Assembly: GCA_900319035.1 (NCBI GenBank)
Contig: ONMU01000013.1
Span: 1-53,986 of the forward strand
Origin: an uncultured Bacteroidales bacterium
GTDB lineage: Bacteria; Bacteroidota; Bacteroidia; Bacteroidales; Paludibacteraceae
Reading direction: 5' to 3'
DNA: 53,986 nucleotides
Shown here piece by piece: positions 1-53,986 of this stretch (within the stretch, counting starts at the first letter, position 1; the number at the start of each line of letters is the position of its first letter). The notes beneath the pieces were generated by a model. It was not told the DNA's origin, did not search any database, and was given only the letters and a program-made list of their open reading frames with translations. The translations under genes were made by a program, and so were the position numbers.

Positions 1-443
1 GGACTATATCCATATATGTGTGGAGATGGATTTCGAAAACTTTGTTCACAATATTGACACCAAGCATCATTAGATTGGCGTACTGGATAATATCTGCACG
101 TATCGCAGTTTAATCCTAAATTCACCATCCATTGCTGCCAAAAAAGATTTAATCCTGCTACACTAATTTTGTCATCGAAATTCAGTCTAATAGCATGATT
201 CACAATCTGAATATCTCCGTTGTGTACCATTTTCTGAAAAAGAGAACTAGAAATACCTATCTCATTTATATATATATCACTACTAAATGGCTTTAGATAA
301 TACATATTATCATCTTGAAATATTTGCGCATGAATAGGATAAATTCGTTTAATTATCTCTTTGTCGCATAACGGCATGGTTATGTGATTGATTACAAAAT
401 CACACGCCAGATCACTTCCTATCGTTATTACATTAGTTACCAT
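1..443 (-). CDS. Degenerate FHA-like protein with zinc ribbon (partial, runs off left edge)
   Basis: The frame is open from ATG at 443 to the window edge, at least 147 residues. The N-terminus (VITIGSD, then CDFVIN) and a later stretch (IHAQIFQDDN, then LKPFSSDIYIN) follow the strand pattern of an FHA domain, but the usual GR..S..H and NGT residues are not preserved, so phosphothreonine binding is doubtful. Residues about 115-135 carry two CxxC pairs (CDTC, CQYC), typical of a small zinc ribbon. It lies 29 nt after the next FHA gene on the same strand and is probably the next member of the cluster. The C-terminus is outside the window, so the full architecture is unknown. Confidence 0.7.
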   Translation of the reverse strand, partial: MVTNVITIGSDLACDFVINHITMPLCDKEIIKRIYPIHAQIFQDDNMYYLKPFSSDIYINEIGISSSLFQKMVHNGDIQIVNHAIRLNFDDKISVAGLNLFWQQWMVNLGLNCDTCRYYPVRQSNDAWCQYCEQSFRNPSPHIYGYS

Positions 444-472
444 ATTAATGTAGAGGAAATTAAATTTGTCGT

Positions 473-1399
473 TTACTTTTCGTACGCAAAATGTACACTA
501 TAGTATTGAATGCTACCCATCACTATCATTTCAGAAGAATGTGGTTCAACAATAGAACTAAATAAACTTGTCTCATCTTTTGAAGAATATTCCCCTCCTA
601 CAAAGAGTGTCATATTACTACGATTATATACCATCAAGGATGGGAGGAAATCATAATTCATTTCTAACTCGACATATTGCGAATAATCCTGCTGTTGAGG
701 AATAATTAGTTTGGTGACCCGAGAAGATACTAAACCATTTTTGGAATATTTGAGAGTCATCTCTGCGTCAATTTTGAGTTCGCCTCTATGTAGATGAGCC
801 AAAATGGTAACAAGCTCATTGCCTGACGAGTCAACTTTCTTGCCAAGTTCTTGTACTTCATATACTTCTCCTTTTTCAATCCTCCATTTCCAGTCGGAGG
901 GAAAATATCCATCTTCAGAAGGTGCAGTTATTGTTTGTCCGATTATATCAATAGATGGGTTCCGATTATTGGACAAATTAGTGCCAACATATTTGGTGTT
1001 CGAGAGAATAGATGATTGTTGTCTTTCTGTTGTTTTAGTATTCGGGATAGTCTCATTAGTCTTTTCACAAAGTAACAACACAAGAATTATCAGAGCTCCA
1101 CCTATAGCGCAGCACACAATAGGAAGAAATCCGGATACTTTACGTTTTTTCGGTGATGAATCAAAATAACTTCTCCATGTTAAAATAGTTCTTCCGACTT
1201 GAATTTGGTCATTAGGACTCAATCTGGCCTCGCCATATACACGTTTCCCATTGACATACGTACCGTTCTTACTATTCAAATCAAGCACACTAAAATGCCC
1301 ATCATCATGTTGCGTAATCTGCAAGTGATGACGCCCTACGATGGGGTCATTAATAACGACATTATTATCAGAATGTCTTCCTATTGTAATTACCCGCAT
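473..1399 (-). CDS. FHA-domain membrane protein with unknown C-terminal domain
   Basis: 308 aa. Residues 1-75 form a canonical FHA domain, with IGR, a GRHH motif and NSKNGTYVNG; FHA domains bind phosphothreonine peptides. A basic linker (KKRK) leads to one transmembrane helix at about 90-112, placing the FHA domain in the cytoplasm. About 190 residues with no recognised family follow, predicted outside the inner membrane. A hairpin with a short T-run (1434-1469) separates it from the OmpA gene upstream, and no good promoter is visible in that 83-nt gap. It is therefore probably expressed by read-through. The start is the first ATG, directly before the FHA strand. Confidence 0.8.
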   Translation of the reverse strand: MRVITIGRHSDNNVVINDPIVGRHHLQITQHDDGHFSVLDLNSKNGTYVNGKRVYGEARLSPNDQIQVGRTILTWRSYFDSSPKKRKVSGFLPIVCCAIGGALIILVLLLCEKTNETIPNTKTTERQQSSILSNTKYVGTNLSNNRNPSIDIIGQTITAPSEDGYFPSDWKWRIEKGEVYEVQELGKKVDSSGNELVTILAHLHRGELKIDAEMTLKYSKNGLVSSRVTKLIIPQQQDYSQYVELEMNYDFLPSLMVYNRSNMTLFVGGEYSSKDETSLFSSIVEPHSSEMIVMGSIQYYSVHFAYEK

Positions 1400-1433
1400 A
1401 TTATACGTAGTATATGATGTTGTTCATAATTAT

Positions 1434-1469
1434 AAAACAGAGAGCGTGCCAGAATTTGACACACTCTCT
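1434..1469 (-). terminator. Intrinsic terminator or attenuator inside the FHA cluster
   Basis: On the minus strand an 8-bp stem (AGAGUGUG with CACGCUCU, one G-U pair) is followed by GTTTTAT. It lies between the OmpA gene and the FHA gene at 473-1399 and probably lowers expression of the distal genes. Confidence 0.55.
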
Positions 1470-1482
1470 CCAGAAAAAAGGT

Positions 1483-2634
1483 TTATTTAATTACTTTAAT
1501 TTCCACGCGGCGGTTTTGAGCTCTATTCTCAGCCGTCGCATTGGGAACTAAAGGTTTCTTTGCTCCATAACTATGAACAGAAATCCGTTTTGCATCAATG
1601 CCTTTATCTACAAGATATTTTTTAGCTTCTTTTGCGCGCATGATACCAAAGTTGTAATTAGTTTCTTTATCTCCTAATTCGCAACTATGTCCAAGAAGTT
1701 CAATTTCAACCTCACTATTGGATAATAATATTTGTGCTGCTTGATCCAATTGCTCTTTATTTTCCTCGGACAATGCAATCGAGTTAAATTTAAAGCCATT
1801 AATAGAGATTTTCTCTAAATCTTCTAAACTTGCTTTACTGTTCGTAGTTGTCGGATCTTCTATAGCAGGTTCTTCTTGCGTCGGCTCAACAGGAGCAGGA
1901 GTATTATCAAACTCTGTCAGATTCTCTTCAGTTTGTTCAAGGAGTTTGAAACCATCCAATGTTTCACCCTTTTGGACAGTAAAGATAACAGTTCCTTCAT
2001 TACCAGTAAATTTCTGCTCATCTTTATAGAAAGTGCGCGTTGTAGTTATCTTATAACCATTTTCGCAAGGTTCTACTTTACCATAGCTAACTTTAGCAAA
2101 TTCCTTATGCTGATTATAGTATGCTTCGACAAGATCTTTGGCTTTCTTTTGAGCTTCACTATCGAAATAAGGAACACGAGTGAGTTTTTCAGGAACAAAT
2201 ACGGGTTGACCTTCATTATACACAATAGTTACTTTTTTAGTTTTTTGCCCTTTTACTTTTTCTGATATACTATCTTTACTTATAGTAAAATAACCTTTTG
2301 CGACATACTTTACTTTATCGTTGGTTTTAGAGTCTTTAATGGTTAAGTTCCCTTCAAAACCAAATTTTTGAGCTTCTACGAGTTTCTTTTTCTTTTCAAA
2401 ATTGGCTTGAGAATCAAACTCTGTAGAAACGATTTTGTAAGACAAAGTCGGTTTTGAAAAACCCTTCTTTAAAGGTTTGATCTGTTTCAATTTACCCGCT
2501 TCAATGTTCTCTTTCAATGTCGCATGACTCGCATCAGCCGCAGCTTGATACGTTTTGTAATTCTTGGCATCCTTAGCAGATACCATCACACTTACTACAC
2601 TAAGTAGTAAAATGAGGAATAAATTTCTTTTCAT
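1483..2634 (-). CDS. OmpA-family outer-membrane/peptidoglycan-binding protein
   Basis: 383 aa. A signal peptide (about residues 1-20, ending VSA) is followed by about 230 residues of unknown fold, a Pro/Glu/Thr-rich linker (about 245-265) and an OmpA-like C-terminal domain. The C-terminus shows the peptidoglycan-binding hallmarks: GHSCELGD, NFGIMRAKEAKKYL, RISVHSYG and NRRVEIKV. The protein should sit in the periplasm or outer membrane and anchor to peptidoglycan. It lies 30 nt after the remnant of the SUMF1 domain in the same operon, so the kinase/FHA system seems linked to an envelope component. The N-terminal domain was not recognised. Confidence 0.85.
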   Translation of the reverse strand: MKRNLFLILLLSVVSVMVSAKDAKNYKTYQAAADASHATLKENIEAGKLKQIKPLKKGFSKPTLSYKIVSTEFDSQANFEKKKKLVEAQKFGFEGNLTIKDSKTNDKVKYVAKGYFTISKDSISEKVKGQKTKKVTIVYNEGQPVFVPEKLTRVPYFDSEAQKKAKDLVEAYYNQHKEFAKVSYGKVEPCENGYKITTTRTFYKDEQKFTGNEGTVIFTVQKGETLDGFKLLEQTEENLTEFDNTPAPVEPTQEEPAIEDPTTTNSKASLEDLEKISINGFKFNSIALSEENKEQLDQAAQILLSNSEVEIELLGHSCELGDKETNYNFGIMRAKEAKKYLVDKGIDAKRISVHSYGAKKPLVPNATAENRAQNRRVEIKVIK

Positions 2635-2664
2635 GATTTTTACTTTTTAATGTTATTAAACTAA

Positions 2665-3195
2665 TTATTTTAAAACCAGTCTAAAGCCAATGGTTTTATT
2701 AGATTTCTTTTCGTAATCTCGATACGTAATTTTCAATGATTCACTTTCTTTACCATCAAGGAAGCACCCTCCTCGAAATACTCTACCATAATCTTCATTT
2801 ACAGTATTAATAGGATCCTTTCTTGTTGATGACTTATAAAACGCTTCGCTGTAATAATCTTGACACCATTCACTAACATTACCCGTCATATCGTATATCC
2901 CTAACTGATTAGGCTGCAATGAGCCAACAGGATGAGTCTGATTGCGAGCATTGTCTTTATGCCATGAATTATCTAAAACAAAGCCAGAATACCTTACTTT
3001 TCCGCGAGCCTTATTACCTCCTCCGGCTGCGTATTCCCATTCAGCTTCTGTTGGCAATGATAATTTTTTATGTTGCAATTTAGACGCATACATTGTATTC
3101 GCTTTGTCAATAAAATTATTAACCGCCGCAAATGTTACATCCTCTACTGGATTCCGTTTATCATCATCATTATACGAATCTCTACGGAATCCGTA
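2665..3195 (-). pseudogene. SUMF1 (FGE-sulfatase-like) domain fragment, out of frame with the upstream kinase
   Basis: The frame open from 3195 to 2665 encodes the C-terminal part of a SUMF1/formylglycine-generating-enzyme-like domain: NPVEDVTF, LPTEAEWEYAAGGG, GNVSEWCQDYY, FRGGCF and GFRLVLK. Its N-terminal part (MVWVEGGKFIRGD) is in the kinase frame, which stops at 3144. Joining the frames still leaves out the usual segment with the YEVT..W motif, so about 25-35 residues appear deleted as well as the frame shifted. An internal ATG at 3093 could start a 142-aa product, but that would lack the domain's N-terminal half. An assembly error is possible. Confidence 0.75.
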
Positions 3196-4415
3196 TTAGC
3201 TGTATAATTATCATCATCCGGGTCAGCAGCCACATCACCACGAATAAATTTACCGCCTTCCACCCATACCATTTGATACCCAGGAATAGGTTCTATCGGT
3301 GATTTTACTTTTGAAGATGCGACCAAGTTGCTGTCCTTACCGGGCATCACCAACCAGACTATAATTCCTATAACAAGAATGACCAATATACATACAGCGG
3401 TAATAAGAACTGCTTTCTTGTTGCCTCCCTGTTCCGATGCAAATTGCGGAGATTGAGACTTTGACGGAGAAGAGGAAATAGGCTGTGGCGTTGGTGCTTC
3501 GGGGATTACCTTTTCTTCTTTTATGGGAGCAGATGGTTTCTGTCCAAGCAAATCTTTCATGAACTCGTCTATTGTTTGATGACGATTTTCATGCTTGAGT
3601 TGCATTGCTTTTAGGATTGTTCTATTTACATCCTCACTTATTTGCGGATTTAATTGTTTTGGTTCCGGCATTGTTTCCGACAGACGTTCTGTAGCATCCA
3701 TCGGCTTTTGACCTGTCAGAACAAAATAGAAGACAGCGCCTAAAGAATATATATCCGTGTATGTGCCTTTACGGCTATTAGAGGAATATTGCTCAATAGG
3801 AGCGTAACCCTTTGTCAGAATTGATGTTTGGTGTTGTGTTTTGTCTTGGATAAACTCCCGGGCAGAACCAAAATCTATTAAAATAGCATGATTATCAGCC
3901 GTAATCATGATATTATCAGGTTTTATGTCGCGGTGCAGGATGTTCTTCGTATGGATATACCCTACTGCACTAGCGATTTGCCCTATATAGTTTACAGCTA
4001 ATCCATAATCCAAAGGACCATTTTTTTCTACGAGACTTTCCAATGTCTTTCCTTCAATAAAAGGCATGACTATATAGGATGTCTCATTCTCCTCAAAAAC
4101 ATCAATAACTCGAACAATATTAGGATGATCAAGTTTTGCCAGTGTCTGTGCTTCTTCTGTGAATTTCTTTCGGTATTTTTCAAACAACTCCGGTCCGATA
4201 CCTTGTAGATTCACAGTATGACGCATAGTATTGCGGACACATCTGCCGTCAATAAAGAATTCTTTGATAGCATAATGCTGATCAAGACTTGTATGACGAG
4301 CATAATACGTAATACCGAAGCCTCCGGCTCCAAGAACCCTTTCAATGATGTATTTCCCATCTTGCAGCGTCATTCCCGGCTGCAATTCTCTAAAATATGA
4401 TTGCTCGTTTTCCAT
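3144..4415 (-). CDS. Membrane Ser/Thr protein kinase, C-terminal SUMF1 domain lost by frameshift
   Basis: 423 aa. The kinase domain (about residues 18-290) has the glycine loop GAGGFG, catalytic Lys in AIKEF, HRDIKPDN, IDFGSAR and GYAPIEQ, so it should be active. A Pro/Ser-rich juxtamembrane linker and one transmembrane helix (about 330-353) follow. After the membrane the SUMF1-like domain begins (MVWVEGGKF), but the frame ends after about 50 more residues; the rest is at 2665-3195. Kinase-TM-sensor is the PknB-type plan, and here the extracytoplasmic part is truncated. The gene starts 3 nt after the FHA gene at 4419-5066, so the two are surely co-transcribed. Confidence 0.9.
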   Translation of the reverse strand: MENEQSYFRELQPGMTLQDGKYIIERVLGAGGFGITYYARHTSLDQHYAIKEFFIDGRCVRNTMRHTVNLQGIGPELFEKYRKKFTEEAQTLAKLDHPNIVRVIDVFEENETSYIVMPFIEGKTLESLVEKNGPLDYGLAVNYIGQIASAVGYIHTKNILHRDIKPDNIMITADNHAILIDFGSAREFIQDKTQHQTSILTKGYAPIEQYSSNSRKGTYTDIYSLGAVFYFVLTGQKPMDATERLSETMPEPKQLNPQISEDVNRTILKAMQLKHENRHQTIDEFMKDLLGQKPSAPIKEEKVIPEAPTPQPISSSPSKSQSPQFASEQGGNKKAVLITAVCILVILVIGIIVWLVMPGKDSNLVASSKVKSPIEPIPGYQMVWVEGGKFIRGDVAADPDDDNYTANTDSVEIRIMMMINGIQ

Positions 4416-4418
4416 TTC

Positions 4419-5066
4419 TTAATGAATATTAGCAAAGGGATTTAACAAATCAGGATTGATTTTCCACGCAATAAAGAATGCCACTACTGCAAAGAGACAG
4501 GCTGAGCTTATCCATTCTGCAATACTTGCCATGGTTGTATTGTCTGATTCTTCCTGATATTCTGCAATTTCTGCTAATATTAAGGCGACTAAACTACATC
4601 CGATACCTATCAACCCTGTTGAATAATTAAAGATCAAAGCAAATCCGCTCCAAGCCATCAATTTTATAGCGACAAGCCCGATACACCCTAACCCTATCAA
4701 ACTAAGAATAAGAGCTATTGCCTGAAGAGTTGTAGTTGTTGCTTCTTTGGGTTTCTCCGGTGATGGATCCGGGGAAGGTGTAGGTGTCGGAGTATTAATA
4801 TGACCTCCATTACCTCCATTTTTGAAATAACTTTGCCATGGCAAAACCGTATTCCCGATGCGCACAACATCAGTACTATGCAGACGCATTTTTGTACCAT
4901 TGGGGATACGAGAGCCGTTTACATAAGTTCCGTTCGTTGAATTGGCATCAAAAATGTAATGAATACCATTCTCTTCTGTAATGAGGCAATGTTGTTCTCT
5001 AGATACTAACGGATCCCGAATAACTACTTCATTAGAGGAACGTCTTCCAATACTTACCACTTTCAT
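4419..5066 (-). CDS. FHA-domain protein with several membrane segments
   Basis: 215 aa. The FHA domain occupies residues 1-75 (IGRRSSNEVVI, SREQH, NSTNGTYVNG). A Pro-rich linker (PTPTPSPDPSPEKP) leads to about three hydrophobic helices between residues 115 and 210. No enzymatic domain is visible. It is likely a membrane-tethered phosphothreonine reader acting with the adjacent kinase, whose start is 3 nt downstream. The start is the ATG directly before the first FHA strand. Confidence 0.85.
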   Translation of the reverse strand: MKVVSIGRRSSNEVVIRDPLVSREQHCLITEENGIHYIFDANSTNGTYVNGSRIPNGTKMRLHSTDVVRIGNTVLPWQSYFKNGGNGGHINTPTPTPSPDPSPEKPKEATTTTLQAIALILSLIGLGCIGLVAIKLMAWSGFALIFNYSTGLIGIGCSLVALILAEIAEYQEESDNTTMASIAEWISSACLFAVVAFFIAWKINPDLLNPFANIH

Positions 5067-5079
5067 ATTTTTATAAATT

Positions 5080-6810
5080 TTAAAAATTATTCAACATATA
5101 TTGCCAGGTTTGCGTCAATTCCAATTTAAGAGACAATTCTGTTGCTGTTGCAGCAGTGCTCACTTTTTTTACGCACCGTATAAATGGCATTACTTCTTTC
5201 AGATCATTTTCTTTTTCTAACTCTTTTAAGAGCGGATTGACATTGACAGATACATATATATATTTGCCACGGATATCTGATTGATATTGCATTTGAGAAG
5301 ACTGCTCAGTTGGTCGGTATGTATAATTATACTTAAGGCACAAGAAATCATCATTTCTTTCTACTTGATTAAACAAATTATAAAAGATTCTATAATTTTG
5401 ATAAGCAAACATTTCGTGAATTTCACGAACGCTATTATTCAATTCGTTAGCAGATGGCATTTCTGCCAAAAATGCGATATCATTACTATTTATTTGTGGA
5501 ATAGATAAGTATACATCACCATTAATAGCATTTATAATACGTTCATAATCTATTGTTTGTCTTTTACCTTCATCAAAGACATCCAAGACATCTGCTCTTA
5601 TTTGTGCTGGAAGAGATGCCAAAATTTCTCGCAATAGCGCACTACCATTGGCATTCATCACTGCAAATAACATATCATTGGCGGGGAATTTAGACAATTG
5701 AATTCCTTTTATTTCTCCAAATACATTCTTTACTATACTTTTGTTATCAATGCTGCTTGCAACCATCTCCAAACCATTGTTTTGCGCAACTAACCGTAGT
5801 GTTAGATATGAATTTGAGACATCTAATCCAAGGTTACTCCAAGTATTTCTAAAATCATCTATTCTATTCAGTTCCCTCACACATTCTTCCGCCGAAATAA
5901 CACACGATACAGGATCATTATTCAAGTGACTGAATAATTTAGACTTTTTCCCACTAGCAGATACGTCTTGATTTAGTAATTCCAACCCTCTATTTTCCAG
6001 TTGGTAATCATCTATACCCGTAGAAACATAACAAAGGCATTTATCCTGATCAAAACCGACAAACACATGGTCTTCAGAAATATACTGGATATTATTAGAT
6101 GTTTTCAATGTCATTGCAGACCTTTCAATAGCATTCAGTACAAAATCTCTAAACTGTTGCTGATCGGATACCGGGAGAACTACCCCCCACGATACATTTT
6201 CAGTTCGAACGTCTACATTTTCAATAAATGCATATAAGGGGGCAGAATACTTAATACCGCTACTATTCAAATTTACTCGATTGTTAAATACTTCAGCTTC
6301 TAATTTGCCCATCAATCGAGACAAATCATTTTGAGTTACTCCAGTTTGCTTCTGCAAAACATGCGGATTTACTGACATTACAGCAACCATATCATGCGGC
6401 AAAACAGATGCATGTTTGGTAGAAGGTTGAAATAAAAAATATGCAATTATACCACCTATAGCCAATACCAGCGCAATGCTAATGATAACAATTGTTTTTT
6501 GTTTATTGCTTCCCATAGACGATGGTTCGGGAGAAGGAATAGGAGCTGGTGTTGGTGACGGTGCAGGAGATTGGCGGAAATATGTTTGCCAATTCAATGT
6601 AGTTTGTCCGATACGAATCTCATCAGACATGGACAATGGTTGTTGTCCTGTTATACGTTTACCATTGACAAATGTACCATTAGTAGAGTTTAAATCCACT
6701 ACAAGAAGTTTACCGTCATTTTCGACAATCTGGCAATGGTTTCTTCCAACGTATTGGTCATTTATAATGACATCATTATTGTCATTTCTTCCAAAAGTAA
6801 TAACTTTCAT
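5080..6810 (-). CDS. FHA-TM protein with DUF4836-like extracytoplasmic domain
   Basis: 576 aa. N-terminal FHA domain (FGRNDNNDVII, GRNHCQI, NSTNGTFVNG), then a Pro-rich linker, one transmembrane helix at about 110-130, and about 440 residues beginning LPHDMVAVMSVNP. That start and the overall pattern resemble DUF4836, a domain normally found in Bacteroidetes lipoproteins (typical start LPKDA..V..ID). The assignment is by eye. The fusion puts a cytoplasmic phosphopeptide reader on the same chain as a periplasmic domain. It lies between the FHA gene (13 nt) and the second kinase (11 nt) in one operon. The function of DUF4836 is unknown. Confidence 0.8.
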   Translation of the reverse strand: MKVITFGRNDNNDVIINDQYVGRNHCQIVENDGKLLVVDLNSTNGTFVNGKRITGQQPLSMSDEIRIGQTTLNWQTYFRQSPAPSPTPAPIPSPEPSSMGSNKQKTIVIISIALVLAIGGIIAYFLFQPSTKHASVLPHDMVAVMSVNPHVLQKQTGVTQNDLSRLMGKLEAEVFNNRVNLNSSGIKYSAPLYAFIENVDVRTENVSWGVVLPVSDQQQFRDFVLNAIERSAMTLKTSNNIQYISEDHVFVGFDQDKCLCYVSTGIDDYQLENRGLELLNQDVSASGKKSKLFSHLNNDPVSCVISAEECVRELNRIDDFRNTWSNLGLDVSNSYLTLRLVAQNNGLEMVASSIDNKSIVKNVFGEIKGIQLSKFPANDMLFAVMNANGSALLREILASLPAQIRADVLDVFDEGKRQTIDYERIINAINGDVYLSIPQINSNDIAFLAEMPSANELNNSVREIHEMFAYQNYRIFYNLFNQVERNDDFLCLKYNYTYRPTEQSSQMQYQSDIRGKYIYVSVNVNPLLKELEKENDLKEVMPFIRCVKKVSTAATATELSLKLELTQTWQYMLNNF

Positions 6811-6821
6811 ATAGATTATTT

Positions 6822-7631
6822 TTAGTAATTGTTACTTAATTTTTGTAAATCCATCATCATCTCTTCACATGTCTGATATCTGAAAGCGGGATTCGGATTC
6901 ATCGCCCGTTCTATAATCGGTTGAAATTCTGGATTGGCATATGGAGTAATCTGTGTTACATGCGGTCTTACGGAGCTTCGGTTCTTCCTCAACACATCTG
7001 TTGCTGATCCAGTAAACGGCAGTTGTCCTGTGACCACATTAAACAAAGTCACACCCAAGGCGAAAATATCTGTATAAAAACCAAGATTTGCACCGTCTTG
7101 TTGTTCGGGGGACATAAACGGAGGGGTCCCTGCTGCTTTAATCTCCCTTTCTTTCAAATGAACAGATATTCCCATATCAATCACTTTGATAGTACCATCA
7201 GGTTTAATCATGATATTATTCGGCTTGATGTCTAAATGCAATACTCCATGTTGATGCAAATAAGCGACAGTGCTCAATATCTGATTGAAGATGTTGATAA
7301 TTTTTGAAGTAGAAAAGGGGCGAGATTGCAGGTTGATCACATGATCCAAAGTATCACCCTCGATATACTCCATGATAATGTAATACTTATCCCCATCAAT
7401 AACGAAGTCCACCAACCGTGTTAAATTGGGATGAGCAAGATACAAATATAGGTTTGCTCCTTCCCTAAATTTCCTTAAGATATACGGATTTGCAGCTCTA
7501 CTGGGATATAGAGATTTTATTGCAACGGGAAAACCACTCCGCAAATCCACGCCAAAATAGACAGCTGCGGTTCCCCCCTCCGCAATCAAATGATCCACAT
7601 GGTATAAATGTATTTTAGGTAAATACGCCAT
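6822..7631 (-). CDS. Soluble Ser/Thr protein kinase with atypical HLD and DMG motifs
   Basis: 269 aa, consisting of a kinase domain only, with no transmembrane helix. The ATP loop is AEGGTAAVY and the catalytic Lys is in VAIKSL. The catalytic loop reads HLDIKPNN instead of HRD, and the metal-binding motif reads DMG instead of DFG. The catalytic Asp, Asn and metal Asp are all kept, so activity is plausible, but without the HRD arginine it may not depend on activation-loop phosphorylation. The APE-equivalent is MSPEQQ. It sits 11 nt after the PP2C gene and 11 nt before the FHA-DUF4836 gene, the usual pairing of kinase and phosphatase. Confidence 0.9.
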   Translation of the reverse strand: MAYLPKIHLYHVDHLIAEGGTAAVYFGVDLRSGFPVAIKSLYPSRAANPYILRKFREGANLYLYLAHPNLTRLVDFVIDGDKYYIIMEYIEGDTLDHVINLQSRPFSTSKIINIFNQILSTVAYLHQHGVLHLDIKPNNIMIKPDGTIKVIDMGISVHLKEREIKAAGTPPFMSPEQQDGANLGFYTDIFALGVTLFNVVTGQLPFTGSATDVLRKNRSSVRPHVTQITPYANPEFQPIIERAMNPNPAFRYQTCEEMMMDLQKLSNNY

Positions 7632-7642
7632 AATCGTGGGGC

Positions 7643-9568
7643 TTATTTTTTCCCCTTTTTCTGGTTAGTATTCGTTGTATTCGCAGGAGTTCCTGATTTA
7701 TGGTTGTGCTTTACGGGTTGTTGGGGGGCATTAAGATATCCTTCCAACTTTTTGCTCAATTCATTTTTAAGTTTTTCTGCTTTTATAACATCCTTTGCTT
7801 TAGTCAGTTTAAGGATTGCTTCTGCATCGCTCTTAATTTGAGCCTTTTGCTCCTCTGTAAGCTTATCTTTCATTTCAGCATCACACTTGGCTATAATTTC
7901 CGTAGCATATGACTCAATTTTATCCAAATTCTCTTTATTTTTCTTTTCAATTAGATACTCATCATATTCTGACGTATTATCTTCCGAACCCTTAACATCC
8001 CCACTATGATTTGACCATTCAACTTTACATAACATAGTGCGAGGCGCATTTTTGATTAGATTCTTTGCAAGCGTACTTACTTTATCTTTTGATTCATAAT
8101 AGTCTGACGTTTCTTTGCGAACATCACCTTCATAATAGGTATATCTCCACTGAATATCTTCTACCGTTTCTACTTTATCTTTTAAATTTCCCTCCACATC
8201 ACATTTGAATTTCTCTACCTTCACACGCGATTTATTAGGTGTATCCGTTTTTTTAGGTTGCTTGATAGATATTTCCGGAGCATTCTCATCAATAGTTCTC
8301 TTATATAAAAACTTGACATTATGTATTTGCTCATTCTCATGAGTTACACGGTCTGCTTCCCATTGCGTAAATATGTAATTTTTTTGTTTGTCTGGGCAAC
8401 ATTTAGCAGTTTTAATATCAGCCTCTATATTACTAGATCTCGAATATTTTTTCTTGTTGTGAGTAATCGGATCTATTTCTGAAAATTCTATTTTATATTT
8501 ATCAGAAGTACTTATCGGAGATATTTCTTCTCCTTCTGAAACTGGTTCTTCGATAGGAGGATTATAGTTCTTTCTGGTATCGTTTACACCACTACATGAA
8601 TGTCCCTGTTGCGTTAAAGGCTTATCAGAAGACTTGGGCAAAATGGTCCAAAGGACACCGCACACAACCAAAACAGCAACAACTATCGTCATTCCATAAA
8701 AAATTTTGGGCCGAGCTTTAGGAGCAGGCTTTTTACTACCAGATGGTTTTGGACTTTGAACAGAAGTCACCACTAATCGCTCTTTGGGATTTTGGCTGAC
8801 AAAAACGGAATGGGCATGAGGACTATCCGATATTTTAATCAATTGCGTTGTGATATTATCCAATCCTCCCGCTTGCAGGGCTAATTGAATCATCATTTGC
8901 CCCTTATTCAATATTGTTCCGTCTTGCTGCAGAACATATTGCAATTGTTCGTCATTGACCATGCCTGATAACCCATCACTGCAAATTAAGAAAGTGTCAC
9001 CATTTGCGGGTAAAATAGGCTGTTCACAAATAGTAGGCTTACAATCCGGTTTAATACCGAGAGCCTTAAGAATGCGATTTTTATTAGGATGGCTTTCTGC
9101 TTCGGCATCAGTTATTATACCTTGGTCAACCAAACCCTGCACATATGAATGGTCTTTCGTAATCCGATGCAACCATTGTTGTTCAGCGCAATAAAGATAA
9201 ATTCTGCTATCACCACAATGGGCAATCCATGCTTCATCTCCTTGAATCAAAAGCACGCACGCAGTCGTTCCCATGCCTTTCAGCGATGGCATTTCGTTGG
9301 CGGCATCAATTATCTGAAGATTCGCATACTCTAATGCATCCGCCAAAGCAAGTTTCACATCCGGGTATTTCGCTTGCTGAAAATAATTGGCGATAGAGTC
9401 AACACCAATTTTAGATGCCGTAGCACCTCCAGCGTGCCCTCCCATTCCATCGCAAACAACATACAGTTTGCCATTGGGGACGTCAAATACGCCACAACTA
9501 TCTTCGTTCTGTTTTCTTACGTTTCCCCTAACACTGGATGAGAAAACGTCACCATCATTAATTCGCAT
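7643..9568 (-). CDS. PP2C-type Ser/Thr phosphatase with TM helix and long C-terminal domain
   Basis: 641 aa. Residues about 8-245 are a PP2C/PPM phosphatase with intact metal-binding motifs: RKQNEDS, CDGMGGHAGGATAS, GMGTTA, HCGDSRIYL, ICSDGLSGM and GGLDNIT. It should dephosphorylate Ser/Thr substrates of the neighbouring kinases. A basic linker and a transmembrane helix (about 290-310) follow, then about 330 residues outside the membrane. That part is charged, probably helical near the C-terminus (EEQKAQIKSDAEAI), and ends in a low-complexity Lys/Asn tail. The C-terminal region has no recognised family. The tail is unusually large for a bacterial PP2C. Confidence 0.92.
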   Translation of the reverse strand: MRINDGDVFSSSVRGNVRKQNEDSCGVFDVPNGKLYVVCDGMGGHAGGATASKIGVDSIANYFQQAKYPDVKLALADALEYANLQIIDAANEMPSLKGMGTTACVLLIQGDEAWIAHCGDSRIYLYCAEQQWLHRITKDHSYVQGLVDQGIITDAEAESHPNKNRILKALGIKPDCKPTICEQPILPANGDTFLICSDGLSGMVNDEQLQYVLQQDGTILNKGQMMIQLALQAGGLDNITTQLIKISDSPHAHSVFVSQNPKERLVVTSVQSPKPSGSKKPAPKARPKIFYGMTIVVAVLVVCGVLWTILPKSSDKPLTQQGHSCSGVNDTRKNYNPPIEEPVSEGEEISPISTSDKYKIEFSEIDPITHNKKKYSRSSNIEADIKTAKCCPDKQKNYIFTQWEADRVTHENEQIHNVKFLYKRTIDENAPEISIKQPKKTDTPNKSRVKVEKFKCDVEGNLKDKVETVEDIQWRYTYYEGDVRKETSDYYESKDKVSTLAKNLIKNAPRTMLCKVEWSNHSGDVKGSEDNTSEYDEYLIEKKNKENLDKIESYATEIIAKCDAEMKDKLTEEQKAQIKSDAEAILKLTKAKDVIKAEKLKNELSKKLEGYLNAPQQPVKHNHKSGTPANTTNTNQKKGKK

Positions 9569-9580
9569 CGCTTCTGCTAT

Positions 9581-11119
9581 TTAGATATAGAAATTAATAA
9601 CTATTTCGCCTATTCCAATGATGTCATTAGCTTTTAAAACAGCTTTGTCAATAAATTGACCATTTACTATCGTTTTATTTGTCTTACTAACATTTTGTAT
9701 CTCAAAACCTGAACCATTAAAGGTAATAATCGCATGTGCTCTACTGACAGTTGGTTTATTCAATACAATATCATTATTAGCATCCCTTCCTATTTTGGTG
9801 ATTGGGGCAGTAACAACCTCTGTTATATTGGCTCCGTCTATGGCAAAAACAAGTCGCGGATATAGGTTCTTAGCTTGCATAATATTTGCCAACTCCTTTT
9901 GTTGGTTTTCAAAAAATGCTGCTTCTTCTTTCCTGCGGGCAGCAAGTTCAGCCCCTTCGCGTACCTTTCTTTCTGCATCTAACTTCTCCTGCATCTGTTT
10001 TTGCTGCTCTTCCATCTGCTCTTGCAACTGTTCATTTTTCATTTGCAGAGCCAAATCTTTCTCCTTGCGTTTTTTAGAAGCATAGACTATTAAGAATATA
10101 ATTAAGCCTAACAACAATAATGCAGCGCATCCGATAAGAACTGCCAATCCAACATTTTCCTGCATCCAGATTTGGAGCGAGAAATCAGGAGAAGTATACG
10201 TTATCTTATGGTCAATTCCATTAATACTCAATAATATGTTATGAGATTTCCCATTACGTTTGCCTAAAGATGTAAACGTAACTTTGTAATCCTGCCCATA
10301 ATGACGCGCTGACATATTACGATATACGTTAGCTAATGAGAGAGCAGTATGGTAGTCATCGCGCGTATTGGAGGGCACAATTAATTCCCCGTATGATATT
10401 TTCTCTATACCCTCAATATCTTTGCGAGAAAAATCTCCATGCAAAGGATACTTAACAATATAGATAGGAATATTGCGTTTTAATGCTTCAGCACTAATAA
10501 ATTCTTTAGGTGCTCCTGCCGTATTCATATTCATTCCAGCAGAAACGAGTATAATGGCTTTTAAGTTTTCCTTTGGTTCGTTCTCTAACAAAGATATTGC
10601 CTCATTTAACGCTTGATATATATTTGCGCTATAGGGGTTTGTTTGAAATAGTTCTTGACTATTTCTGTAGGAAAACAATTCATTGTTTATTTCAGATATA
10701 TTATTGGAAAATCCACGTGTAATTGACCGCATGAAATCTCCATTTCCTTTATCTCTATTAAAAGCAATGACATTAAAACGATCATTCATTTGTACACCAT
10801 TTGAGAAGAATGCTCTAAGCATGGCAAAAGTGAAGTCAGATTGCTCACCATGACTTCTCATATCTTCACACAAGATAACAATGGATTTGCTCTTCTCTAC
10901 GGAGCGAGACGGTGTTATATTGCGCCACGCGCATGAGCGTAACTGATCGTCTTCTTTCAACGAGACTTGATTCCCCTGAATTACATCTGGATTATAATCA
11001 TTCCAGACAAATGATACATTCGGAAAATCATCTGTATTGAATTGACTTGCTCCACGTTGTTGTCCATAAGAAAGCAGAACAAAGACCAACGAGATAAAGA
11101 ATGAGATGAAGCGTTTCAT
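9581..11119 (-). CDS. VWA-like secreted-domain/TM/FHA protein
   Basis: 512 aa from ATG at 11119; an in-frame ATG at 11128 is also possible. The order is signal peptide (ending SYGQ), a VWA-like domain over about residues 55-280, a transmembrane helix (about 335-360), a coiled coil rich in Glu/Gln/Lys (about 362-420) and a C-terminal FHA domain (IGRDANNDIVL, SRAHAII, VNG). The VWA assignment rests on the strand pattern (SIVILCEDMRSH, KAIILVSAGM). The metal site DxSxS is not conserved, so metal binding is uncertain. Unlike the other FHA genes here, the FHA domain is at the C-terminus. It follows the first gene of the operon by 17-26 nt. Confidence 0.8.
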   Translation of the reverse strand: MKRFISFFISLVFVLLSYGQQRGASQFNTDDFPNVSFVWNDYNPDVIQGNQVSLKEDDQLRSCAWRNITPSRSVEKSKSIVILCEDMRSHGEQSDFTFAMLRAFFSNGVQMNDRFNVIAFNRDKGNGDFMRSITRGFSNNISEINNELFSYRNSQELFQTNPYSANIYQALNEAISLLENEPKENLKAIILVSAGMNMNTAGAPKEFISAEALKRNIPIYIVKYPLHGDFSRKDIEGIEKISYGELIVPSNTRDDYHTALSLANVYRNMSARHYGQDYKVTFTSLGKRNGKSHNILLSINGIDHKITYTSPDFSLQIWMQENVGLAVLIGCAALLLLGLIIFLIVYASKKRKEKDLALQMKNEQLQEQMEEQQKQMQEKLDAERKVREGAELAARRKEEAAFFENQQKELANIMQAKNLYPRLVFAIDGANITEVVTAPITKIGRDANNDIVLNKPTVSRAHAIITFNGSGFEIQNVSKTNKTIVNGQFIDKAVLKANDIIGIGEIVINFYI

Positions 11120-11145
11120 AGCTGTCATATTTTGTTGTTAAAATT

Positions 11146-11796
11146 TTAGAATGAGGTCTTAAATTTAAAAATAGTACTACCTAATTTAATCATATCACCA
11201 TCATGCAATTCATAATGTTCATCCTCAATATCTATGTCGTTAACAAATGTTCCGTGCGAAGACATGTTATCACTAATCTTATACTTGTCATTTTTGTATA
11301 AAAGTATAGCATGTTTTCCAGACATAAGGCCGTCATTCACAGTAACATTACAATCAACATCACGCCCAATAATATTACGTCCTTCATACAACTTAAAATC
11401 AACTCCCATAGGATCAAACGAATATGATACCAACCATCCAACAAGTTTGCGGGTTGAACGCTGCTGGAATTTTACTTTTTGTGTGCCGTCTGCTTCAGTT
11501 TCAGTTACTTCATCTCCAAAAATTGTACGATTGCTATTTTTCGCAATGGGATTATTGGATGGAGAGGCTAGTACGGTTTGAGCTTCAGTACTATAATCCC
11601 CCATTACTTGAGTTTTCGAACTCGTAGGAGCAGAACTTCCTTGAGTTGGTTGAACCTGAGTTGGACCAGCAGTGTCTATATCAATACTTACTGTTTTATT
11701 GTCTCTCAGATTGCCATTGGAATTCTGGCAATAAGGACATTCACTCAGTGATTCTTGATAAAAGTGCCCATTTGGACATTGTTTAAATCCGTTCAT
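11146..11796 (-). CDS. Zinc-ribbon/FHA protein, first gene of the FHA cluster
   Basis: 216 aa. The N-terminus has CPNGHFY and CPYC, a small zinc ribbon often seen in front of bacterial FHA proteins. A low-complexity Thr/Ser/Gln linker (about 30-90) with several TQ/TV sites could be a phosphorylation target. The C-terminal FHA domain (about 125-205) has GRDVDCNVTVND, SGKHAI, SSHGTFVND and DGDMIKLG. It has no transmembrane helix, so it is cytoplasmic. It opens the operon and begins 84 nt after the terminator-like end of structured RNA copy 1. No independent promoter with the usual boxes is visible in that gap. Confidence 0.88.
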   Translation of the reverse strand: MNGFKQCPNGHFYQESLSECPYCQNSNGNLRDNKTVSIDIDTAGPTQVQPTQGSSAPTSSKTQVMGDYSTEAQTVLASPSNNPIAKNSNRTIFGDEVTETEADGTQKVKFQQRSTRKLVGWLVSYSFDPMGVDFKLYEGRNIIGRDVDCNVTVNDGLMSGKHAILLYKNDKYKISDNMSSHGTFVNDIDIEDEHYELHDGDMIKLGSTIFKFKTSF

Positions 11797-11879
11797 TGTG
11801 TAATATTTTTATAGTTGATAATATATAATGAGTTCATTGAGAACATTTATATGTGTTGTCGTCAAAATATACATACACG

Positions 11880-12193
11880 AAAAAGCGCAGACTTCGCTAT
11901 TGCTCATCTACGCACAAGGGCCTTCGAACTTGCCCACCTAGTCAAATAAACAACAATGAAACCTACGCCGATATGACAAAACCTACGCCGATATGACAAC
12001 ACGCCTGCATGGAAACAGCAGGGCGAGTATAATAGTCATACCCGTAGGCGTAATTGTTACTTTGATTTTGACTAGGAATTACTAAAAGTGTTCGAAGCTT
12101 TTTGTGCGTCAAATACAAAGCGTCAATAAACGCCATTCAATATGTAAAGAACCCACATCCGTCCACCGTGTAAAACGGTACCGGCGTAAATTC
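11880..12193 (-). ncRNA. Structured leader RNA or ncRNA, copy 1
   Basis: The transcript is predicted to start near 12193, below the promoter at 12199-12230. About 60 nt on lies a small hairpin, GGCGTTTATTGACGCTT, identical in copy 2. A long irregular hairpin follows, with pairs 12102-12109 to 11910-11917, 12090-12097 to 11922-11929 and 12067-12076 to 11937-11946, plus an apical hairpin near 12003-12024. At the 3' end, 11907-11913 pairs with 11885-11891 before five T residues, a terminator that shares bases with the closing stem. Blocks GGGTATG and CATATCGG also match copy 2. It is either an attenuator leader of the FHA operon or an independent sRNA. It is not tmRNA or RNase P. Confidence 0.65.
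11961..12000. repeat. 20-bp tandem duplication inside structured RNA copy 1
   Basis: Two units of ACCTACGCCGATATGACAAA, the second ending in C, lie head to tail. The unit corresponds to the CATATCGG block shared with RNA copy 2, where it occurs once. Either unit can pair with the opposite arm near 12035-12054. Confidence 0.9.
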
Positions 12194-12198
12194 GGCTG

Positions 12199-12230
12199 CA
12201 AAATTAGTAATAATTTTTGATATGTGCAAA
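12199..12230 (-). promoter_or_regulatory. Bacteroidetes promoter of structured RNA copy 1
   Basis: Minus strand: TTTG at 12230-12227, exactly 20 nt, then TAATTTTG at 12206-12199. These are the -33 and -7 boxes of the Bacteroidetes primary sigma factor. The spacer contains TATCAAAAA. Confidence 0.8.
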
Positions 12231-12407
12231 TAAAAAGTGAAAATTTCGAAAAAAATAATTATTTATTCGTGTTGTGGGGATATATTTAGACAAAAACATA
12301 AAAAACAATGTTTGTTTTTGTGTGCTTTAACTTTTTCTTTGGTCAAAAATTATCAACAATTATAGACAATTCTCTTATTTGAGATAAATGGGATTGCGAT
12401 TAGTATA

Positions 12408-12435
12408 CAAAAAAACGCCGGTCAATAGACCGACG
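12408..12435 (-). terminator. Terminator of the YafQ toxin-antitoxin operon
   Basis: On the minus strand an 8-bp stem (CGTCGGTC with GACCGGCG, loop TATT) is directly followed by seven T residues. It lies about 40 nt after the toxin stop codon. Confidence 0.85.
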
Positions 12436-12472
12436 GTATGTGATAGAAAAAGTTTGTCTAAAGAGCATATGA

Positions 12473-12760
12473 TTATCTCTTACCTAATAAATCGGAATGA
12501 GTACCGGTATCCAACAATAATAGAATTAACTCTGTATCGTTCTGATCCCAAACAAGCAACCAATTGGGTTCAATATGACATTCCCAATATCCACACCACT
12601 TCCTGCCGACCAACTTATGAGGATTATATTCTTTGGGAAGAGTACCAGTTTCCGCCAATAATCGAATGACATGCTCTAACTTAGAGATGTCCAATCCGCG
12701 TTTCTTACATAATTTATATGAACGCTTGAATTGTCCAGAGTAACGCAAGGTATATTTCAT
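12473..12760 (-). CDS. YafQ-family mRNA interferase toxin (type II TA)
   Basis: 95 aa, the normal size for a RelE/YafQ toxin. The family pattern is clear: PHKLVGRKW, then GYWECHIEPNWLLVW and a C-terminal TGTHSDLL. The conserved His and Asp residues are those used for ribosome-dependent mRNA cleavage in YafQ. It overlaps the antitoxin gene by 4 nt (ATGA), so the two are translationally coupled. A strong terminator follows. The pair is likely an accessory module beside the signalling cluster. Confidence 0.9.
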   Translation of the reverse strand: MKYTLRYSGQFKRSYKLCKKRGLDISKLEHVIRLLAETGTLPKEYNPHKLVGRKWCGYWECHIEPNWLLVWDQNDTELILLLLDTGTHSDLLGKR

Positions 12761-12969
12761 GCTTCTAATTGTGCCATTAGATCTTCTACACTATCAGCTT
12801 GATATACACGTCCGGCACGGACATCTTCTATCGCTCGTTCCAAACTACCTCTCTTATGTGATGCACGAACGGTAGAGACTTGCCAACCCATATTACGTGA
12901 TTGACGGCGTAGGAATGCAGCATCTCCTACCGGCAAAGTAATCTGTAATGTTCTCATTGTAGTTTCCAT
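12757..12969 (-). CDS. Antitoxin partner of YafQ toxin
   Basis: 70 aa. A short N-terminal strand (MRTLQITLPV), probably the DNA-binding dimer arm, precedes a helical middle (DAAFLRRQSRNMGW) and an acidic C-terminal helix (DSVEDLMAQLEA), as in small antitoxins. The start may be 12969 or the second ATG at 12957. A Shine-Dalgarno-like AAAGGAG stands 8 nt before the first ATG, which is unusual for Bacteroidetes and favours 12969. It normally binds the toxin and represses its own operon. The family (RelB-like or other) is not certain. Confidence 0.8.
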   Translation of the reverse strand: METTMRTLQITLPVGDAAFLRRQSRNMGWQVSTVRASHKRGSLERAIEDVRAGRVYQADSVEDLMAQLEA

Positions 12970-12994
12970 AAATCGCTCCTTTCATTTTGCGGTG

Positions 12995-13026
12995 CAAAAT
13001 TACAACTTTTTTTTGAATTGACCAAA
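12995..13026 (-). promoter_or_regulatory. Promoter of the toxin-antitoxin operon
   Basis: Minus strand TTTG at 13026-13023, 20 nt, then TAATTTTG at 13002-12995, with an A-tract spacer. The transcription start would be about 20 nt before the antitoxin ATG. Confidence 0.8.
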
Positions 13027-13126
13027 TATTTAGGTAAAAAAAGCAAACATTAGTATTTTTTGAGAGCTTTTGAACTTCAACACCTTATTTATACACGTGT
13101 ACGCGCGAGGTTGTGAGGGAAATATG

Positions 13127-13256
13127 GATTTGGACTAAAAACTCGGGTTTTTCTTCCAAATGTGGGGTAAAAAAAATAGATTTGGACAAAAAACTCATGT
13201 TTTTCTTCCAAATGTGGGGTAAAAAGTATAGATTTGGACAAAAAACATAAAAATAG
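13127..13256. repeat. 52-bp tandem repeat, about 2.5 units
   Basis: Units start at 13127, 13179 and 13231, a constant 52-bp period. Each begins GATTTGGAC followed by AAAAAC, and the two full units end CTTCCAAATGTGGGGTAAAAA. The third unit is cut short. The stretch lies in the 444-bp gene-free space between the TA promoter and the acyltransferase promoter, and no gene is supported in it. Confidence 0.9.
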
Positions 13257-13346
13257 AGGTAACACATCAAGCTCACGGACGAACGGGCACTAATCCTATG
13301 GGGCATATGCAAATAAACGGAATTTTTAATAAAAATATACCGAATA

Positions 13347-13378
13347 CTTGCGCATTTCAAAAAAAAGCAGTACCTTTG
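13347..13378 (+). promoter_or_regulatory. Promoter of the acyltransferase gene
   Basis: CTTG at 13347-13350, 20 nt including an A-tract and GCAG, then TACCTTTG at 13371-13378. Reading this stretch as protein gives a false N-terminal extension, so the ATG at 13414 is preferred. Confidence 0.85.
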
Positions 13379-13413
13379 CAGCAGTTTTTAATTACCCGCT
13401 AAAAAGCAGCAGC

Positions 13414-14061
13414 ATGAATAGATATACATTTGGGAAGATTTGCAAATTCTTCTTTCATCTGCACTACGATATACAGGTGACAGGAGAGGAGTTATTGAGG
13501 GACAAGAAGATCCATCTCGTCATGCCGAACCATACGGCATACATAGATCCGTTGATTTTATTCAGCGAAGAATGGTGGTTGCCTATTCGTCCGATGACGG
13601 ATGAGTTGTTCATGCGGCATTGGCTGTTCGGACGCGTACTGCGTATGGCAGACGCAATCGAAGTGCCGGACCTGCAGAAGAGCGCCATGAGCCGGGAAGA
13701 AGGTGTAGCCGCCGCCAGTCAGCTGAGCCGGATTGCTATTGACAGTTTGGCAGAAGGCAAAGAGGTTTGTTTCTACCCTTCCGGACACGTGAAGACGGTG
13801 GATAAAGAGATCATCGGTAACCGGCGTATGGCATATGAAGTATGCCGTGAGTTACCTGAAGGCGTGCGCGTGATCCTATGTAGAATGCGCGGGTTAGAGA
13901 GCAGCCGTTTCTCGAAGCTCAAACCTAAGAAATGGAAATGGAGACGCACGGTGACCCTGCATTTCGAAGACCATACGGACGATGTGCTCCAATGGGCTCA
14001 GACCTTAGACAGACGAGCTTTTAATGCGAAACTCGAGGAATGGTACAACCAAAGTCGTTAG
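13414..14061 (+). CDS. plsC: 1-acyl-sn-glycerol-3-phosphate acyltransferase family protein
   Basis: 215 aa from ATG at 13414. The catalytic HxxxxD motif is NHTAYID (His40, Asp45), with a glycerolipid-binding-like FYPSGHVKT near residue 140. Such enzymes transfer an acyl chain to lysophosphatidic acid or a similar lipid at the inner membrane. The upstream in-frame ATG at 13348 is rejected because it lies within the promoter. The gene is monocistronic, with its own promoter and a terminator at 14119-14142. Related family members acylate other substrates, so the symbol is tentative. Confidence 0.8.
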   Translation: MNRYTFGKICKFFFHLHYDIQVTGEELLRDKKIHLVMPNHTAYIDPLILFSEEWWLPIRPMTDELFMRHWLFGRVLRMADAIEVPDLQKSAMSREEGVAAASQLSRIAIDSLAEGKEVCFYPSGHVKTVDKEIIGNRRMAYEVCRELPEGVRVILCRMRGLESSRFSKLKPKKWKWRRTVTLHFEDHTDDVLQWAQTLDRRAFNAKLEEWYNQSR

Positions 14062-14303
14062 TCGTTAGTCGTTAGTCGATTGACAAAAGGCCAAAGGCTA
14101 AAGGAGAAATGGAAAGGGACTGCCAAAATGGCAGTTCTTTTTTGTTTGGCGCGAGGTTTGTAGTATCTTAAATGTACAATGTACAATGCACAATGAACAA
14201 AGCGTCTTAGTGACTTAGGTACAAAACATAAAGAACCGCATGTATTCTAAAAGTTTGAACCATGCTCCAAAAGCCCTTTGTAAATTGTAAATTGTAAATT
14301 TTG
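14053..14303. repeat. Spacer filled with short-period direct repeats
   Basis: This stretch between the acyltransferase and clpB holds several unrelated short-period repeats: GTCGTTA repeated three to four times (14053-14078), ATGTACA-type repeats (about 14172-14200) and TAAATTG repeats (about 14281-14300). The first overlaps the last codons of the acyltransferase gene. No further gene is visible. Confidence 0.8.
14119..14142 (+). terminator. Terminator of the acyltransferase gene
   Basis: A perfect 7-bp stem ACTGCCA/TGGCAGT with loop AAA is followed by TCTTTTTT. Confidence 0.85.
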
Positions 14304-14336
14304 AAATATGAATTATTAACTAAAACTACAATAACT

Positions 14337-16403
14337 ATGAACGCAACGAATCAAAACAATCAAAACGAAAACCTCAAGAAGTTCGCAATCAACCTTTGCG
14401 AGCGAGCAAAAGAGGGCAAATTAGATCCGGTCATCGGTCGTGATGACGAGATCAGGCGGGTTCTGCAGATCCTGAGCCGAAGAACGAAAAACAACCCTAT
14501 TCTGATTGGTGAACCGGGTGTGGGAAAGACTGCCATTGCGGAAGGTCTGGCACATCGTATCGTGCGCGGCGACGTACCGGAGAACCTGAAGAAAAAACAG
14601 ATCTACTCCCTCGATATGGGTGCGCTGATTGCCGGCGCTAAGTACCAAGGTGAGTTCGAGGAACGACTCAAAGGCGTCGTCAACGAAGTGGTAGCAGCTG
14701 CGGGTGAGATCATCCTGTTCATCGATGAGATACACACGCTCGTTGGAGCCGGTAAGAGTTCCGGCGCGATGGACGCAGCGAACATCCTGAAGCCTGCGTT
14801 GGCACGTGGTGACCTGAGGGCTATTGGTGCAACGACGTTGGATGAGTATCAGAAGTATTTTGAGACCGATAAAGCTTTGGAGCGTCGTTTCCAAAAGGTC
14901 ATGGTCGATGAGCCGGACGAGGCAGCGACGATCTCTATCCTTCGTGGTCTGAAAGAGCGTTATGAGACCCACCACAAAGTGCGTATCAAAGATGACGCTA
15001 TCATCTCCGCTGTGACCCTTTCTGCCCGATATATCACCGATCGTTTCTTGCCGGATAAGGCAATCGACCTGATCGATGAAGCCGCAGCCAAACTGCGTCT
15101 GGAAGTGGACTCCAAGCCGGAAGAGATCGACTCTCTCGACCGTCAGATCAAACAACTGGAGATCGAGCGCGAAGCCATCAAACGCGAGAAGAACGAAGCC
15201 AAGCTTGGCGAGATCGAGAAACAGCTCAAAGACCTCAAAGCCAAATCCGATGAGCTCAATGCCCGTTGGAACAAGGAGAAAGGTTACGTAGCTACTATCC
15301 AGAACGAGAAAGCGCGTATCGAGACCTTGAAACATCAGGCAGAGGTAGCCGAACGCGAAGGCGATTACGGCAAGGTAGCGGAGATCCGTTACAGTCAGAT
15401 TCCGGCTTCGGAAGCGAACATCAAAGCTGCGCAAGACACCCTGCATCAATTGGGCACCGAGTCCCTCATTAAAGAGGAAGTCGATGAAGACGATATCGCC
15501 GAGGTAGTAGCTCGTTGGACGGGTATTCCGGTAGCTAAGATGATGCAGTCGGAGCGCGATAAACTGCTTCATCTGGAGGAAGAACTTCACCAACGTATCA
15601 TCGGTCAAAACGAAGCTATCGAAGCGGTCAGCGACGCTATCCGTCGTAGCCGTGCAGGTCTCCAAGACCCGAAACGTCCTATCGGCAGTTTCATCTTCTT
15701 GGGTACGACCGGTGTCGGTAAGACCGAGTTGGCGAAAGCGTTGGCAGACTACCTCTTCGATGACGAGAATATGATCACGCGTATCGATATGAGTGAGTAT
15801 CAGGAGAAGTTCAGTGCGACCCGACTCATCGGTGCGCCTCCGGGATACGTGGGTTACGATGAAGGCGGTCAGTTGACCGAAGCGATCCGTAGAAAACCGT
15901 ACTCGGTAGTGCTCTTCGATGAGATCGAGAAAGCGCATCCGGATGTGTTCAACGTCCTGCTGCAAGTACTCGATGACGGACGTCTGACGGATAACAAAGG
16001 ACGTGTCGTGAACTTCAAGAACACCTTGATCATCATGACCTCTAACCTCACGGAAGAGCAACTCCGCGCACAAGTCCGCCCAGAGTTTATCAACCGTATT
16101 GATGAGATCATCCACTTCACGGAGTTGACCGAGGATAATATTCAATCGATTGTATCGCTCCAACTGAAACGCATTCACAAGATGCTTGAGGGGCAAGGAA
16201 TCGACCTGCGTGTCTCGGACGATGCTATCCGGTATATCGCCAAAGAGGGTTACGACCCGCAATTCGGTGCACGTCCTGTCAAGAGAGCGCTCCAACGCCT
16301 TGTCCTCAACGAGTTGAGTAAGCAGATCATCGGCGGTAAGGTCGATAGCCGCAAACCGGTCATCATCGAGCTCCGCGACGGCGAGCTGCAATTCCGGAAC
16401 TAA
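14337..16403 (+). CDS. clpB: ClpB-type disaggregase lacking the N-terminal domain
   Basis: 688 aa from ATG at 14337; a TTG 36 nt upstream is less likely. ClpB refolds aggregated proteins with DnaK. The first AAA+ ring has [13 protein letters not shown] and the pore-loop YQGEFEERL. The full ClpB M-domain coiled coil (about 275-395) is present, and the second ring has [18 protein letters not shown] and FDEIEKAH. Normal ClpB is about 860 residues; here the Clp_N repeats (about 150 residues) are absent and nothing upstream encodes them. A second gap of roughly 25 residues lies between MTSNL and RPEFINRID. The gene converges on the permease gene, overlapping by 4 bp. Confidence 0.93.
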
Positions 16404-17371
16404 CGGTTCTTGAGGATGATCCAGATGATCACCGGAGCACCAAAGAGGGCGGAGACGGTAGAGACAGGCAAGGGGTAGATGAAGAGCGAGCACAGCAGAT
16501 CGCAGACCAGCAAGAGGCAAGCACCAATGAGTGCCGAAGCCGGAAGGGTGATGCGATGATTAGAAGTTCCGAAGATACCCCTTGCTATATGCGGCACCGC
16601 CACACCAATAAAAGCTATCGGTCCGCAGAACGCGGTGACACCACCGGCTAAGAGCCCCGTAGCCAAGACGATATAGAGCCGCGTGCGCTCAACATGAATG
16701 CCTAAGCCCCTTGCGTAATCTTCTCCCAAAAGAAGACCGTTCAGGGGCTTAAGTGCTAATAAGGTGAAGAGCGTACCCACCACCAAAACAGGCACTAACA
16801 TCTGCATGTCACTCCACCCCACACTACTGAGCGAGCCGAGTGTCCAGACGATGAAGAGCTTGAGGGCATCGGGGTTTGCGAAGTTCTGCAAGAGAGAGAC
16901 CAGCGCTCCGGCTATTGAGCCAAACATCAAACCCACAATCAACAGGCTCACATTACTCGTTACCCGTTTGCTAACCGCCAAGACGAGCAGCAAGACCAAG
17001 GTAGCACCGATGACGGCGGCAAGAGGCAAACCTATCGTTGAAAGTTGAAAGTTGAAAGTTGAAAGGACACCTCCTATCATCGTCAGAAGCGCAACTCCGA
17101 GACTTGCGCCGGAAGAGATACCAAGGGTATATGGTCCTGCAAGGGGATTACGGAAGAGGGTCTGCATCATCAGACCGGAGACAGACAGAGCAGCTCCAGC
17201 CAAGATAGCAGTCAGCGCTTTAGGGAAACGAATCGCATGAACGATCTGTTGCTCCATCGGATTGAGGTCGCCAAAAGGCCAAAGCCAGATAGTGCCGCTA
17301 CAGACATCCAAACCGAAAAGAAGCACCAAAAATACCCCTAAAAAGCCAAATATACACAGATTTTTACTCAT
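16400..17371 (-). CDS. FecCD/BtuC-family ABC transporter permease (orphan)
   Basis: 323 aa from ATG at 17371. About nine hydrophobic helices and the family motifs [15 protein letters not shown]-like [25 protein letters not shown] and [10 protein letters not shown] mark the FecCD permease of iron-siderophore or cobalamin importers. The longer frame to 17410 would run through the promoter at 17380-17411, so the inner start is preferred and the mRNA is nearly leaderless. No ATPase or binding-protein gene is nearby. Residues STFNFQLST (about 17037-17066) come from a GTTGAAA direct repeat inserted in frame. Confidence 0.9.
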
Positions 17372-17379
17372 TTCGGGCA

Positions 17380-17427
17380 CAAAGGTACACTTTTTTTTGC
17401 ATATTTCCAAAAAAAGCAGTAATTTTG
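17380..17427. promoter_or_regulatory. Overlapping divergent promoters for the FecCD permease and panB
   Basis: Minus strand: TTTG at 17411-17408, 20 nt, TACCTTTG at 17387-17380 (permease). Plus strand: TTTG at 17396-17399, 20 nt, TAATTTTG at 17420-17427 (panB). The spacers overlap, so the two promoters probably exclude each other. Confidence 0.85.
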
Positions 17428-17448
17428 TGCGTTTTTTTGAAAAAAGTT

Positions 17449-18264
17449 ATGAGCGTACATGTACAAAATACCCGAATGACGACATCCAAACTGCGTCAGA
17501 TGAAGGCAAACGGCGAGAAGATCGCCATGTTAACGAGTTATGATTTCACCCTTGCTTCGCTTGTGGACGAGGCGGGTGTGGATATGATCCTTGTGGGCGA
17601 CAGTGCCAGCAATGTAGTATGCGGCAATTCATACACGCTGCCTATTACCGTGGACGAGATGATTTTCCTGACCAAGGGAGTAGTCCGCGCAGCGCAACAC
17701 TCTTTGGTAGTTTGCGACATGCCTTTCGGCAGTTACCAAGTGAGCGAAGAGGAGGCAGTTCGTAATGCTATCAAGATCCTAAAAGAGAGCGGTTGCGATG
17801 CGGTTAAGCTCGAAGGAGGTGAGGAAATCCTTCCTGCCATCCGCCATATGATCCAAGCCGGAGTTCCGGTGATGGGTCATTTAGGACTGACTCCGCAAAG
17901 CGTAAACCAGTTCGGCGGCTACGGGCTGCGTGCCAAAGAAGAAGCCGAAGCAGAGAAACTGCTGCACGATGCAAAACTGCTGGACGAAGCCGGATGTTTC
18001 TCCATCGTCTTAGAGAAGATCCCTGCTGCGTTGGCAAAAAGAGTAACGGAAGCAGTGTCCTGCCCTGTGATCGGCATCGGAGCCGGTAACGGTTGTGACG
18101 GTCAGGTGCTCGTGCTGCACGACATGCTCGGTCTCAACCAAGGCTTCAAACCTAAGTTCCTCCGTCATTTTGCATCCCTTGGCGTACAAGTGAAAGAAGC
18201 GGTGGAGAACTACGTAGAAGCCGTAAAAGACAGTAGCTTCCCTTCGGCTGAGGAAAGCTACTGA
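17449..18264 (+). CDS. panB: Ketopantoate hydroxymethyltransferase
   Basis: 271 aa from ATG at 17449. It converts 2-ketoisovalerate plus methylene-THF to ketopantoate, the first step of pantothenate and CoA synthesis. The family pattern is strong: MLTSYDFTLASLVDEAGVDMILVGDS split over residues 22-47, LPITVDEM, VCDMPFGSY, VKLEGG, MGHLGLTPQSVNQFGGY, IGIGAGNGCDGQVLVLHD. The catalytic Glu lies in SIVLEKIP. Starts further upstream would run into the promoter. No other pantothenate gene is in the window. Confidence 0.96.
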   Translation: MSVHVQNTRMTTSKLRQMKANGEKIAMLTSYDFTLASLVDEAGVDMILVGDSASNVVCGNSYTLPITVDEMIFLTKGVVRAAQHSLVVCDMPFGSYQVSEEEAVRNAIKILKESGCDAVKLEGGEEILPAIRHMIQAGVPVMGHLGLTPQSVNQFGGYGLRAKEEAEAEKLLHDAKLLDEAGCFSIVLEKIPAALAKRVTEAVSCPVIGIGAGNGCDGQVLVLHDMLGLNQGFKPKFLRHFASLGVQVKEAVENYVEAVKDSSFPSAEESY

Positions 18265-18357
18265 AAAGTCGATGGTCGATGGACAGATTTCAGAAGTCAG
18301 ATTTCAGAAGTCAGATTTCAGATTTCAGATTTCAGAATTCAGAAGTCAGAAGTTAGA
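18264..18357. repeat. Short-period repeat block after panB
   Basis: GTCGATG occurs twice, followed by repeated AGATTTC and AGAAGTC units (TCAGAAGTCAGATTTCAG type). The block reaches the last codons of the deacetylase gene at 18353. No terminator with a clear stem was found here. Confidence 0.85.
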
Positions 18358-18982
18358 GGGCTGCGAGTTCGTAGCCTTCTTTTTGTAACCATTCGATCGC
18401 CTTCGGGAGAACTTCCAACATCCTTTCGTTCGACTTGATGGAGTCGTGGAAATTGATGAGCGAACCCGGGCGGGTCTGACGCTTGATCTGGTCGAACATC
18501 TCTTCAGGCGTACGACTCTTATTATAATCGCGCGTGAGGACATCCCAAAGATAGATAGTATAACCTCTGTTGACCAAAGCCTTGCGTTGCCACCACCAAG
18601 TCCTGCCATAAGGCGGACGGAAAATCTTACGCCGGTTAACCGGAGCACAGGGCTGACGGTTCACCACCTCTTCCCATTTTTCCACATTCGCCAGATAAGT
18701 CTTTGTGCGGAAATTCCAACCCTTCATATGGTTATAGGTGTGGTTCGCAATGGTGTGTCCTCCTGCTACTACCTGCGCAAAGATATCCGGGTGTTTGTCT
18801 ATATTCTCACCGACCATGAAAAAGGTTGCCTTGACGTTATAACGCGCCAAGATCTCCAGCACTTTCGGCGTCACCTCGGGTATAGGACCATCATCAAAGG
18901 TGAGATACACCGCTGTACCCGTACGGCATACACCGCACGGATACAGACGCTGCAATAGATTCTTGATTGCTCCCATTACCAT
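18353..18982 (-). CDS. NodB-type polysaccharide deacetylase
   Basis: 209 aa, mostly a NodB homology domain. Motifs in order: TFDDGP (metal and catalytic Asp), HTYNH (two metal His), RPPYGR (catalytic groove), LWDVLTRDY and LINFHDS. Such enzymes remove N-acetyl groups from peptidoglycan, chitin-like or capsule sugars. A hydrophobic N-terminus or lipobox is not evident, so the location is uncertain. It overlaps the ROK gene by 7 nt and ends the operon that begins at 24561. With a sugar kinase and sugar transporter upstream, an amino-sugar connection is possible. Confidence 0.88.
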   Translation of the reverse strand: MVMGAIKNLLQRLYPCGVCRTGTAVYLTFDDGPIPEVTPKVLEILARYNVKATFFMVGENIDKHPDIFAQVVAGGHTIANHTYNHMKGWNFRTKTYLANVEKWEEVVNRQPCAPVNRRKIFRPPYGRTWWWQRKALVNRGYTIYLWDVLTRDYNKSRTPEEMFDQIKRQTRPGSLINFHDSIKSNERMLEVLPKAIEWLQKEGYELAAL

Positions 18983-19932
18983 GCCAATGAAGATGCGCCA
19001 AGGATAGCGGCATCGCTGTCTTTAAGAACCGAGATGGAAACAGGGATCTTACCCTTCCAGATCGGCATGAGGTTCGCGTCCAGCGCTTCACGGATCGGAT
19101 CCATGATCCAATGACCCGATTTCGTCAGACCACCGAAGAGGATGATTGCCTCCGGGCTTGAGAAATGCACATAATCAGCGAGTTTCTCACCCAGCAGATG
19201 ACCCGTGTAATCAAAGATCTCCTTAGCTACGAGGTCGCCTTTCTCTGCGGCATCGAACACATCCTTAGAGGTAATATGGTCAATGTCTGCCACTTGACGG
19301 AGAAGCGTCGGTTGTGTGGTGGAAGTGACGATCTCTTTTGCCGTACGAGCCACACCGGTAGCAGAAGCATACGCTTCGATACAACCTTTCTGACCACAAC
19401 CGCAGAGACGACCGTTCCCCGAATGATCGACCTTGCAGTGACCTAACTCACCGGCAAAACCATCGTGACCATAGAGCAGTTTGCCATCAATGACGATACC
19501 CGAACCAACACCTGTACCAAGGGTAATGACGATGAAGTTCTTCATGCCGCGTGCCGAGCCGTAGATCATCTCGCCCTGCGCCGCAGCGTTGGCATCATTG
19601 GTGATGGTACATTTCACGCCCATACGTTCGCTGATGAGTTTAGCGAAGGGCACAACACCTTTCCACGGGAGGTTCGGAGCCTGCTCAATGCAGCCGGAAT
19701 AGAAATTAGCGTTCGGAGCACCGCAACCGATACCCACGATATCTGCCATGGTCAGTCCTTCGTCTGCCACTAACTGTTTCAAACCAGCACACAACACATC
19801 GCAGTAGTTGTCGATATCCGGATACTGCTGTGTGGGAATAGAATTACTACGAAGAACTTTTCCTTCTTCACTTACCAAACCGAACTTAGTGCCTGTACCG
19901 CCTAAGTCAATGCCTAATGCATACTTTTTCAT
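18976..19932 (-). CDS. ROK-family sugar kinase (glucokinase-like)
   Basis: 318 aa. It has the N-terminal phosphate-binding motif GIDLGGTGTKFG, the ROK signature around TLGTGVGSGIVIDG and ELGH, and the zinc site CGCGQKGCIEAYAS. It should phosphorylate glucose, N-acetylglucosamine, N-acetylmannosamine or a related hexose with ATP. The gene lies 19 nt after the MFS sugar transporter, which suggests that it phosphorylates the imported sugar. The exact substrate cannot be told from sequence. Confidence 0.92.
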   Translation of the reverse strand: MKKYALGIDLGGTGTKFGLVSEEGKVLRSNSIPTQQYPDIDNYCDVLCAGLKQLVADEGLTMADIVGIGCGAPNANFYSGCIEQAPNLPWKGVVPFAKLISERMGVKCTITNDANAAAQGEMIYGSARGMKNFIVITLGTGVGSGIVIDGKLLYGHDGFAGELGHCKVDHSGNGRLCGCGQKGCIEAYASATGVARTAKEIVTSTTQPTLLRQVADIDHITSKDVFDAAEKGDLVAKEIFDYTGHLLGEKLADYVHFSSPEAIILFGGLTKSGHWIMDPIREALDANLMPIWKGKIPVSISVLKDSDAAILGASSLAW

Positions 19933-19951
19933 GATATAATGTATTTAAAAA

Positions 19952-21211
19952 TTAGTCCACCTTAATATTTTTATTGACATTCTTGCTCCCCCAGATAGCG
20001 TAGAAGAGTATATAAGCTACGCCGATCAAGGGTACGATATAACTAAACAAGCAATTATGCGCAGCTATCACACTCTGGAAATACGGCACTACACCACCGC
20101 CGAACACCATCATCATAAATATACCACTTGCTTTGGCGGTGTACTTACCTAATCCCTCTGTAGCCATATTAAAGATCGAACCCCACATGACCGAAGTACA
20201 CAAACCTACCAACATGATCAGCAATGCTGCAATTGGCATCGCCTGCATCTCAAAGGTCCAGTTTGTCGGCATATTCACCATTACGTTGTTGTCTAACGCC
20301 ATCGCTCCTCCCATCAGGGCTATAGCTAATGTGGCTACGCAAATGACCATTACTCTACTGCTCACCTTACCTCCGATGACGGAACCAATGAAACGTCCCA
20401 CTAACATCAGCAACCAGTACAGACCGGCAACAAACGTAGCATCATCATATCCTGTTCCTGCCGCCTTATGCAGATAACTGATCAGCGTAGCGGGTACACC
20501 GACCTCGATTCCTACATAGAAGAAGATAGCTACGGCACCTAATACGAAATGGCGGAATGCCCATGGAGAGCGCTCATACACTACCGCATCGCCGACCTTG
20601 GAGGGCTCTGCGATAGGCGTGAAGGAGATGATGATGAAGATAAGGGCAAAGATTGCCATCGCAATGTATAACACGATGTTCACATCATCGATCTCTTTGC
20701 CCACCAGACTTTCTCCAATAATGGCACCTACTAACATCGGGGTCAGAGCTGCAGAGAATGATTGAAACGTACCACCAATAAGGTTCAACTGGTTACCTTT
20801 GTTACCACCACCTCCAAGCAGGTTCAGCATCGGGTTGCAGACCGTATTCAGGATACATACGCAGAATCCGCAGATAAGCGCTCCCATCAGATAGACATAG
20901 AAACTATCTGTTATGCCGGACAACCATTGTACGCCAATTCCGACAAAACCCAAGGCCAATGCCACCAACGCGGTCTTTTTATATCCGTATTTGGCAAGGA
21001 TGTTTCCTGCAGGAATACCCATAATGAGGTACGCCAAGAAATTGAACAGGTTACCCAACATTCCCATACGCTCTGCTTGCGCAGGATCCGTAAACGACTC
21101 GCCCCAAATCTTACCCACCGGAGCTGCTAAGTTTGTCACAAACGAGATCATCGCGTAGAGAAAGATCATCGCGATGATGGTGACGATTGTCAATGTTTTG
21201 TTGTTTTTCAT
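19952..21211 (-). CDS. MFS sugar:H+ symporter (FucP/GluP/NagP type)
   Basis: 419 aa with about 12 transmembrane helices. It has features of the FHS subfamily of sugar symporters: FNFLAYLIMGIPAG, NPMLNLLGG, LNLIGGTFQSFSAALTPML and FMMMVFGGGVVP. Relatives carry fucose, glucose/galactose or N-acetylglucosamine across the inner membrane. The downstream ROK kinase and deacetylase support a hexose or amino sugar. The 33-nt gap to the peptidase gene is filled by an AAATTCAAAATT-type repeat. Confidence 0.88.
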   Translation of the reverse strand: MKNNKTLTIVTIIAMIFLYAMISFVTNLAAPVGKIWGESFTDPAQAERMGMLGNLFNFLAYLIMGIPAGNILAKYGYKKTALVALALGFVGIGVQWLSGITDSFYVYLMGALICGFCVCILNTVCNPMLNLLGGGGNKGNQLNLIGGTFQSFSAALTPMLVGAIIGESLVGKEIDDVNIVLYIAMAIFALIFIIISFTPIAEPSKVGDAVVYERSPWAFRHFVLGAVAIFFYVGIEVGVPATLISYLHKAAGTGYDDATFVAGLYWLLMLVGRFIGSVIGGKVSSRVMVICVATLAIALMGGAMALDNNVMVNMPTNWTFEMQAMPIAALLIMLVGLCTSVMWGSIFNMATEGLGKYTAKASGIFMMMVFGGGVVPYFQSVIAAHNCLFSYIVPLIGVAYILFYAIWGSKNVNKNIKVD

Positions 21212-21244
21212 ATCTAATAGAAATTCAAAATTAAAAATTCAAAA

Positions 21245-23281
21245 TTAAAGACTGCGCGCGAGGAAGCGAAGGATACGCTCGTGCATATGAAGCGCATTAT
21301 TACCTTTGCGCAGATGATGGTTGTCATCGGGATAGAGCTGCATCTCGAATTGCTTGTCCGCACGCACGAGTGCGTCAATATATTGCATCGTGTGCTGCAC
21401 ATGCACATTATCGTCCGCCGTTCCGTGAATAATCAGCACGTTGCCTTTCAAATCCGCGGCTTTGTTGAGAAGCGAAGCCTCTTCGTAGCCCTTTGGGTTC
21501 ACTTGCGGACGACGCATATAACGCTCCGTATAAGCGCTGTCATACAGTTTCCAATCAGTCACAGGTGCGATAGCGATACCCGCTTTGAAAGGATGATTCT
21601 TCTGCGACATCGTATAGAGGGTTTGGTAACCGCCGTAACTCCAACCGAGTATAGCCATACGGTCAGCGTCAATATCTTTCCGCTTGGAGATGTACTTAGC
21701 CGCAGCAATCAGATCTTCCGCCTCTTTCTGACCAAGCGACATATAAGTCTCGTTTCTCCAAGCCCGACCACGGCAATCCGAGCCTCGTGTATCCACGATG
21801 AGCACCGCATATCCGGCATCCACCAAAGCATATTCGAAACGCTTACGCCAACGGTTGAGTACACGCTGACTCTGCGGACCGCTGTAGTGCATGACAACTA
21901 AGGGGATTTGAGATTTGACATTTGAGATTTGAGATTTGTCATTTGGAATCATCAGCATTGCCTCTAAGTCTTGGCCTTTGGCATTGGGGATTTTGAGAAG
22001 TTGCGGTTCGGGCAGTTTATTGGCTTGCCAAGCTGCCTTGACCTCCGCATTGTCCTCTATAATGGACCATTTGTCCTTGGTGGACAAGATATATTCATTA
22101 GGGGTATCGAACGACTGATGGCATAAGATAGAACTGTTGCAGTCCTTCGCAAAACGGGCAGACCATATACCATCTTCTTTGGAGACTTGAGTAATGGTAT
22201 TTTTCTTTAGGCTGAGTCCGTATATATGCCGTGTAGAAGGCGTCGGAGCGGCTTGATAGAAGAGGATCTGAGTCTTCTCGTTCACGCCGTACAATGCCGT
22301 TACATCGATCTCATCCGGCGTCAAAGCACGCAGTTGGATACCATCTTTTCCATATAAATACGCGCGTCTCCATCCTTCCTGCTCACTGAGGACGATAACC
22401 CTTCCGTCGGTTAACCACTGCCACTGGTCGAAGAGGGAATAGTCCACGAAGTATTTCTTGCTCTCCTCGTGATACCAGAGGTTCGAGACGGTGGATTTGG
22501 CATTGCAGGAAAGCACCTCCATCTTGGTCTGGTCACGGTTCACGCGCAGGACAAACAAAGTGCTCTCGTTATACCATTTGAGACGCGGGAAATAGAAGTC
22601 CTTGTCGCTGGTCGTTGATCGTTGGTCGTTGGTCACCTGCATCGTAAGGATCCCTTTGGTAGCCACATCATAGACGCAGACCGATGCCTTCGCATTCTGA
22701 CATCCGGCTTTCGGATAGCGCAGGCTCTCCAAGGTCGGATATTGGGTATCGGAATACACTTCCCATGAGAAACTTGGCACCTCGGTCTCGTTGAGCCGAA
22801 CGAATGCCAACTGTTTGGAATCGGGACTCCAAGCAAAGAGGGCGGTTGTACCAAACTCCTCTTCGTACAACCAATCAGCCACACCGCTGATGATATCGGT
22901 GTTCTCCTCTTTGGAGACCGCCACCTCGGTACCGAAATCAAGTTTATGGATATAGAGGTTGTTATCCTTAGCAAACGCCACGTACCTTCCGTTAGGCGAC
23001 ATCACCGCGTCACGCACTTTGACTTCTGCTCCGAATATACCTTCGCCCAAACGCTTACGCGTATGACGCATGGTATCATAAACGAACCAATCCGCCACTT
23101 CGGAATGACGAAAGATCTTCTGCTCGTTCTCTTTCTCCAGACGGTAGCGACCTTTTGGAGCCAAAGAAGGATTATAACTCGCCAAGATACTATCCTGCTC
23201 TGCTTCACTAAGCGTTTTGGCGTTATATTCGCCGCTCAGTATTCCGGTTAAAACCGATAGTATAATTACCAATAATTTCAT
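21245..23281 (-). CDS. S9 family serine peptidase (dipeptidyl peptidase IV-like)
   Basis: 678 aa. A signal peptide precedes an N-terminal beta-propeller (DPPIV_N; MSPNGRYVAFAKDNNLY, FAWSPDSKQLAFVRLNE) and a C-terminal alpha/beta-hydrolase. The catalytic Ser is in GWSYGGYQ, with Asp in HGTADDNVH and His in the final YPDDNHHL segment. It should release Xaa-Pro dipeptides in the periplasm or at the cell surface. Two short-period repeats lie in frame in the gene: 21903-21946 (NDKSQISNVKSQ) and 22603-22634 (TNDQRSTTSDKD), both probably in loops. It is the second gene of a five-gene operon. Confidence 0.92.
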   Translation of the reverse strand: MKLLVIILSVLTGILSGEYNAKTLSEAEQDSILASYNPSLAPKGRYRLEKENEQKIFRHSEVADWFVYDTMRHTRKRLGEGIFGAEVKVRDAVMSPNGRYVAFAKDNNLYIHKLDFGTEVAVSKEENTDIISGVADWLYEEEFGTTALFAWSPDSKQLAFVRLNETEVPSFSWEVYSDTQYPTLESLRYPKAGCQNAKASVCVYDVATKGILTMQVTNDQRSTTSDKDFYFPRLKWYNESTLFVLRVNRDQTKMEVLSCNAKSTVSNLWYHEESKKYFVDYSLFDQWQWLTDGRVIVLSEQEGWRRAYLYGKDGIQLRALTPDEIDVTALYGVNEKTQILFYQAAPTPSTRHIYGLSLKKNTITQVSKEDGIWSARFAKDCNSSILCHQSFDTPNEYILSTKDKWSIIEDNAEVKAAWQANKLPEPQLLKIPNAKGQDLEAMLMIPNDKSQISNVKSQIPLVVMHYSGPQSQRVLNRWRKRFEYALVDAGYAVLIVDTRGSDCRGRAWRNETYMSLGQKEAEDLIAAAKYISKRKDIDADRMAILGWSYGGYQTLYTMSQKNHPFKAGIAIAPVTDWKLYDSAYTERYMRRPQVNPKGYEEASLLNKAADLKGNVLIIHGTADDNVHVQHTMQYIDALVRADKQFEMQLYPDDNHHLRKGNNALHMHERILRFLARSL

Positions 23282-23298
23282 ATGCTATTATCAACTAT

Positions 23299-24561
23299 TC
23301 AATCATTTATTTTCGTCCCCATAATCGTATAAGTCACTCCGTTAAGGAGGATCAACACTTGTCCGTTACGGAATATTTTACGCGCTTTACCTTCAGAGGA
23401 AGGAATAAAATCCGTTCCCATGAGCCGCTCGGGATGACAACTGTACCGCAATGCTCCGCGTCGGTGCGAAGGCAGCAAAGCCATCGGAGAAGCCATCGGG
23501 TTAGCTTGCAGCAAACCGGCATAGCAGTCATCATTTCTCCCATCACATATATTCAACCACAAGACGTAGTTTTTCCCATTGATGAAAGTATAAAACAAGG
23601 TCTCATCGCCTTGATGGTACACTAACCATGGACTCGGTTTTATCGCCATCTTGGTTCCCGCATAGCCTATCGGATTAGCCGTTTTGGAATGTGTGATATA
23701 GGCAGTATCCGGCGAAGCAAACGATATCGTATAGTACTGATTTTCATCATGTACGTCCGTTATATTCCAAGCCATTTTGCCACTCTCAGCATCCGGAACA
23801 CCATTGAGCGAGATATCAAAAGCTCTATTCACATACAGGTACTCTCCGTCCACCAGATCCGTCACATAGGCTCTATCCGGGGTATCATTATAGAAGTACA
23901 CCGCCCACAGCGTGCAGTTCTCATCGGGATAGAACATCTCATACGCTTTGTACAAAGGCGGCATCTCGTCCAACTCCTCAAACTCTGTATCACTCCACCC
24001 CACGAACTGCCATCGGTCTTGATTCTCCATCCTCGGCAGAAGCACTCCCGATCCGCCTGTCTCTTCGCGCAAGGTATCCATCGGGGTAGCACCGCTCATA
24101 AGCGTCACGGACTTAGCAGGCGAATCGCCGTACGTAACGACATATTTCTCGATATGAAGCGAGTTAGCGGTTCCGATCAGTTGGATCGTCAGGCTATAGA
24201 CATTCGCCACACTGCCGGAAACCAACGTAATAGCGTGATAATTCTGACTATCATACGCGCCTGTCCAATCCTTGAATGTGCCGGATTTCTGCCCCACCGT
24301 ATATCCGTTCGCGCGAACCTCAAAATTACCGGCTCCACCGCTGGCATTCGAGCGCACGTAAGCCACTACTTTCTCTACCGCAATACCGCCCAACTCACGA
24401 AGCATCAATGCTGCTACGTCGTTTTTCCGCACATCGCCCTTCTGATAGGTGTTGCTATACTCCACCTCCATATTAGAAGGCGTAGCACCATCTACCGACA
24501 CTGTGGTTTTAGTCTGTACGGTAAAACTCATGACGGACAATAGTATAAGCAGTAGTTTCAT
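23299..24561 (-). CDS. Secreted InlB-repeat protein with C-terminal tag
   Basis: 420 aa from ATG at 24561; longer frames read through the promoter. A signal peptide (MKLLLILLSVMSFTVQT) comes first. A middle segment (WQFVGWSDTEF..., ENCTLWAVYF) resembles an InlB B-repeat/listeria-type beta-grasp unit. The last 25 residues (KIFRNGQVLILLNGVTYTI, then MGTKI) match the end of the BspA-like protein at 34339 and resemble a conserved Bacteroidales C-terminal tag. It is the first gene of the operon with the peptidase 17 nt downstream. Function unknown; probably a surface protein. Confidence 0.75.
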   Translation of the reverse strand: MKLLLILLSVMSFTVQTKTTVSVDGATPSNMEVEYSNTYQKGDVRKNDVAALMLRELGGIAVEKVVAYVRSNASGGAGNFEVRANGYTVGQKSGTFKDWTGAYDSQNYHAITLVSGSVANVYSLTIQLIGTANSLHIEKYVVTYGDSPAKSVTLMSGATPMDTLREETGGSGVLLPRMENQDRWQFVGWSDTEFEELDEMPPLYKAYEMFYPDENCTLWAVYFYNDTPDRAYVTDLVDGEYLYVNRAFDISLNGVPDAESGKMAWNITDVHDENQYYTISFASPDTAYITHSKTANPIGYAGTKMAIKPSPWLVYHQGDETLFYTFINGKNYVLWLNICDGRNDDCYAGLLQANPMASPMALLPSHRRGALRYSCHPERLMGTDFIPSSEGKARKIFRNGQVLILLNGVTYTIMGTKIND

Positions 24562-24582
24562 GTATTCACACAATTTAGCGTG

Positions 24583-24614
24583 CAAAATTACAAAAAATAA
24601 TTGACATACGCAAG
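24583..24614 (-). promoter_or_regulatory. Promoter of the secreted protein/peptidase/transporter operon
   Basis: Minus strand CTTG at 24614-24611, 20 nt, then TAATTTTG at 24590-24583. This fixes the start at 24561. Confidence 0.8.
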
Positions 24615-24768
24615 CAAATTCGTATTTTTGTAAAAAAAAAACCTTTTTGAGCTGTTTGTGGAATGCATGAGTGAGAGCAAGAAAAACATCGAAAAAGTCC
24701 AAAATACTGCTCGCAGTGAGCTGGAAACGTGCTTTTTTGAGAAATTTATGCACTTTTTCGCATTTTTT

Positions 24769-24800
24769 CTTGCATATATGCAAAAAAAGCAGTACCTTTG
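24769..24800 (+). promoter_or_regulatory. Promoter of the DASS transporter operon
   Basis: CTTG at 24769-24772, 20 nt with an A-tract and GCAG, then TACCTTTG at 24793-24800. It lies about 50 nt before the ATG, in a 288-bp divergent gene gap. Confidence 0.85.
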
Positions 24801-24849
24801 CGCGCTTTTTTGCTTTTGATAACAAATAATCATTCAAGATATAGAAATT

Positions 24850-26253
24850 ATGAAAAATGTAAATGTTAAAAAACATGTGTTGCTGCCGTTGACCATCTTG
24901 GCTGTACTGTTCTTGTGGTTTGCACCGGCATCAATGTTTCACATGGAAGGTTTGACGGTCGTTCAGCAACGTACGATAGCTATCTTCTGCTATGCGGCGC
25001 TCATGTGGATGTTTGAGATCATCCCTGCTTGGGCTACGTCTGTGAGCACGATTGTTTTTCTGTTGCTCACGGTTTCCAACAAAGGATTTACGAATCCGGA
25101 AATGGGCGATTTAGTTAATTTCAAAGAGCTGATGGCTTCTTTTGCAGACCCGATTATTATGCTCTTCTTGGGCGGTTTCGTGTTGGCTATCGCAGCGAGC
25201 AAAGTGGGTTTGGATGTCTATTTGGCGCATATACTGCTGAAGCCTTTCGGTACCAAGCCAAGTAATGTGTTGCTCGGATTCTTAGTGCTCATCAGCGTCA
25301 TGTCGATGTTCATGTCCAATACAGCTACGGCTGCGATGATGTTAGCGTTCTTGACTCCGGTGTTGAAAACGCTGCCTGCAGAAGGAGGCGGAAGGGTGAG
25401 TCTTGCGCTTTCTATTCCTATTGCAGCCAATATCGGCGGTTTGGGTACTCCTATCGGCACGCCTCCTAATGCTATCGCTATCGGTCAGTTGGCTTCCAGC
25501 GGTATTGAAATAGGTTTTGGCGCATGGATGCTACGTTTCGTGCCGGTGGTAGCGATTATGATTCTTTTCGCTTGGTGGTTGCTGCAAATGCTGTTCCCCT
25601 TCAAGACGAAATGTATCAATATCGTCATTGACGGTACGTGCAAGAAAGATTGGAGATTCTGGATGGTGACTATCACTTTCCTCGGTACGATCTTACTGTG
25701 GATGACCGGCGAGCTGACCCATCTGAACTCCAATGTGGTAGCGCTTATTCCGTTTGCTATCTTCGCACTCTTCGGTATTTTCACCCGCGATGATTTTGCC
25801 AAGATCGATTGGCATGTACTCTGGATGGTGGCCGGTGGATTTGCGTTGGGAACTGCGCTGAACAAGACCGGTTTGGCTGCTGGTTTGGTACAGGCTATTC
25901 CGTTCGGCACTTGGTCGGCTTTGGCAGTACTGATCATCGCCGGTTTGTTAGGCTGGTTGCTCAGTAACTTCATTGCCAACTCGTCGGCAGCGAACCTGTT
26001 AGTGCCGATCCTCGCAGTTGTGGGTACCGCGATGGCGGAGAACCTCGCACCGATGGGCGGCGTGACCACGCTGTTGGTTTGCGTAGCGGCTTCTACCTCG
26101 TTCGCAATGCTCTTCCCGATCTCTACCCCGCCGAATGCGATTGCTTCTTCTACCGGAATGATCAAGACGCACGATATGACCGTTGTGGGTCTGATCGTTG
26201 GTGTGCTCGGTATCGCTGTTTCGTACGGTGTGATGTTGTTGTTCCCGTTCTAA
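24850..26253 (+). CDS. DASS/SLC13-family sodium-coupled anion transporter
   Basis: 467 aa with about 11-12 hydrophobic segments. Two copies of the family's SNT-type sodium/substrate signature are visible: SNTATAAMM plus GTPIGTPPNAIA in the first half, and NSSAANLLVP plus ISTPPNAIASS in the second. Members of this family import succinate, malate, citrate or sulfate with sodium. The conserved PPNAIA motif suggests a dicarboxylate carrier. A porin-like gene starts 18 nt downstream, probably its outer-membrane partner. Confidence 0.9.
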   Translation: MKNVNVKKHVLLPLTILAVLFLWFAPASMFHMEGLTVVQQRTIAIFCYAALMWMFEIIPAWATSVSTIVFLLLTVSNKGFTNPEMGDLVNFKELMASFADPIIMLFLGGFVLAIAASKVGLDVYLAHILLKPFGTKPSNVLLGFLVLISVMSMFMSNTATAAMMLAFLTPVLKTLPAEGGGRVSLALSIPIAANIGGLGTPIGTPPNAIAIGQLASSGIEIGFGAWMLRFVPVVAIMILFAWWLLQMLFPFKTKCINIVIDGTCKKDWRFWMVTITFLGTILLWMTGELTHLNSNVVALIPFAIFALFGIFTRDDFAKIDWHVLWMVAGGFALGTALNKTGLAAGLVQAIPFGTWSALAVLIIAGLLGWLLSNFIANSSAANLLVPILAVVGTAMAENLAPMGGVTTLLVCVAASTSFAMLFPISTPPNAIASSTGMIKTHDMTVVGLIVGVLGIAVSYGVMLLFPF

Positions 26254-26271
26254 CAAAGAGTAAGAATGCAT

Positions 26272-27684
26272 ATGAAAAAGATAGTAATGATAGCGCTCTC
26301 AGCTTTGTTTCTGATGCCGACGATGGCTCAGGAGGTTAGCAAAGAGAGCAAGAAAGAAGCGGTAAAAAGCCACCTCAAGCAGCATTTCAAGCCGTACGGA
26401 TTTATCCGCAACTATTTCGCGTTTGACTCACGGGAATCGATGTCCGGAACGGGTGATTTGTATAACTATCAGCCCAAAGATGAGAACTGGAACAAAACCG
26501 ATGATCCGGAATTACGTCAGGATCTGAATGCTATCTCCACGTTCCGTTTCCTCACTCTCACGACACGCGTGGGTCTGAATATCGTGGGGTATAAATGGCG
26601 CAACACGGAGTTTGGCGCTAAGATTGAAGCGGATTTCTATGCCGGTTTGAGTACCAAAGGCACGGGTTCACACTCCGTTTCAGGAACTGCACAGCTTCGT
26701 CTTCGTCAGGCATATCTGACCTTAGCTTGGGATAGCTTGCGTATGAATAATAAGGATTACGCGCGCGTAGAGCTGTTGATGGGTCAGGCTTGGCATCCTA
26801 TGGCAGCCGATTTATGCGACGCTATCGCGCTTAACTCGGGTGCTCCGTTCGGTCCTTTCTCGCGTACGCCGCAAGTGAAGATGGATGCCCGTTTGGGTAA
26901 TCTGTTCACACTTACGGGTGCTCTCATTTGGCAAATGCAATACTGCTCCATCGGTCCGGACGGACAATCGGCAGAGTATATCGGTTATAGCAAGACTCCG
27001 GAGGCTTATTTAGGTCTGACTTTCCACCACAAAGGCTGGTTAGTACGTGCCGGAGCGGATGTGCTGAGTATCAAGCCGCGTCACATAGGAAAAGTAATAC
27101 CAACGCCCGGAGATACAGTTGCAGTAAAAGTTTCCGACCGCCTTACAACCATTTCTCCGTTCGTGTATTTGCAGTATAAGAAAGGCGAGTTCTCCATCAA
27201 AGCGAAGTCCATCTTTGCCGAGTCCGGAGAGCATATGAATATGAACGGCGGTTACGGAGTGAGCGACGTGAAGAGTGACGGTTCTTGGGCATATACCCCG
27301 ACACGCACTTCATCGTCTTGGATCAGTATAGTGTATGGCGGCAAAGTCGGAGCGCAGGAAGACAAACATCCGCAGAAGCTACAAGGAATTCTTTTTGCCG
27401 GTTACGTTCGTAATTTCGGTACCAAGGAAGAGCTTGCGACCAAAGCGAACGGTTCGCTTGTCGGTTACTTCTATCCGCGAGCTGCGAATATGTACCGGAT
27501 GTTCCGTGTGACGCCGACTCTGCTGTATACCATCGGTAAGTTCCAGATCGGCTGCGAGTACGAAGTGACTTCTGTTCATTACGGCGATGCAAGCAAAGGT
27601 CTCAATGCCCATGGTTTGGCAGACAAAGGTCTCCATTGGGTCACGAACCACCGCGTCCAGCTCATGACGAAATACAACTTCTAA
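26272..27684 (+). CDS. Outer-membrane porin-like beta-barrel protein
   Basis: 470 aa from ATG at 26272; the ATG at 26266 is only two codons earlier. A clear signal peptide ends at TMAQ. The mature protein has alternating polar/hydrophobic strands and ends in an aromatic residue (LMTKYNF), as outer-membrane barrels do. The N-terminal pattern (KPYGFIRNYFAFDSRES) is typical of Bacteroidetes porins. The substrate is not identified, but co-transcription with the DASS carrier suggests an organic anion. A terminator follows at 27685-27716. Confidence 0.8.
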   Translation: MKKIVMIALSALFLMPTMAQEVSKESKKEAVKSHLKQHFKPYGFIRNYFAFDSRESMSGTGDLYNYQPKDENWNKTDDPELRQDLNAISTFRFLTLTTRVGLNIVGYKWRNTEFGAKIEADFYAGLSTKGTGSHSVSGTAQLRLRQAYLTLAWDSLRMNNKDYARVELLMGQAWHPMAADLCDAIALNSGAPFGPFSRTPQVKMDARLGNLFTLTGALIWQMQYCSIGPDGQSAEYIGYSKTPEAYLGLTFHHKGWLVRAGADVLSIKPRHIGKVIPTPGDTVAVKVSDRLTTISPFVYLQYKKGEFSIKAKSIFAESGEHMNMNGGYGVSDVKSDGSWAYTPTRTSSSWISIVYGGKVGAQEDKHPQKLQGILFAGYVRNFGTKEELATKANGSLVGYFYPRAANMYRMFRVTPTLLYTIGKFQIGCEYEVTSVHYGDASKGLNAHGLADKGLHWVTNHRVQLMTKYNF

Positions 27685-27716
27685 CAAGCGCCCCAAGTGG
27701 GCGTTTGTTTTTTTGT
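27685..27716 (+). terminator. Terminator of the DASS/porin operon
   Basis: The stem AAGCGCCC/GGGCG with AAGT-type loop is followed by TTTGTTTTTTTG, just after the porin stop codon. Confidence 0.8.
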
Positions 27717-27806
27717 AAATATGGGGTGTTTTAAACCCAAAATAATAAAAACTTACCTCAAAATCATAAAAAAAGCAATTTTTATGCATTTTTTTATCGA
27801 AATATT

Positions 27807-27838
27807 TGGTAGTATCAACAAAAATGACTATTTTTGTG
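27807..27838 (+). promoter_or_regulatory. Promoter of the outer-membrane/lipoprotein operon
   Basis: TTTG at 27807-27810, 20 nt, then TATTTTTG at 27831-27838, about 75 nt before the start codon. Confidence 0.75.
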
Positions 27839-27914
27839 CGCAATTTCAATGAAACGGAGAATGCCGAAAAGCCGATCAAAGTGAGTAGGCCAGACAAACT
27901 AACTCTATTACTCT

Positions 27915-28679
27915 ATGAGAAAAACATCTCTACTTCTTGTTGCGCTGATGAGTGTTAGCGTAGCATTTGCTCAAATTTCTACAGGTGAGCCTAACTCGTC
28001 TGTAATTCCGCGTACAGGTAACCGTCCGCAAGCTGGTGATTTCGGAATGTACCTCGGTGTATCCGTAACCCAGATCATGGACTTGGTTGAGTTGAACAAA
28101 GATGAACCCTTCAAGAACAACATCTTCTGGGCGCTTCCTATGATCAACCTCAAGTATTACTTCACGGACAAATGGGAGGGCCGTCTTGGTTTCCAGTTTG
28201 CATGTAAGAATGAGAACAGCCGTCTCAAAGACGACAATCTCGATTACAGCCACGTAAAAGACATCAACTACACCCGTTTCCTGCCGGGCTGCGCCTATCA
28301 CTTCAATCCTATTAACGTGCTGGATGTATATTTAGGAGCACAGATGCCTATCGGATTTAATATCGACTCTGAAAAAACGAAAAACGGTACCCAGACTACC
28401 AAAACGACCAACAACAAGTTCGTCATCGGTGGTGGTATCTTCCTCGGTTTGCAGTTCTTTGTTGCAGATCTTCCGTTCGCTATCGGTTTTGAGGGCGGTT
28501 ACTCCGGTCAAGCAAGCTTCAGCGCAGGACAGAAAACAACGATTAACAACGACGGTAACAAGCAGACCAGCGTTACTATTGACGGTAGAACAGCTACTGA
28601 CCCCTCCAAAGCCAGCCATATAGAAGCTACTTGGGGCGCTGATGCAGCTATCACGTTCACCTATTATTTCCGCAAGTAA
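27915..28679 (+). CDS. Outer-membrane beta-barrel protein
   Basis: 254 aa. A signal peptide (ending AFAQ) is followed by beta-rich sequence: FGMYLGVSVTQIMDL, LKYYFTDKWEGRLGFQF, and a final strand ITFTYYFRK with the C-terminal aromatic pattern of small outer-membrane barrels. No enzymatic motif is seen. It leads a three-gene operon with two lipoproteins (gaps 23 and 6 nt), which suggests a small outer-membrane assembly. The specific role is unknown. Confidence 0.75.
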   Translation: MRKTSLLLVALMSVSVAFAQISTGEPNSSVIPRTGNRPQAGDFGMYLGVSVTQIMDLVELNKDEPFKNNIFWALPMINLKYYFTDKWEGRLGFQFACKNENSRLKDDNLDYSHVKDINYTRFLPGCAYHFNPINVLDVYLGAQMPIGFNIDSEKTKNGTQTTKTTNNKFVIGGGIFLGLQFFVADLPFAIGFEGGYSGQASFSAGQKTTINNDGNKQTSVTIDGRTATDPSKASHIEATWGADAAITFTYYFRK

Positions 28680-28702
28680 TTAACGTCTAATTTTTATCGA
28701 TT

Positions 28703-29329
28703 ATGAAACAACGCATATTACTACCTGTACTGCTTTTGATAGCAGTGATAGGCACTTCGTGCGTCAGCCAGCATAATGTAGAGCGAAACTACTCCGACCT
28801 CAGACCGGATGTAGTTCGTCTGGAATTGACGATGGACGACTACCAATATATGGGTGACGTGAATATCGAGGTGGAATACAAGACATACTTAGGAATCTTC
28901 TCGAAGATTCTGACGGTCAACGGAGAGAAGTATGACCCGCGTTTCTACCATAAAACGAATATCGCTTTCCGCAAGAAAGTGAAACTGGGCAAACTGAAAT
29001 TAGCATTGCACAAAGTGTTAGAGCTTTATCCCAATGCTGATTACATCATCCCCGCTTCTTTCAACGACCAAGTGGAGCATATGATGGGAGGTCGTATTCA
29101 CAAACGTACTATGACCCTCAAAGTATATGCTATCAACAAGGTTTCGGCAACTCAAGCAGAACAAAAGCACCAAGCCGAGGTTCAGGCATTGGACAACAAG
29201 AATGCAGCACTCAACCAACAGGTTGAAGCGTTGCAGGCAGAGTTGAATGCGACGAAAGAGGCTCTGGAGAAAGCTGAGTTGGAAGCACGTATCAACGAGC
29301 AAAAGAACAATAAAAACCGCCGTCGTTAA
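28703..29329 (+). CDS. Lipoprotein with C-terminal coiled coil
   Basis: 208 aa. The lipobox GTSC near residue 20 marks a signal-peptidase II lipoprotein, probably in the outer membrane facing the periplasm. The middle (YQYMGDVNIEVEYKTYLGIFSKI) is of unknown fold. The last about 55 residues form a coiled coil rich in Ala, Glu, Gln and Lys, ending in a basic tail (NNKNRRR). Middle gene of the operon beginning at 27915. No family recognised. Confidence 0.75.
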   Translation: MKQRILLPVLLLIAVIGTSCVSQHNVERNYSDLRPDVVRLELTMDDYQYMGDVNIEVEYKTYLGIFSKILTVNGEKYDPRFYHKTNIAFRKKVKLGKLKLALHKVLELYPNADYIIPASFNDQVEHMMGGRIHKRTMTLKVYAINKVSATQAEQKHQAEVQALDNKNAALNQQVEALQAELNATKEALEKAELEARINEQKNNKNRRR

Positions 29330-29335
29330 TAACGC

Positions 29336-30145
29336 ATGAGAAAAACTCTTTTGATTCTATTGTCAGCGCTTAGTCTGATCGCCTGCAATAAACAGTCCGA
29401 ATTGGTGACTATTATGCGCATTGATAATGTGGATTGGCAGAAGGCACCTGTTGCATCAGGTGCCGTTCTGCACGTCACAGTCCTTGCAGAAGCAAAGTCT
29501 TCTCCTATACAGCGTATCGTCATCTCATCCGAGGACGTTGAATATAAAAACAAAGACGTCTTAGACAGTACGCTTGCTTGGCCGTTAAAAAACGTCAACA
29601 TGAGTTGGTATTACGCTCTGCCGTACTATCAGGACACCACCAAGGTTGTTCTCACAGCACGGTCATTTGACGGGTCAGGAAACATGATGTCCTACTCTAT
29701 CACGATGCTGGTGACACCCGGAGAGGAGAAACTGCGTACATTGGATAATATGACCTTGTATTCCGCAGCTTCTGTGGGCAAATCCGCGTTCTCGTTAGAG
29801 ACCTTACAACCGGTATATCTGAACAAGGATTCAGCTACCGTCGCATTCTATGATGTCTTGGATAAGACCTTACAAGCGCCTTCCTGCATATGGCATTCCG
29901 AGTCCGGACTGCTGTTCTCACGCACCGAAGGGTTTAACTTCTCCGAAGCAAGCGTTCAGAGTCTGGAGAATGTATGGCCTAATCTGATGAAGACATCCAC
30001 CATCAAAGATCTGAAAGCGGACGATGTGCTGCTGATCGGTAAAGGAGACAAGGCGATAGGTGCCATAAAGATCCTGCAAATCATTGATGAGCAGGGAACA
30101 GATATGGACCGCTATATTTTCTCCCTCAAGATTCGCCCGAATTAG
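29336..30145 (+). CDS. Lipoprotein of unknown function
   Basis: 269 aa. The lipobox LIAC lies at about residues 15-18. The mature part looks like an Ig-like beta domain first (VASGAVLHVTVLAEAKSSPIQ, VLTARSFDGSGN), followed by a second domain with no recognised family. It is the last gene of the operon, 6 nt after the coiled-coil lipoprotein. Its stop is directly followed by the tRNA-Gln duplication region. Function unknown. Confidence 0.75.
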   Translation: MRKTLLILLSALSLIACNKQSELVTIMRIDNVDWQKAPVASGAVLHVTVLAEAKSSPIQRIVISSEDVEYKNKDVLDSTLAWPLKNVNMSWYYALPYYQDTTKVVLTARSFDGSGNMMSYSITMLVTPGEEKLRTLDNMTLYSAASVGKSAFSLETLQPVYLNKDSATVAFYDVLDKTLQAPSCIWHSESGLLFSRTEGFNFSEASVQSLENVWPNLMKTSTIKDLKADDVLLIGKGDKAIGAIKILQIIDEQGTDMDRYIFSLKIRPN

Positions 30146-30150
30146 TTACA

Positions 30151-30345
30151 CCTCTGGGTGAAAGCCGGTTCGCAAAAAAAGTCCCCCGATGGAGGACTTT
30201 TTATGTTGCCGAACCAGGACTCGAAAAATCAGTCTGCTGATTAATCGTTCGAGCGGAGCGAGATAAGAACCTCTGGGTGAAAGCTGGTTCGCAAAAAAAA
30301 GTCCCCCAAAGGAGGACTTTTTAAGTTGCCGAACCAGGACTCGAA
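30151..30345. repeat. Duplication of tRNA-Gln 3' end plus terminator
   Basis: Two about 75-bp copies (30151-30225 and 30270-30345) each contain CTCTGGGTGAAAG, the terminator hairpin GTCCCCC...GGAGGAC and the 3' end of tRNA-Gln (TGCCGAACCAGGACTCGAA on the plus strand). Only the second continues into the full tRNA. The first tRNA piece (30207-30225) is a 19-nt remnant. The 44 bp between the copies is unrelated. Tandem duplication or an integration remnant would both give this. Confidence 0.85.
30301..30317 (-). terminator. Terminator of tRNA-Gln
   Basis: The 7-bp stem GTCCTCC/GGGGGAC on the minus strand is followed by eight T residues. A second, near-identical hairpin from the duplication is at 30181-30197. 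Confidence 0.85.
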
Positions 30346-30396
30346 CCCAGACAGACAGAACCAGAATCTGTAGTGCTACCATTACACAATTCGGCA
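30327..30396 (-). tRNA. tRNA-Gln (anticodon CUG)
   Basis: 70 nt without CCA. The acceptor TGCCGAA pairs with TTCGGCA. The D arm is GTGTAATGGTAGCAC, and the anticodon stem ACAGA/TCTGT encloses loop TTCTGGT, giving CUG, which reads CAG. The T arm carries TTCGAGT. The gene has a promoter at 30461-30492 and a terminator just downstream. Confidence 0.93.
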
Positions 30397-30460
30397 AAAT
30401 TTAATGAACAATGTTTATCGCTTAGGAAACACAATTCACATCGTTTTTCAAAAGCGGGTG

Positions 30461-30492
30461 CAAAGGTACTGCTTTTTTTTGATATATCCAAA
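30461..30492 (-). promoter_or_regulatory. Promoter of tRNA-Gln
   Basis: Minus strand TTTG at 30492-30489, 20 nt with A8 and GCAG, then TACCTTTG at 30468-30461. The leader before the tRNA is about 60 nt. Confidence 0.85.
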
Positions 30493-30519
30493 TATTTTTG
30501 CAAAAAAATGCAAAAAAAA

Positions 30520-31146
30520 TCACTTTTTTAGTTTTTTATGGCATTGTTGGACGTACATATGCGTTGCTTCACGTATCCAGCAGTACTTCCATTCGGGTTT
30601 TCGGAACAGTTTCTCAGCAAGCTCAAACCACGCTAAAGCATCCTTTTTGCTGCCAAAAGGTTTTGGGGCGTAAAAGAGGCATGTACCATAATAAGAGAGA
30701 ACCAACGGATCACTGGGCGCCAGTTTGGTGGCATCTTTTGCCAGAGACATCGCCTTAATGGGATGAATAGACTCATGCAAACGGAGTTCAAACACATAGA
30801 CCGCAGAGAGGTACATCTCGTAGTGCCCTTTGGGCAGTTGGGATTTGAGATGTGAGATGTGCGATTTGAACTGCTGGACGTAGCGTTTGGCTTCCGGCAG
30901 GAGAGCATCTTTACCTTCTTTCTTTGCCTCCGCAACTATATAGCCGCAGTAACCGTATTCGTATGTCAACTCCTTTGTACCTTGTACTTTGTCCCCTTGT
31001 ACCTTATCTATATATGTTTTCCAAACGCTCATGTCTTCCCGTTGGTAAGCATCGAATAATTCCCTATCCGCCGAAAAATCTTGGGCGGATAGGGAAATAC
31101 TCATTGCCATAAGGAGAAACAAAACGCTCCTTTGTACGTTGTACAT
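30520..31146 (-). CDS. Secreted TPR-like protein of unknown function
   Basis: 208 aa from ATG at 31146. A signal peptide (VLFLLMAMSISLSAQ) precedes a helical protein whose C-terminal half looks TPR-like (IKAMSLAKDATKLAPSDPLVLSYYGTC, DALAWFELAEKLF). The predicted start codon lies within an ATGTACAAC-type repeat. Two more repeats are in frame: YIDKVQGDKVQGTKEL (about 30971-31008) and KSHISHLKSQL (30841-30871). It follows pfp by about 60 nt on the same strand. The annotated start is uncertain because of the repeat. Confidence 0.65.
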   Translation of the reverse strand: MYNVQRSVLFLLMAMSISLSAQDFSADRELFDAYQREDMSVWKTYIDKVQGDKVQGTKELTYEYGYCGYIVAEAKKEGKDALLPEAKRYVQQFKSHISHLKSQLPKGHYEMYLSAVYVFELRLHESIHPIKAMSLAKDATKLAPSDPLVLSYYGTCLFYAPKPFGSKKDALAWFELAEKLFRKPEWKYCWIREATHMYVQQCHKKLKK

Positions 31147-31206
31147 TGTTCCTTTGTACATCTCCTTTAACGCTCCTTTGTACGTTGTACATTGTTCCTT
31201 TGTACA
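31127..31206. repeat. Duplicated GTAC-rich repeat between pfp and the TPR-like gene
   Basis: About 37 bp with CGCTCCTTTGTACGTTGTAC occurs twice (about 31127 and 31170), each copy ending TTCCTTTGTACAT. The block contains the likely start codon of the TPR-like gene and fills the gap after pfp. Confidence 0.85.
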
Positions 31207-32862
31207 TTAATTTTTGCCGCGCTCCAAGAGCAAGGTACGGGTCGGTTGATCGCAGACCTCGGTCGGACCGTAGTACTGGATCGGACCCGGGTAGATGTAA
31301 CTGGTGTTCGCGTCAGCCCACTCTGCACGATGAGCCTGCAGGTACTTGAAGGGCGCACCGTCGAGCTCTACGAGGGCTTTCTGGATAACCGGTTTCATCT
31401 TACCGTTACGCTTCTCCATATTCATCATCATAGTGATAGGCACACCACCGGCTAACCACTCTGCTGCGGGTTTGGTGAGGTTGCGCACGAGCGACATGTA
31501 ACCGGTCTTGCCGGCAGCGATGAGGTGCGTAGCGTTCACGCCGATCGAATAGCAGTAGTCAGCATCGAAGTTAGATGGCATAGCACAACGTCCTTCGTAG
31601 CCGAAGAAGTGGTTGAGAGCAGAGAACTTGCCTTTGTACTCGCCGTTAGCTTTGAGGACAGCCAGACGTTTCTGAACCATCTCAATGAGCAGTTTCTCGG
31701 TCTCGATCTGCGAAACCATAACGTTTCCGTGCGGGTCGCGGTCAAGGGTGAGCTGTTTAGCGATACCCTTCGGCAGCGAACGGAAGAGCTCGCAGGAAGC
31801 CGGAGTAAGCATCGATTTGACGTACTCACGTTTCGCATCATCGCCGTCAAGCGAGGTGAACTCCTCGTTGTTAGCGAGCATGTCGTTGAGCTCTTGGATG
31901 AGGACACGCATAGCCGGAATGAACTCAATCAGACCCTCCGGAATGAGGATAGTACCGAAGTTCAGACCTGCGTTAGCACGGTCCACGATCACTTTGACGA
32001 TGTCCTCAACGATGTCATTGAGGGTCATCTTCTTCGCCTCAACCTCCTCGGAGATCAAGCAGATATTCGGCTGACTCTGGAGTGCACATTCGAGGGCGAT
32101 ATGGCTTGCCGAACGACCCATGAGGCGGATGAAGTGCCAGTATTTCTTCGCGGAGTTAGCGTCACGCTGGATGTTACCGATGAGCTCGGCGTACGTCTTA
32201 CAAGCGGTGTCGAAACCGAAAGAGGTCTCGATCATCTCGTTCTTGAGGTCGCCGTCGATAGTCTTCGGGCAGCCGATGACTTGGATGCCGCATTGTTTCT
32301 GGAGATAGTACTCAGCAAGTACGCAAGCGTTGGTGTTCGAGTCGTCACCACCGATGATGACAACTGCCTTGATACCGAGTTTTTTGCAGATCTCGATACC
32401 ATTATCGAACTGCCAAGTCTCCTCCAGTTTGGTACGACCGGAACCGATGATATCGAAACCACCGGTGTTGCGGTACTCGTCGATGATAGCCGCTGTGAGC
32501 TCCTGATACTTGCCATCAATAAGACCCGAAGGACCTCCGAGGAAGCCGTACAGCTTATTGTTCGGATTCAGCGCTTTGAGGCCATCATAGAGACCGGAGA
32601 TGACGTTGTGACCGCCGGGAGCTTGACCTCCGGAGAGGATTACACCCACGTTGAACGGTTCGTCACAATGGTTCTTGCCGGTGGTGGGTTCCATGGTAAT
32701 GATCGGCAGACCGTAAGTGTTCGGGAAGAGTTTCTGGATTTCTTCTTGGTCTGCAACCGACTGTGTTTTCTCGCCTTCTACAAGACGAACCGCGCCCTGC
32801 AATGCTACCGGCATCTTCGGCTGATAGCTCTGACGCGCAATCTGTAATGGGGATTTTTGCAT
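31207..32862 (-). CDS. pfp: Pyrophosphate-dependent 6-phosphofructokinase
   Basis: 551 aa, the long PPi-PFK type. It interconverts fructose 6-phosphate and fructose 1,6-bisphosphate using pyrophosphate, so it works in both glycolysis and gluconeogenesis. The PPi-type signature GGDDS at residues 171-175 (ATP enzymes have GGDGS) and PKTIDGDL with the catalytic Asp are clear. GGQAPGGHN and [11 protein letters not shown] are also present. No typical promoter lies directly upstream; a GGGTTAGT repeat and the toxin-like operon precede it. Confidence 0.96.
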
Positions 32863-32882
32863 AAGATTAGTATTTTTATTTT

Positions 32883-32937
32883 AACGATTTAACGAATTAA
32901 CGAATTAGTGGGTTAGTGGGTTAGTGGATTAGTGGGT
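32883..32937. repeat. Short-period repeat before pfp
   Basis: AACGAATT occurs twice and GGGTTAGT-type units occur four times in a row. The block fills the gap between the 50-aa gene and pfp and touches the stop codon of the former. Confidence 0.85.
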
Positions 32938-33090
32938 TTAAATAGCAACCGTGAACGGATCCACGTATTTCACCTGACCATTCTCGCTGAAGATAAGTGG
33001 CTGATTGTCACGGCGGTGTTGCTCCACAACCTTTTTATAGGATTGCTTGAGTCCAATACTCAATATTGCCTCTAATTCACGTTCGCTCAT
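32938..33090 (-). CDS. Small 50-aa protein, candidate antitoxin of the zeta-like kinase
   Basis: 50 aa. It starts MSERELEAILSIGLKQSYKK, a basic amphipathic helix, and ends with a short strand-like part (QPLIFSENGQVKYVDPF). The start codon overlaps the stop of the zeta-like gene (ATGA, 33087-33090), so translation is coupled. Position and size fit a partner or antitoxin gene, but no known antitoxin family was recognised. The order toxin first, small gene second is the reverse of classical epsilon-zeta. Confidence 0.75.
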   Translation of the reverse strand: MSERELEAILSIGLKQSYKKVVEQHRRDNQPLIFSENGQVKYVDPFTVAI

Positions 33091-33665
33091 ATATTTTGTT
33101 TTAATTGGTTCCACATTTCTTGTTCGCGTATCTGCAAACTTCCATCGACACCACCGCTTTGGGCTACTAAAATGGCCTCTCCGTGCGCATTATTATATAT
33201 CAGCACACTATCGCATATAGGCATATACAGATTGAGCAAATTATATATCCCGCGTTTGAACCGACGGCGGATATCTTGTTCGGGGATATTATGTCCTCCA
33301 TTGCTCACACGCTGCGCAACACGTTGAATAGCTTGTTCCTCGTTTTCCAAGTAAAAATAAATCAGATGTACCTTGTATCCCAAGTTCTGAGCTCGATGCA
33401 CAAGATGCACATACGAGCGAGTAGCAAGCGTTGTTTCGATGGCAAAATCGACTTTTTGCGGCAGTAGTTCATCTATCCTCTGCAACATGATTCTGCCTGC
33501 TTGGAAGGCAACTGATTCTGAGGCAAAAGGAGACAAACCACGTGCTATCTCATCTGCATTCACAAAATTGAGGCAATGCAACACATCGGGCAATAAACTG
33601 AATGATGCCGTTGTTTTGCCGGCTCCATTTGGTCCGGCGATGATATATAAATTTGCGTGTTGCAT
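33087..33665 (-). CDS. Zeta-toxin-like P-loop kinase
   Basis: 192 aa from ATG at 33665; a longer frame to 33719 runs through the promoter. A Walker A motif GPNGAGKTT lies at residues 11-19. Further zeta-like features are NADEIARGLSPF, RIDELL, FAIETTLATRSYV and IYFYLENEEQAIQRVAQRV with arginines for phosphate contact. Zeta toxins phosphorylate UDP-N-acetylglucosamine and block wall synthesis; stand-alone homologues also exist. It overlaps a 50-aa gene by 4 nt. It is probably a TA-like or phosphorylation module. Confidence 0.85.
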   Translation of the reverse strand: MQHANLYIIAGPNGAGKTTASFSLLPDVLHCLNFVNADEIARGLSPFASESVAFQAGRIMLQRIDELLPQKVDFAIETTLATRSYVHLVHRAQNLGYKVHLIYFYLENEEQAIQRVAQRVSNGGHNIPEQDIRRRFKRGIYNLLNLYMPICDSVLIYNNAHGEAILVAQSGGVDGSLQIREQEMWNQLKQNI

Positions 33666-33688
33666 GTGCTTCAAACCAATTTTGCCTG

Positions 33689-33720
33689 CAAAATTACTGC
33701 TTTTTTTTGACATATGCAAG
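33689..33720 (-). promoter_or_regulatory. Promoter of the zeta-like operon
   Basis: Minus strand CTTG at 33720-33717, 20 nt with A8 and GCAG, then TAATTTTG at 33696-33689. It may also serve pfp by read-through. Confidence 0.8.
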
Positions 33721-34020
33721 AGTCGCGGCTTTTTTGTTGCATTTTTGCATCATTTTAGCATAGATTAAGCGTGTATTTAGCATGTAATTAGCTGTCATTC
33801 CCGTTCGCATTACGTTACCATCTCGTTACCATTGCGGACGTGTACGTACGGTTTGGGGTGTTTCGAAGAGCCGTTTGAATCGGTTTCCAGTCGCGTGGCA
33901 GGTCCGTTAATGAATAAGGAATGAATAAGTAATATATAAGGAATAACTAAAGATTTAATTGATATGTATTATATACTACGTATATAATACTATACAGAGA
34001 TAAGTTAATAAAAAAATGAC
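33721..34020. other. Gene-free stretch upstream of the zeta-like operon
   Basis: No gene is supported here. It holds two CGTTACCAT units near 33815-33835, two GGAATGAATAAG-like units near 33915-33930 and AT-rich sequence. No promoter pair or terminator was found. Confidence 0.6.
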
Positions 34021-34021
34021 A

Positions 34022-34240
34022 TTGCACTATTTGCACTATTTGCACTTTGGAACGAGAAAGTGCAGAAAGTGCAGAAAGTGCAAAGCAAAAAAATGATGTG
34101 GCATAAGTGGCAGAAAAGTGGGTGTTGAAGGATAATTTATGCCACTTATGCCATTTATGCCAGTGCAAATTTTTACTATTTTTAGCGCTCATGGTATAGG
34201 AATTCTACAGCCACATCCGCGAAATACTCGCGAAAGTGGC
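34022..34240. repeat. Iteron-like 9-bp repeats and nested inverted repeats
   Basis: TGCACTATT-type 9-bp units (34022-34048) are followed by AAAGTGCAG units in inverse sense (about 34055-34084). GGCATAAGTGG (34100-34110) faces CCACTTATGCC (about 34142-34152), which is itself repeated. A nested palindrome follows (about 34180-34238): TAGCGC/GCGCTA outside, then CCAC/GTGG, then CGCG/CGCG. Short open frames here only reflect the repeats. A recombination, replication or REP-like site is possible. Confidence 0.75.
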
Positions 34241-34271
34241 GCTAAAAGGTACGAAAAAACTTCAATTGCAT

Positions 34272-34305
34272 AACAAGCGGGCAACTCATTGAGCACCCGC
34301 TTGTT
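34272..34305 (-). terminator. Probable terminator of the BspA-like gene
   Basis: A 10-bp perfect stem (AACAAGCGGG with CCCGCTTGTT) is present. The T-run after it is short on the minus strand, so it may act as a bidirectional or RNA-stabilising hairpin. Confidence 0.6.
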
Positions 34306-34338
34306 TGATTTGTACAATGTACTTTGTTCCTTTGTACT

Positions 34339-37300
34339 TTACTTGACTTCTTGTCCTTGAAGGGTATAGGTTTTGTTGCCACGGAGGATGAATATCTGAC
34401 CATCACGGAGGATCTTGGTACATTGTACACTGTTCACTTGTACATCTTCTATGGCTGTCGGTATTTCACCGGTAGTAGTGAATGATCCGGATTTGGTATC
34501 TAATGTATTGTTATTTGCATCTTTTGCCACAATAGAGTAGCCATATTGTGTGTTATTGGTCAAACCAGTTATAGTAAATCTGAATCCTTCGGCTTGTTGC
34601 TGTTTCGTCATTTCGCGTGCAGGTGCAAAAGCAATTCCTATCAACTGACCTTGGGCATTGAAAGTTAATGTGCAAACTGTTTGGTCATCTTTTGTAATCG
34701 TTATTTCGTATGTTTCTGCTTCGTTTACTATAGGCCAAACTATCTCCGCTGAATTTTCATAAGGTGTGACAACAACGTCCTCGGTCGGTTCGGTAACTGT
34801 TTCCGCATTTTTAACCTGCACATCAAATTCTCCCCAATAGGTATCACGGAGATAGGCACGCTGACGACCTTCCGGCACATAAAGATAGATGTACTGTTTA
34901 TTGCCTACATTAGCAAACGTATTCTCAGTAATCGTTGGAACGGTAGTTGCATAGCAGGTAATATCATCAAAATTCTTGCATTCAGCAAAGGCATAATCAC
35001 CAATTGAGGCAACACTTCCACCGATTACCAAATGATTGATAGTGCTCATTCCATAGAAAGCGCTATCTCCAACAGCCGTAACTTCATTGCCTATAATGAG
35101 ATTTTGCATTTGTGTAGGTGCTTCAACTCCATACGTAAAGTTGGAAGTCAAGGCTCCGCTACCGCTAATGGTTAATGTTTTTGTCTCATCATCGTAAGTC
35201 CATGTAAGTTGGTTATCTTCGCCGCAAGCTCCGCTATTATCAACTGCAAACTCCGCTGTAAAGGTAGTATCTTGTGTTATAATGAAAGCACGCGGATTGT
35301 CGGTATTTCCATCGCTCCATTGGGTGAAATGACAGCCGTTATTTGAAATGGCGGTTAGTGTTACTTCTTGTAAGTATTCAGCAGAACTACAGCCCTTACG
35401 AAGAATGGAAATTTCATCGAACATCGGATTCCAATCATACCCCTCTCGATATAAATATATTGAAGATAAACTTTCTACACCAGCCGGAAGTACTACGATG
35501 AGGTCACCGGTAATGCCTTTCGCATCTTCTGGGTATGAATAAATCAATTTGTCAGTATTAGGAGTTGCGTATAATTTCGGGCCTCCAGAGATGGTCGCTG
35601 GTGTCGTAATGTGGATTACGAACAAGTCCCCTTCACGCAATGAACCGGAAGCAAATTTTATCCCAAAATATTTTCCGTCATTAAGTTTTGTATTTCCGTA
35701 AGAGAAATTTGTAGAAACACTCCCAGGAATGTATCCGGTTACAGTTCTCCCGTTTGTTGTTGCTTTCATCAGCACTAATGCCTCGTTACCTTCATTTATT
35801 GATACACTTCCTCTATTTGGATAGTTAATAGTCGTTGACAGCACGTATATGTCAGGTGCAAACTCGGCAGTAAGTGCGGTATCTTGAGTCAACACAACTG
35901 TACGTGGATTGTCGGTGTTACCATCCGACCATTGTTTAAAATGATAGTGGTTATTGGGTATCGCTTCATAAGTATGGGAACTTAAATAGTCATAACTACC
36001 ATTTTCTCCAACAAAACTTCCCATTGTTCCATCACAACTAACATTAATGTTATATTGATTAAGTGCAAACTCAGCAATAAATGTTGTATCTTGTGATAAA
36101 GTAAAAATGCGCGGATTATCTGTATTTCCATCACTCCATCTAGTAAAATGGTAACCATAGTTAGGAGTGGCAGTTAGTGTAGTGTCATCACATAGCGTAG
36201 TTGGCACGTGAATACTACCCATTACTATGTCATTTACATTACCTGTTACTATATATCCGAGTGGTATGTATTGAATTTGGGAGGCATAACTTGACCATGC
36301 GGATTTGTATGCATCTAATGTGCCACAAGGAACAATTATTGATGTTAAATTGTCATCGAAACAGTTTCCAAAATCTTCATTTAAAATTGGAGGTGTTTCT
36401 GCTTTTATTGTCACAGAGGTCAGACCACTGCAACCTCTAAAAGCACTATATCCTATACTTGTGACGCTGTTGGGGATGGTTATTGCTGTTAGTAGGGGCA
36501 TCCCAGAACAAAGAGTAGGTGGTATTAGTTCTACCTCATCGCCAAACGTAAAGGACTCAACTTGACTGCCAAAACTAGTTGCATTACAATGCTTTGCGTT
36601 CCATACAACAGATGTTATACCGCTGCAACCATCGAAAGCATAACTTCCAAAACTTGTGAGGCTATATGGAATTGTCACAGAGGTCAAATTGTTGCAATTC
36701 TGGAAAGCATAATTTCCAATGCTTGTGACGCTGTTGGGAATCGGTACAGAGGTTAATCCGCTGCAATTCTGGAAAGCATAATTTCCAATGCTTGTGACGC
36801 TGTTGGGAATCGTTAGAGAGGTTAATCCGCTGCAATTCTGGAAAGCATAAATTCCAATGCTTGTGACGCTGTTGGGAATCGTTACAGAGGTTAATCCGCT
36901 GCAATCAGAGAAAGCATAACCTGCGATAGATTCAATGCTATCCGGAATTAAATATGCACCCGAATAAGAAGTTGGTAGATAAGCAAAAACATGTGCATGT
37001 AATACAGGAGATGTTAAACTGCTACAACCATTGAAAGCAGCATCTCCAATGCTGGTAACGCTACTAGGGATAGTTACAGAGATCAGACCGCGGCAATATC
37101 GGAAAGCCCCCCATCCAATGCTAGTGACACTATATGTAACATGATTATAGATAACAGACGATGGGATTACAACCGAGCCGGTATATTCATTTGAGTAGGA
37201 ATATTCGCTTGCGCCTCGGTAAGTAACAGATGCGGTGCGGCTACTATAGTCAAAATTGTAATAAATGCCATCTACTTGCGTGTCCGATGCGAAAAGAATT

Positions 37301-37350
37301 CCTGCGCCGATTATGAGCGCGAAGAGAGAAGTAAAAATTTTTGTTTTCAT
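34339..37350 (-). CDS. BspA-like leucine-rich repeat surface protein
   Basis: 1003 aa. Signal peptide (MKTKIFTSLFALIIG), then LRR_5/BspA repeats of 23 residues (TSIGNYAFQNCSGLTSVTIP type, about residues 60-340). Several InlB-like repeats follow (GYHFTRWSDGNTDNPR, three near copies), then a late LRR block (about 770-830), a fibronectin-III-like domain (about 870-970) and a C-terminal tag (TKILRDGQIFIL, TYTLQGQEVK). BspA proteins bind host proteins or other bacteria at the surface. Part of the LRR region repeats exactly at DNA level (36694-36900). It may be transcribed from the promoter of RNA copy 2 through the 212-aa gene, 25 nt upstream. Confidence 0.92.
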   Translation of the reverse strand: MKTKIFTSLFALIIGAGILFASDTQVDGIYYNFDYSSRTASVTYRGASEYSYSNEYTGSVVIPSSVIYNHVTYSVTSIGWGAFRYCRGLISVTIPSSVTSIGDAAFNGCSSLTSPVLHAHVFAYLPTSYSGAYLIPDSIESIAGYAFSDCSGLTSVTIPNSVTSIGIYAFQNCSGLTSLTIPNSVTSIGNYAFQNCSGLTSVPIPNSVTSIGNYAFQNCNNLTSVTIPYSLTSFGSYAFDGCSGITSVVWNAKHCNATSFGSQVESFTFGDEVELIPPTLCSGMPLLTAITIPNSVTSIGYSAFRGCSGLTSVTIKAETPPILNEDFGNCFDDNLTSIIVPCGTLDAYKSAWSSYASQIQYIPLGYIVTGNVNDIVMGSIHVPTTLCDDTTLTATPNYGYHFTRWSDGNTDNPRIFTLSQDTTFIAEFALNQYNINVSCDGTMGSFVGENGSYDYLSSHTYEAIPNNHYHFKQWSDGNTDNPRTVVLTQDTALTAEFAPDIYVLSTTINYPNRGSVSINEGNEALVLMKATTNGRTVTGYIPGSVSTNFSYGNTKLNDGKYFGIKFASGSLREGDLFVIHITTPATISGGPKLYATPNTDKLIYSYPEDAKGITGDLIVVLPAGVESLSSIYLYREGYDWNPMFDEISILRKGCSSAEYLQEVTLTAISNNGCHFTQWSDGNTDNPRAFIITQDTTFTAEFAVDNSGACGEDNQLTWTYDDETKTLTISGSGALTSNFTYGVEAPTQMQNLIIGNEVTAVGDSAFYGMSTINHLVIGGSVASIGDYAFAECKNFDDITCYATTVPTITENTFANVGNKQYIYLYVPEGRQRAYLRDTYWGEFDVQVKNAETVTEPTEDVVVTPYENSAEIVWPIVNEAETYEITITKDDQTVCTLTFNAQGQLIGIAFAPAREMTKQQQAEGFRFTITGLTNNTQYGYSIVAKDANNNTLDTKSGSFTTTGEIPTAIEDVQVNSVQCTKILRDGQIFILRGNKTYTLQGQEVK
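36694..36900. repeat. 69-bp near-identical tandem repeats in the LRR gene
   Basis: Units start at 36694, 36763 and 36832 and encode 23-residue LRR units. They differ at only a few bases, such as CGGTACAGAG against CGTTAGAGAG, so they expanded recently. Copy number could vary between strains by slippage or recombination. Confidence 0.9.
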
Positions 37351-37375
37351 AGATTTGTTTTATTAGTGTTAAACA

Positions 37376-38014
37376 TTATTGTTTTTTCTTCTTTCCTTCC
37401 TCAAAAGCATCATATACACCATGCGCTACCTCTTCAATTGCTTCTGCAAGATGCTCATCAATTATGCCTTTATTCTGAAGGTTGTAGGTCGTAATTGATA
37501 ATATCGCAATCATAGCGTAAAAAGTCAATACACTTTTCTTAAATTGAATTAATTGCTCTTTATATTGGGCATCTATGTCAATATTAAGCAGATCGCAAAG
37601 AGTAGGATCAAATGTGGGAGCGCAACCATACAAGACGGAGATTATCCGTGAGATGAGTTCTGATGACTGATGTTTATACGGAAGAATCGCTTGTATGTCA
37701 TTATAGAGTTGCGAGACTTTCTCCACGTAGTCCTCATCCGTCAAATGCCACTCAAACGGTTCGAAATGGGTATTCCTATACTTAATAAGGTTTTCGAAAG
37801 CGGCAGATTGATTGGCTGTCATTCTCTTACAAGAATGCCCATGTCTGCACAGATATTCATAGAGTATATCTCTACCTTCAGCGGTGGGGATACTCTCTCT
37901 TCTTCTAAAATACTGCGCTGTTTTCGCGTAGTCTGTCTCTGGGAATAAGAAGGGTTCTGTTTGGAGTAATTTGTAGAACTGCTCCAAATAAGGATTTAAC
38001 ATTTGGCCTTCCAT
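37376..38014 (-). CDS. Unknown 212-aa protein downstream of structured RNA copy 2
   Basis: 212 aa; not recognised. It is mainly helical, with charged segments at the N-terminus and one hydrophobic helix at about residues 160-175 (VLTFYAMIAILSITTYNL). It contains CRHGHSCKR but no clear zinc site. The C-terminus is acidic then basic (AIEEVAHGVYDAFEEGKKKKQ). It may be a small membrane-associated protein. The start is 55 nt after the terminator hairpin of RNA copy 2, and the BspA gene follows by 25 nt. No separate promoter was found for either gene. Confidence 0.7.
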   Translation of the reverse strand: MEGQMLNPYLEQFYKLLQTEPFLFPETDYAKTAQYFRRRESIPTAEGRDILYEYLCRHGHSCKRMTANQSAAFENLIKYRNTHFEPFEWHLTDEDYVEKVSQLYNDIQAILPYKHQSSELISRIISVLYGCAPTFDPTLCDLLNIDIDAQYKEQLIQFKKSVLTFYAMIAILSITTYNLQNKGIIDEHLAEAIEEVAHGVYDAFEEGKKKKQ

Positions 38015-38068
38015 AGTTCAATCATACATTTTCCTATGGATTCCAGCATAGGGGATTAATAATAAGAA

Positions 38069-38374
38069 AAGCGTGGAACCTTATTTCACGCTTATTCTCT
38101 ACATCGAGGTTCCGGAAATGACCCTACACACAAGAACAAACAATAACGTCCACGCCCGATATGCTTAACCCTCCCGCCCTATGAGGGCGCGAACGGATAC
38201 TAACATACCCACGGAACGTCTATTGCACTATCTTGCTTTGGGCGTGTGAAATTTTCCGGATTTCGATGTACCAAAACAAGCGTCAATAAACGCCTTTTAA
38301 ATACTATGTGCTCACTTTTTTACGCTGCTGAGCTCAGCGAAATCACGATACGATTATTGTTCCGCACGCAATTT
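38069..38374 (-). ncRNA. Structured leader RNA or ncRNA, copy 2
   Basis: The transcript is predicted to start near 38374, below the promoter at 38380-38411. The 5' end can fold as GCACGCAA/TTGCGTGC. About 80 nt on lies GGCGTTTATTGACGCTT (38294-38278), identical to copy 1. The long hairpin pairs 38263-38269 with 38101-38107 and 38253-38260 with 38111-38118, has a GGGCGTG/CACGCCC or alternative ACGT.TATTG pairing, and an apical perfect 6-bp hairpin at 38175-38189. GGGTATG and CATATCGG blocks match copy 1. A 7-bp terminator stem (38069-38093, AAGCGTG/CACGCTT) ends it, 55 nt before the 212-aa gene. Confidence 0.65.
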
Positions 38375-38379
38375 GCGTG

Positions 38380-38411
38380 CAAAGGTACAACTTTTTTTTG
38401 AATTATGCAAA
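38380..38411 (-). promoter_or_regulatory. Promoter of structured RNA copy 2
   Basis: Minus strand TTTG at 38411-38408, 20 nt with an A8 tract, then TACCTTTG at 38387-38380. This is the strongest promoter near the 212-aa and BspA-like genes. Confidence 0.85.
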
Positions 38412-38447
38412 TAAATTGTTATTTTTTTGCTTATGTACAAAGCAAAA

Positions 38448-38473
38448 GGCGCAAAGGCTCAAACCTTTGCGCC
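38448..38473 (-). terminator. Terminator of the ispG operon
   Basis: A perfect 10-bp stem GGCGCAAAGG/CCTTTGCGCC with a 6-nt loop is followed on the minus strand by TTTTGCTTT. It separates the 153-aa gene from RNA copy 2. Confidence 0.9.
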
Positions 38474-38496
38474 CTAATGAGTTTGAATTTCGAGGA

Positions 38497-38958
38497 TTAC
38501 ATATCTCCTGACCAGCCGTGACCTAAGTCCCAATGTTCGTCATACCGGAACTCAAAATACGGCAAAGCAAAATACTTCTCCAACAATGCCGTTAATTCGT
38601 CCTCGATATCTTTTGCCCATTGGCCGACAAAGACAACAAAGTGATCTACACTCCATGACACACGTCCGCGAGGTACTTGGGTGTAATCGCCTTTAAACTT
38701 AGTCGGTTCATTTTTAGCCAATGCCCGGAAATACTGCTTTTGCCAAATCTGACGGTGAAGTGTCTGATAGTTGATATAGGGAATCCCTTTATCTGCCGCA
38801 TCCTCAACCATCTTAGGCGTCAGTTCTTTCTTGTACACACCGAAAAAATCATGCTCCTCCGGATCATACCAAAAGATTCCGACAGCCGGCATCGGTTCGT
38901 CAAAGGACTTCATGTCTGCCATGATAGCCTTTTTTTCGCTTTTCGTTAAAGTGGTCAT
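38497..38958 (-). CDS. Conserved-looking 153-aa protein of unknown function
   Basis: 153 aa; not recognised. It is soluble, with no signal or membrane segment, and rich in aromatic residues (GIFWYDPEEHDFFGVY, FEFRYDEHWDLGHGW). A middle stretch reads QVPRGRVSWSV. The Lys-rich start (MTTLTKSEKKAIM) is a helix. It follows ispG by 15 nt and ends at a strong terminator, so it is co-transcribed with ispG. No relation to isoprenoid synthesis is apparent. Confidence 0.75.
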   Translation of the reverse strand: MTTLTKSEKKAIMADMKSFDEPMPAVGIFWYDPEEHDFFGVYKKELTPKMVEDAADKGIPYINYQTLHRQIWQKQYFRALAKNEPTKFKGDYTQVPRGRVSWSVDHFVVFVGQWAKDIEDELTALLEKYFALPYFEFRYDEHWDLGHGWSGDM

Positions 38959-38973
38959 ATACTTATGGTTAAA

Positions 38974-40329
38974 TTATTTACCGTTTTTATCTGCCTCAAT
39001 GAGGGCGAGAAGTTGAGAGACGGCTTCTTCCTGCGGAATGTTTTTGAGGACGCACTCTTTGCCGCGATAGAGGGAAATACGGTCACGACCGGCTCCCACA
39101 TAGCCGTAATCGGCGTCCGCCATCTCACCCGGACCGTTCACTATACAGCCCATGACGGCTATTTTTAGACCCGTGAGGTGCGCCGTAGCTTTTTTGACCT
39201 CAGCAACGGTTTTCTGGAGATCGAACATCGTTCGTCCGCAACCCGGGCAAGAGATATACTCCGTTTTATATATACGCACGCGCGCGGCTTGAAGGATGTC
39301 CTTGCTCAGGAAATTCAGTTTGTTCTCCGAGAAATTCGGGTTGACCAGTTTCAGCTCGGTAGCCTTGTAATCCCACAACAGACGTCCGCACTCAGATGCA
39401 GCTTGCAGGCAGAACAGGTTCCAATCCTCTTCCATTGACGAATAACGGATCTCCGCATTGCCACCGATGTTATCCAGCACTTCCGCCGTCACAGAACCAT
39501 CATAACGGGTTGAGTCTTCGTCCGCGAAATAGTTCACTAAGTCTTTCGCCACAGGTATCTCATTCTCAGGCGCTTCGCTCAGACTCACGCGAATCGTATC
39601 GCCTATTCCATCTGCCAAGAGTGCACCGATACCCACTGCCGATTTGATGCGTCCGTCTTCGCCTTCTCCGGCTTCGGTCACACCGAGGTGAAGCGGGAAA
39701 GCCATGTGCTCGTGGTTCATGGTCTTGACGAGCAGACGCACGGTATCGACCATGACGCGTGTGTTAGACGCCTTGACGGAGATGACGATATTGTGAAAAT
39801 CCTGCTCCACAGCAATCCGCAGAAACTCCATGACAGACGCCACCATGCCTTCGGGCGTGTCGCCGTACTGATCCATCATCCGTTCGGATAGCGAACCGTG
39901 GTTCACACCGATGCGAATCGCCGTCTCGTGCGCGCGACATATATCTAATAGGTGTACGAACCGCTCTCTGAGCTTAGATGCGTCCTTGCTGTAGTTACCC
40001 GGGTTGACACGAACCGCCTCGACCACTTGCGCCGCAGCGTCCGCCACCTCGGCATTGAAATGCACATCGGCTACCAACGGCACAGCCGTCAACACTTGTG
40101 CGTGGATCTCCTTGAGCGACTCCACTTCACGCAGACCTTGCGTCGTGAAACGCAACAACTCAGCTCCGGCTTCTATACACCGACGAGCCTGATCGACCGA
40201 ACCATCGATATCATTGGTCGAAGTGTTCGCCATCGTCTGCACTCTAATCGGAAAATCGGAACCGATAACAATGTTACCAACTTGTACGTTGGATGTCTTT
40301 CTTCGCTTATATTGTAGCTTAATTTCCAT
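38974..40329 (-). CDS. ispG: 4-hydroxy-3-methylbut-2-enyl diphosphate synthase
   Basis: 451 aa from ATG at 40329. It is the penultimate enzyme of the MEP isoprenoid pathway, with a 4Fe-4S cluster. The TIM-barrel part has GSDFPIRVQTM, LVADVHFNAEVA, VRVNPGNY and IRIGVNHGSL. The C-terminal reductase part has the cluster cysteines in ISCPGCGRTMFDL and AVMGCIVNGPGEM. An insert of about 80-90 residues (about 265-350) sits before the cluster part. Many Bacteroidetes enzymes carry a larger insertion, about 600 residues in total, so this one is an intermediate form (from memory, not checked). Confidence 0.95.
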   Translation of the reverse strand: MEIKLQYKRRKTSNVQVGNIVIGSDFPIRVQTMANTSTNDIDGSVDQARRCIEAGAELLRFTTQGLREVESLKEIHAQVLTAVPLVADVHFNAEVADAAAQVVEAVRVNPGNYSKDASKLRERFVHLLDICRAHETAIRIGVNHGSLSERMMDQYGDTPEGMVASVMEFLRIAVEQDFHNIVISVKASNTRVMVDTVRLLVKTMNHEHMAFPLHLGVTEAGEGEDGRIKSAVGIGALLADGIGDTIRVSLSEAPENEIPVAKDLVNYFADEDSTRYDGSVTAEVLDNIGGNAEIRYSSMEEDWNLFCLQAASECGRLLWDYKATELKLVNPNFSENKLNFLSKDILQAARVRIYKTEYISCPGCGRTMFDLQKTVAEVKKATAHLTGLKIAVMGCIVNGPGEMADADYGYVGAGRDRISLYRGKECVLKNIPQEEAVSQLLALIEADKNGK

Positions 40330-40386
40330 AAAAATTGACAAAAAATGCCTTAAAATGCTATTTTTTTACAAAAAAATTCAAAATTA

Positions 40387-40418
40387 TTTGGTCATGTCAA
40401 AAAAATGTAGTACCTTTG
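40387..40418 (+). promoter_or_regulatory. Promoter of tRNA-Lys
   Basis: TTTG at 40387-40390, 20 nt, then TACCTTTG at 40411-40418. The spacer includes an A-tract and GTAG. Confidence 0.85.
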
Positions 40419-40451
40419 CACCCGCTTTTGAAAAAAAGCATCAAAAATGAT

Positions 40452-40524
40452 GAATCAGTAGCTCAGCAGGTAGAGCACATCCCTTTTAAGGATGGGGTCC
40501 TGGGTTCGAGCCCCAGCTGGTTCA
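40452..40524 (+). tRNA. tRNA-Lys (anticodon UUU)
   Basis: 73 nt without CCA. Acceptor GAATCAG/CTGGTTC, D arm GCTCAGCAGGTAGAGC, anticodon stem CATCC/GGATG with loop CTTTTAA giving UUU, variable GGGTC, T arm with TTCGAGC. The gene stands alone, between divergent ispG and convergent leuS. Confidence 0.95.
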
Positions 40525-40525
40525 C

Positions 40526-40553
40526 AGAGAGGAGAGCACACGCTCTCCTCTTT
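40526..40553 (+). terminator. Terminator of tRNA-Lys, probably shared with leuS
   Basis: The 10-bp stem AGAGGAGAGC/GCTCTCCTCT with a 4-nt ACAC loop, followed by TTT. It lies between two converging genes. Confidence 0.8.
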
Positions 40554-40558
40554 CTGTA

Positions 40559-43315
40559 TTACCCCATTACGATATTCACAATTCTACCTGGGACAACAAT
40601 CACTTTGCGGATTTGCATATCGCCCAAATAACGTTTCGTGTCTTCGTGCGCGAGGACGAGTTTCTCTACTTCCTCTTTCGGGGTGTCTTTCGGGCACTCG
40701 AAAGTGAAACGCACTTTGCCGTTGAACTGAACCGGGTACTTCTGGCTGTCCTCAACCAAGTATACCTCGTTGCAAACGGGCCACTCAGCATCCACCACAA
40801 AACTCTCATTGCCACAACGATGCCATGCCTCTTCAGCGATGTGCGGAGCGTACGGGGCGAGAAGGACTGCTATCGGTTCAAGGATCGCACGTTTGTTGCA
40901 CTTGAGCGCGCTCAATTCATTCTGCGCGATCATGAAGGCAGGAATAGAGGTGTTGAAAGAGAAGTTCTCGATGTCCCACGTGATCTTCTTAATGAGCTTA
41001 TGCAGGCTCTTGAGTTCTTCTTTCGTCGGCTCTTCGTCAGAAATCGTCTCGTACATGTTCCACAAGCGTTTAAGGAAACGATGCACGCCGTCGATACCGT
41101 TGGTATCCCACGGTTTGGACATCTCCAGCGGACCGAGGAACATCTCATACAGACGCAAGGTATCTGCTCCGAACTTAGCGATCACATCGTCCGGATTGAC
41201 GACGTTGAACATCGACTTCGACATCTTCTCTACAGCCCAGCCGCAGATGTACTGCTTTGCACCGGCGGTGTAACCCGTCAGCTCGGACGACGTACCATCG
41301 GCAAAGACGAACTCGGCATTCTTGAATTCCGGCATCCACGCGCGGAACGCATTGATGTCGAGCACATCGTTGTTGACGATGTTCACGTTCACGTGAATCG
41401 GCTGCACTTTGTCCTTGTACTCGGGGTTCTCGATGAGGTTGTACGAGATATACAGGTTACCCGTCGCACCCTCGCCGATATAGCGATAGACGAAGTTTGA
41501 GCGACCCTGGATCATACCTTGGTTAATGAGTTTTTTGAACGGCTCGTCTTCGCACACATAGCCCAAATCATAGAGGAACTTATTCCAGAAACGCGAGTAG
41601 ATCAAGTGTCCTGTCGCGTGCTCCGAACCGCCCAGATAGAGATCCACTTGACGCCAGTAGTCGTTCGCCTGTTTACCCACAAGTGCTTCGTCGTTATGCG
41701 GATCCATGTAGCGGAGATAATAAGCAGACGAACCGGCAAAGCCCGGCATTGTGCAGAGCTCCAACGGATTGCCTTCATACTCCCAGTTCTCCGCATTGCC
41801 CAACGGCGGACGACCGTCAGCCGTCGGCTTGAAGTCTTTCACTTCCGGCAGTTCGAGCGGTAACTTGTCTTCCGGCAAGGTATAAGGCATGCCGTCCTTG
41901 TAATAGACAGGGAATGGTTCGCCCCAATAACGCTGACGCGAGAAAATAGCGTCGCGGAGACGATAGTTCACTTTCACGCGACCGATACCGGTGTTCGTGA
42001 TATATTCCTTCATCGCCTGAATTGCGTCCTTAACTTCCATGCCGTTGAGGAAACCGGAGTTGATCATCTTGCCCTCTTTAGCGTCAAACGACTCCTCGCT
42101 CACGTCCGCGCCCTCAATCAGCGGAATGATCGGCAGGTTGAAATGCTTAGCGAACGCGTAGTCGCGGCTGTCATGCGCAGGAACCGCCATGATAGCACCT
42201 GTTCCGTAGCCTGCGAGCACGTAATCGGAGATATAAATAGGTATCTCGCCTTGCGTCAGCGGATTGATAGCATAACTTCCCGTGAACACACCCGTCACTT
42301 TGCGGTCGGCGATACGCTCACGCTCCGTGCGGTTTTTGCAGCGTGCCAGATAAGCGTCCACTTCCGCTTTCTGTTCCGGCGTAACCACCCTTTGCACATA
42401 CTCGCTCTCCGGCGCAAGAACCATAAACGTCACCCCGAACACGGTATCTGCACGGGTCGTGAAGATGGTAAACGGCGCGTCTTGCCCTTTTACGGCAAAC
42501 TGCATCTCCGCTCCTTCGGAACGACCGATCCAGTTACGTTGCGTCTCTTTCAAACTCTCCGTCCAGTCAATGCGATCCAAACCCTCCAATAAGCGTCCTG
42601 CGTACGCGCTGACGCGCAGACACCACTGCCTCATCACACGTTGCTCCACCGGATAACCGCCGCGGACAGAAAGACCTTCGGACACCTCATCATTGGCGAG
42701 CACGGTTCCGAGTTTCGGACACCAGTTCACTTTCGTGTCGGCGAGATAAGCGATGCGGTAGTTCATCAACTTCTCCTGCTGCTCTTTCTCGCTCATGGTC
42801 GCCCATTTCGGGTCATTGGCTTCGAACTCCGCAATCAGTTTGCTAATCGGCTGTGCTTTCTGCGTCTTCGGATCGAAATAGCTGTTGAACATCTGCACAA
42901 ATGCCCACTGGGTCCACTTGTAGAACTTCGGATCGCAGGTGCGCACCTCGCGGTTCCAGTCGTAGCAGAAACCGATTTTCTTGAGCTGCGAGATATAACG
43001 GTCTATGTTCTCGAAGGTCGTTTTCTCTGGGTGTTGTCCTGTCTGAATAGCGTATTGTTCCGCCGGCAGACCATAACTGTCAAAACCCATCGGGTGCAAC
43101 ACGTTAAAGCCTTTCAACCGTTTGTAACGGCTGAAAATATCGCTGGCGATGTAGCCTAACGGGTGACCGACATGCAGACCCGCTCCGGAAGGATAAGGGA
43201 ACATATCCAACACATAGTAGTGCGGCTTGTCGGATTCGTTGGAAACGGTATAAACACCGTTCTCATCCCACGCCTTTTGCCACTTTTTCTCAATGTCACT
43301 AAAGTTGTATTCCAT
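40559..43315 (-). CDS. leuS: Leucyl-tRNA synthetase
   Basis: 918 aa. Class I synthetase charging tRNA-Leu. The HIGH-type motif is [16 protein letters not shown] (about residues 40-55) and the KMSKS motif is EKMSKSMFN. The CP1 editing domain is present, with [12 protein letters not shown] and [11 protein letters not shown] carrying the editing Asp. The C-terminal anticodon-binding helices and tail are complete, so length and domains are normal. The start is the ATG at 43315 ([13 protein letters not shown]). It follows the truncated Bro-N gene by 39 nt, a gap filled by a TTTACGA-type repeat. Confidence 0.97.
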
Positions 43316-43354
43316 ATAATATAATTTACGATTTACAAATTTACGATGTACGAT

Positions 43355-43708
43355 TTATTTGTTTTGTGATAATTGATTAAACAACATCATTCCTTTTACC
43401 GTCAGCAGGTATTTCTGCATATCTAATTGATTTACATATGTTTGCGTATTAACTTGTTCGGGTACTTGTTCGGGTACTTGTTCGGGTACTTGTTCGGGTA
43501 ATTTCAACTGGTTACAATTTGTAACCGTTTGATTTCCCTCTTTGGCAAGTCGGTTTTTAAGAACCTTCCAATAAGTGCGAGCATCAGCACTATCCGTTAA
43601 CACCTGTACTATATCTACGACAGAGAAATAGTACTTTTCTTGCTCAGCATCCCACACAATGCGGACACGCTTTCCTTCAAACAGTTGTATGGCAAAATTA
43701 TCGTCCAT
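43355..43708 (-). CDS. Truncated Bro-N/antirepressor-like protein with PEQV repeats
   Basis: 117 aa. The first about 60 residues fit the Bro-N domain (FEGKRVRIVWDAEQEKYYFSVVDIVQVL, YWKVLKNRLAKEG, QLKLP), found in phage antirepressors and stand-alone Bacteroidetes proteins. The rest of the usual protein is missing; four PEQV units encoded by a 12-bp repeat follow, then a short tail (MQKYLLTVKGMMLF). It lies between tkt and leuS in the same direction, 16 nt from tkt. It could be a degraded remnant or a small functional DNA-binding protein. Confidence 0.7.
   Translation of the reverse strand: MDDNFAIQLFEGKRVRIVWDAEQEKYYFSVVDIVQVLTDSADARTYWKVLKNRLAKEGNQTVTNCNQLKLPEQVPEQVPEQVPEQVNTQTYVNQLDMQKYLLTVKGMMLFNQLSQNK
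43453..43500. repeat. 12-bp tandem repeat, four units, in the Bro-N gene
   Basis: CTTGTTCGGGTA occurs four times without variation and encodes PEQV on the minus strand. It preserves frame, so unit number can change without truncating the protein. Confidence 0.95.
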
Positions 43709-43723
43709 CGTTTTGTGGTATTC

Positions 43724-45733
43724 TTACAGCAACTTCTTTACTTGGTCGTAGACGTTTTGGGCGGTGAAGCCAAGTTTCTCATCAAGGACCTTGTACGGAG
43801 CAGAGAAACCGAAGGAGTTGAGACCCCAGATTGCGCCGTTTTCGCCGACAAGGGATTCCAATGTGCAAGGCAGACCTGCGGTCATACCGAAACGCTTAAC
43901 GCCTTTCGGAAGAACGGCATCTTGGTACTCTTTCGGTTGCTCGCGGAAGAGTCCTTCGGAAGGAACGCTTACTATTTGGAGGCGGATACCTTCTGCTCGG
44001 AGCAGTTCGGCTCCACTTAACAAGGTACTTACTTCGCTTCCGGAAGCGAGAAGAACGACTTGCGGGTTCTTGTCTTGGCTCACGATATACGCACCTTTAC
44101 GGAAACCTTCGAGGTTGACATTAGGCACCGGAGCAATGTCCTGACGGCTGAGAATGAGCGCGGTCGGCGTCTCGGTGTTCTCGATGGCAGCACGCCAAGC
44201 GAGGGTCGTTTCCTCGGCGTCCGCAGGACGAAGGACAAGCATAGAGGGTTTGCCGTGGTGGTTATGCAGTTTCTCCATAAGACGGATCTGTGCTTCTTGC
44301 TCAACCGGCTCGTGAGTCGGACCATCTTCGCCGACACGGAACGCGTCGTGAGACCAGATGAACTTCACCGGAAGCTCCATAAGGGCAGCCATACGAACCG
44401 CAGGTTTCATATAATCGCTGAAGACAAAGAACGTACCACATGCAGGGATAATACCGCCGTGAAGCGCCATACCGATCATCACACACGCCATCGTAAGCTC
44501 ACTCACACCGGCTTGCAGGAACTGACCGCTGAAATCGCCTTTCTTGAGGGCGTGCGTTTTCTTAAGGAAACCGTCGGTCTTGTCGGAGTTACTCAAATCT
44601 GCCGAGCTGACGATCATATTGCCCACGTTCTCAGCAAGGAACGAGAGAACCACACCGCTTGCGTTCCGGGTAGCCGCTCCGGGTTTTTGCTCAATCTGAC
44701 TCCAGTCGATGCACGGCGTCTCGCCGGACGTAAAGGTCTCGTATTCATTGGCAGCCTGCGGATTAGCCTGCTTCCACTCGTAGTATGCCTCGTATTTCTT
44801 GTTGCACAACTCACGCAGTTCAGCCGCACGGTCGTCGTATAGTTTCTTCACTTCGGGGAAGATCTGGAACGGGTCTTCGGGGTTACCTCCAAGGTGCTCA
44901 ATGGTCTTCTCGAACGAAGCGCCGGCTTTGCTCAACGGTGCTCCGTGGGTCGAACATTTACCTTCCCAATTAGCACCTTCCGCCGTCACGCAGCCCTTAC
45001 CCATCGTGGTATGACCGATGATGAGCGACGGCTCGCCTTTGTGAGCCTTCGCTTTGCTGATTGCCTCACGAATAGCATCCGGATCATTGCCCGGGATTTC
45101 CTGCACATACCAACCCCACGCTTTGTATTTGGCTGCGACATCTTCGGATGTCACTTCGCCGCAGCCCGTAGAGAGCTGGATCGTGTTCGAGTCATAGAAC
45201 ATAACGAGGTTATCGAGTCCGAGGTGTCCTGCCAAACGACCTGCGCCCTGTGAGATCTCCTCCTGCACACCGCCGTCAGAGATGAACGCATAGATGGTCG
45301 GGTTGTGGATCTCTCCGTAACGCTGGTTGAACCACTTGGCTGCGATGGCTGCTCCCACAGCAAAAGTGTGTCCCTGACCAAGCGGACCGGAGGTGTTCTC
45401 AATCATTCGCTCAATCTCACGCTCAGGGTGACCGGGAGTAACCGAGCCCCACTGACGGAGATTCTTCAGATCCTCCAAGGTGAACTTACCTGCCAGACAG
45501 AGTTGTCCGTAAAGCATCGGAGCCATGTGTCCCGGATCCAAGAAGAAACGGTCACGCGCTTCCCAAGCGGCATTGTCCGGATCATATTCGAGGAACTCGC
45601 TAAAGAGGACGTTGATGAAGTCTGCTCCACCCATAGCACCGCCCGGGTGACCACTCTTTGCTTTTTCTACTGCTGAGGCAGCAAGGATACGAATGTTATC
45701 CGCTGCACGATTCAAAACTTGTGTCTTGTTCAT
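43724..45733 (-). CDS. tkt: Transketolase
   Basis: 669 aa. A thiamine-diphosphate enzyme of the pentose phosphate pathway that moves two-carbon ketol units. N-terminal KSGHPGGAMG, PLGQGH and the ThDP/metal motif FISDGGVQEEISQG are clear, followed by YDSN. The middle domain has EDGPTHEPVEQ and FRVGEDG, and the C-terminal domain is complete. Length is normal. It follows the DUF6048-like gene by 57 nt and may share the promoter at 47007-47038. Confidence 0.97.
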   Translation of the reverse strand: MNKTQVLNRAADNIRILAASAVEKAKSGHPGGAMGGADFINVLFSEFLEYDPDNAAWEARDRFFLDPGHMAPMLYGQLCLAGKFTLEDLKNLRQWGSVTPGHPEREIERMIENTSGPLGQGHTFAVGAAIAAKWFNQRYGEIHNPTIYAFISDGGVQEEISQGAGRLAGHLGLDNLVMFYDSNTIQLSTGCGEVTSEDVAAKYKAWGWYVQEIPGNDPDAIREAISKAKAHKGEPSLIIGHTTMGKGCVTAEGANWEGKCSTHGAPLSKAGASFEKTIEHLGGNPEDPFQIFPEVKKLYDDRAAELRELCNKKYEAYYEWKQANPQAANEYETFTSGETPCIDWSQIEQKPGAATRNASGVVLSFLAENVGNMIVSSADLSNSDKTDGFLKKTHALKKGDFSGQFLQAGVSELTMACVMIGMALHGGIIPACGTFFVFSDYMKPAVRMAALMELPVKFIWSHDAFRVGEDGPTHEPVEQEAQIRLMEKLHNHHGKPSMLVLRPADAEETTLAWRAAIENTETPTALILSRQDIAPVPNVNLEGFRKGAYIVSQDKNPQVVLLASGSEVSTLLSGAELLRAEGIRLQIVSVPSEGLFREQPKEYQDAVLPKGVKRFGMTAGLPCTLESLVGENGAIWGLNSFGFSAPYKVLDEKLGFTAQNVYDQVKKLL

Positions 45734-45790
45734 GATGTATATAATTTATGATTTCTTATCTTTCAGAACGATTACTTCAAATTTCACCTT

Positions 45791-46429
45791 TCAGAACTTC
45801 CACCCTATGTGGTAGCTAAGTCCCCAACTGATGTTGCCTCTTTTGCCGTAACCCGGGATGTATATCGGTCCCATCTCGTCTGCCAGCAACCCATCTTTCT
45901 CGCGGGTAAAAAGGATCTTGAGTCGTCCCATCCAGCCCATGTAAAGACCGCCTTGCACTTTCGATTTTTTGTTTTCCCACACTTGTACCTGACAACCGGC
46001 AACGATCTCTCCCCAGCAATCCACTTTGCGGGGTTGAAAATCGGTTGCTATACGTATACCGATAAGCATCGCGTGCGGACTCTCTGGGTGTTTGCGCAAA
46101 GGGTTAATGTCGCATCCCACACGGAAATAACCGCCATGGGCGTTATACGAGATGCTGTCTCCCTGCTCGGTCTTACCTCCTGCGTAACCCAATTCGAGCG
46201 TCGGGTAGAAACGGCGTGTGAGTTGCCAGTTCATAGCTATCTCGTATTGCTGCAACCGTCCCTTGCTCATACCTGCTGTCAATGCCGACTCTCCGATATC
46301 CAGTTTGATAGTCATACCTCGGTAGATCTTCTTGGACAACTGCGTAGTGTCGGACGAACCTTTCCCTGCCCATAGAGGCAGGGTAACAAACGCCAAGGCT
46401 ATTATTGCTAAATATCTCTTTATCTGCAT
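45791..46429 (-). CDS. DUF6048-like outer-membrane beta-barrel protein
   Basis: 212 aa. A signal peptide ends at LWAGKG. The pattern IYRGMTIKLDIGESALTAG, ATDFQPRKVDCWGE and a C-terminal strand SWGLSYHIGWKF fits DUF6048, a Bacteroidales outer-membrane barrel family, by eye. The ending in an aromatic residue supports insertion in the outer membrane. Usually a small lipoprotein (DUF6452) accompanies it, but none is seen here. It follows the 176-aa membrane protein by 20 nt. The role is unknown. Confidence 0.7.
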   Translation of the reverse strand: MQIKRYLAIIALAFVTLPLWAGKGSSDTTQLSKKIYRGMTIKLDIGESALTAGMSKGRLQQYEIAMNWQLTRRFYPTLELGYAGGKTEQGDSISYNAHGGYFRVGCDINPLRKHPESPHAMLIGIRIATDFQPRKVDCWGEIVAGCQVQVWENKKSKVQGGLYMGWMGRLKILFTREKDGLLADEMGPIYIPGYGKRGNISWGLSYHIGWKF

Positions 46430-46449
46430 TTCAGGAGGTCGATGGGTTC

Positions 46450-46980
46450 TTACATCAATGTTTTAGCTTCTTCTTTGAGTTCCTCCAAGGCTTTGTCGGT
46501 GGGGGTCAATCCGTTGCTGGCATAAGCGGTCATAAGGGTCGTAGCATACGTCTGCGCAGTAGCTTGCGGCGGTAACTGAGCCGCCATGGCGATGACGAAC
46601 GAAGCCGTCTGGTCACGCGCATTGACGATCATATCCCACACCTCGTTGCTGATATATACCTGCTGACTCTGGTTATGGTCAAACTCCGCACGGATAGTCT
46701 GCAGCAAGTACTGTTGTACCTGCCCCACCGTCCATGTGCTCAAGGCATTGGGATCCTTGGCACGCAGCTCCATGAGCATGTGCTCCGGTTTGGTACGTTC
46801 CAAGAGCAACGCCAGACGTTCATACGCCCTGAGCCTGATAGGCGAAACAGCTTTCTGGCTCTCTCGTTTCAGTTCCCATTGACGTTTTTTCTCCTCATTT
46901 CGGAACTGCGAGTTCTGGATCAACCAAAACCCGAAAATAAGTACAGCTACTGTAGAAATTATTAACAATGCAGTTTGCAT
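46450..46980 (-). CDS. Membrane-anchored Bacteroidales DUF protein
   Basis: 176 aa from ATG at 46980; the longer frame to 47037 runs through the promoter. An N-terminal transmembrane helix (ALLIISTVAVLIFGFWL) is followed by a helical cytoplasmic part: RLRAYERLALLLERTKPEHML, TIRAEFDHNQSQQVYIS and WDMIVNARDQTASFV. This resembles a conserved uncharacterised family in Bacteroidetes (DUF7935-like, uncertain). It is the first gene of the group before the DUF6048-like gene. Function unknown. Confidence 0.75.
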   Translation of the reverse strand: MQTALLIISTVAVLIFGFWLIQNSQFRNEEKKRQWELKRESQKAVSPIRLRAYERLALLLERTKPEHMLMELRAKDPNALSTWTVGQVQQYLLQTIRAEFDHNQSQQVYISNEVWDMIVNARDQTASFVIAMAAQLPPQATAQTYATTLMTAYASNGLTPTDKALEELKEEAKTLM

Positions 46981-47006
46981 AAAACAGGCATATTTCAATT
47001 TGGGCG

Positions 47007-47038
47007 CAAAGTTACAAAAAAAAATGCACATGTGCAAG
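47007..47038 (-). promoter_or_regulatory. Promoter of the DUF/tkt gene group
   Basis: Minus strand CTTG at 47038-47035, 20 nt with a T-rich spacer, then TAACTTTG at 47014-47007. It decides the start at 46980. Confidence 0.8.
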
Positions 47039-47062
47039 TTTTATGTGCATTTTTTTTGCAGG

Positions 47063-47079
47063 GCGGATTAAAAATCCGC
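47063..47079. terminator. Hairpin after the envelope-sugar operon
   Basis: A perfect 7-bp stem GCGGATT/AATCCGC with a 3-nt loop, 5 nt after the GT87 stop codon. There is no T-run on the minus strand, so its role as a terminator is uncertain. Confidence 0.5.
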
Positions 47080-47083
47080 AAAA

Positions 47084-48241
47084 TTATGAGTTGCGTAATG
47101 AACGTGTGCAAGTAAAGTATATCATACGAACCCACGCTACGGTATAAGTGAGGACACCAATCCAAAGGGTCGAATGAATATAGTTACAGAGTTTGGAAGG
47201 ACAGAAGAGGTCGATGGGCATGACACACCAAAGGACGAACAACGCCCAGAAAAGGATCCTGTCCACCAAGGGACGCTTGTCCTCCAAGAAATACCACAGC
47301 GCATAACCGGTCATGGTGATGGTATAAGTCGTATATTCCGCCGCTTCACTAAAGAGCACTATATAACCCATCAGAGCCGCTAAAAGACCGACTCGGAAAG
47401 GAAGCCCCACCTCGACCTTTCCCTTAAAGGGAGGGAGTATTGGGAGGAGGAAAGGAATCGCCATGAGGAGCAGGACGGAAGCTTGAAAGAGACGCATGTA
47501 CGGCAGAGCGAAAGAGCGGATACCGGGCAGGAACAGGAAGGAATAGTAGATGCCGGTGGACTGATGCGAGACTAACTGAGCAAGCCAGTTTTGATAGCCG
47601 GAGAGCAGTCCTTCCACACCACCGTGGAGGGCAGGCAGAAGGAGCAGACCTATTCCTGTGAGAAGCACATACCCCACATTGCGCCAGAAACGCGGATAGA
47701 AGAGCAGCAACGCCAACTCCACGGCTCCGTAGATCTTCGTAGTAGCGGAGATCATGATGAGCAGGATTGCCCAGAAAGCCTGATCGCGCTCCAAGAGTAC
47801 CAATGCCCAAACGAAGATCGCTGCCACCAAGAGGTTGAACTGGAAACAGAACAGACTCTGCGCTACCGTCAGCAGCAGGTACAACATGATCAACGGCGCT
47901 TTGGCAGAGAGGACACCCGGCAGGTTCTTCACTCCGAAATAAAAGACCGTATAACCGAACAGATTCCACACCAAGCCGCCGAGGTAGAAAGGCATGAAAG
48001 CAAAAGGCGCAAACAGGACGCAGAAGATAGGCGAATAGATGAAATAACGATGGTGGACATCCACAAACTCCTGTGTATAGGGGTTGATACCCTGCCAGAA
48101 CTGCAAGGTCGCATCCCGAAAGACGCAGTAGTTCTCTGCTCCACCGCGTAAGAGTTCGATCAACGATGCCGCTACGGCTATGACAAAACCTAACCAATAG
48201 ACATTACGGGAGACCGTAAAGAATGCGAAGAACTTTTTCAT
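47084..48241 (-). CDS. GT87-family membrane glycosyltransferase (DUF2029)
   Basis: 385 aa with about 9-10 transmembrane helices. The N-terminal loop with FRDATLQFWQGINPYT and the YSPIFCVLFAPFAFMP segment is typical of GT87/DUF2029 enzymes, which use polyprenyl-phosphate sugars on the outer side of the inner membrane. The acidic residues in the first loop (FRD..) fit the catalytic base position. It overlaps the GT2 gene by 4 nt (ATGA) and is the last gene of the operon. It probably transfers the sugar made by the GT2 and passed on by the GtrA-type protein. Confidence 0.85.
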   Translation of the reverse strand: MKKFFAFFTVSRNVYWLGFVIAVAASLIELLRGGAENYCVFRDATLQFWQGINPYTQEFVDVHHRYFIYSPIFCVLFAPFAFMPFYLGGLVWNLFGYTVFYFGVKNLPGVLSAKAPLIMLYLLLTVAQSLFCFQFNLLVAAIFVWALVLLERDQAFWAILLIMISATTKIYGAVELALLLFYPRFWRNVGYVLLTGIGLLLLPALHGGVEGLLSGYQNWLAQLVSHQSTGIYYSFLFLPGIRSFALPYMRLFQASVLLLMAIPFLLPILPPFKGKVEVGLPFRVGLLAALMGYIVLFSEAAEYTTYTITMTGYALWYFLEDKRPLVDRILFWALFVLWCVMPIDLFCPSKLCNYIHSTLWIGVLTYTVAWVRMIYFTCTRSLRNS

Positions 48242-49176
48242 ACTTTCTCGTCGTTATATCTGCGTACAAAATAACCGGGTCGGTTCTTGGTCTCGTTGAA
48301 GATACGTCCGAGGTACTCGCCCAAGACACCTATCGTAAGCAACTGAATGCCACCAAGGAAAAGGATCGTCACCATGATCGTCGGATAACCGGCTACGGGA
48401 TCGCCGTAGAGCAAGGTGGTGATGAGGATATAGATCAAGTAGATAAACGCTACAAACGAGACGCCTATACCCAAGTACATCGCTATCCTGAGCGGTGCTA
48501 CGGTATAGCTGGTCATGCCGTTGATAGCAAGGTTGACGAGCTGCGAGAATTTCCATTTGGAGGTTCCCTCTTGTCTCTCGAGTTGGTCATAGAAAATGCC
48601 CTTTTTCTTAAAGCCGATCCATGAGTAGAGCCCCTTGGTGTTGCGTTCTGACTCACGCATCTTCCTAAGCGCCTCGATACAGGTTCGGTCAAGGAGACGG
48701 AAATCACCGGTGTTCTTCTGAATAGGCACACGCGTGAGGCGTTGGAGAAGGGTGTAGTACCACTGCGAGGTCTTTTTCTTAAACCACGACTCACGGCTTG
48801 ACCGACGCTGCGCATAGACATCGTCGTAGCCTTCCTCCCACCATTGGATCATCTCCGGAATAGCCGAGATAGGATGTTGCATATCGGCATCCATGATGAT
48901 GACCGCGTCACCTTTGGCATAATCGAAACCCGCCATCATCGCTACCTCCTTGCCGTAATTACGGGAAAGGTCGATATACGACCAGTGCTGCGGATCCTGA
49001 TGATGCAAGGCGATCATCTTATCCAGCGTGGAATCGGTACTACCGTCATTGACGAGCAGGAACTCCCAGTTATAACCGGGGTTCTGTTTCAGCACCTCAT
49101 TCATGCACTCGTACAAATGGTCAAAACATGCCTCTTCGTTGTAAGCGGGCAGCAGGATAGTGATCGTTTTTTTCAT
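48238..49176 (-). CDS. GT2 polyprenyl-phosphate glycosyltransferase (GtrB/DPM1-like)
   Basis: 312 aa. A cytoplasmic GT-A domain has PAYNEEACF, LLVNDGSTDST, LSRNYGKEVAMMAG and the metal motif MDADMQHP. Two C-terminal transmembrane helices (about 230-255 and 265-290) match GtrB/ArnC-type enzymes. These attach a sugar from a nucleotide sugar to undecaprenyl phosphate. The GtrA-like domain encoded two genes upstream is the usual partner. It lies 9 nt after the pEtN-transferase-like gene. Confidence 0.92.
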   Translation of the reverse strand: MKKTITILLPAYNEEACFDHLYECMNEVLKQNPGYNWEFLLVNDGSTDSTLDKMIALHHQDPQHWSYIDLSRNYGKEVAMMAGFDYAKGDAVIIMDADMQHPISAIPEMIQWWEEGYDDVYAQRRSSRESWFKKKTSQWYYTLLQRLTRVPIQKNTGDFRLLDRTCIEALRKMRESERNTKGLYSWIGFKKKGIFYDQLERQEGTSKWKFSQLVNLAINGMTSYTVAPLRIAMYLGIGVSFVAFIYLIYILITTLLYGDPVAGYPTIMVTILFLGGIQLLTIGVLGEYLGRIFNETKNRPGYFVRRYNDEKV

Positions 49177-49185
49177 ATCAGAACA

Positions 49186-50940
49186 TTATTGGGGTTGACA
49201 AATAAGGGTGTTATAATCCACATGGTCACCGATAAAACGCGGTCGTGTGGTGTTGTATTGCGGCGAGAGGAGGTCTCTATCCGCTCGGTAGTCCGGCATA
49301 GCGATACCTGCCAACGAGAAAAGCATATGGCAGATGTCACTATTGACAAAGGGCTTATTCTGAGCCGATTGTATCTGCTCCATCAGTTCGGGATGATTCG
49401 TTCGGAAGGCGTCGGAAGCCAAGACAAAGAAGGGTATCTCAAACTGATACTTCGCCATGAGCGGCGTGAGGCTGTTCTGGTCGGAACGCTCGTAGAAAGA
49501 GCGGTAGTCGTAACACTCCTCTCCATGGTCGGACATATAGATCCCGACCGCATCATGCGCCGCAAAGAGCTGCCACAACTCGTTCAGACAATGGTCATGG
49601 AAAAGCGTTGCGTTGGCGTACTGCGCCCGGATCTCGCATCCGTACGAACCACCATACGTGGGTGTCAGGCTATCCGCTTGGAAATAGGCATAGTCCGCAG
49701 GAAAACGATCGGCATAACTGACGTGCTGACCGATATAATGGACGATGAACAGGCTCGGTTTTGAGATCGTGCCTCCCAAAGAATCGGCGATGAAAGCCCG
49801 CAGGTCAGCATTGAGCCCTGAGTCATAAGCGAACGTAGTGCTGTTCCTCGCGGTGAACTGCAGACGATCAAGGTCAGGATGATTGAGCAACGCTCCGCCT
49901 AAGTTGGAGAACAGTCCGCCACCGGCATCCCGAACGAACTGGTTTGACCAGAAATAGACCTCGTATCCCGCCTTGCGGAAGACTGCCGGAAAGAGGGTGT
50001 GGTTCATCCAGCTGTCCGGTTCGTCATCGCTCCATGTAGAAAGGATGTTCTGCATCACCTGCGCCGTGAGGTTAGACTGCGTGACGACATCAGAGAAGAC
50101 ATACAGCGCTCCTTCGTCCCGCAAGCGACAGAGGTTAGGCGTTGTGGGCAAAGATGAGGGGTTATAGAGCGGCGTGTGGTATTTATTGAACGACTCGCCG
50201 ATGATCAGTACGATACAAGGCGAACGGAACGCACATCCGTCCACTTGGGTACGCTCCACCGAGGGCACTAAGGTCTTGTATTCGCGTACCGTCAACACCG
50301 TATAAGCTACGCCGTACGTGAAACGGATTGCCGGTGTTCGCAGGCAAGGCAGATAGCGTTCGTCATTGAGTTGTGCCACCGACTCCAAACCGAAACAACG
50401 AATCAGTTTGATATACGAGTGTTCGCCCCTCAACGCCGACCAGATCGTACAGACACAGAGCAGTCCGACCAACACCCGACGGATCGTACCGGACAGATGA
50501 GTCCACGCTTTCGTCAGCCCTTTGGCTATCAGGAATGCCGCTACGCCGCACCCTATCGCTATCCACAAAGCCGGCATCGCCCAGAGCCCCGAGAGGAACT
50601 CCGACGCTTCGCGTGTGTCCGTCTCAAGGATCAGTTTGACCAGACGCACATTGATCAGAGACGAATAGAAAAACACCGAGAAGATCTCCATCAGCCATAA
50701 GAAGACCGCTACTGTCCATACCGCCCAATGCAACCGTATCGGACGAAGCAGAGTCGCTACGACGCAGGTCAGATACGCACCCCATAGAGGGATCAGCAAA
50801 GCAAGGAAGATATCATTGGACATGCCGATATTACTGACTATAGTCAGTATAACCGCCAGAGACAGCAACATCAGATAACCCACACGGTTGCTGCTGACGG
50901 GATAGAGCACGTATTTATAGAGTCGTTTGAGCCAATTCAT
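49186..50940 (-). CDS. Phosphoethanolamine transferase-like sulfatase-fold enzyme
   Basis: 584 aa from ATG at 50940, overlapping the previous gene by 26 nt. Four to five transmembrane helices (residues about 15-150) are followed by a periplasmic alkaline-phosphatase-fold domain. It has IGESFNKYH (metal Glu), SNLTAQVMQNIL (likely nucleophile Thr), HYIGQHVSY and MSDHGEE (metal Asp/His). This matches EptA/MCR-type enzymes that add phosphoethanolamine to lipid A or glycans. With GT2, GT87 and deacetylase genes it suggests envelope-charge modification. An alternative is a related phosphoglycerol transferase. Confidence 0.85.
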   Translation of the reverse strand: MNWLKRLYKYVLYPVSSNRVGYLMLLSLAVILTIVSNIGMSNDIFLALLIPLWGAYLTCVVATLLRPIRLHWAVWTVAVFLWLMEIFSVFFYSSLINVRLVKLILETDTREASEFLSGLWAMPALWIAIGCGVAAFLIAKGLTKAWTHLSGTIRRVLVGLLCVCTIWSALRGEHSYIKLIRCFGLESVAQLNDERYLPCLRTPAIRFTYGVAYTVLTVREYKTLVPSVERTQVDGCAFRSPCIVLIIGESFNKYHTPLYNPSSLPTTPNLCRLRDEGALYVFSDVVTQSNLTAQVMQNILSTWSDDEPDSWMNHTLFPAVFRKAGYEVYFWSNQFVRDAGGGLFSNLGGALLNHPDLDRLQFTARNSTTFAYDSGLNADLRAFIADSLGGTISKPSLFIVHYIGQHVSYADRFPADYAYFQADSLTPTYGGSYGCEIRAQYANATLFHDHCLNELWQLFAAHDAVGIYMSDHGEECYDYRSFYERSDQNSLTPLMAKYQFEIPFFVLASDAFRTNHPELMEQIQSAQNKPFVNSDICHMLFSLAGIAMPDYRADRDLLSPQYNTTRPRFIGDHVDYNTLICQPQ

Positions 50941-52081
50941 GATAGGTCGTAAACTCCGCCCCTCGGGACTTAAGGTCAATAATCACCGCTTTGAGCCGTT
51001 CGTACATCGGTTCACCGGCATGGTAACGAATGATAAACGGCAGTTTCCACTCCGGATGTTCTCCCAATGGATAGAACTCCCACGGATGGAAATAGGTATT
51101 GAAATAGCCGTCATGGCGCAAAGTGCGGCGAACGAGCGCCTGATAGAACCACAACGGAAAATTATGCAAAGCAAGCCAGAAAAGAGGTATTCGGCACCAA
51201 GGGCTGACCGACGCCGGTATCTGCAGCAGTCCGTCCTCATAGAACCATGTGCGGGGCATATCCAAATGCATATACCGTCCGGGAATGAAAGCCGGATTGA
51301 GCGAAGCGTTATACTCGTATCCCTGCCGCTTGAGTTCCTCGATATCCACAGGAAACATACGCGGCTGACGATACCCGTAAACAGGCTTTCCGGTGAGTTC
51401 CTCCAAGATACGCTTGGACTCGATCACGTGCTCCGGTTTCGGCTGCCAATGGTCGCAACCATGCGAAGCTATCTCGTGCCCCTCACGGATGATACGTGCT
51501 ATCAGATCCGGTGCATTCTTAGCAAAATTAGCGGTACAGAAGAACGTAGCCCGCACCTCACATTCCTTGAGACAGTCGAGGATGCGCGTTGTACCGAAAC
51601 GGGAGATCTCCATGCCTTGCGCTATCGGATCCCAAGACACCCCATGTTCCTTGGGCACATCGTATTCCTCCGTATCGAAAGAGAGAAGCACTCTACCCTT
51701 CAACGGACGTTGTGGGAAATGGTACACGAGGTACAAGACGGCATACTGCACGATCATCGCTACGCCCATCACCAAGATAGGCGCCACGAGCCGATGGATA
51801 CCAAGCCACAGGAAGAAATTGAGCAGGATAATATGCAGCACAAAATTGAGCGCATGACTGCCCGAGAAGCCGATAAACCGTCCCCACGAAGGACGAGAAG
51901 AGAAAGTGAAATAGCTGGTTGCGAAGAAGTTACCGACAAAACTGATCAGGTATCCGGCTATATACGCTGCGTTCACCGAAGCTGACGCCATAAGCAGCAG
52001 ATAATAAACGCCATAGTGGACTGCTGCAGCGCAGCAACCCACTATACAAAATCTGATGAATGAACGGTATTTCTCCGGCAT
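50915..52081 (-). CDS. GtrA-like/NodB (DUF3473-type) deacetylase fusion protein
   Basis: 388 aa. Residues 1-125 are a GtrA-like membrane domain with four helices (FCIVGCCAAAVHYGVYY, YLISFVGNFFATSYFTF), the fold of proposed polyprenyl-phosphate sugar flippases. Residues about 128-385 are a polysaccharide deacetylase: SFDTEE (metal Asp), RATFFCTANFA, HEIASHGCDHW (metal His), YGYRQPRMFP and FHPWEF. This variant resembles the deacetylase plus DUF3473 group. The fusion couples sugar deacetylation and translocation in one chain. It is 15 nt after serS and leads the envelope genes downstream. Confidence 0.88.
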   Translation of the reverse strand: MPEKYRSFIRFCIVGCCAAAVHYGVYYLLLMASASVNAAYIAGYLISFVGNFFATSYFTFSSRPSWGRFIGFSGSHALNFVLHIILLNFFLWLGIHRLVAPILVMGVAMIVQYAVLYLVYHFPQRPLKGRVLLSFDTEEYDVPKEHGVSWDPIAQGMEISRFGTTRILDCLKECEVRATFFCTANFAKNAPDLIARIIREGHEIASHGCDHWQPKPEHVIESKRILEELTGKPVYGYRQPRMFPVDIEELKRQGYEYNASLNPAFIPGRYMHLDMPRTWFYEDGLLQIPASVSPWCRIPLFWLALHNFPLWFYQALVRRTLRHDGYFNTYFHPWEFYPLGEHPEWKLPFIIRYHAGEPMYERLKAVIIDLKSRGAEFTTYHELAQTTL

Positions 52082-52096
52082 AACTGCTTCCTCCCA

Positions 52097-53464
52097 TTAG
52101 CGAATCATATCGTCGCCAAAGAAGGGTTGCAGTGCTTTCGGGATGCGAATACCTTCCGGCGTCTGGTTATTTTCCAACAGCGCAGCTACGATACGCGGCA
52201 GAGCCAAAGCCGAACCGTTGAGGGTGTGGCAGAGTTGCACTTTCTTGTCCTCTGCACGGCGGTAACGGCACTTGAGGCGGTTTGCCTGATAGGTATCGAA
52301 ATTAGAGGTACTCGACACCTCGAGCCAACGATGTTGTGCCTCCGAATAGACCTCGAAGTCATAGCAGAGCGCAGCCGTGAAGCTCATATCACCACCGCTC
52401 AAACGGAGAATACGATACGGGAGTTCGAGCTTCTTGAGCAGACCTTCCACGTGCTCCAACATCTCCTTGTGCGAAGCGTCGGAATGCTCAGGCGTGTCGA
52501 TACGTACAATCTCGATCTTCGAGAACTCATGCAGACGGTTCAGACCACGTACATCCTTGCCGTACGAACCTGCCTCGCGACGGAAACACTCCGTATAAGC
52601 GCAGTTCTTAATCGGCAGTTTGTCCTCGTCGATGATCACATCGCGGTAGATATTCGTTACCGGCACCTCAGCGGTCGGAATGAGATAGAGGTCATCCACC
52701 TCGCAGTGGTACATCTGACCCTCTTTGTCCGGCAGCTGACCCGTTCCGTAACCCGAAGCAGCGTTCACTACCGTCGGCGGCATGATCTCCGTATAACCGG
52801 CTTTGTTAGCCTCTGCAAGGAAGAAATTGATGAGGGCACGTTGGAGACGAGCACCCTGACCGATATACACCGGGAAACCGGCACCTGAGATCTTCACACC
52901 GAGGTCGAAGTCGATGAGGTTGTATTTCTTAGCGAGATCCCAGTGCGGCAGTTTCTCGCTCTGGGCGATGCGCTCAGCTGCAATCTTCTCGTCCGTCTCA
53001 CTATCCCAGTTGCGAAGAGCTACAGCTCCGTCCTTGGTGATAGCGTCGATCATCGGTTGATTAGGCCAGTTACCGATGGTAACAGCGAGGTTATCCTCTG
53101 CCGAAGCACCTTCCGGCACGATGTCGTACGGTACGTTCGGAATGGTGAGTAGCAGTTTGGTCTGCGCCTCTTCTGCCTCCGACATCTTCACGTCATACTC
53201 GGCAATCTGTGCTTTGAGCGTACCGGTCTGCGCTTTGGCAGCCTCAGCCTCGTCACGTTTGCCTTGCGCCATGAGAGCACCGATGGATTTAGAGATCTTG
53301 TTCATCTCAGCCGAAGCAGCGTCCTTGAGCTGCTGAGCCGACTTACGCTCTGCATCCAAACGTAGCACTTCTTCAATCGCCTCTGCGGCTCCCGAGAAAT
53401 GTTTCTTCTCCAAGCCCGCAATCACACGAGCTTTATCATCATAAATTTGTTTTAAAGTTAACAT
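52097..53464 (-). CDS. serS: Seryl-tRNA synthetase
   Basis: 455 aa. Class II synthetase charging tRNA-Ser. An N-terminal coiled-coil arm (about residues 30-105) binds the long variable arm of the tRNA. The catalytic core has motif 2 (TECFRREAGSYG, LNRLHEFSKIEIV) and motif 3 (NGSALALPRIVAALLENNQ), with the Ser pocket TAEVPVTN. Length is slightly above usual owing to a longer arm. The envelope genes follow with 15 nt spacing, so they are probably transcribed with this housekeeping gene. Confidence 0.97.
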   Translation of the reverse strand: MLTLKQIYDDKARVIAGLEKKHFSGAAEAIEEVLRLDAERKSAQQLKDAASAEMNKISKSIGALMAQGKRDEAEAAKAQTGTLKAQIAEYDVKMSEAEEAQTKLLLTIPNVPYDIVPEGASAEDNLAVTIGNWPNQPMIDAITKDGAVALRNWDSETDEKIAAERIAQSEKLPHWDLAKKYNLIDFDLGVKISGAGFPVYIGQGARLQRALINFFLAEANKAGYTEIMPPTVVNAASGYGTGQLPDKEGQMYHCEVDDLYLIPTAEVPVTNIYRDVIIDEDKLPIKNCAYTECFRREAGSYGKDVRGLNRLHEFSKIEIVRIDTPEHSDASHKEMLEHVEGLLKKLELPYRILRLSGGDMSFTAALCYDFEVYSEAQHRWLEVSSTSNFDTYQANRLKCRYRRAEDKKVQLCHTLNGSALALPRIVAALLENNQTPEGIRIPKALQPFFGDDMIR

Positions 53465-53562
53465 TGTTTTATAGGGATTAAGGACCGTTCGCTACGCTCT
53501 CTAAAGGAATAAGGAACAAAGACTAAAATGCTTTTATATAGTCGAAGCCGTCCTATCTTTAT

Positions 53563-53603
53563 TCTTTCAGCGAAGCGGTCTTTGCTCTTTCAGCGAAGCG
53601 GTC
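53563..53603. repeat. Two copies of an 18-bp unit upstream of serS
   Basis: TCTTTCAGCGAAGCGGTC occurs at 53563-53580 and 53586-53603. It belongs to the short-period spacer repeats seen across the window. Confidence 0.9.
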
Positions 53604-53619
53604 AGTTTGTTTCAAACAA

Positions 53620-53658
53620 AAATCTCCCACCTAAAGCCGAAGCTTCGGAGGGAGATTT
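53620..53658 (-). terminator. Terminator of the rplU-rpmA operon
   Basis: Outer stem AAATCTCCC/GGGAGATTT encloses the perfect palindrome CCGAAGCTTCGG and is followed on the minus strand by TTGTTTG. It ends about 20 nt after the rpmA stop codon. Confidence 0.85.
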
Positions 53659-53677
53659 GGGATTGTCTCCACGCCGA

Positions 53678-53944
53678 TTAAGCTTCTGCAGCAACCGGCT
53701 GAATAGAGACGTACGATTTGTTGTCGCGACGTTTGCGGAAGGTTACGATACCATCGCAGAGTGCGAACAAAGTGTGGTCGCTACCCATACCCATGTTTTC
53801 ACCCGGGTTGTGTACGGTTCCACGCTGACGTACAATAATGTTACCTGCCTTTGCGAATTGACCACCAAAGATCTTCACGCCAAGACGTTTGCTTTCTGAT
53901 TCACGGCCGTTCTTAGAACTACCGACACCTTTCTTGTGTGCCAT
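53678..53944 (-). CDS. rpmA: 50S ribosomal protein L27
   Basis: 88 aa, full length. The N-terminus [16 protein letters not shown] and the stretch [23 protein letters not shown] are characteristic of L27, which sits near the peptidyl-transferase centre. [20 protein letters not shown] follows. The N-terminus is the uncleaved type, without the extra residues that Firmicutes process. It begins 18 nt after the end of the preceding reading frame, in the usual rplU-rpmA order. Confidence 0.98.
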
Positions 53945-53962
53945 ACTCTGTTGTCCTTTCTT

Positions 53963-53986
53963 TTAAGCAATAACAATTTCTTTAAC
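53963..53986 (-). CDS. rplU: C-terminal end of ribosomal protein L21 (partial)
   Basis: Only seven codons (VKEIVIA) and TAA lie in the window. Identification rests on the conserved rplU-rpmA gene order; the residues alone are too few to prove it. Confidence 0.5.
   Translation of the reverse strand, partial: VKEIVIA

Follow-up and report, generated by a model that had tools for sequence, protein, structure and literature searches.

Attenuators and riboswitch expression platforms that use intrinsic terminators are known from the trp, T-box, magnesium, and similar leaders. The put RNA of phage HK022, EAR, and the LoaP-associated leaders also act in cis, controlling termination of accessory or surface operons, and surface and glycan genes in other bacteria use processive antitermination systems. 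Loop-loop or inter-hairpin pairing of pre-folded hairpins occurs in natural kissing-loop RNAs, synthetic paranemic motifs, and the GOLLD, ROOL, and OLE RNAs. Bacteroidales-1 (RF01693) and 6S RNA resemble the RNA described here in taxonomic order, in being hairpin-rich, and in length. Among candidate structured RNAs of human microbiomes, the Bacteroidetes RNAs HMP2_4205, HMP2_1065, and HMP2_1032 are palindromic in character, carry predicted terminators, and are described near TPR, RuvA, or TonB genes (PMC8040213). The family reported below may be identical to one of the 3161 candidates covered there. We recognised no description of it in the open-licence PMC literature, and it is apparently undescribed so far.

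The window analysed here is the whole stretch of 53,986 nt from an uncultured Bacteroidales bacterium (contig ONMU01000013.1). The first-pass annotation had noted the same layout at two places on its minus strand, and this was borne out: both copies have a promoter with a 20-nt spacer, an identical 17-mer, a strong fold, a T-run, and then an ORF. We take the promoter, TTTG-N20-TAnnTTTG in both copies, to be of the Bacteroidetes type. The parts are as follows.

38380 to 38411, minus strand: copy 2 promoter, TTTG-N20-TAnnTTTG (motif search)
38295 to 38373, minus strand: copy 2 5′ leader, structured (start set by promoter position, pairing by eye)
38278 to 38294, minus strand: copy 2 17-mer, GGCGTTTATTGACGCTT (exact sequence)
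38232 to 38280, minus strand: copy 2 hairpin HP1, a:a′, with inner stem GAAA/UUUC (covariation, partner permutation)
38269 to 38263, minus strand: copy 2 H2-5′, within HP1
38260 to 38253, minus strand: copy 2 H3-5′, within HP1
38141 to 38225, minus strand: copy 2 central hairpin c:c′, whose apical stem varies (covariation, permutation, folding)
38155 to 38149, minus strand: copy 2 c′ core GCGTGGA, complementary to t
38090 to 38141, minus strand: copy 2 hairpin HP3, b:b′, with inner stem GGGT/ACCT (covariation, partner permutation)
38118 to 38111, minus strand: copy 2 H3-3′, within HP3
38107 to 38101, minus strand: copy 2 H2-3′, within HP3
38067 to 38078, minus strand: copy 2 terminator strand t (TTCCACGC) and T-run (sequence, folding)
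38070 to 38067, minus strand: copy 2 T-run alone
12199 to 12230, minus strand: copy 1 promoter, TTTG-N20-TAnnTTTG (motif search)
12118 to 12134, minus strand: copy 1 17-mer, GGCGTTTATTGACGCTT, as in copy 2 (exact sequence)
12060 to 12120, minus strand: copy 1 HP1, CTTTGTATTTGAC / GTCAAAATCAAAG (pairing by eye)
12107 to 12102, minus strand: copy 1 H2-5′, within HP1
12097 to 12091, minus strand: copy 1 H3-5′, within HP1
11910 to 12132, minus strand: copy 1 hit of the family covariance model (model search)
11912 to 11928, minus strand: copy 1 H3-3′ (11928 to 11922) and H2-3′ (11917 to 11912), complementary to its own HP1
11880 to 11890, minus strand: copy 1 terminator strand t (CTGCGC), complementary to c′ GCGTAG, and T-run
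11884 to 11880, minus strand: copy 1 T-run alone

In copy 2, HP1 and HP3 also bear H4-5′ and H4-3′, respectively, and the 17-mer contains a small hairpin, GGCGU/ACGCU, together with the start of strand a. The leader, previously described as 60 to 80 nt long, is in copy 2 itself structured: a module CGCUG-loop-CAGCG-UAAAAAA-GUGAG resembles an H-type pseudoknot when paired by eye. Folds of 320 nt gave z scores of -4.86 and -5.43, with 0 of 100 shuffles as good for each copy. On the window, the family model scored the two copies, both of which were among its 38 input sequences, at 163.3 and 84.5 bits, and the next match at 10.1 bits. Neither copy has an exact TAnnTTTG box between T-run and ATG, in keeping with the earlier statement that no other promoter is visible before the downstream genes.

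A covariance-model search, one of the checks proposed by the first-pass annotation, identified a large family. The two copies it had reported are real but the number was wrong, since the genome carries 15. The model matched 222 of 300 genomes of the same taxonomic family (probably Paludibacteraceae) and 73 of 295 genomes of the order; elsewhere in the class Bacteroidia, matches were short, weaker, and mostly single copies. Elements are roughly 250 to 320 nt long and reach about 26 per genome. A second proposed check, against Rfam, gave no match above a curated cutoff: copy 1 had none at E values up to 5, and copy 2 had just three, all far below cutoff. No curated riboswitch or cis-regulatory family matched the element, and a DUF805b match (RF02914; L175:762-796) lies outside it. 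The genome does match RF01693, with 34.5 bits against a curated cutoff of 60, but at a separate locus (C31:5049-5263), which sets the element apart from Bacteroidales-1 and 6S RNA. On these scans and the separate locus we rejected 6S RNA or another Rfam family, and the 6S-like shape offered earlier as an alternative is not supported.

Selection on RNA structure, argued previously from compensating changes, is supported by very strong covariation and copy-specific complementarity. The complementarity lies in the local hairpins HP1 and HP3 and in three helices joining them, H2, H3, and H4. For each of a:a′, b:b′, H2, H3, and H4, pairing with the copy's own partner was better than in all 2,000 partner permutations. 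The single continuous long hairpin drawn earlier was not recovered: its pairings a:b′ and a′:b are not copy specific (343 and 498 of 2,000 permutations were equally good), and the changes favour two local hairpins with helices between them. We therefore rejected the long hairpin as the sole fold. In an unsupervised scan of 64 aligned copies, the top seven column pairs all belonged to H2 or H3; HP1 (36-52) and HP3 (207-253 and 205-255) ranked lower, amid off-register and other pairs. In the structure comprising HP1, HP3, H2, H3, and the central hairpin, 93.5% of cells pair (shuffled, 82.6%; slid, 40 to 52%), double changes occur in 37 of 51 pairs (shuffled mean, 24.9), and double-change cells number 400 versus 124. 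The inner stems of the hairpins pair in 90.9 to 93.4% of cells. Among 100 model hits, all seven H2 positions paired (counting G-U) in 93, the H2 7-mers took 83 different sequences, and H3 was paired in 96. These pair counts lean upward because 21 loci were left out before the 64-copy alignment and because the 100 hits were chosen by a model that itself contains H2 and H3. Pattern-based extraction yielded 91 of 105 elements, 84 of them unique; in 12 of the 84 it took the terminator for the 3′ arm, and these were scored as misses. Copies L019, L025, L044, L060, L066, L114, and L121 have mismatched arms, as if recombined; because their source is metagenome assemblies, they may have been wrongly assembled.

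Strand t, ahead of the T-run, is complementary to c′ on the 3′ side of the central hairpin; t and c compete for c′. The two possible partners overlap in the GG of GCGUGGAC. For 100 unique copies, none of 2,000 permutations paired t as well as with its own c′, and for 115 of 123 copies the c′:t score was 18.68, compared with 17.80 for the best of 5,000 permutations. Pairs that changed together include GCGUGGGC:GCCCGCGC, GCGUAGGC:GCCUGCGC, GGUGUGGGG:UCCCACACC, and AUGGGCG:CGUCCAU; the script did not find c′:t in L290 and L297. A local terminator hairpin was present in 87 of 163 copies, versus 12 of 456 control windows, and its arm extends into b′ in all 87; the scan found none in the other 76. 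As in attenuators, a GC-rich stem stands directly before the U-run, formed by c′:t and, in those 87 copies, by the local hairpin as well, and mutually exclusive pairing of the terminator strands is conserved. Forced folds gave -99.1 (read-through-like) versus -88.9 (terminator) kcal/mol for copy 2 and -89.2 versus -86.7 kcal/mol for copy 1.

From these sequence comparisons, we consider it probable that the family is a cis-acting leader RNA that conditionally terminates transcription by exchanging a terminator state for an interlocked one. RNA polymerase would initiate at the element's own promoter and synthesise HP1, the central hairpin c:c′, HP3, strand t, and the U-run in that order. In the terminator state, t:c′ would enclose HP3 immediately 5′ of the U-run, assisted in about half of the copies by a local stem with the end of b′. 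In the read-through state, H2, H3, and H4 would hold HP1 and HP3 together, c:c′ would be paired, and t would be free; since a:b′ and a′:b are not copy specific, support for this state comes from H2, H3, H4, and c:c′. H2 and H3 make up a matching pair private to each copy, and because they are copy specific, the interlocked state would form within one RNA rather than between paralogous leaders. The exchange, the conditional termination, and which state is the default are what we infer from these pairings. The signal could come from pseudoknots in the 5′ leader, from a NusG-type factor acting on the conserved GGCGUUUAUUGACGC, or from the speed of the polymerase. The homologues, the copy-specific pairing, and the lack of an Rfam match agree with the family of regulatory leaders proposed earlier; the sensor role suggested with it may also hold, although no ligand or signal turned up. 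The family shares with attenuators a promoter, a structured leader, mutually exclusive helices in which the terminator strand takes part, a U-run, and a gene soon after. It differs in having no riboswitch or T-box match in Rfam, many paralogues per genome, unrelated genes, and copy-specific segments joining two hairpins.

A bolder reading of the same sequences, possible but doubtful in our judgement, is that the leader folds as a naturally occurring paranemic RNA, whose docking, and with it read-through, would be confined to the gene concerned or could be triggered in trans by an RNA bearing the matching code. The pre-folded hairpins would dock side by side with their own stems still closed, through two internal-loop exchanges (H2 and H4) and a loop-loop helix (H3), and the H2/H3 barcode would provide every leader in a cell, of which there may be about 26, with an address of its own. 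A paranemic (PX-like) fold calls for two hairpins closed at the base and near the loop that cross-pair over about half a turn at internal loops and loops. The copy specificity of a:a′, b:b′, and H2 to H4 and the fitting lengths are consistent with this, although simultaneous pairing and a switch look alike in these data. Known kissing-loop and paranemic RNAs differ, in that this family pairs within one leader, has hypervariable segments, and adds a terminator. The architecture would lend itself to studying strand exchange and paranemic pairing in a natural RNA. The copy-specific paired 7-mers may insulate paralogues from one another, serve as addresses for RNAs acting in trans, or simply have drifted. 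Insulation, which we infer as the cause of the barcode differences, is unproven because genomes do not keep their H2 barcodes distinct: H2 is identical in 1.1% of 719 pairs from one genome and in 0.46% of 3286 pairs from different genomes.

Conditional termination must also be weighed against a stand-alone, trans-acting sRNA, 6S-like or other, that ends at the U-run and leaves the downstream gene incidental or reached by leak-through. A plain terminated sRNA would likewise have a terminator strand and a U-run, and the own promoter, compact fold, length, and multiple paralogues would suit one. We nevertheless regard it as unlikely: the Rfam results speak against 6S, competition between t and c for c′ is needless in a plain sRNA, and 44 of 58 loci have a same-strand ORF of at least 80 aa that begins between +215 and +385. 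On the divergent side at similar distance, 6 of 58 loci have such an ORF; random positions in the same loci have a qualifying downstream ATG in 497 of 1,160 cases, a high rate because internal ATGs were counted. By analogy with put, EAR, and LoaP, polymerase could instead be modified to pass this and later terminators, either by the interlocked RNA itself or by a protein bound to the conserved GGCGUUUAUUGACGC hairpin. Such processive antitermination would fit cis-acting structured leaders in front of surface and glycan genes and a conserved 5′ hairpin and loop, a conservation that is partly a selection effect because copies were found or chosen by that motif. Rfam scans showed no relation to those RNAs, whose architecture differs, and the family has a terminator strand of its own; we think this explanation quite improbable. 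Least credible is a DNA-level element, in which recombination or strand copying at an imperfect palindrome made the arms complementary by template switching. The highly identical 17-mer and the mismatched-arm copies would suit it, yet a:a′ and b:b′ covary as well, conserved noncomplementary segments lie between H2, H3, and H4 that palindrome repair should erase, and promoter and terminator motifs exceed controls (strict promoter motif, 74 of 157 copies versus 4 of 149 controls).

Genes that follow the element often encode exported or surface proteins, most commonly of the BspA LRR type (LRR_5, 17 of 106 and 19 of 68 in two sets), and some are restriction or glycan genes. A leader so widespread in one family, present in many paralogues and frequently ahead of such genes, would give these bacteria a widely shared level of control over the surface molecules they display. 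Restriction-type neighbours had raised the suspicion of a defence-only leader, which we dropped because LRR_5 proteins outnumber restriction and methylase proteins (about 4 per set). Carriage by phages or plasmids was also rejected: copy 2, the sole copy tested, had no blastn match in either, and none of 34 viral contigs with the 16-mer exceeded a model score of 25.4 bits, most matching little past the 16-mer. In the window, the T-run ends about 84 nt before the ATG of a 216-aa ORF in copy 1 and about 53 nt before that of a 212-aa ORF in copy 2. The genes are as follows.

37376 to 38014, minus strand: 212-aa ORF after copy 2, without a Pfam match
34339 to 37350, minus strand: 1003-aa BspA-type LRR protein (LRR_5), next gene after the 212-aa ORF
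5080 to 11796, minus strand: run of five genes after copy 1

The run after copy 1 encodes two FHA proteins (216 and 515 aa), a PP2C protein (641 aa), a Ser/Thr kinase (269 aa), and an FHA-DUF4836 protein (576 aa).

The two copies in the window share one layout: promoter, 5′ leader, 17-mer, a 5′ hairpin (HP1, strands a:a′), a central hairpin (c:c′), a 3′ hairpin (HP3, b:b′), a strand t, a T-run and an ORF.

12230-11880, minus strand: copy 1, with promoter, leader, 17-mer, strong fold and T-run; followed by FHA, FHA, PP2C, Ser/Thr kinase and FHA-DUF4836 genes
38411-38067, minus strand: copy 2, with the same layout; followed by a 212-aa ORF without a Pfam match, then a BspA-type LRR protein gene

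Each copy has the promoter motif TTTG-N20-TAnnTTTG, and the 17-mer GGCGTTTATTGACGCTT is identical between them. Folding z-scores for the two copies were -4.86 and -5.43, and the T-run lies about 84 nt (copy 1) or 53 nt (copy 2) from the ORF. No Rfam family matched either copy at Rfam cut-offs. A permissive scan gave no match for copy 1 and three matches near copy 2, all far below cut-off.

The evidence for the element is comparative throughout, and most copies analysed come from metagenome assemblies. With up to two mismatches allowed, a search of the window's genome gave the 17-mer at five places and the backwards 17-mer at none; across the genus, the exact 17-mer was found in 25 of 61 genomes and the backwards one in 0 of 61. 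Scanning named genomes with GCGTTTATTGACGCTTG yielded at least 120 matching stretches. Among the matches listed, 70 of 80 were labelled as Bacteroidales or Bacteroidia, many being Paludibacteraceae of ruminants and horses, and 10 of 80 were labelled as unrelated organisms. One of these ten (L030, labelled Atopococcus) was judged from its sequence to be a real element and was kept for analysis; the other nine look like chance occurrences.

We then searched with R1, a covariance model from 38 copies. The element had been described as a two-copy RNA; the window's genome alone has 15 R1 matches, ten of them at 82 bits or more. In all five weaker matches, the arms of H2 and H3, two of the helices (H2, H3 and H4) joining HP1 to HP3, are complementary by eye. 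At E ≤ 0.001, with the window's own genome counted in, R1 matched 222 of 300 family genomes (28 of 33 genera) and 73 of 295 from the order; in samples drawn from the class and the phylum it matched 21 of 295 and 4 of 198, the latter four all being class members. At the family, order and class levels, at most eight candidates were scored per genome. Six genomes picked for high copy number gave 20, 18, 29, 14, 23 and 9 matches, some of them weak or opposite a stronger one; in the genome with the most, 26 reach at least 40 bits. Since 44 control loci with a chance 16- or 17-mer scored up to 25.4 bits (E 8.8e-5), R1 matches below about 30 bits are unsafe alone. Among 14 distant class loci inspected over their full length, H3 arms are complementary in 13 and H2 arms in 12 or 13 (L296 is partial); L295 has neither.

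Unsupervised covariation on A2, an alignment of 64 copies, placed only H2 or H3 column pairs in the top seven, followed by HP1 and HP3 pairs among off-register and unrelated pairs. Because A2 copies were found through the 17-mer, its conservation there is partly selection by choice. The structure tested on A2 (a:a′, inner stem 1, central hairpin, b:b′, inner stem 2, H2 and H3) paired 93.5% of cells, versus 82.6% when shuffled and 40-52% when slid. Double changes occurred in 37 of 51 pairs (shuffled mean, 24.9), with 400 double-change cells versus 124. One continuous long hairpin, the fold first proposed, would require a:b′ and a′:b; it paired 90.7% of A2 cells. Double-change cells numbered 1 for a:b′ and 3 for a′:b, 13 for a:a′ and 30 for b:b′. 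Permutation of A2 segments agreed with these counts: own-partner duplex energy beat all 2,000 permutations for H2, H3, H4, a:a′ and b:b′, and 343 (a:b′) and 498 (a′:b) of 2,000 were as good. The continuous hairpin was rejected as the only fold.

Before exclusions (105 copies, 91 extracted, 84 unique), own-partner energy was -17.97, versus -8.44 with other copies' partners, and the own partner ranked best in 57 of 84; many misses were extraction errors and seven were mismatched-arm copies. Among 100 R1 matches, 93 have H2 paired at 7/7 positions when G-U is allowed (83 distinct sequences) and 96 have H3 so paired (18 sequences); the shuffled-partner means were 3.80/7 and 5.14/7. These counts lean upward because the model that chose the matches contains H2 and H3 and because some matches are also A2 copies. 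The 5′ and 3′ barcodes (H2, H3 or both) do not match in L019, L025, L044, L060, L066, L114, L121 and L261; such copies look like joined arms of two copies and may reflect recombination or misassembly.

Strand t, which precedes the T-run, is complementary to c′ (-13.63 versus -11.67 kcal/mol; 0 of 2,000 permutations as good). When the set was widened to 115 copies, the t:c′ score was 18.68, versus 16.82 with other copies' t (best permutation, 17.80; shuffled t, 13.31), and t's partner fell for the most part at 0.85-0.89 along the middle region. Distant relatives have joint c′:t changes (GCGUGGGC:GCCCGCGC, GCGUAGGC:GCCUGCGC and GGUGUGGGG:UCCCACACC); our script did not find the pair in L290 and L297. 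Strand c′ has a second partner, c, and in the main type c′:t and c:c′ share just a few bases, so the two pairings may partly coexist. Of 163 copies, 87 have a simple local terminator hairpin, in every case extending into b′, versus 12 of 456 control windows. Forced folding put the terminator state above the best nested fold by 10.2 (copy 2) and 2.5 kcal/mol (copy 1), under an energy model of nested folds whose scoring does not extend to the pseudoknotted alternative. In copy 1, the c′ region is covered by a segment of about 20 nt that is duplicated in tandem (11999-11961, minus strand; TTGTCATATCGGCGTAGGT).

A same-strand ORF of at least 80 aa starts at +215 to +385 in 44 of 58 named loci with enough flank, and a divergent-side one is present in 6 of 58; random positions gave 497 of 1,160, a control inflated because internal ATGs count. 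The 106 downstream ORFs examined include 17 BspA-type LRR_5 proteins, 6 with DUF4988, 5 with type IX sorting tails, and one or two each of proteases, MBOAT, OmpH, restriction and methylase proteins. A crude heuristic, with no background rate set, gave a signal-like N terminus in 66 of 106. Among the matches listed, each PADLOC defence model matches 1 of 106. A further 68 ORFs include 19 LRR_5 proteins and 4 glycosyltransferases. Downstream of distant copies, eight of ten ORFs lack a Pfam match, and the other two encode a type III methylase and an SprB-repeat protein. At L175 (762-796), a DUF805b RNA (RF02914, an Rfam cis-regulatory family) lies between the element and its ORF.

Strand t, pairings that exclude one another and the element's position in cis are all consistent with a conditional terminator. 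The pairing between the hairpins can be read in two ways. The element may switch between two nested structures, {HP1, HP3, c′:t} and {H2, H3, H4, c:c′}. Alternatively, a:a′, b:b′ and the three joining helices H2, H3 and H4 may all be formed at once, docking the two hairpins paranemically; the lengths of H2 (5-8 nt) and H4 (3-13 nt) and, in A2, of the inner stems (about 4 pairs) and H3 (7-8 pairs) would allow this. A highly variable, nearly always matched barcode fits insulation of paralogues, but barcode avoidance among copies of one genome was not seen.

A short class of about 110-140 nt (L176-L180 in the window's genome, L280, L281 and L284-L297) is missing most of the central part but retains H2, H3 and, in most cases, c′:t. 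In L176 and L177, t (CGTCCAT) is a repeat of c. Unrelated sequence follows the 17-mer in L034, which has the promoter motif, and in L056, L078 and L111; these are possibly truncated elements.

The conserved 5′ hairpin could be a factor-binding site. By eye, within the 125 nt that precede the 17-mer, the leader contains one to three H-type pseudoknot-like modules (L007, L025, L084, L012 and others; 38295-38373 in the window), each with a CGCUG/CAGCG or CGUC/GACG stem, an A-rich linker and a loop-complementary strand (CACCG/CGGUG, CUCCG/CGGAG or CCUUG/CAAGG, for example). Such small modules are present in about a third of copies, and CAGCGTAAAAAAG, with at most two mismatches, occurs in 33 of 104 upstream regions.
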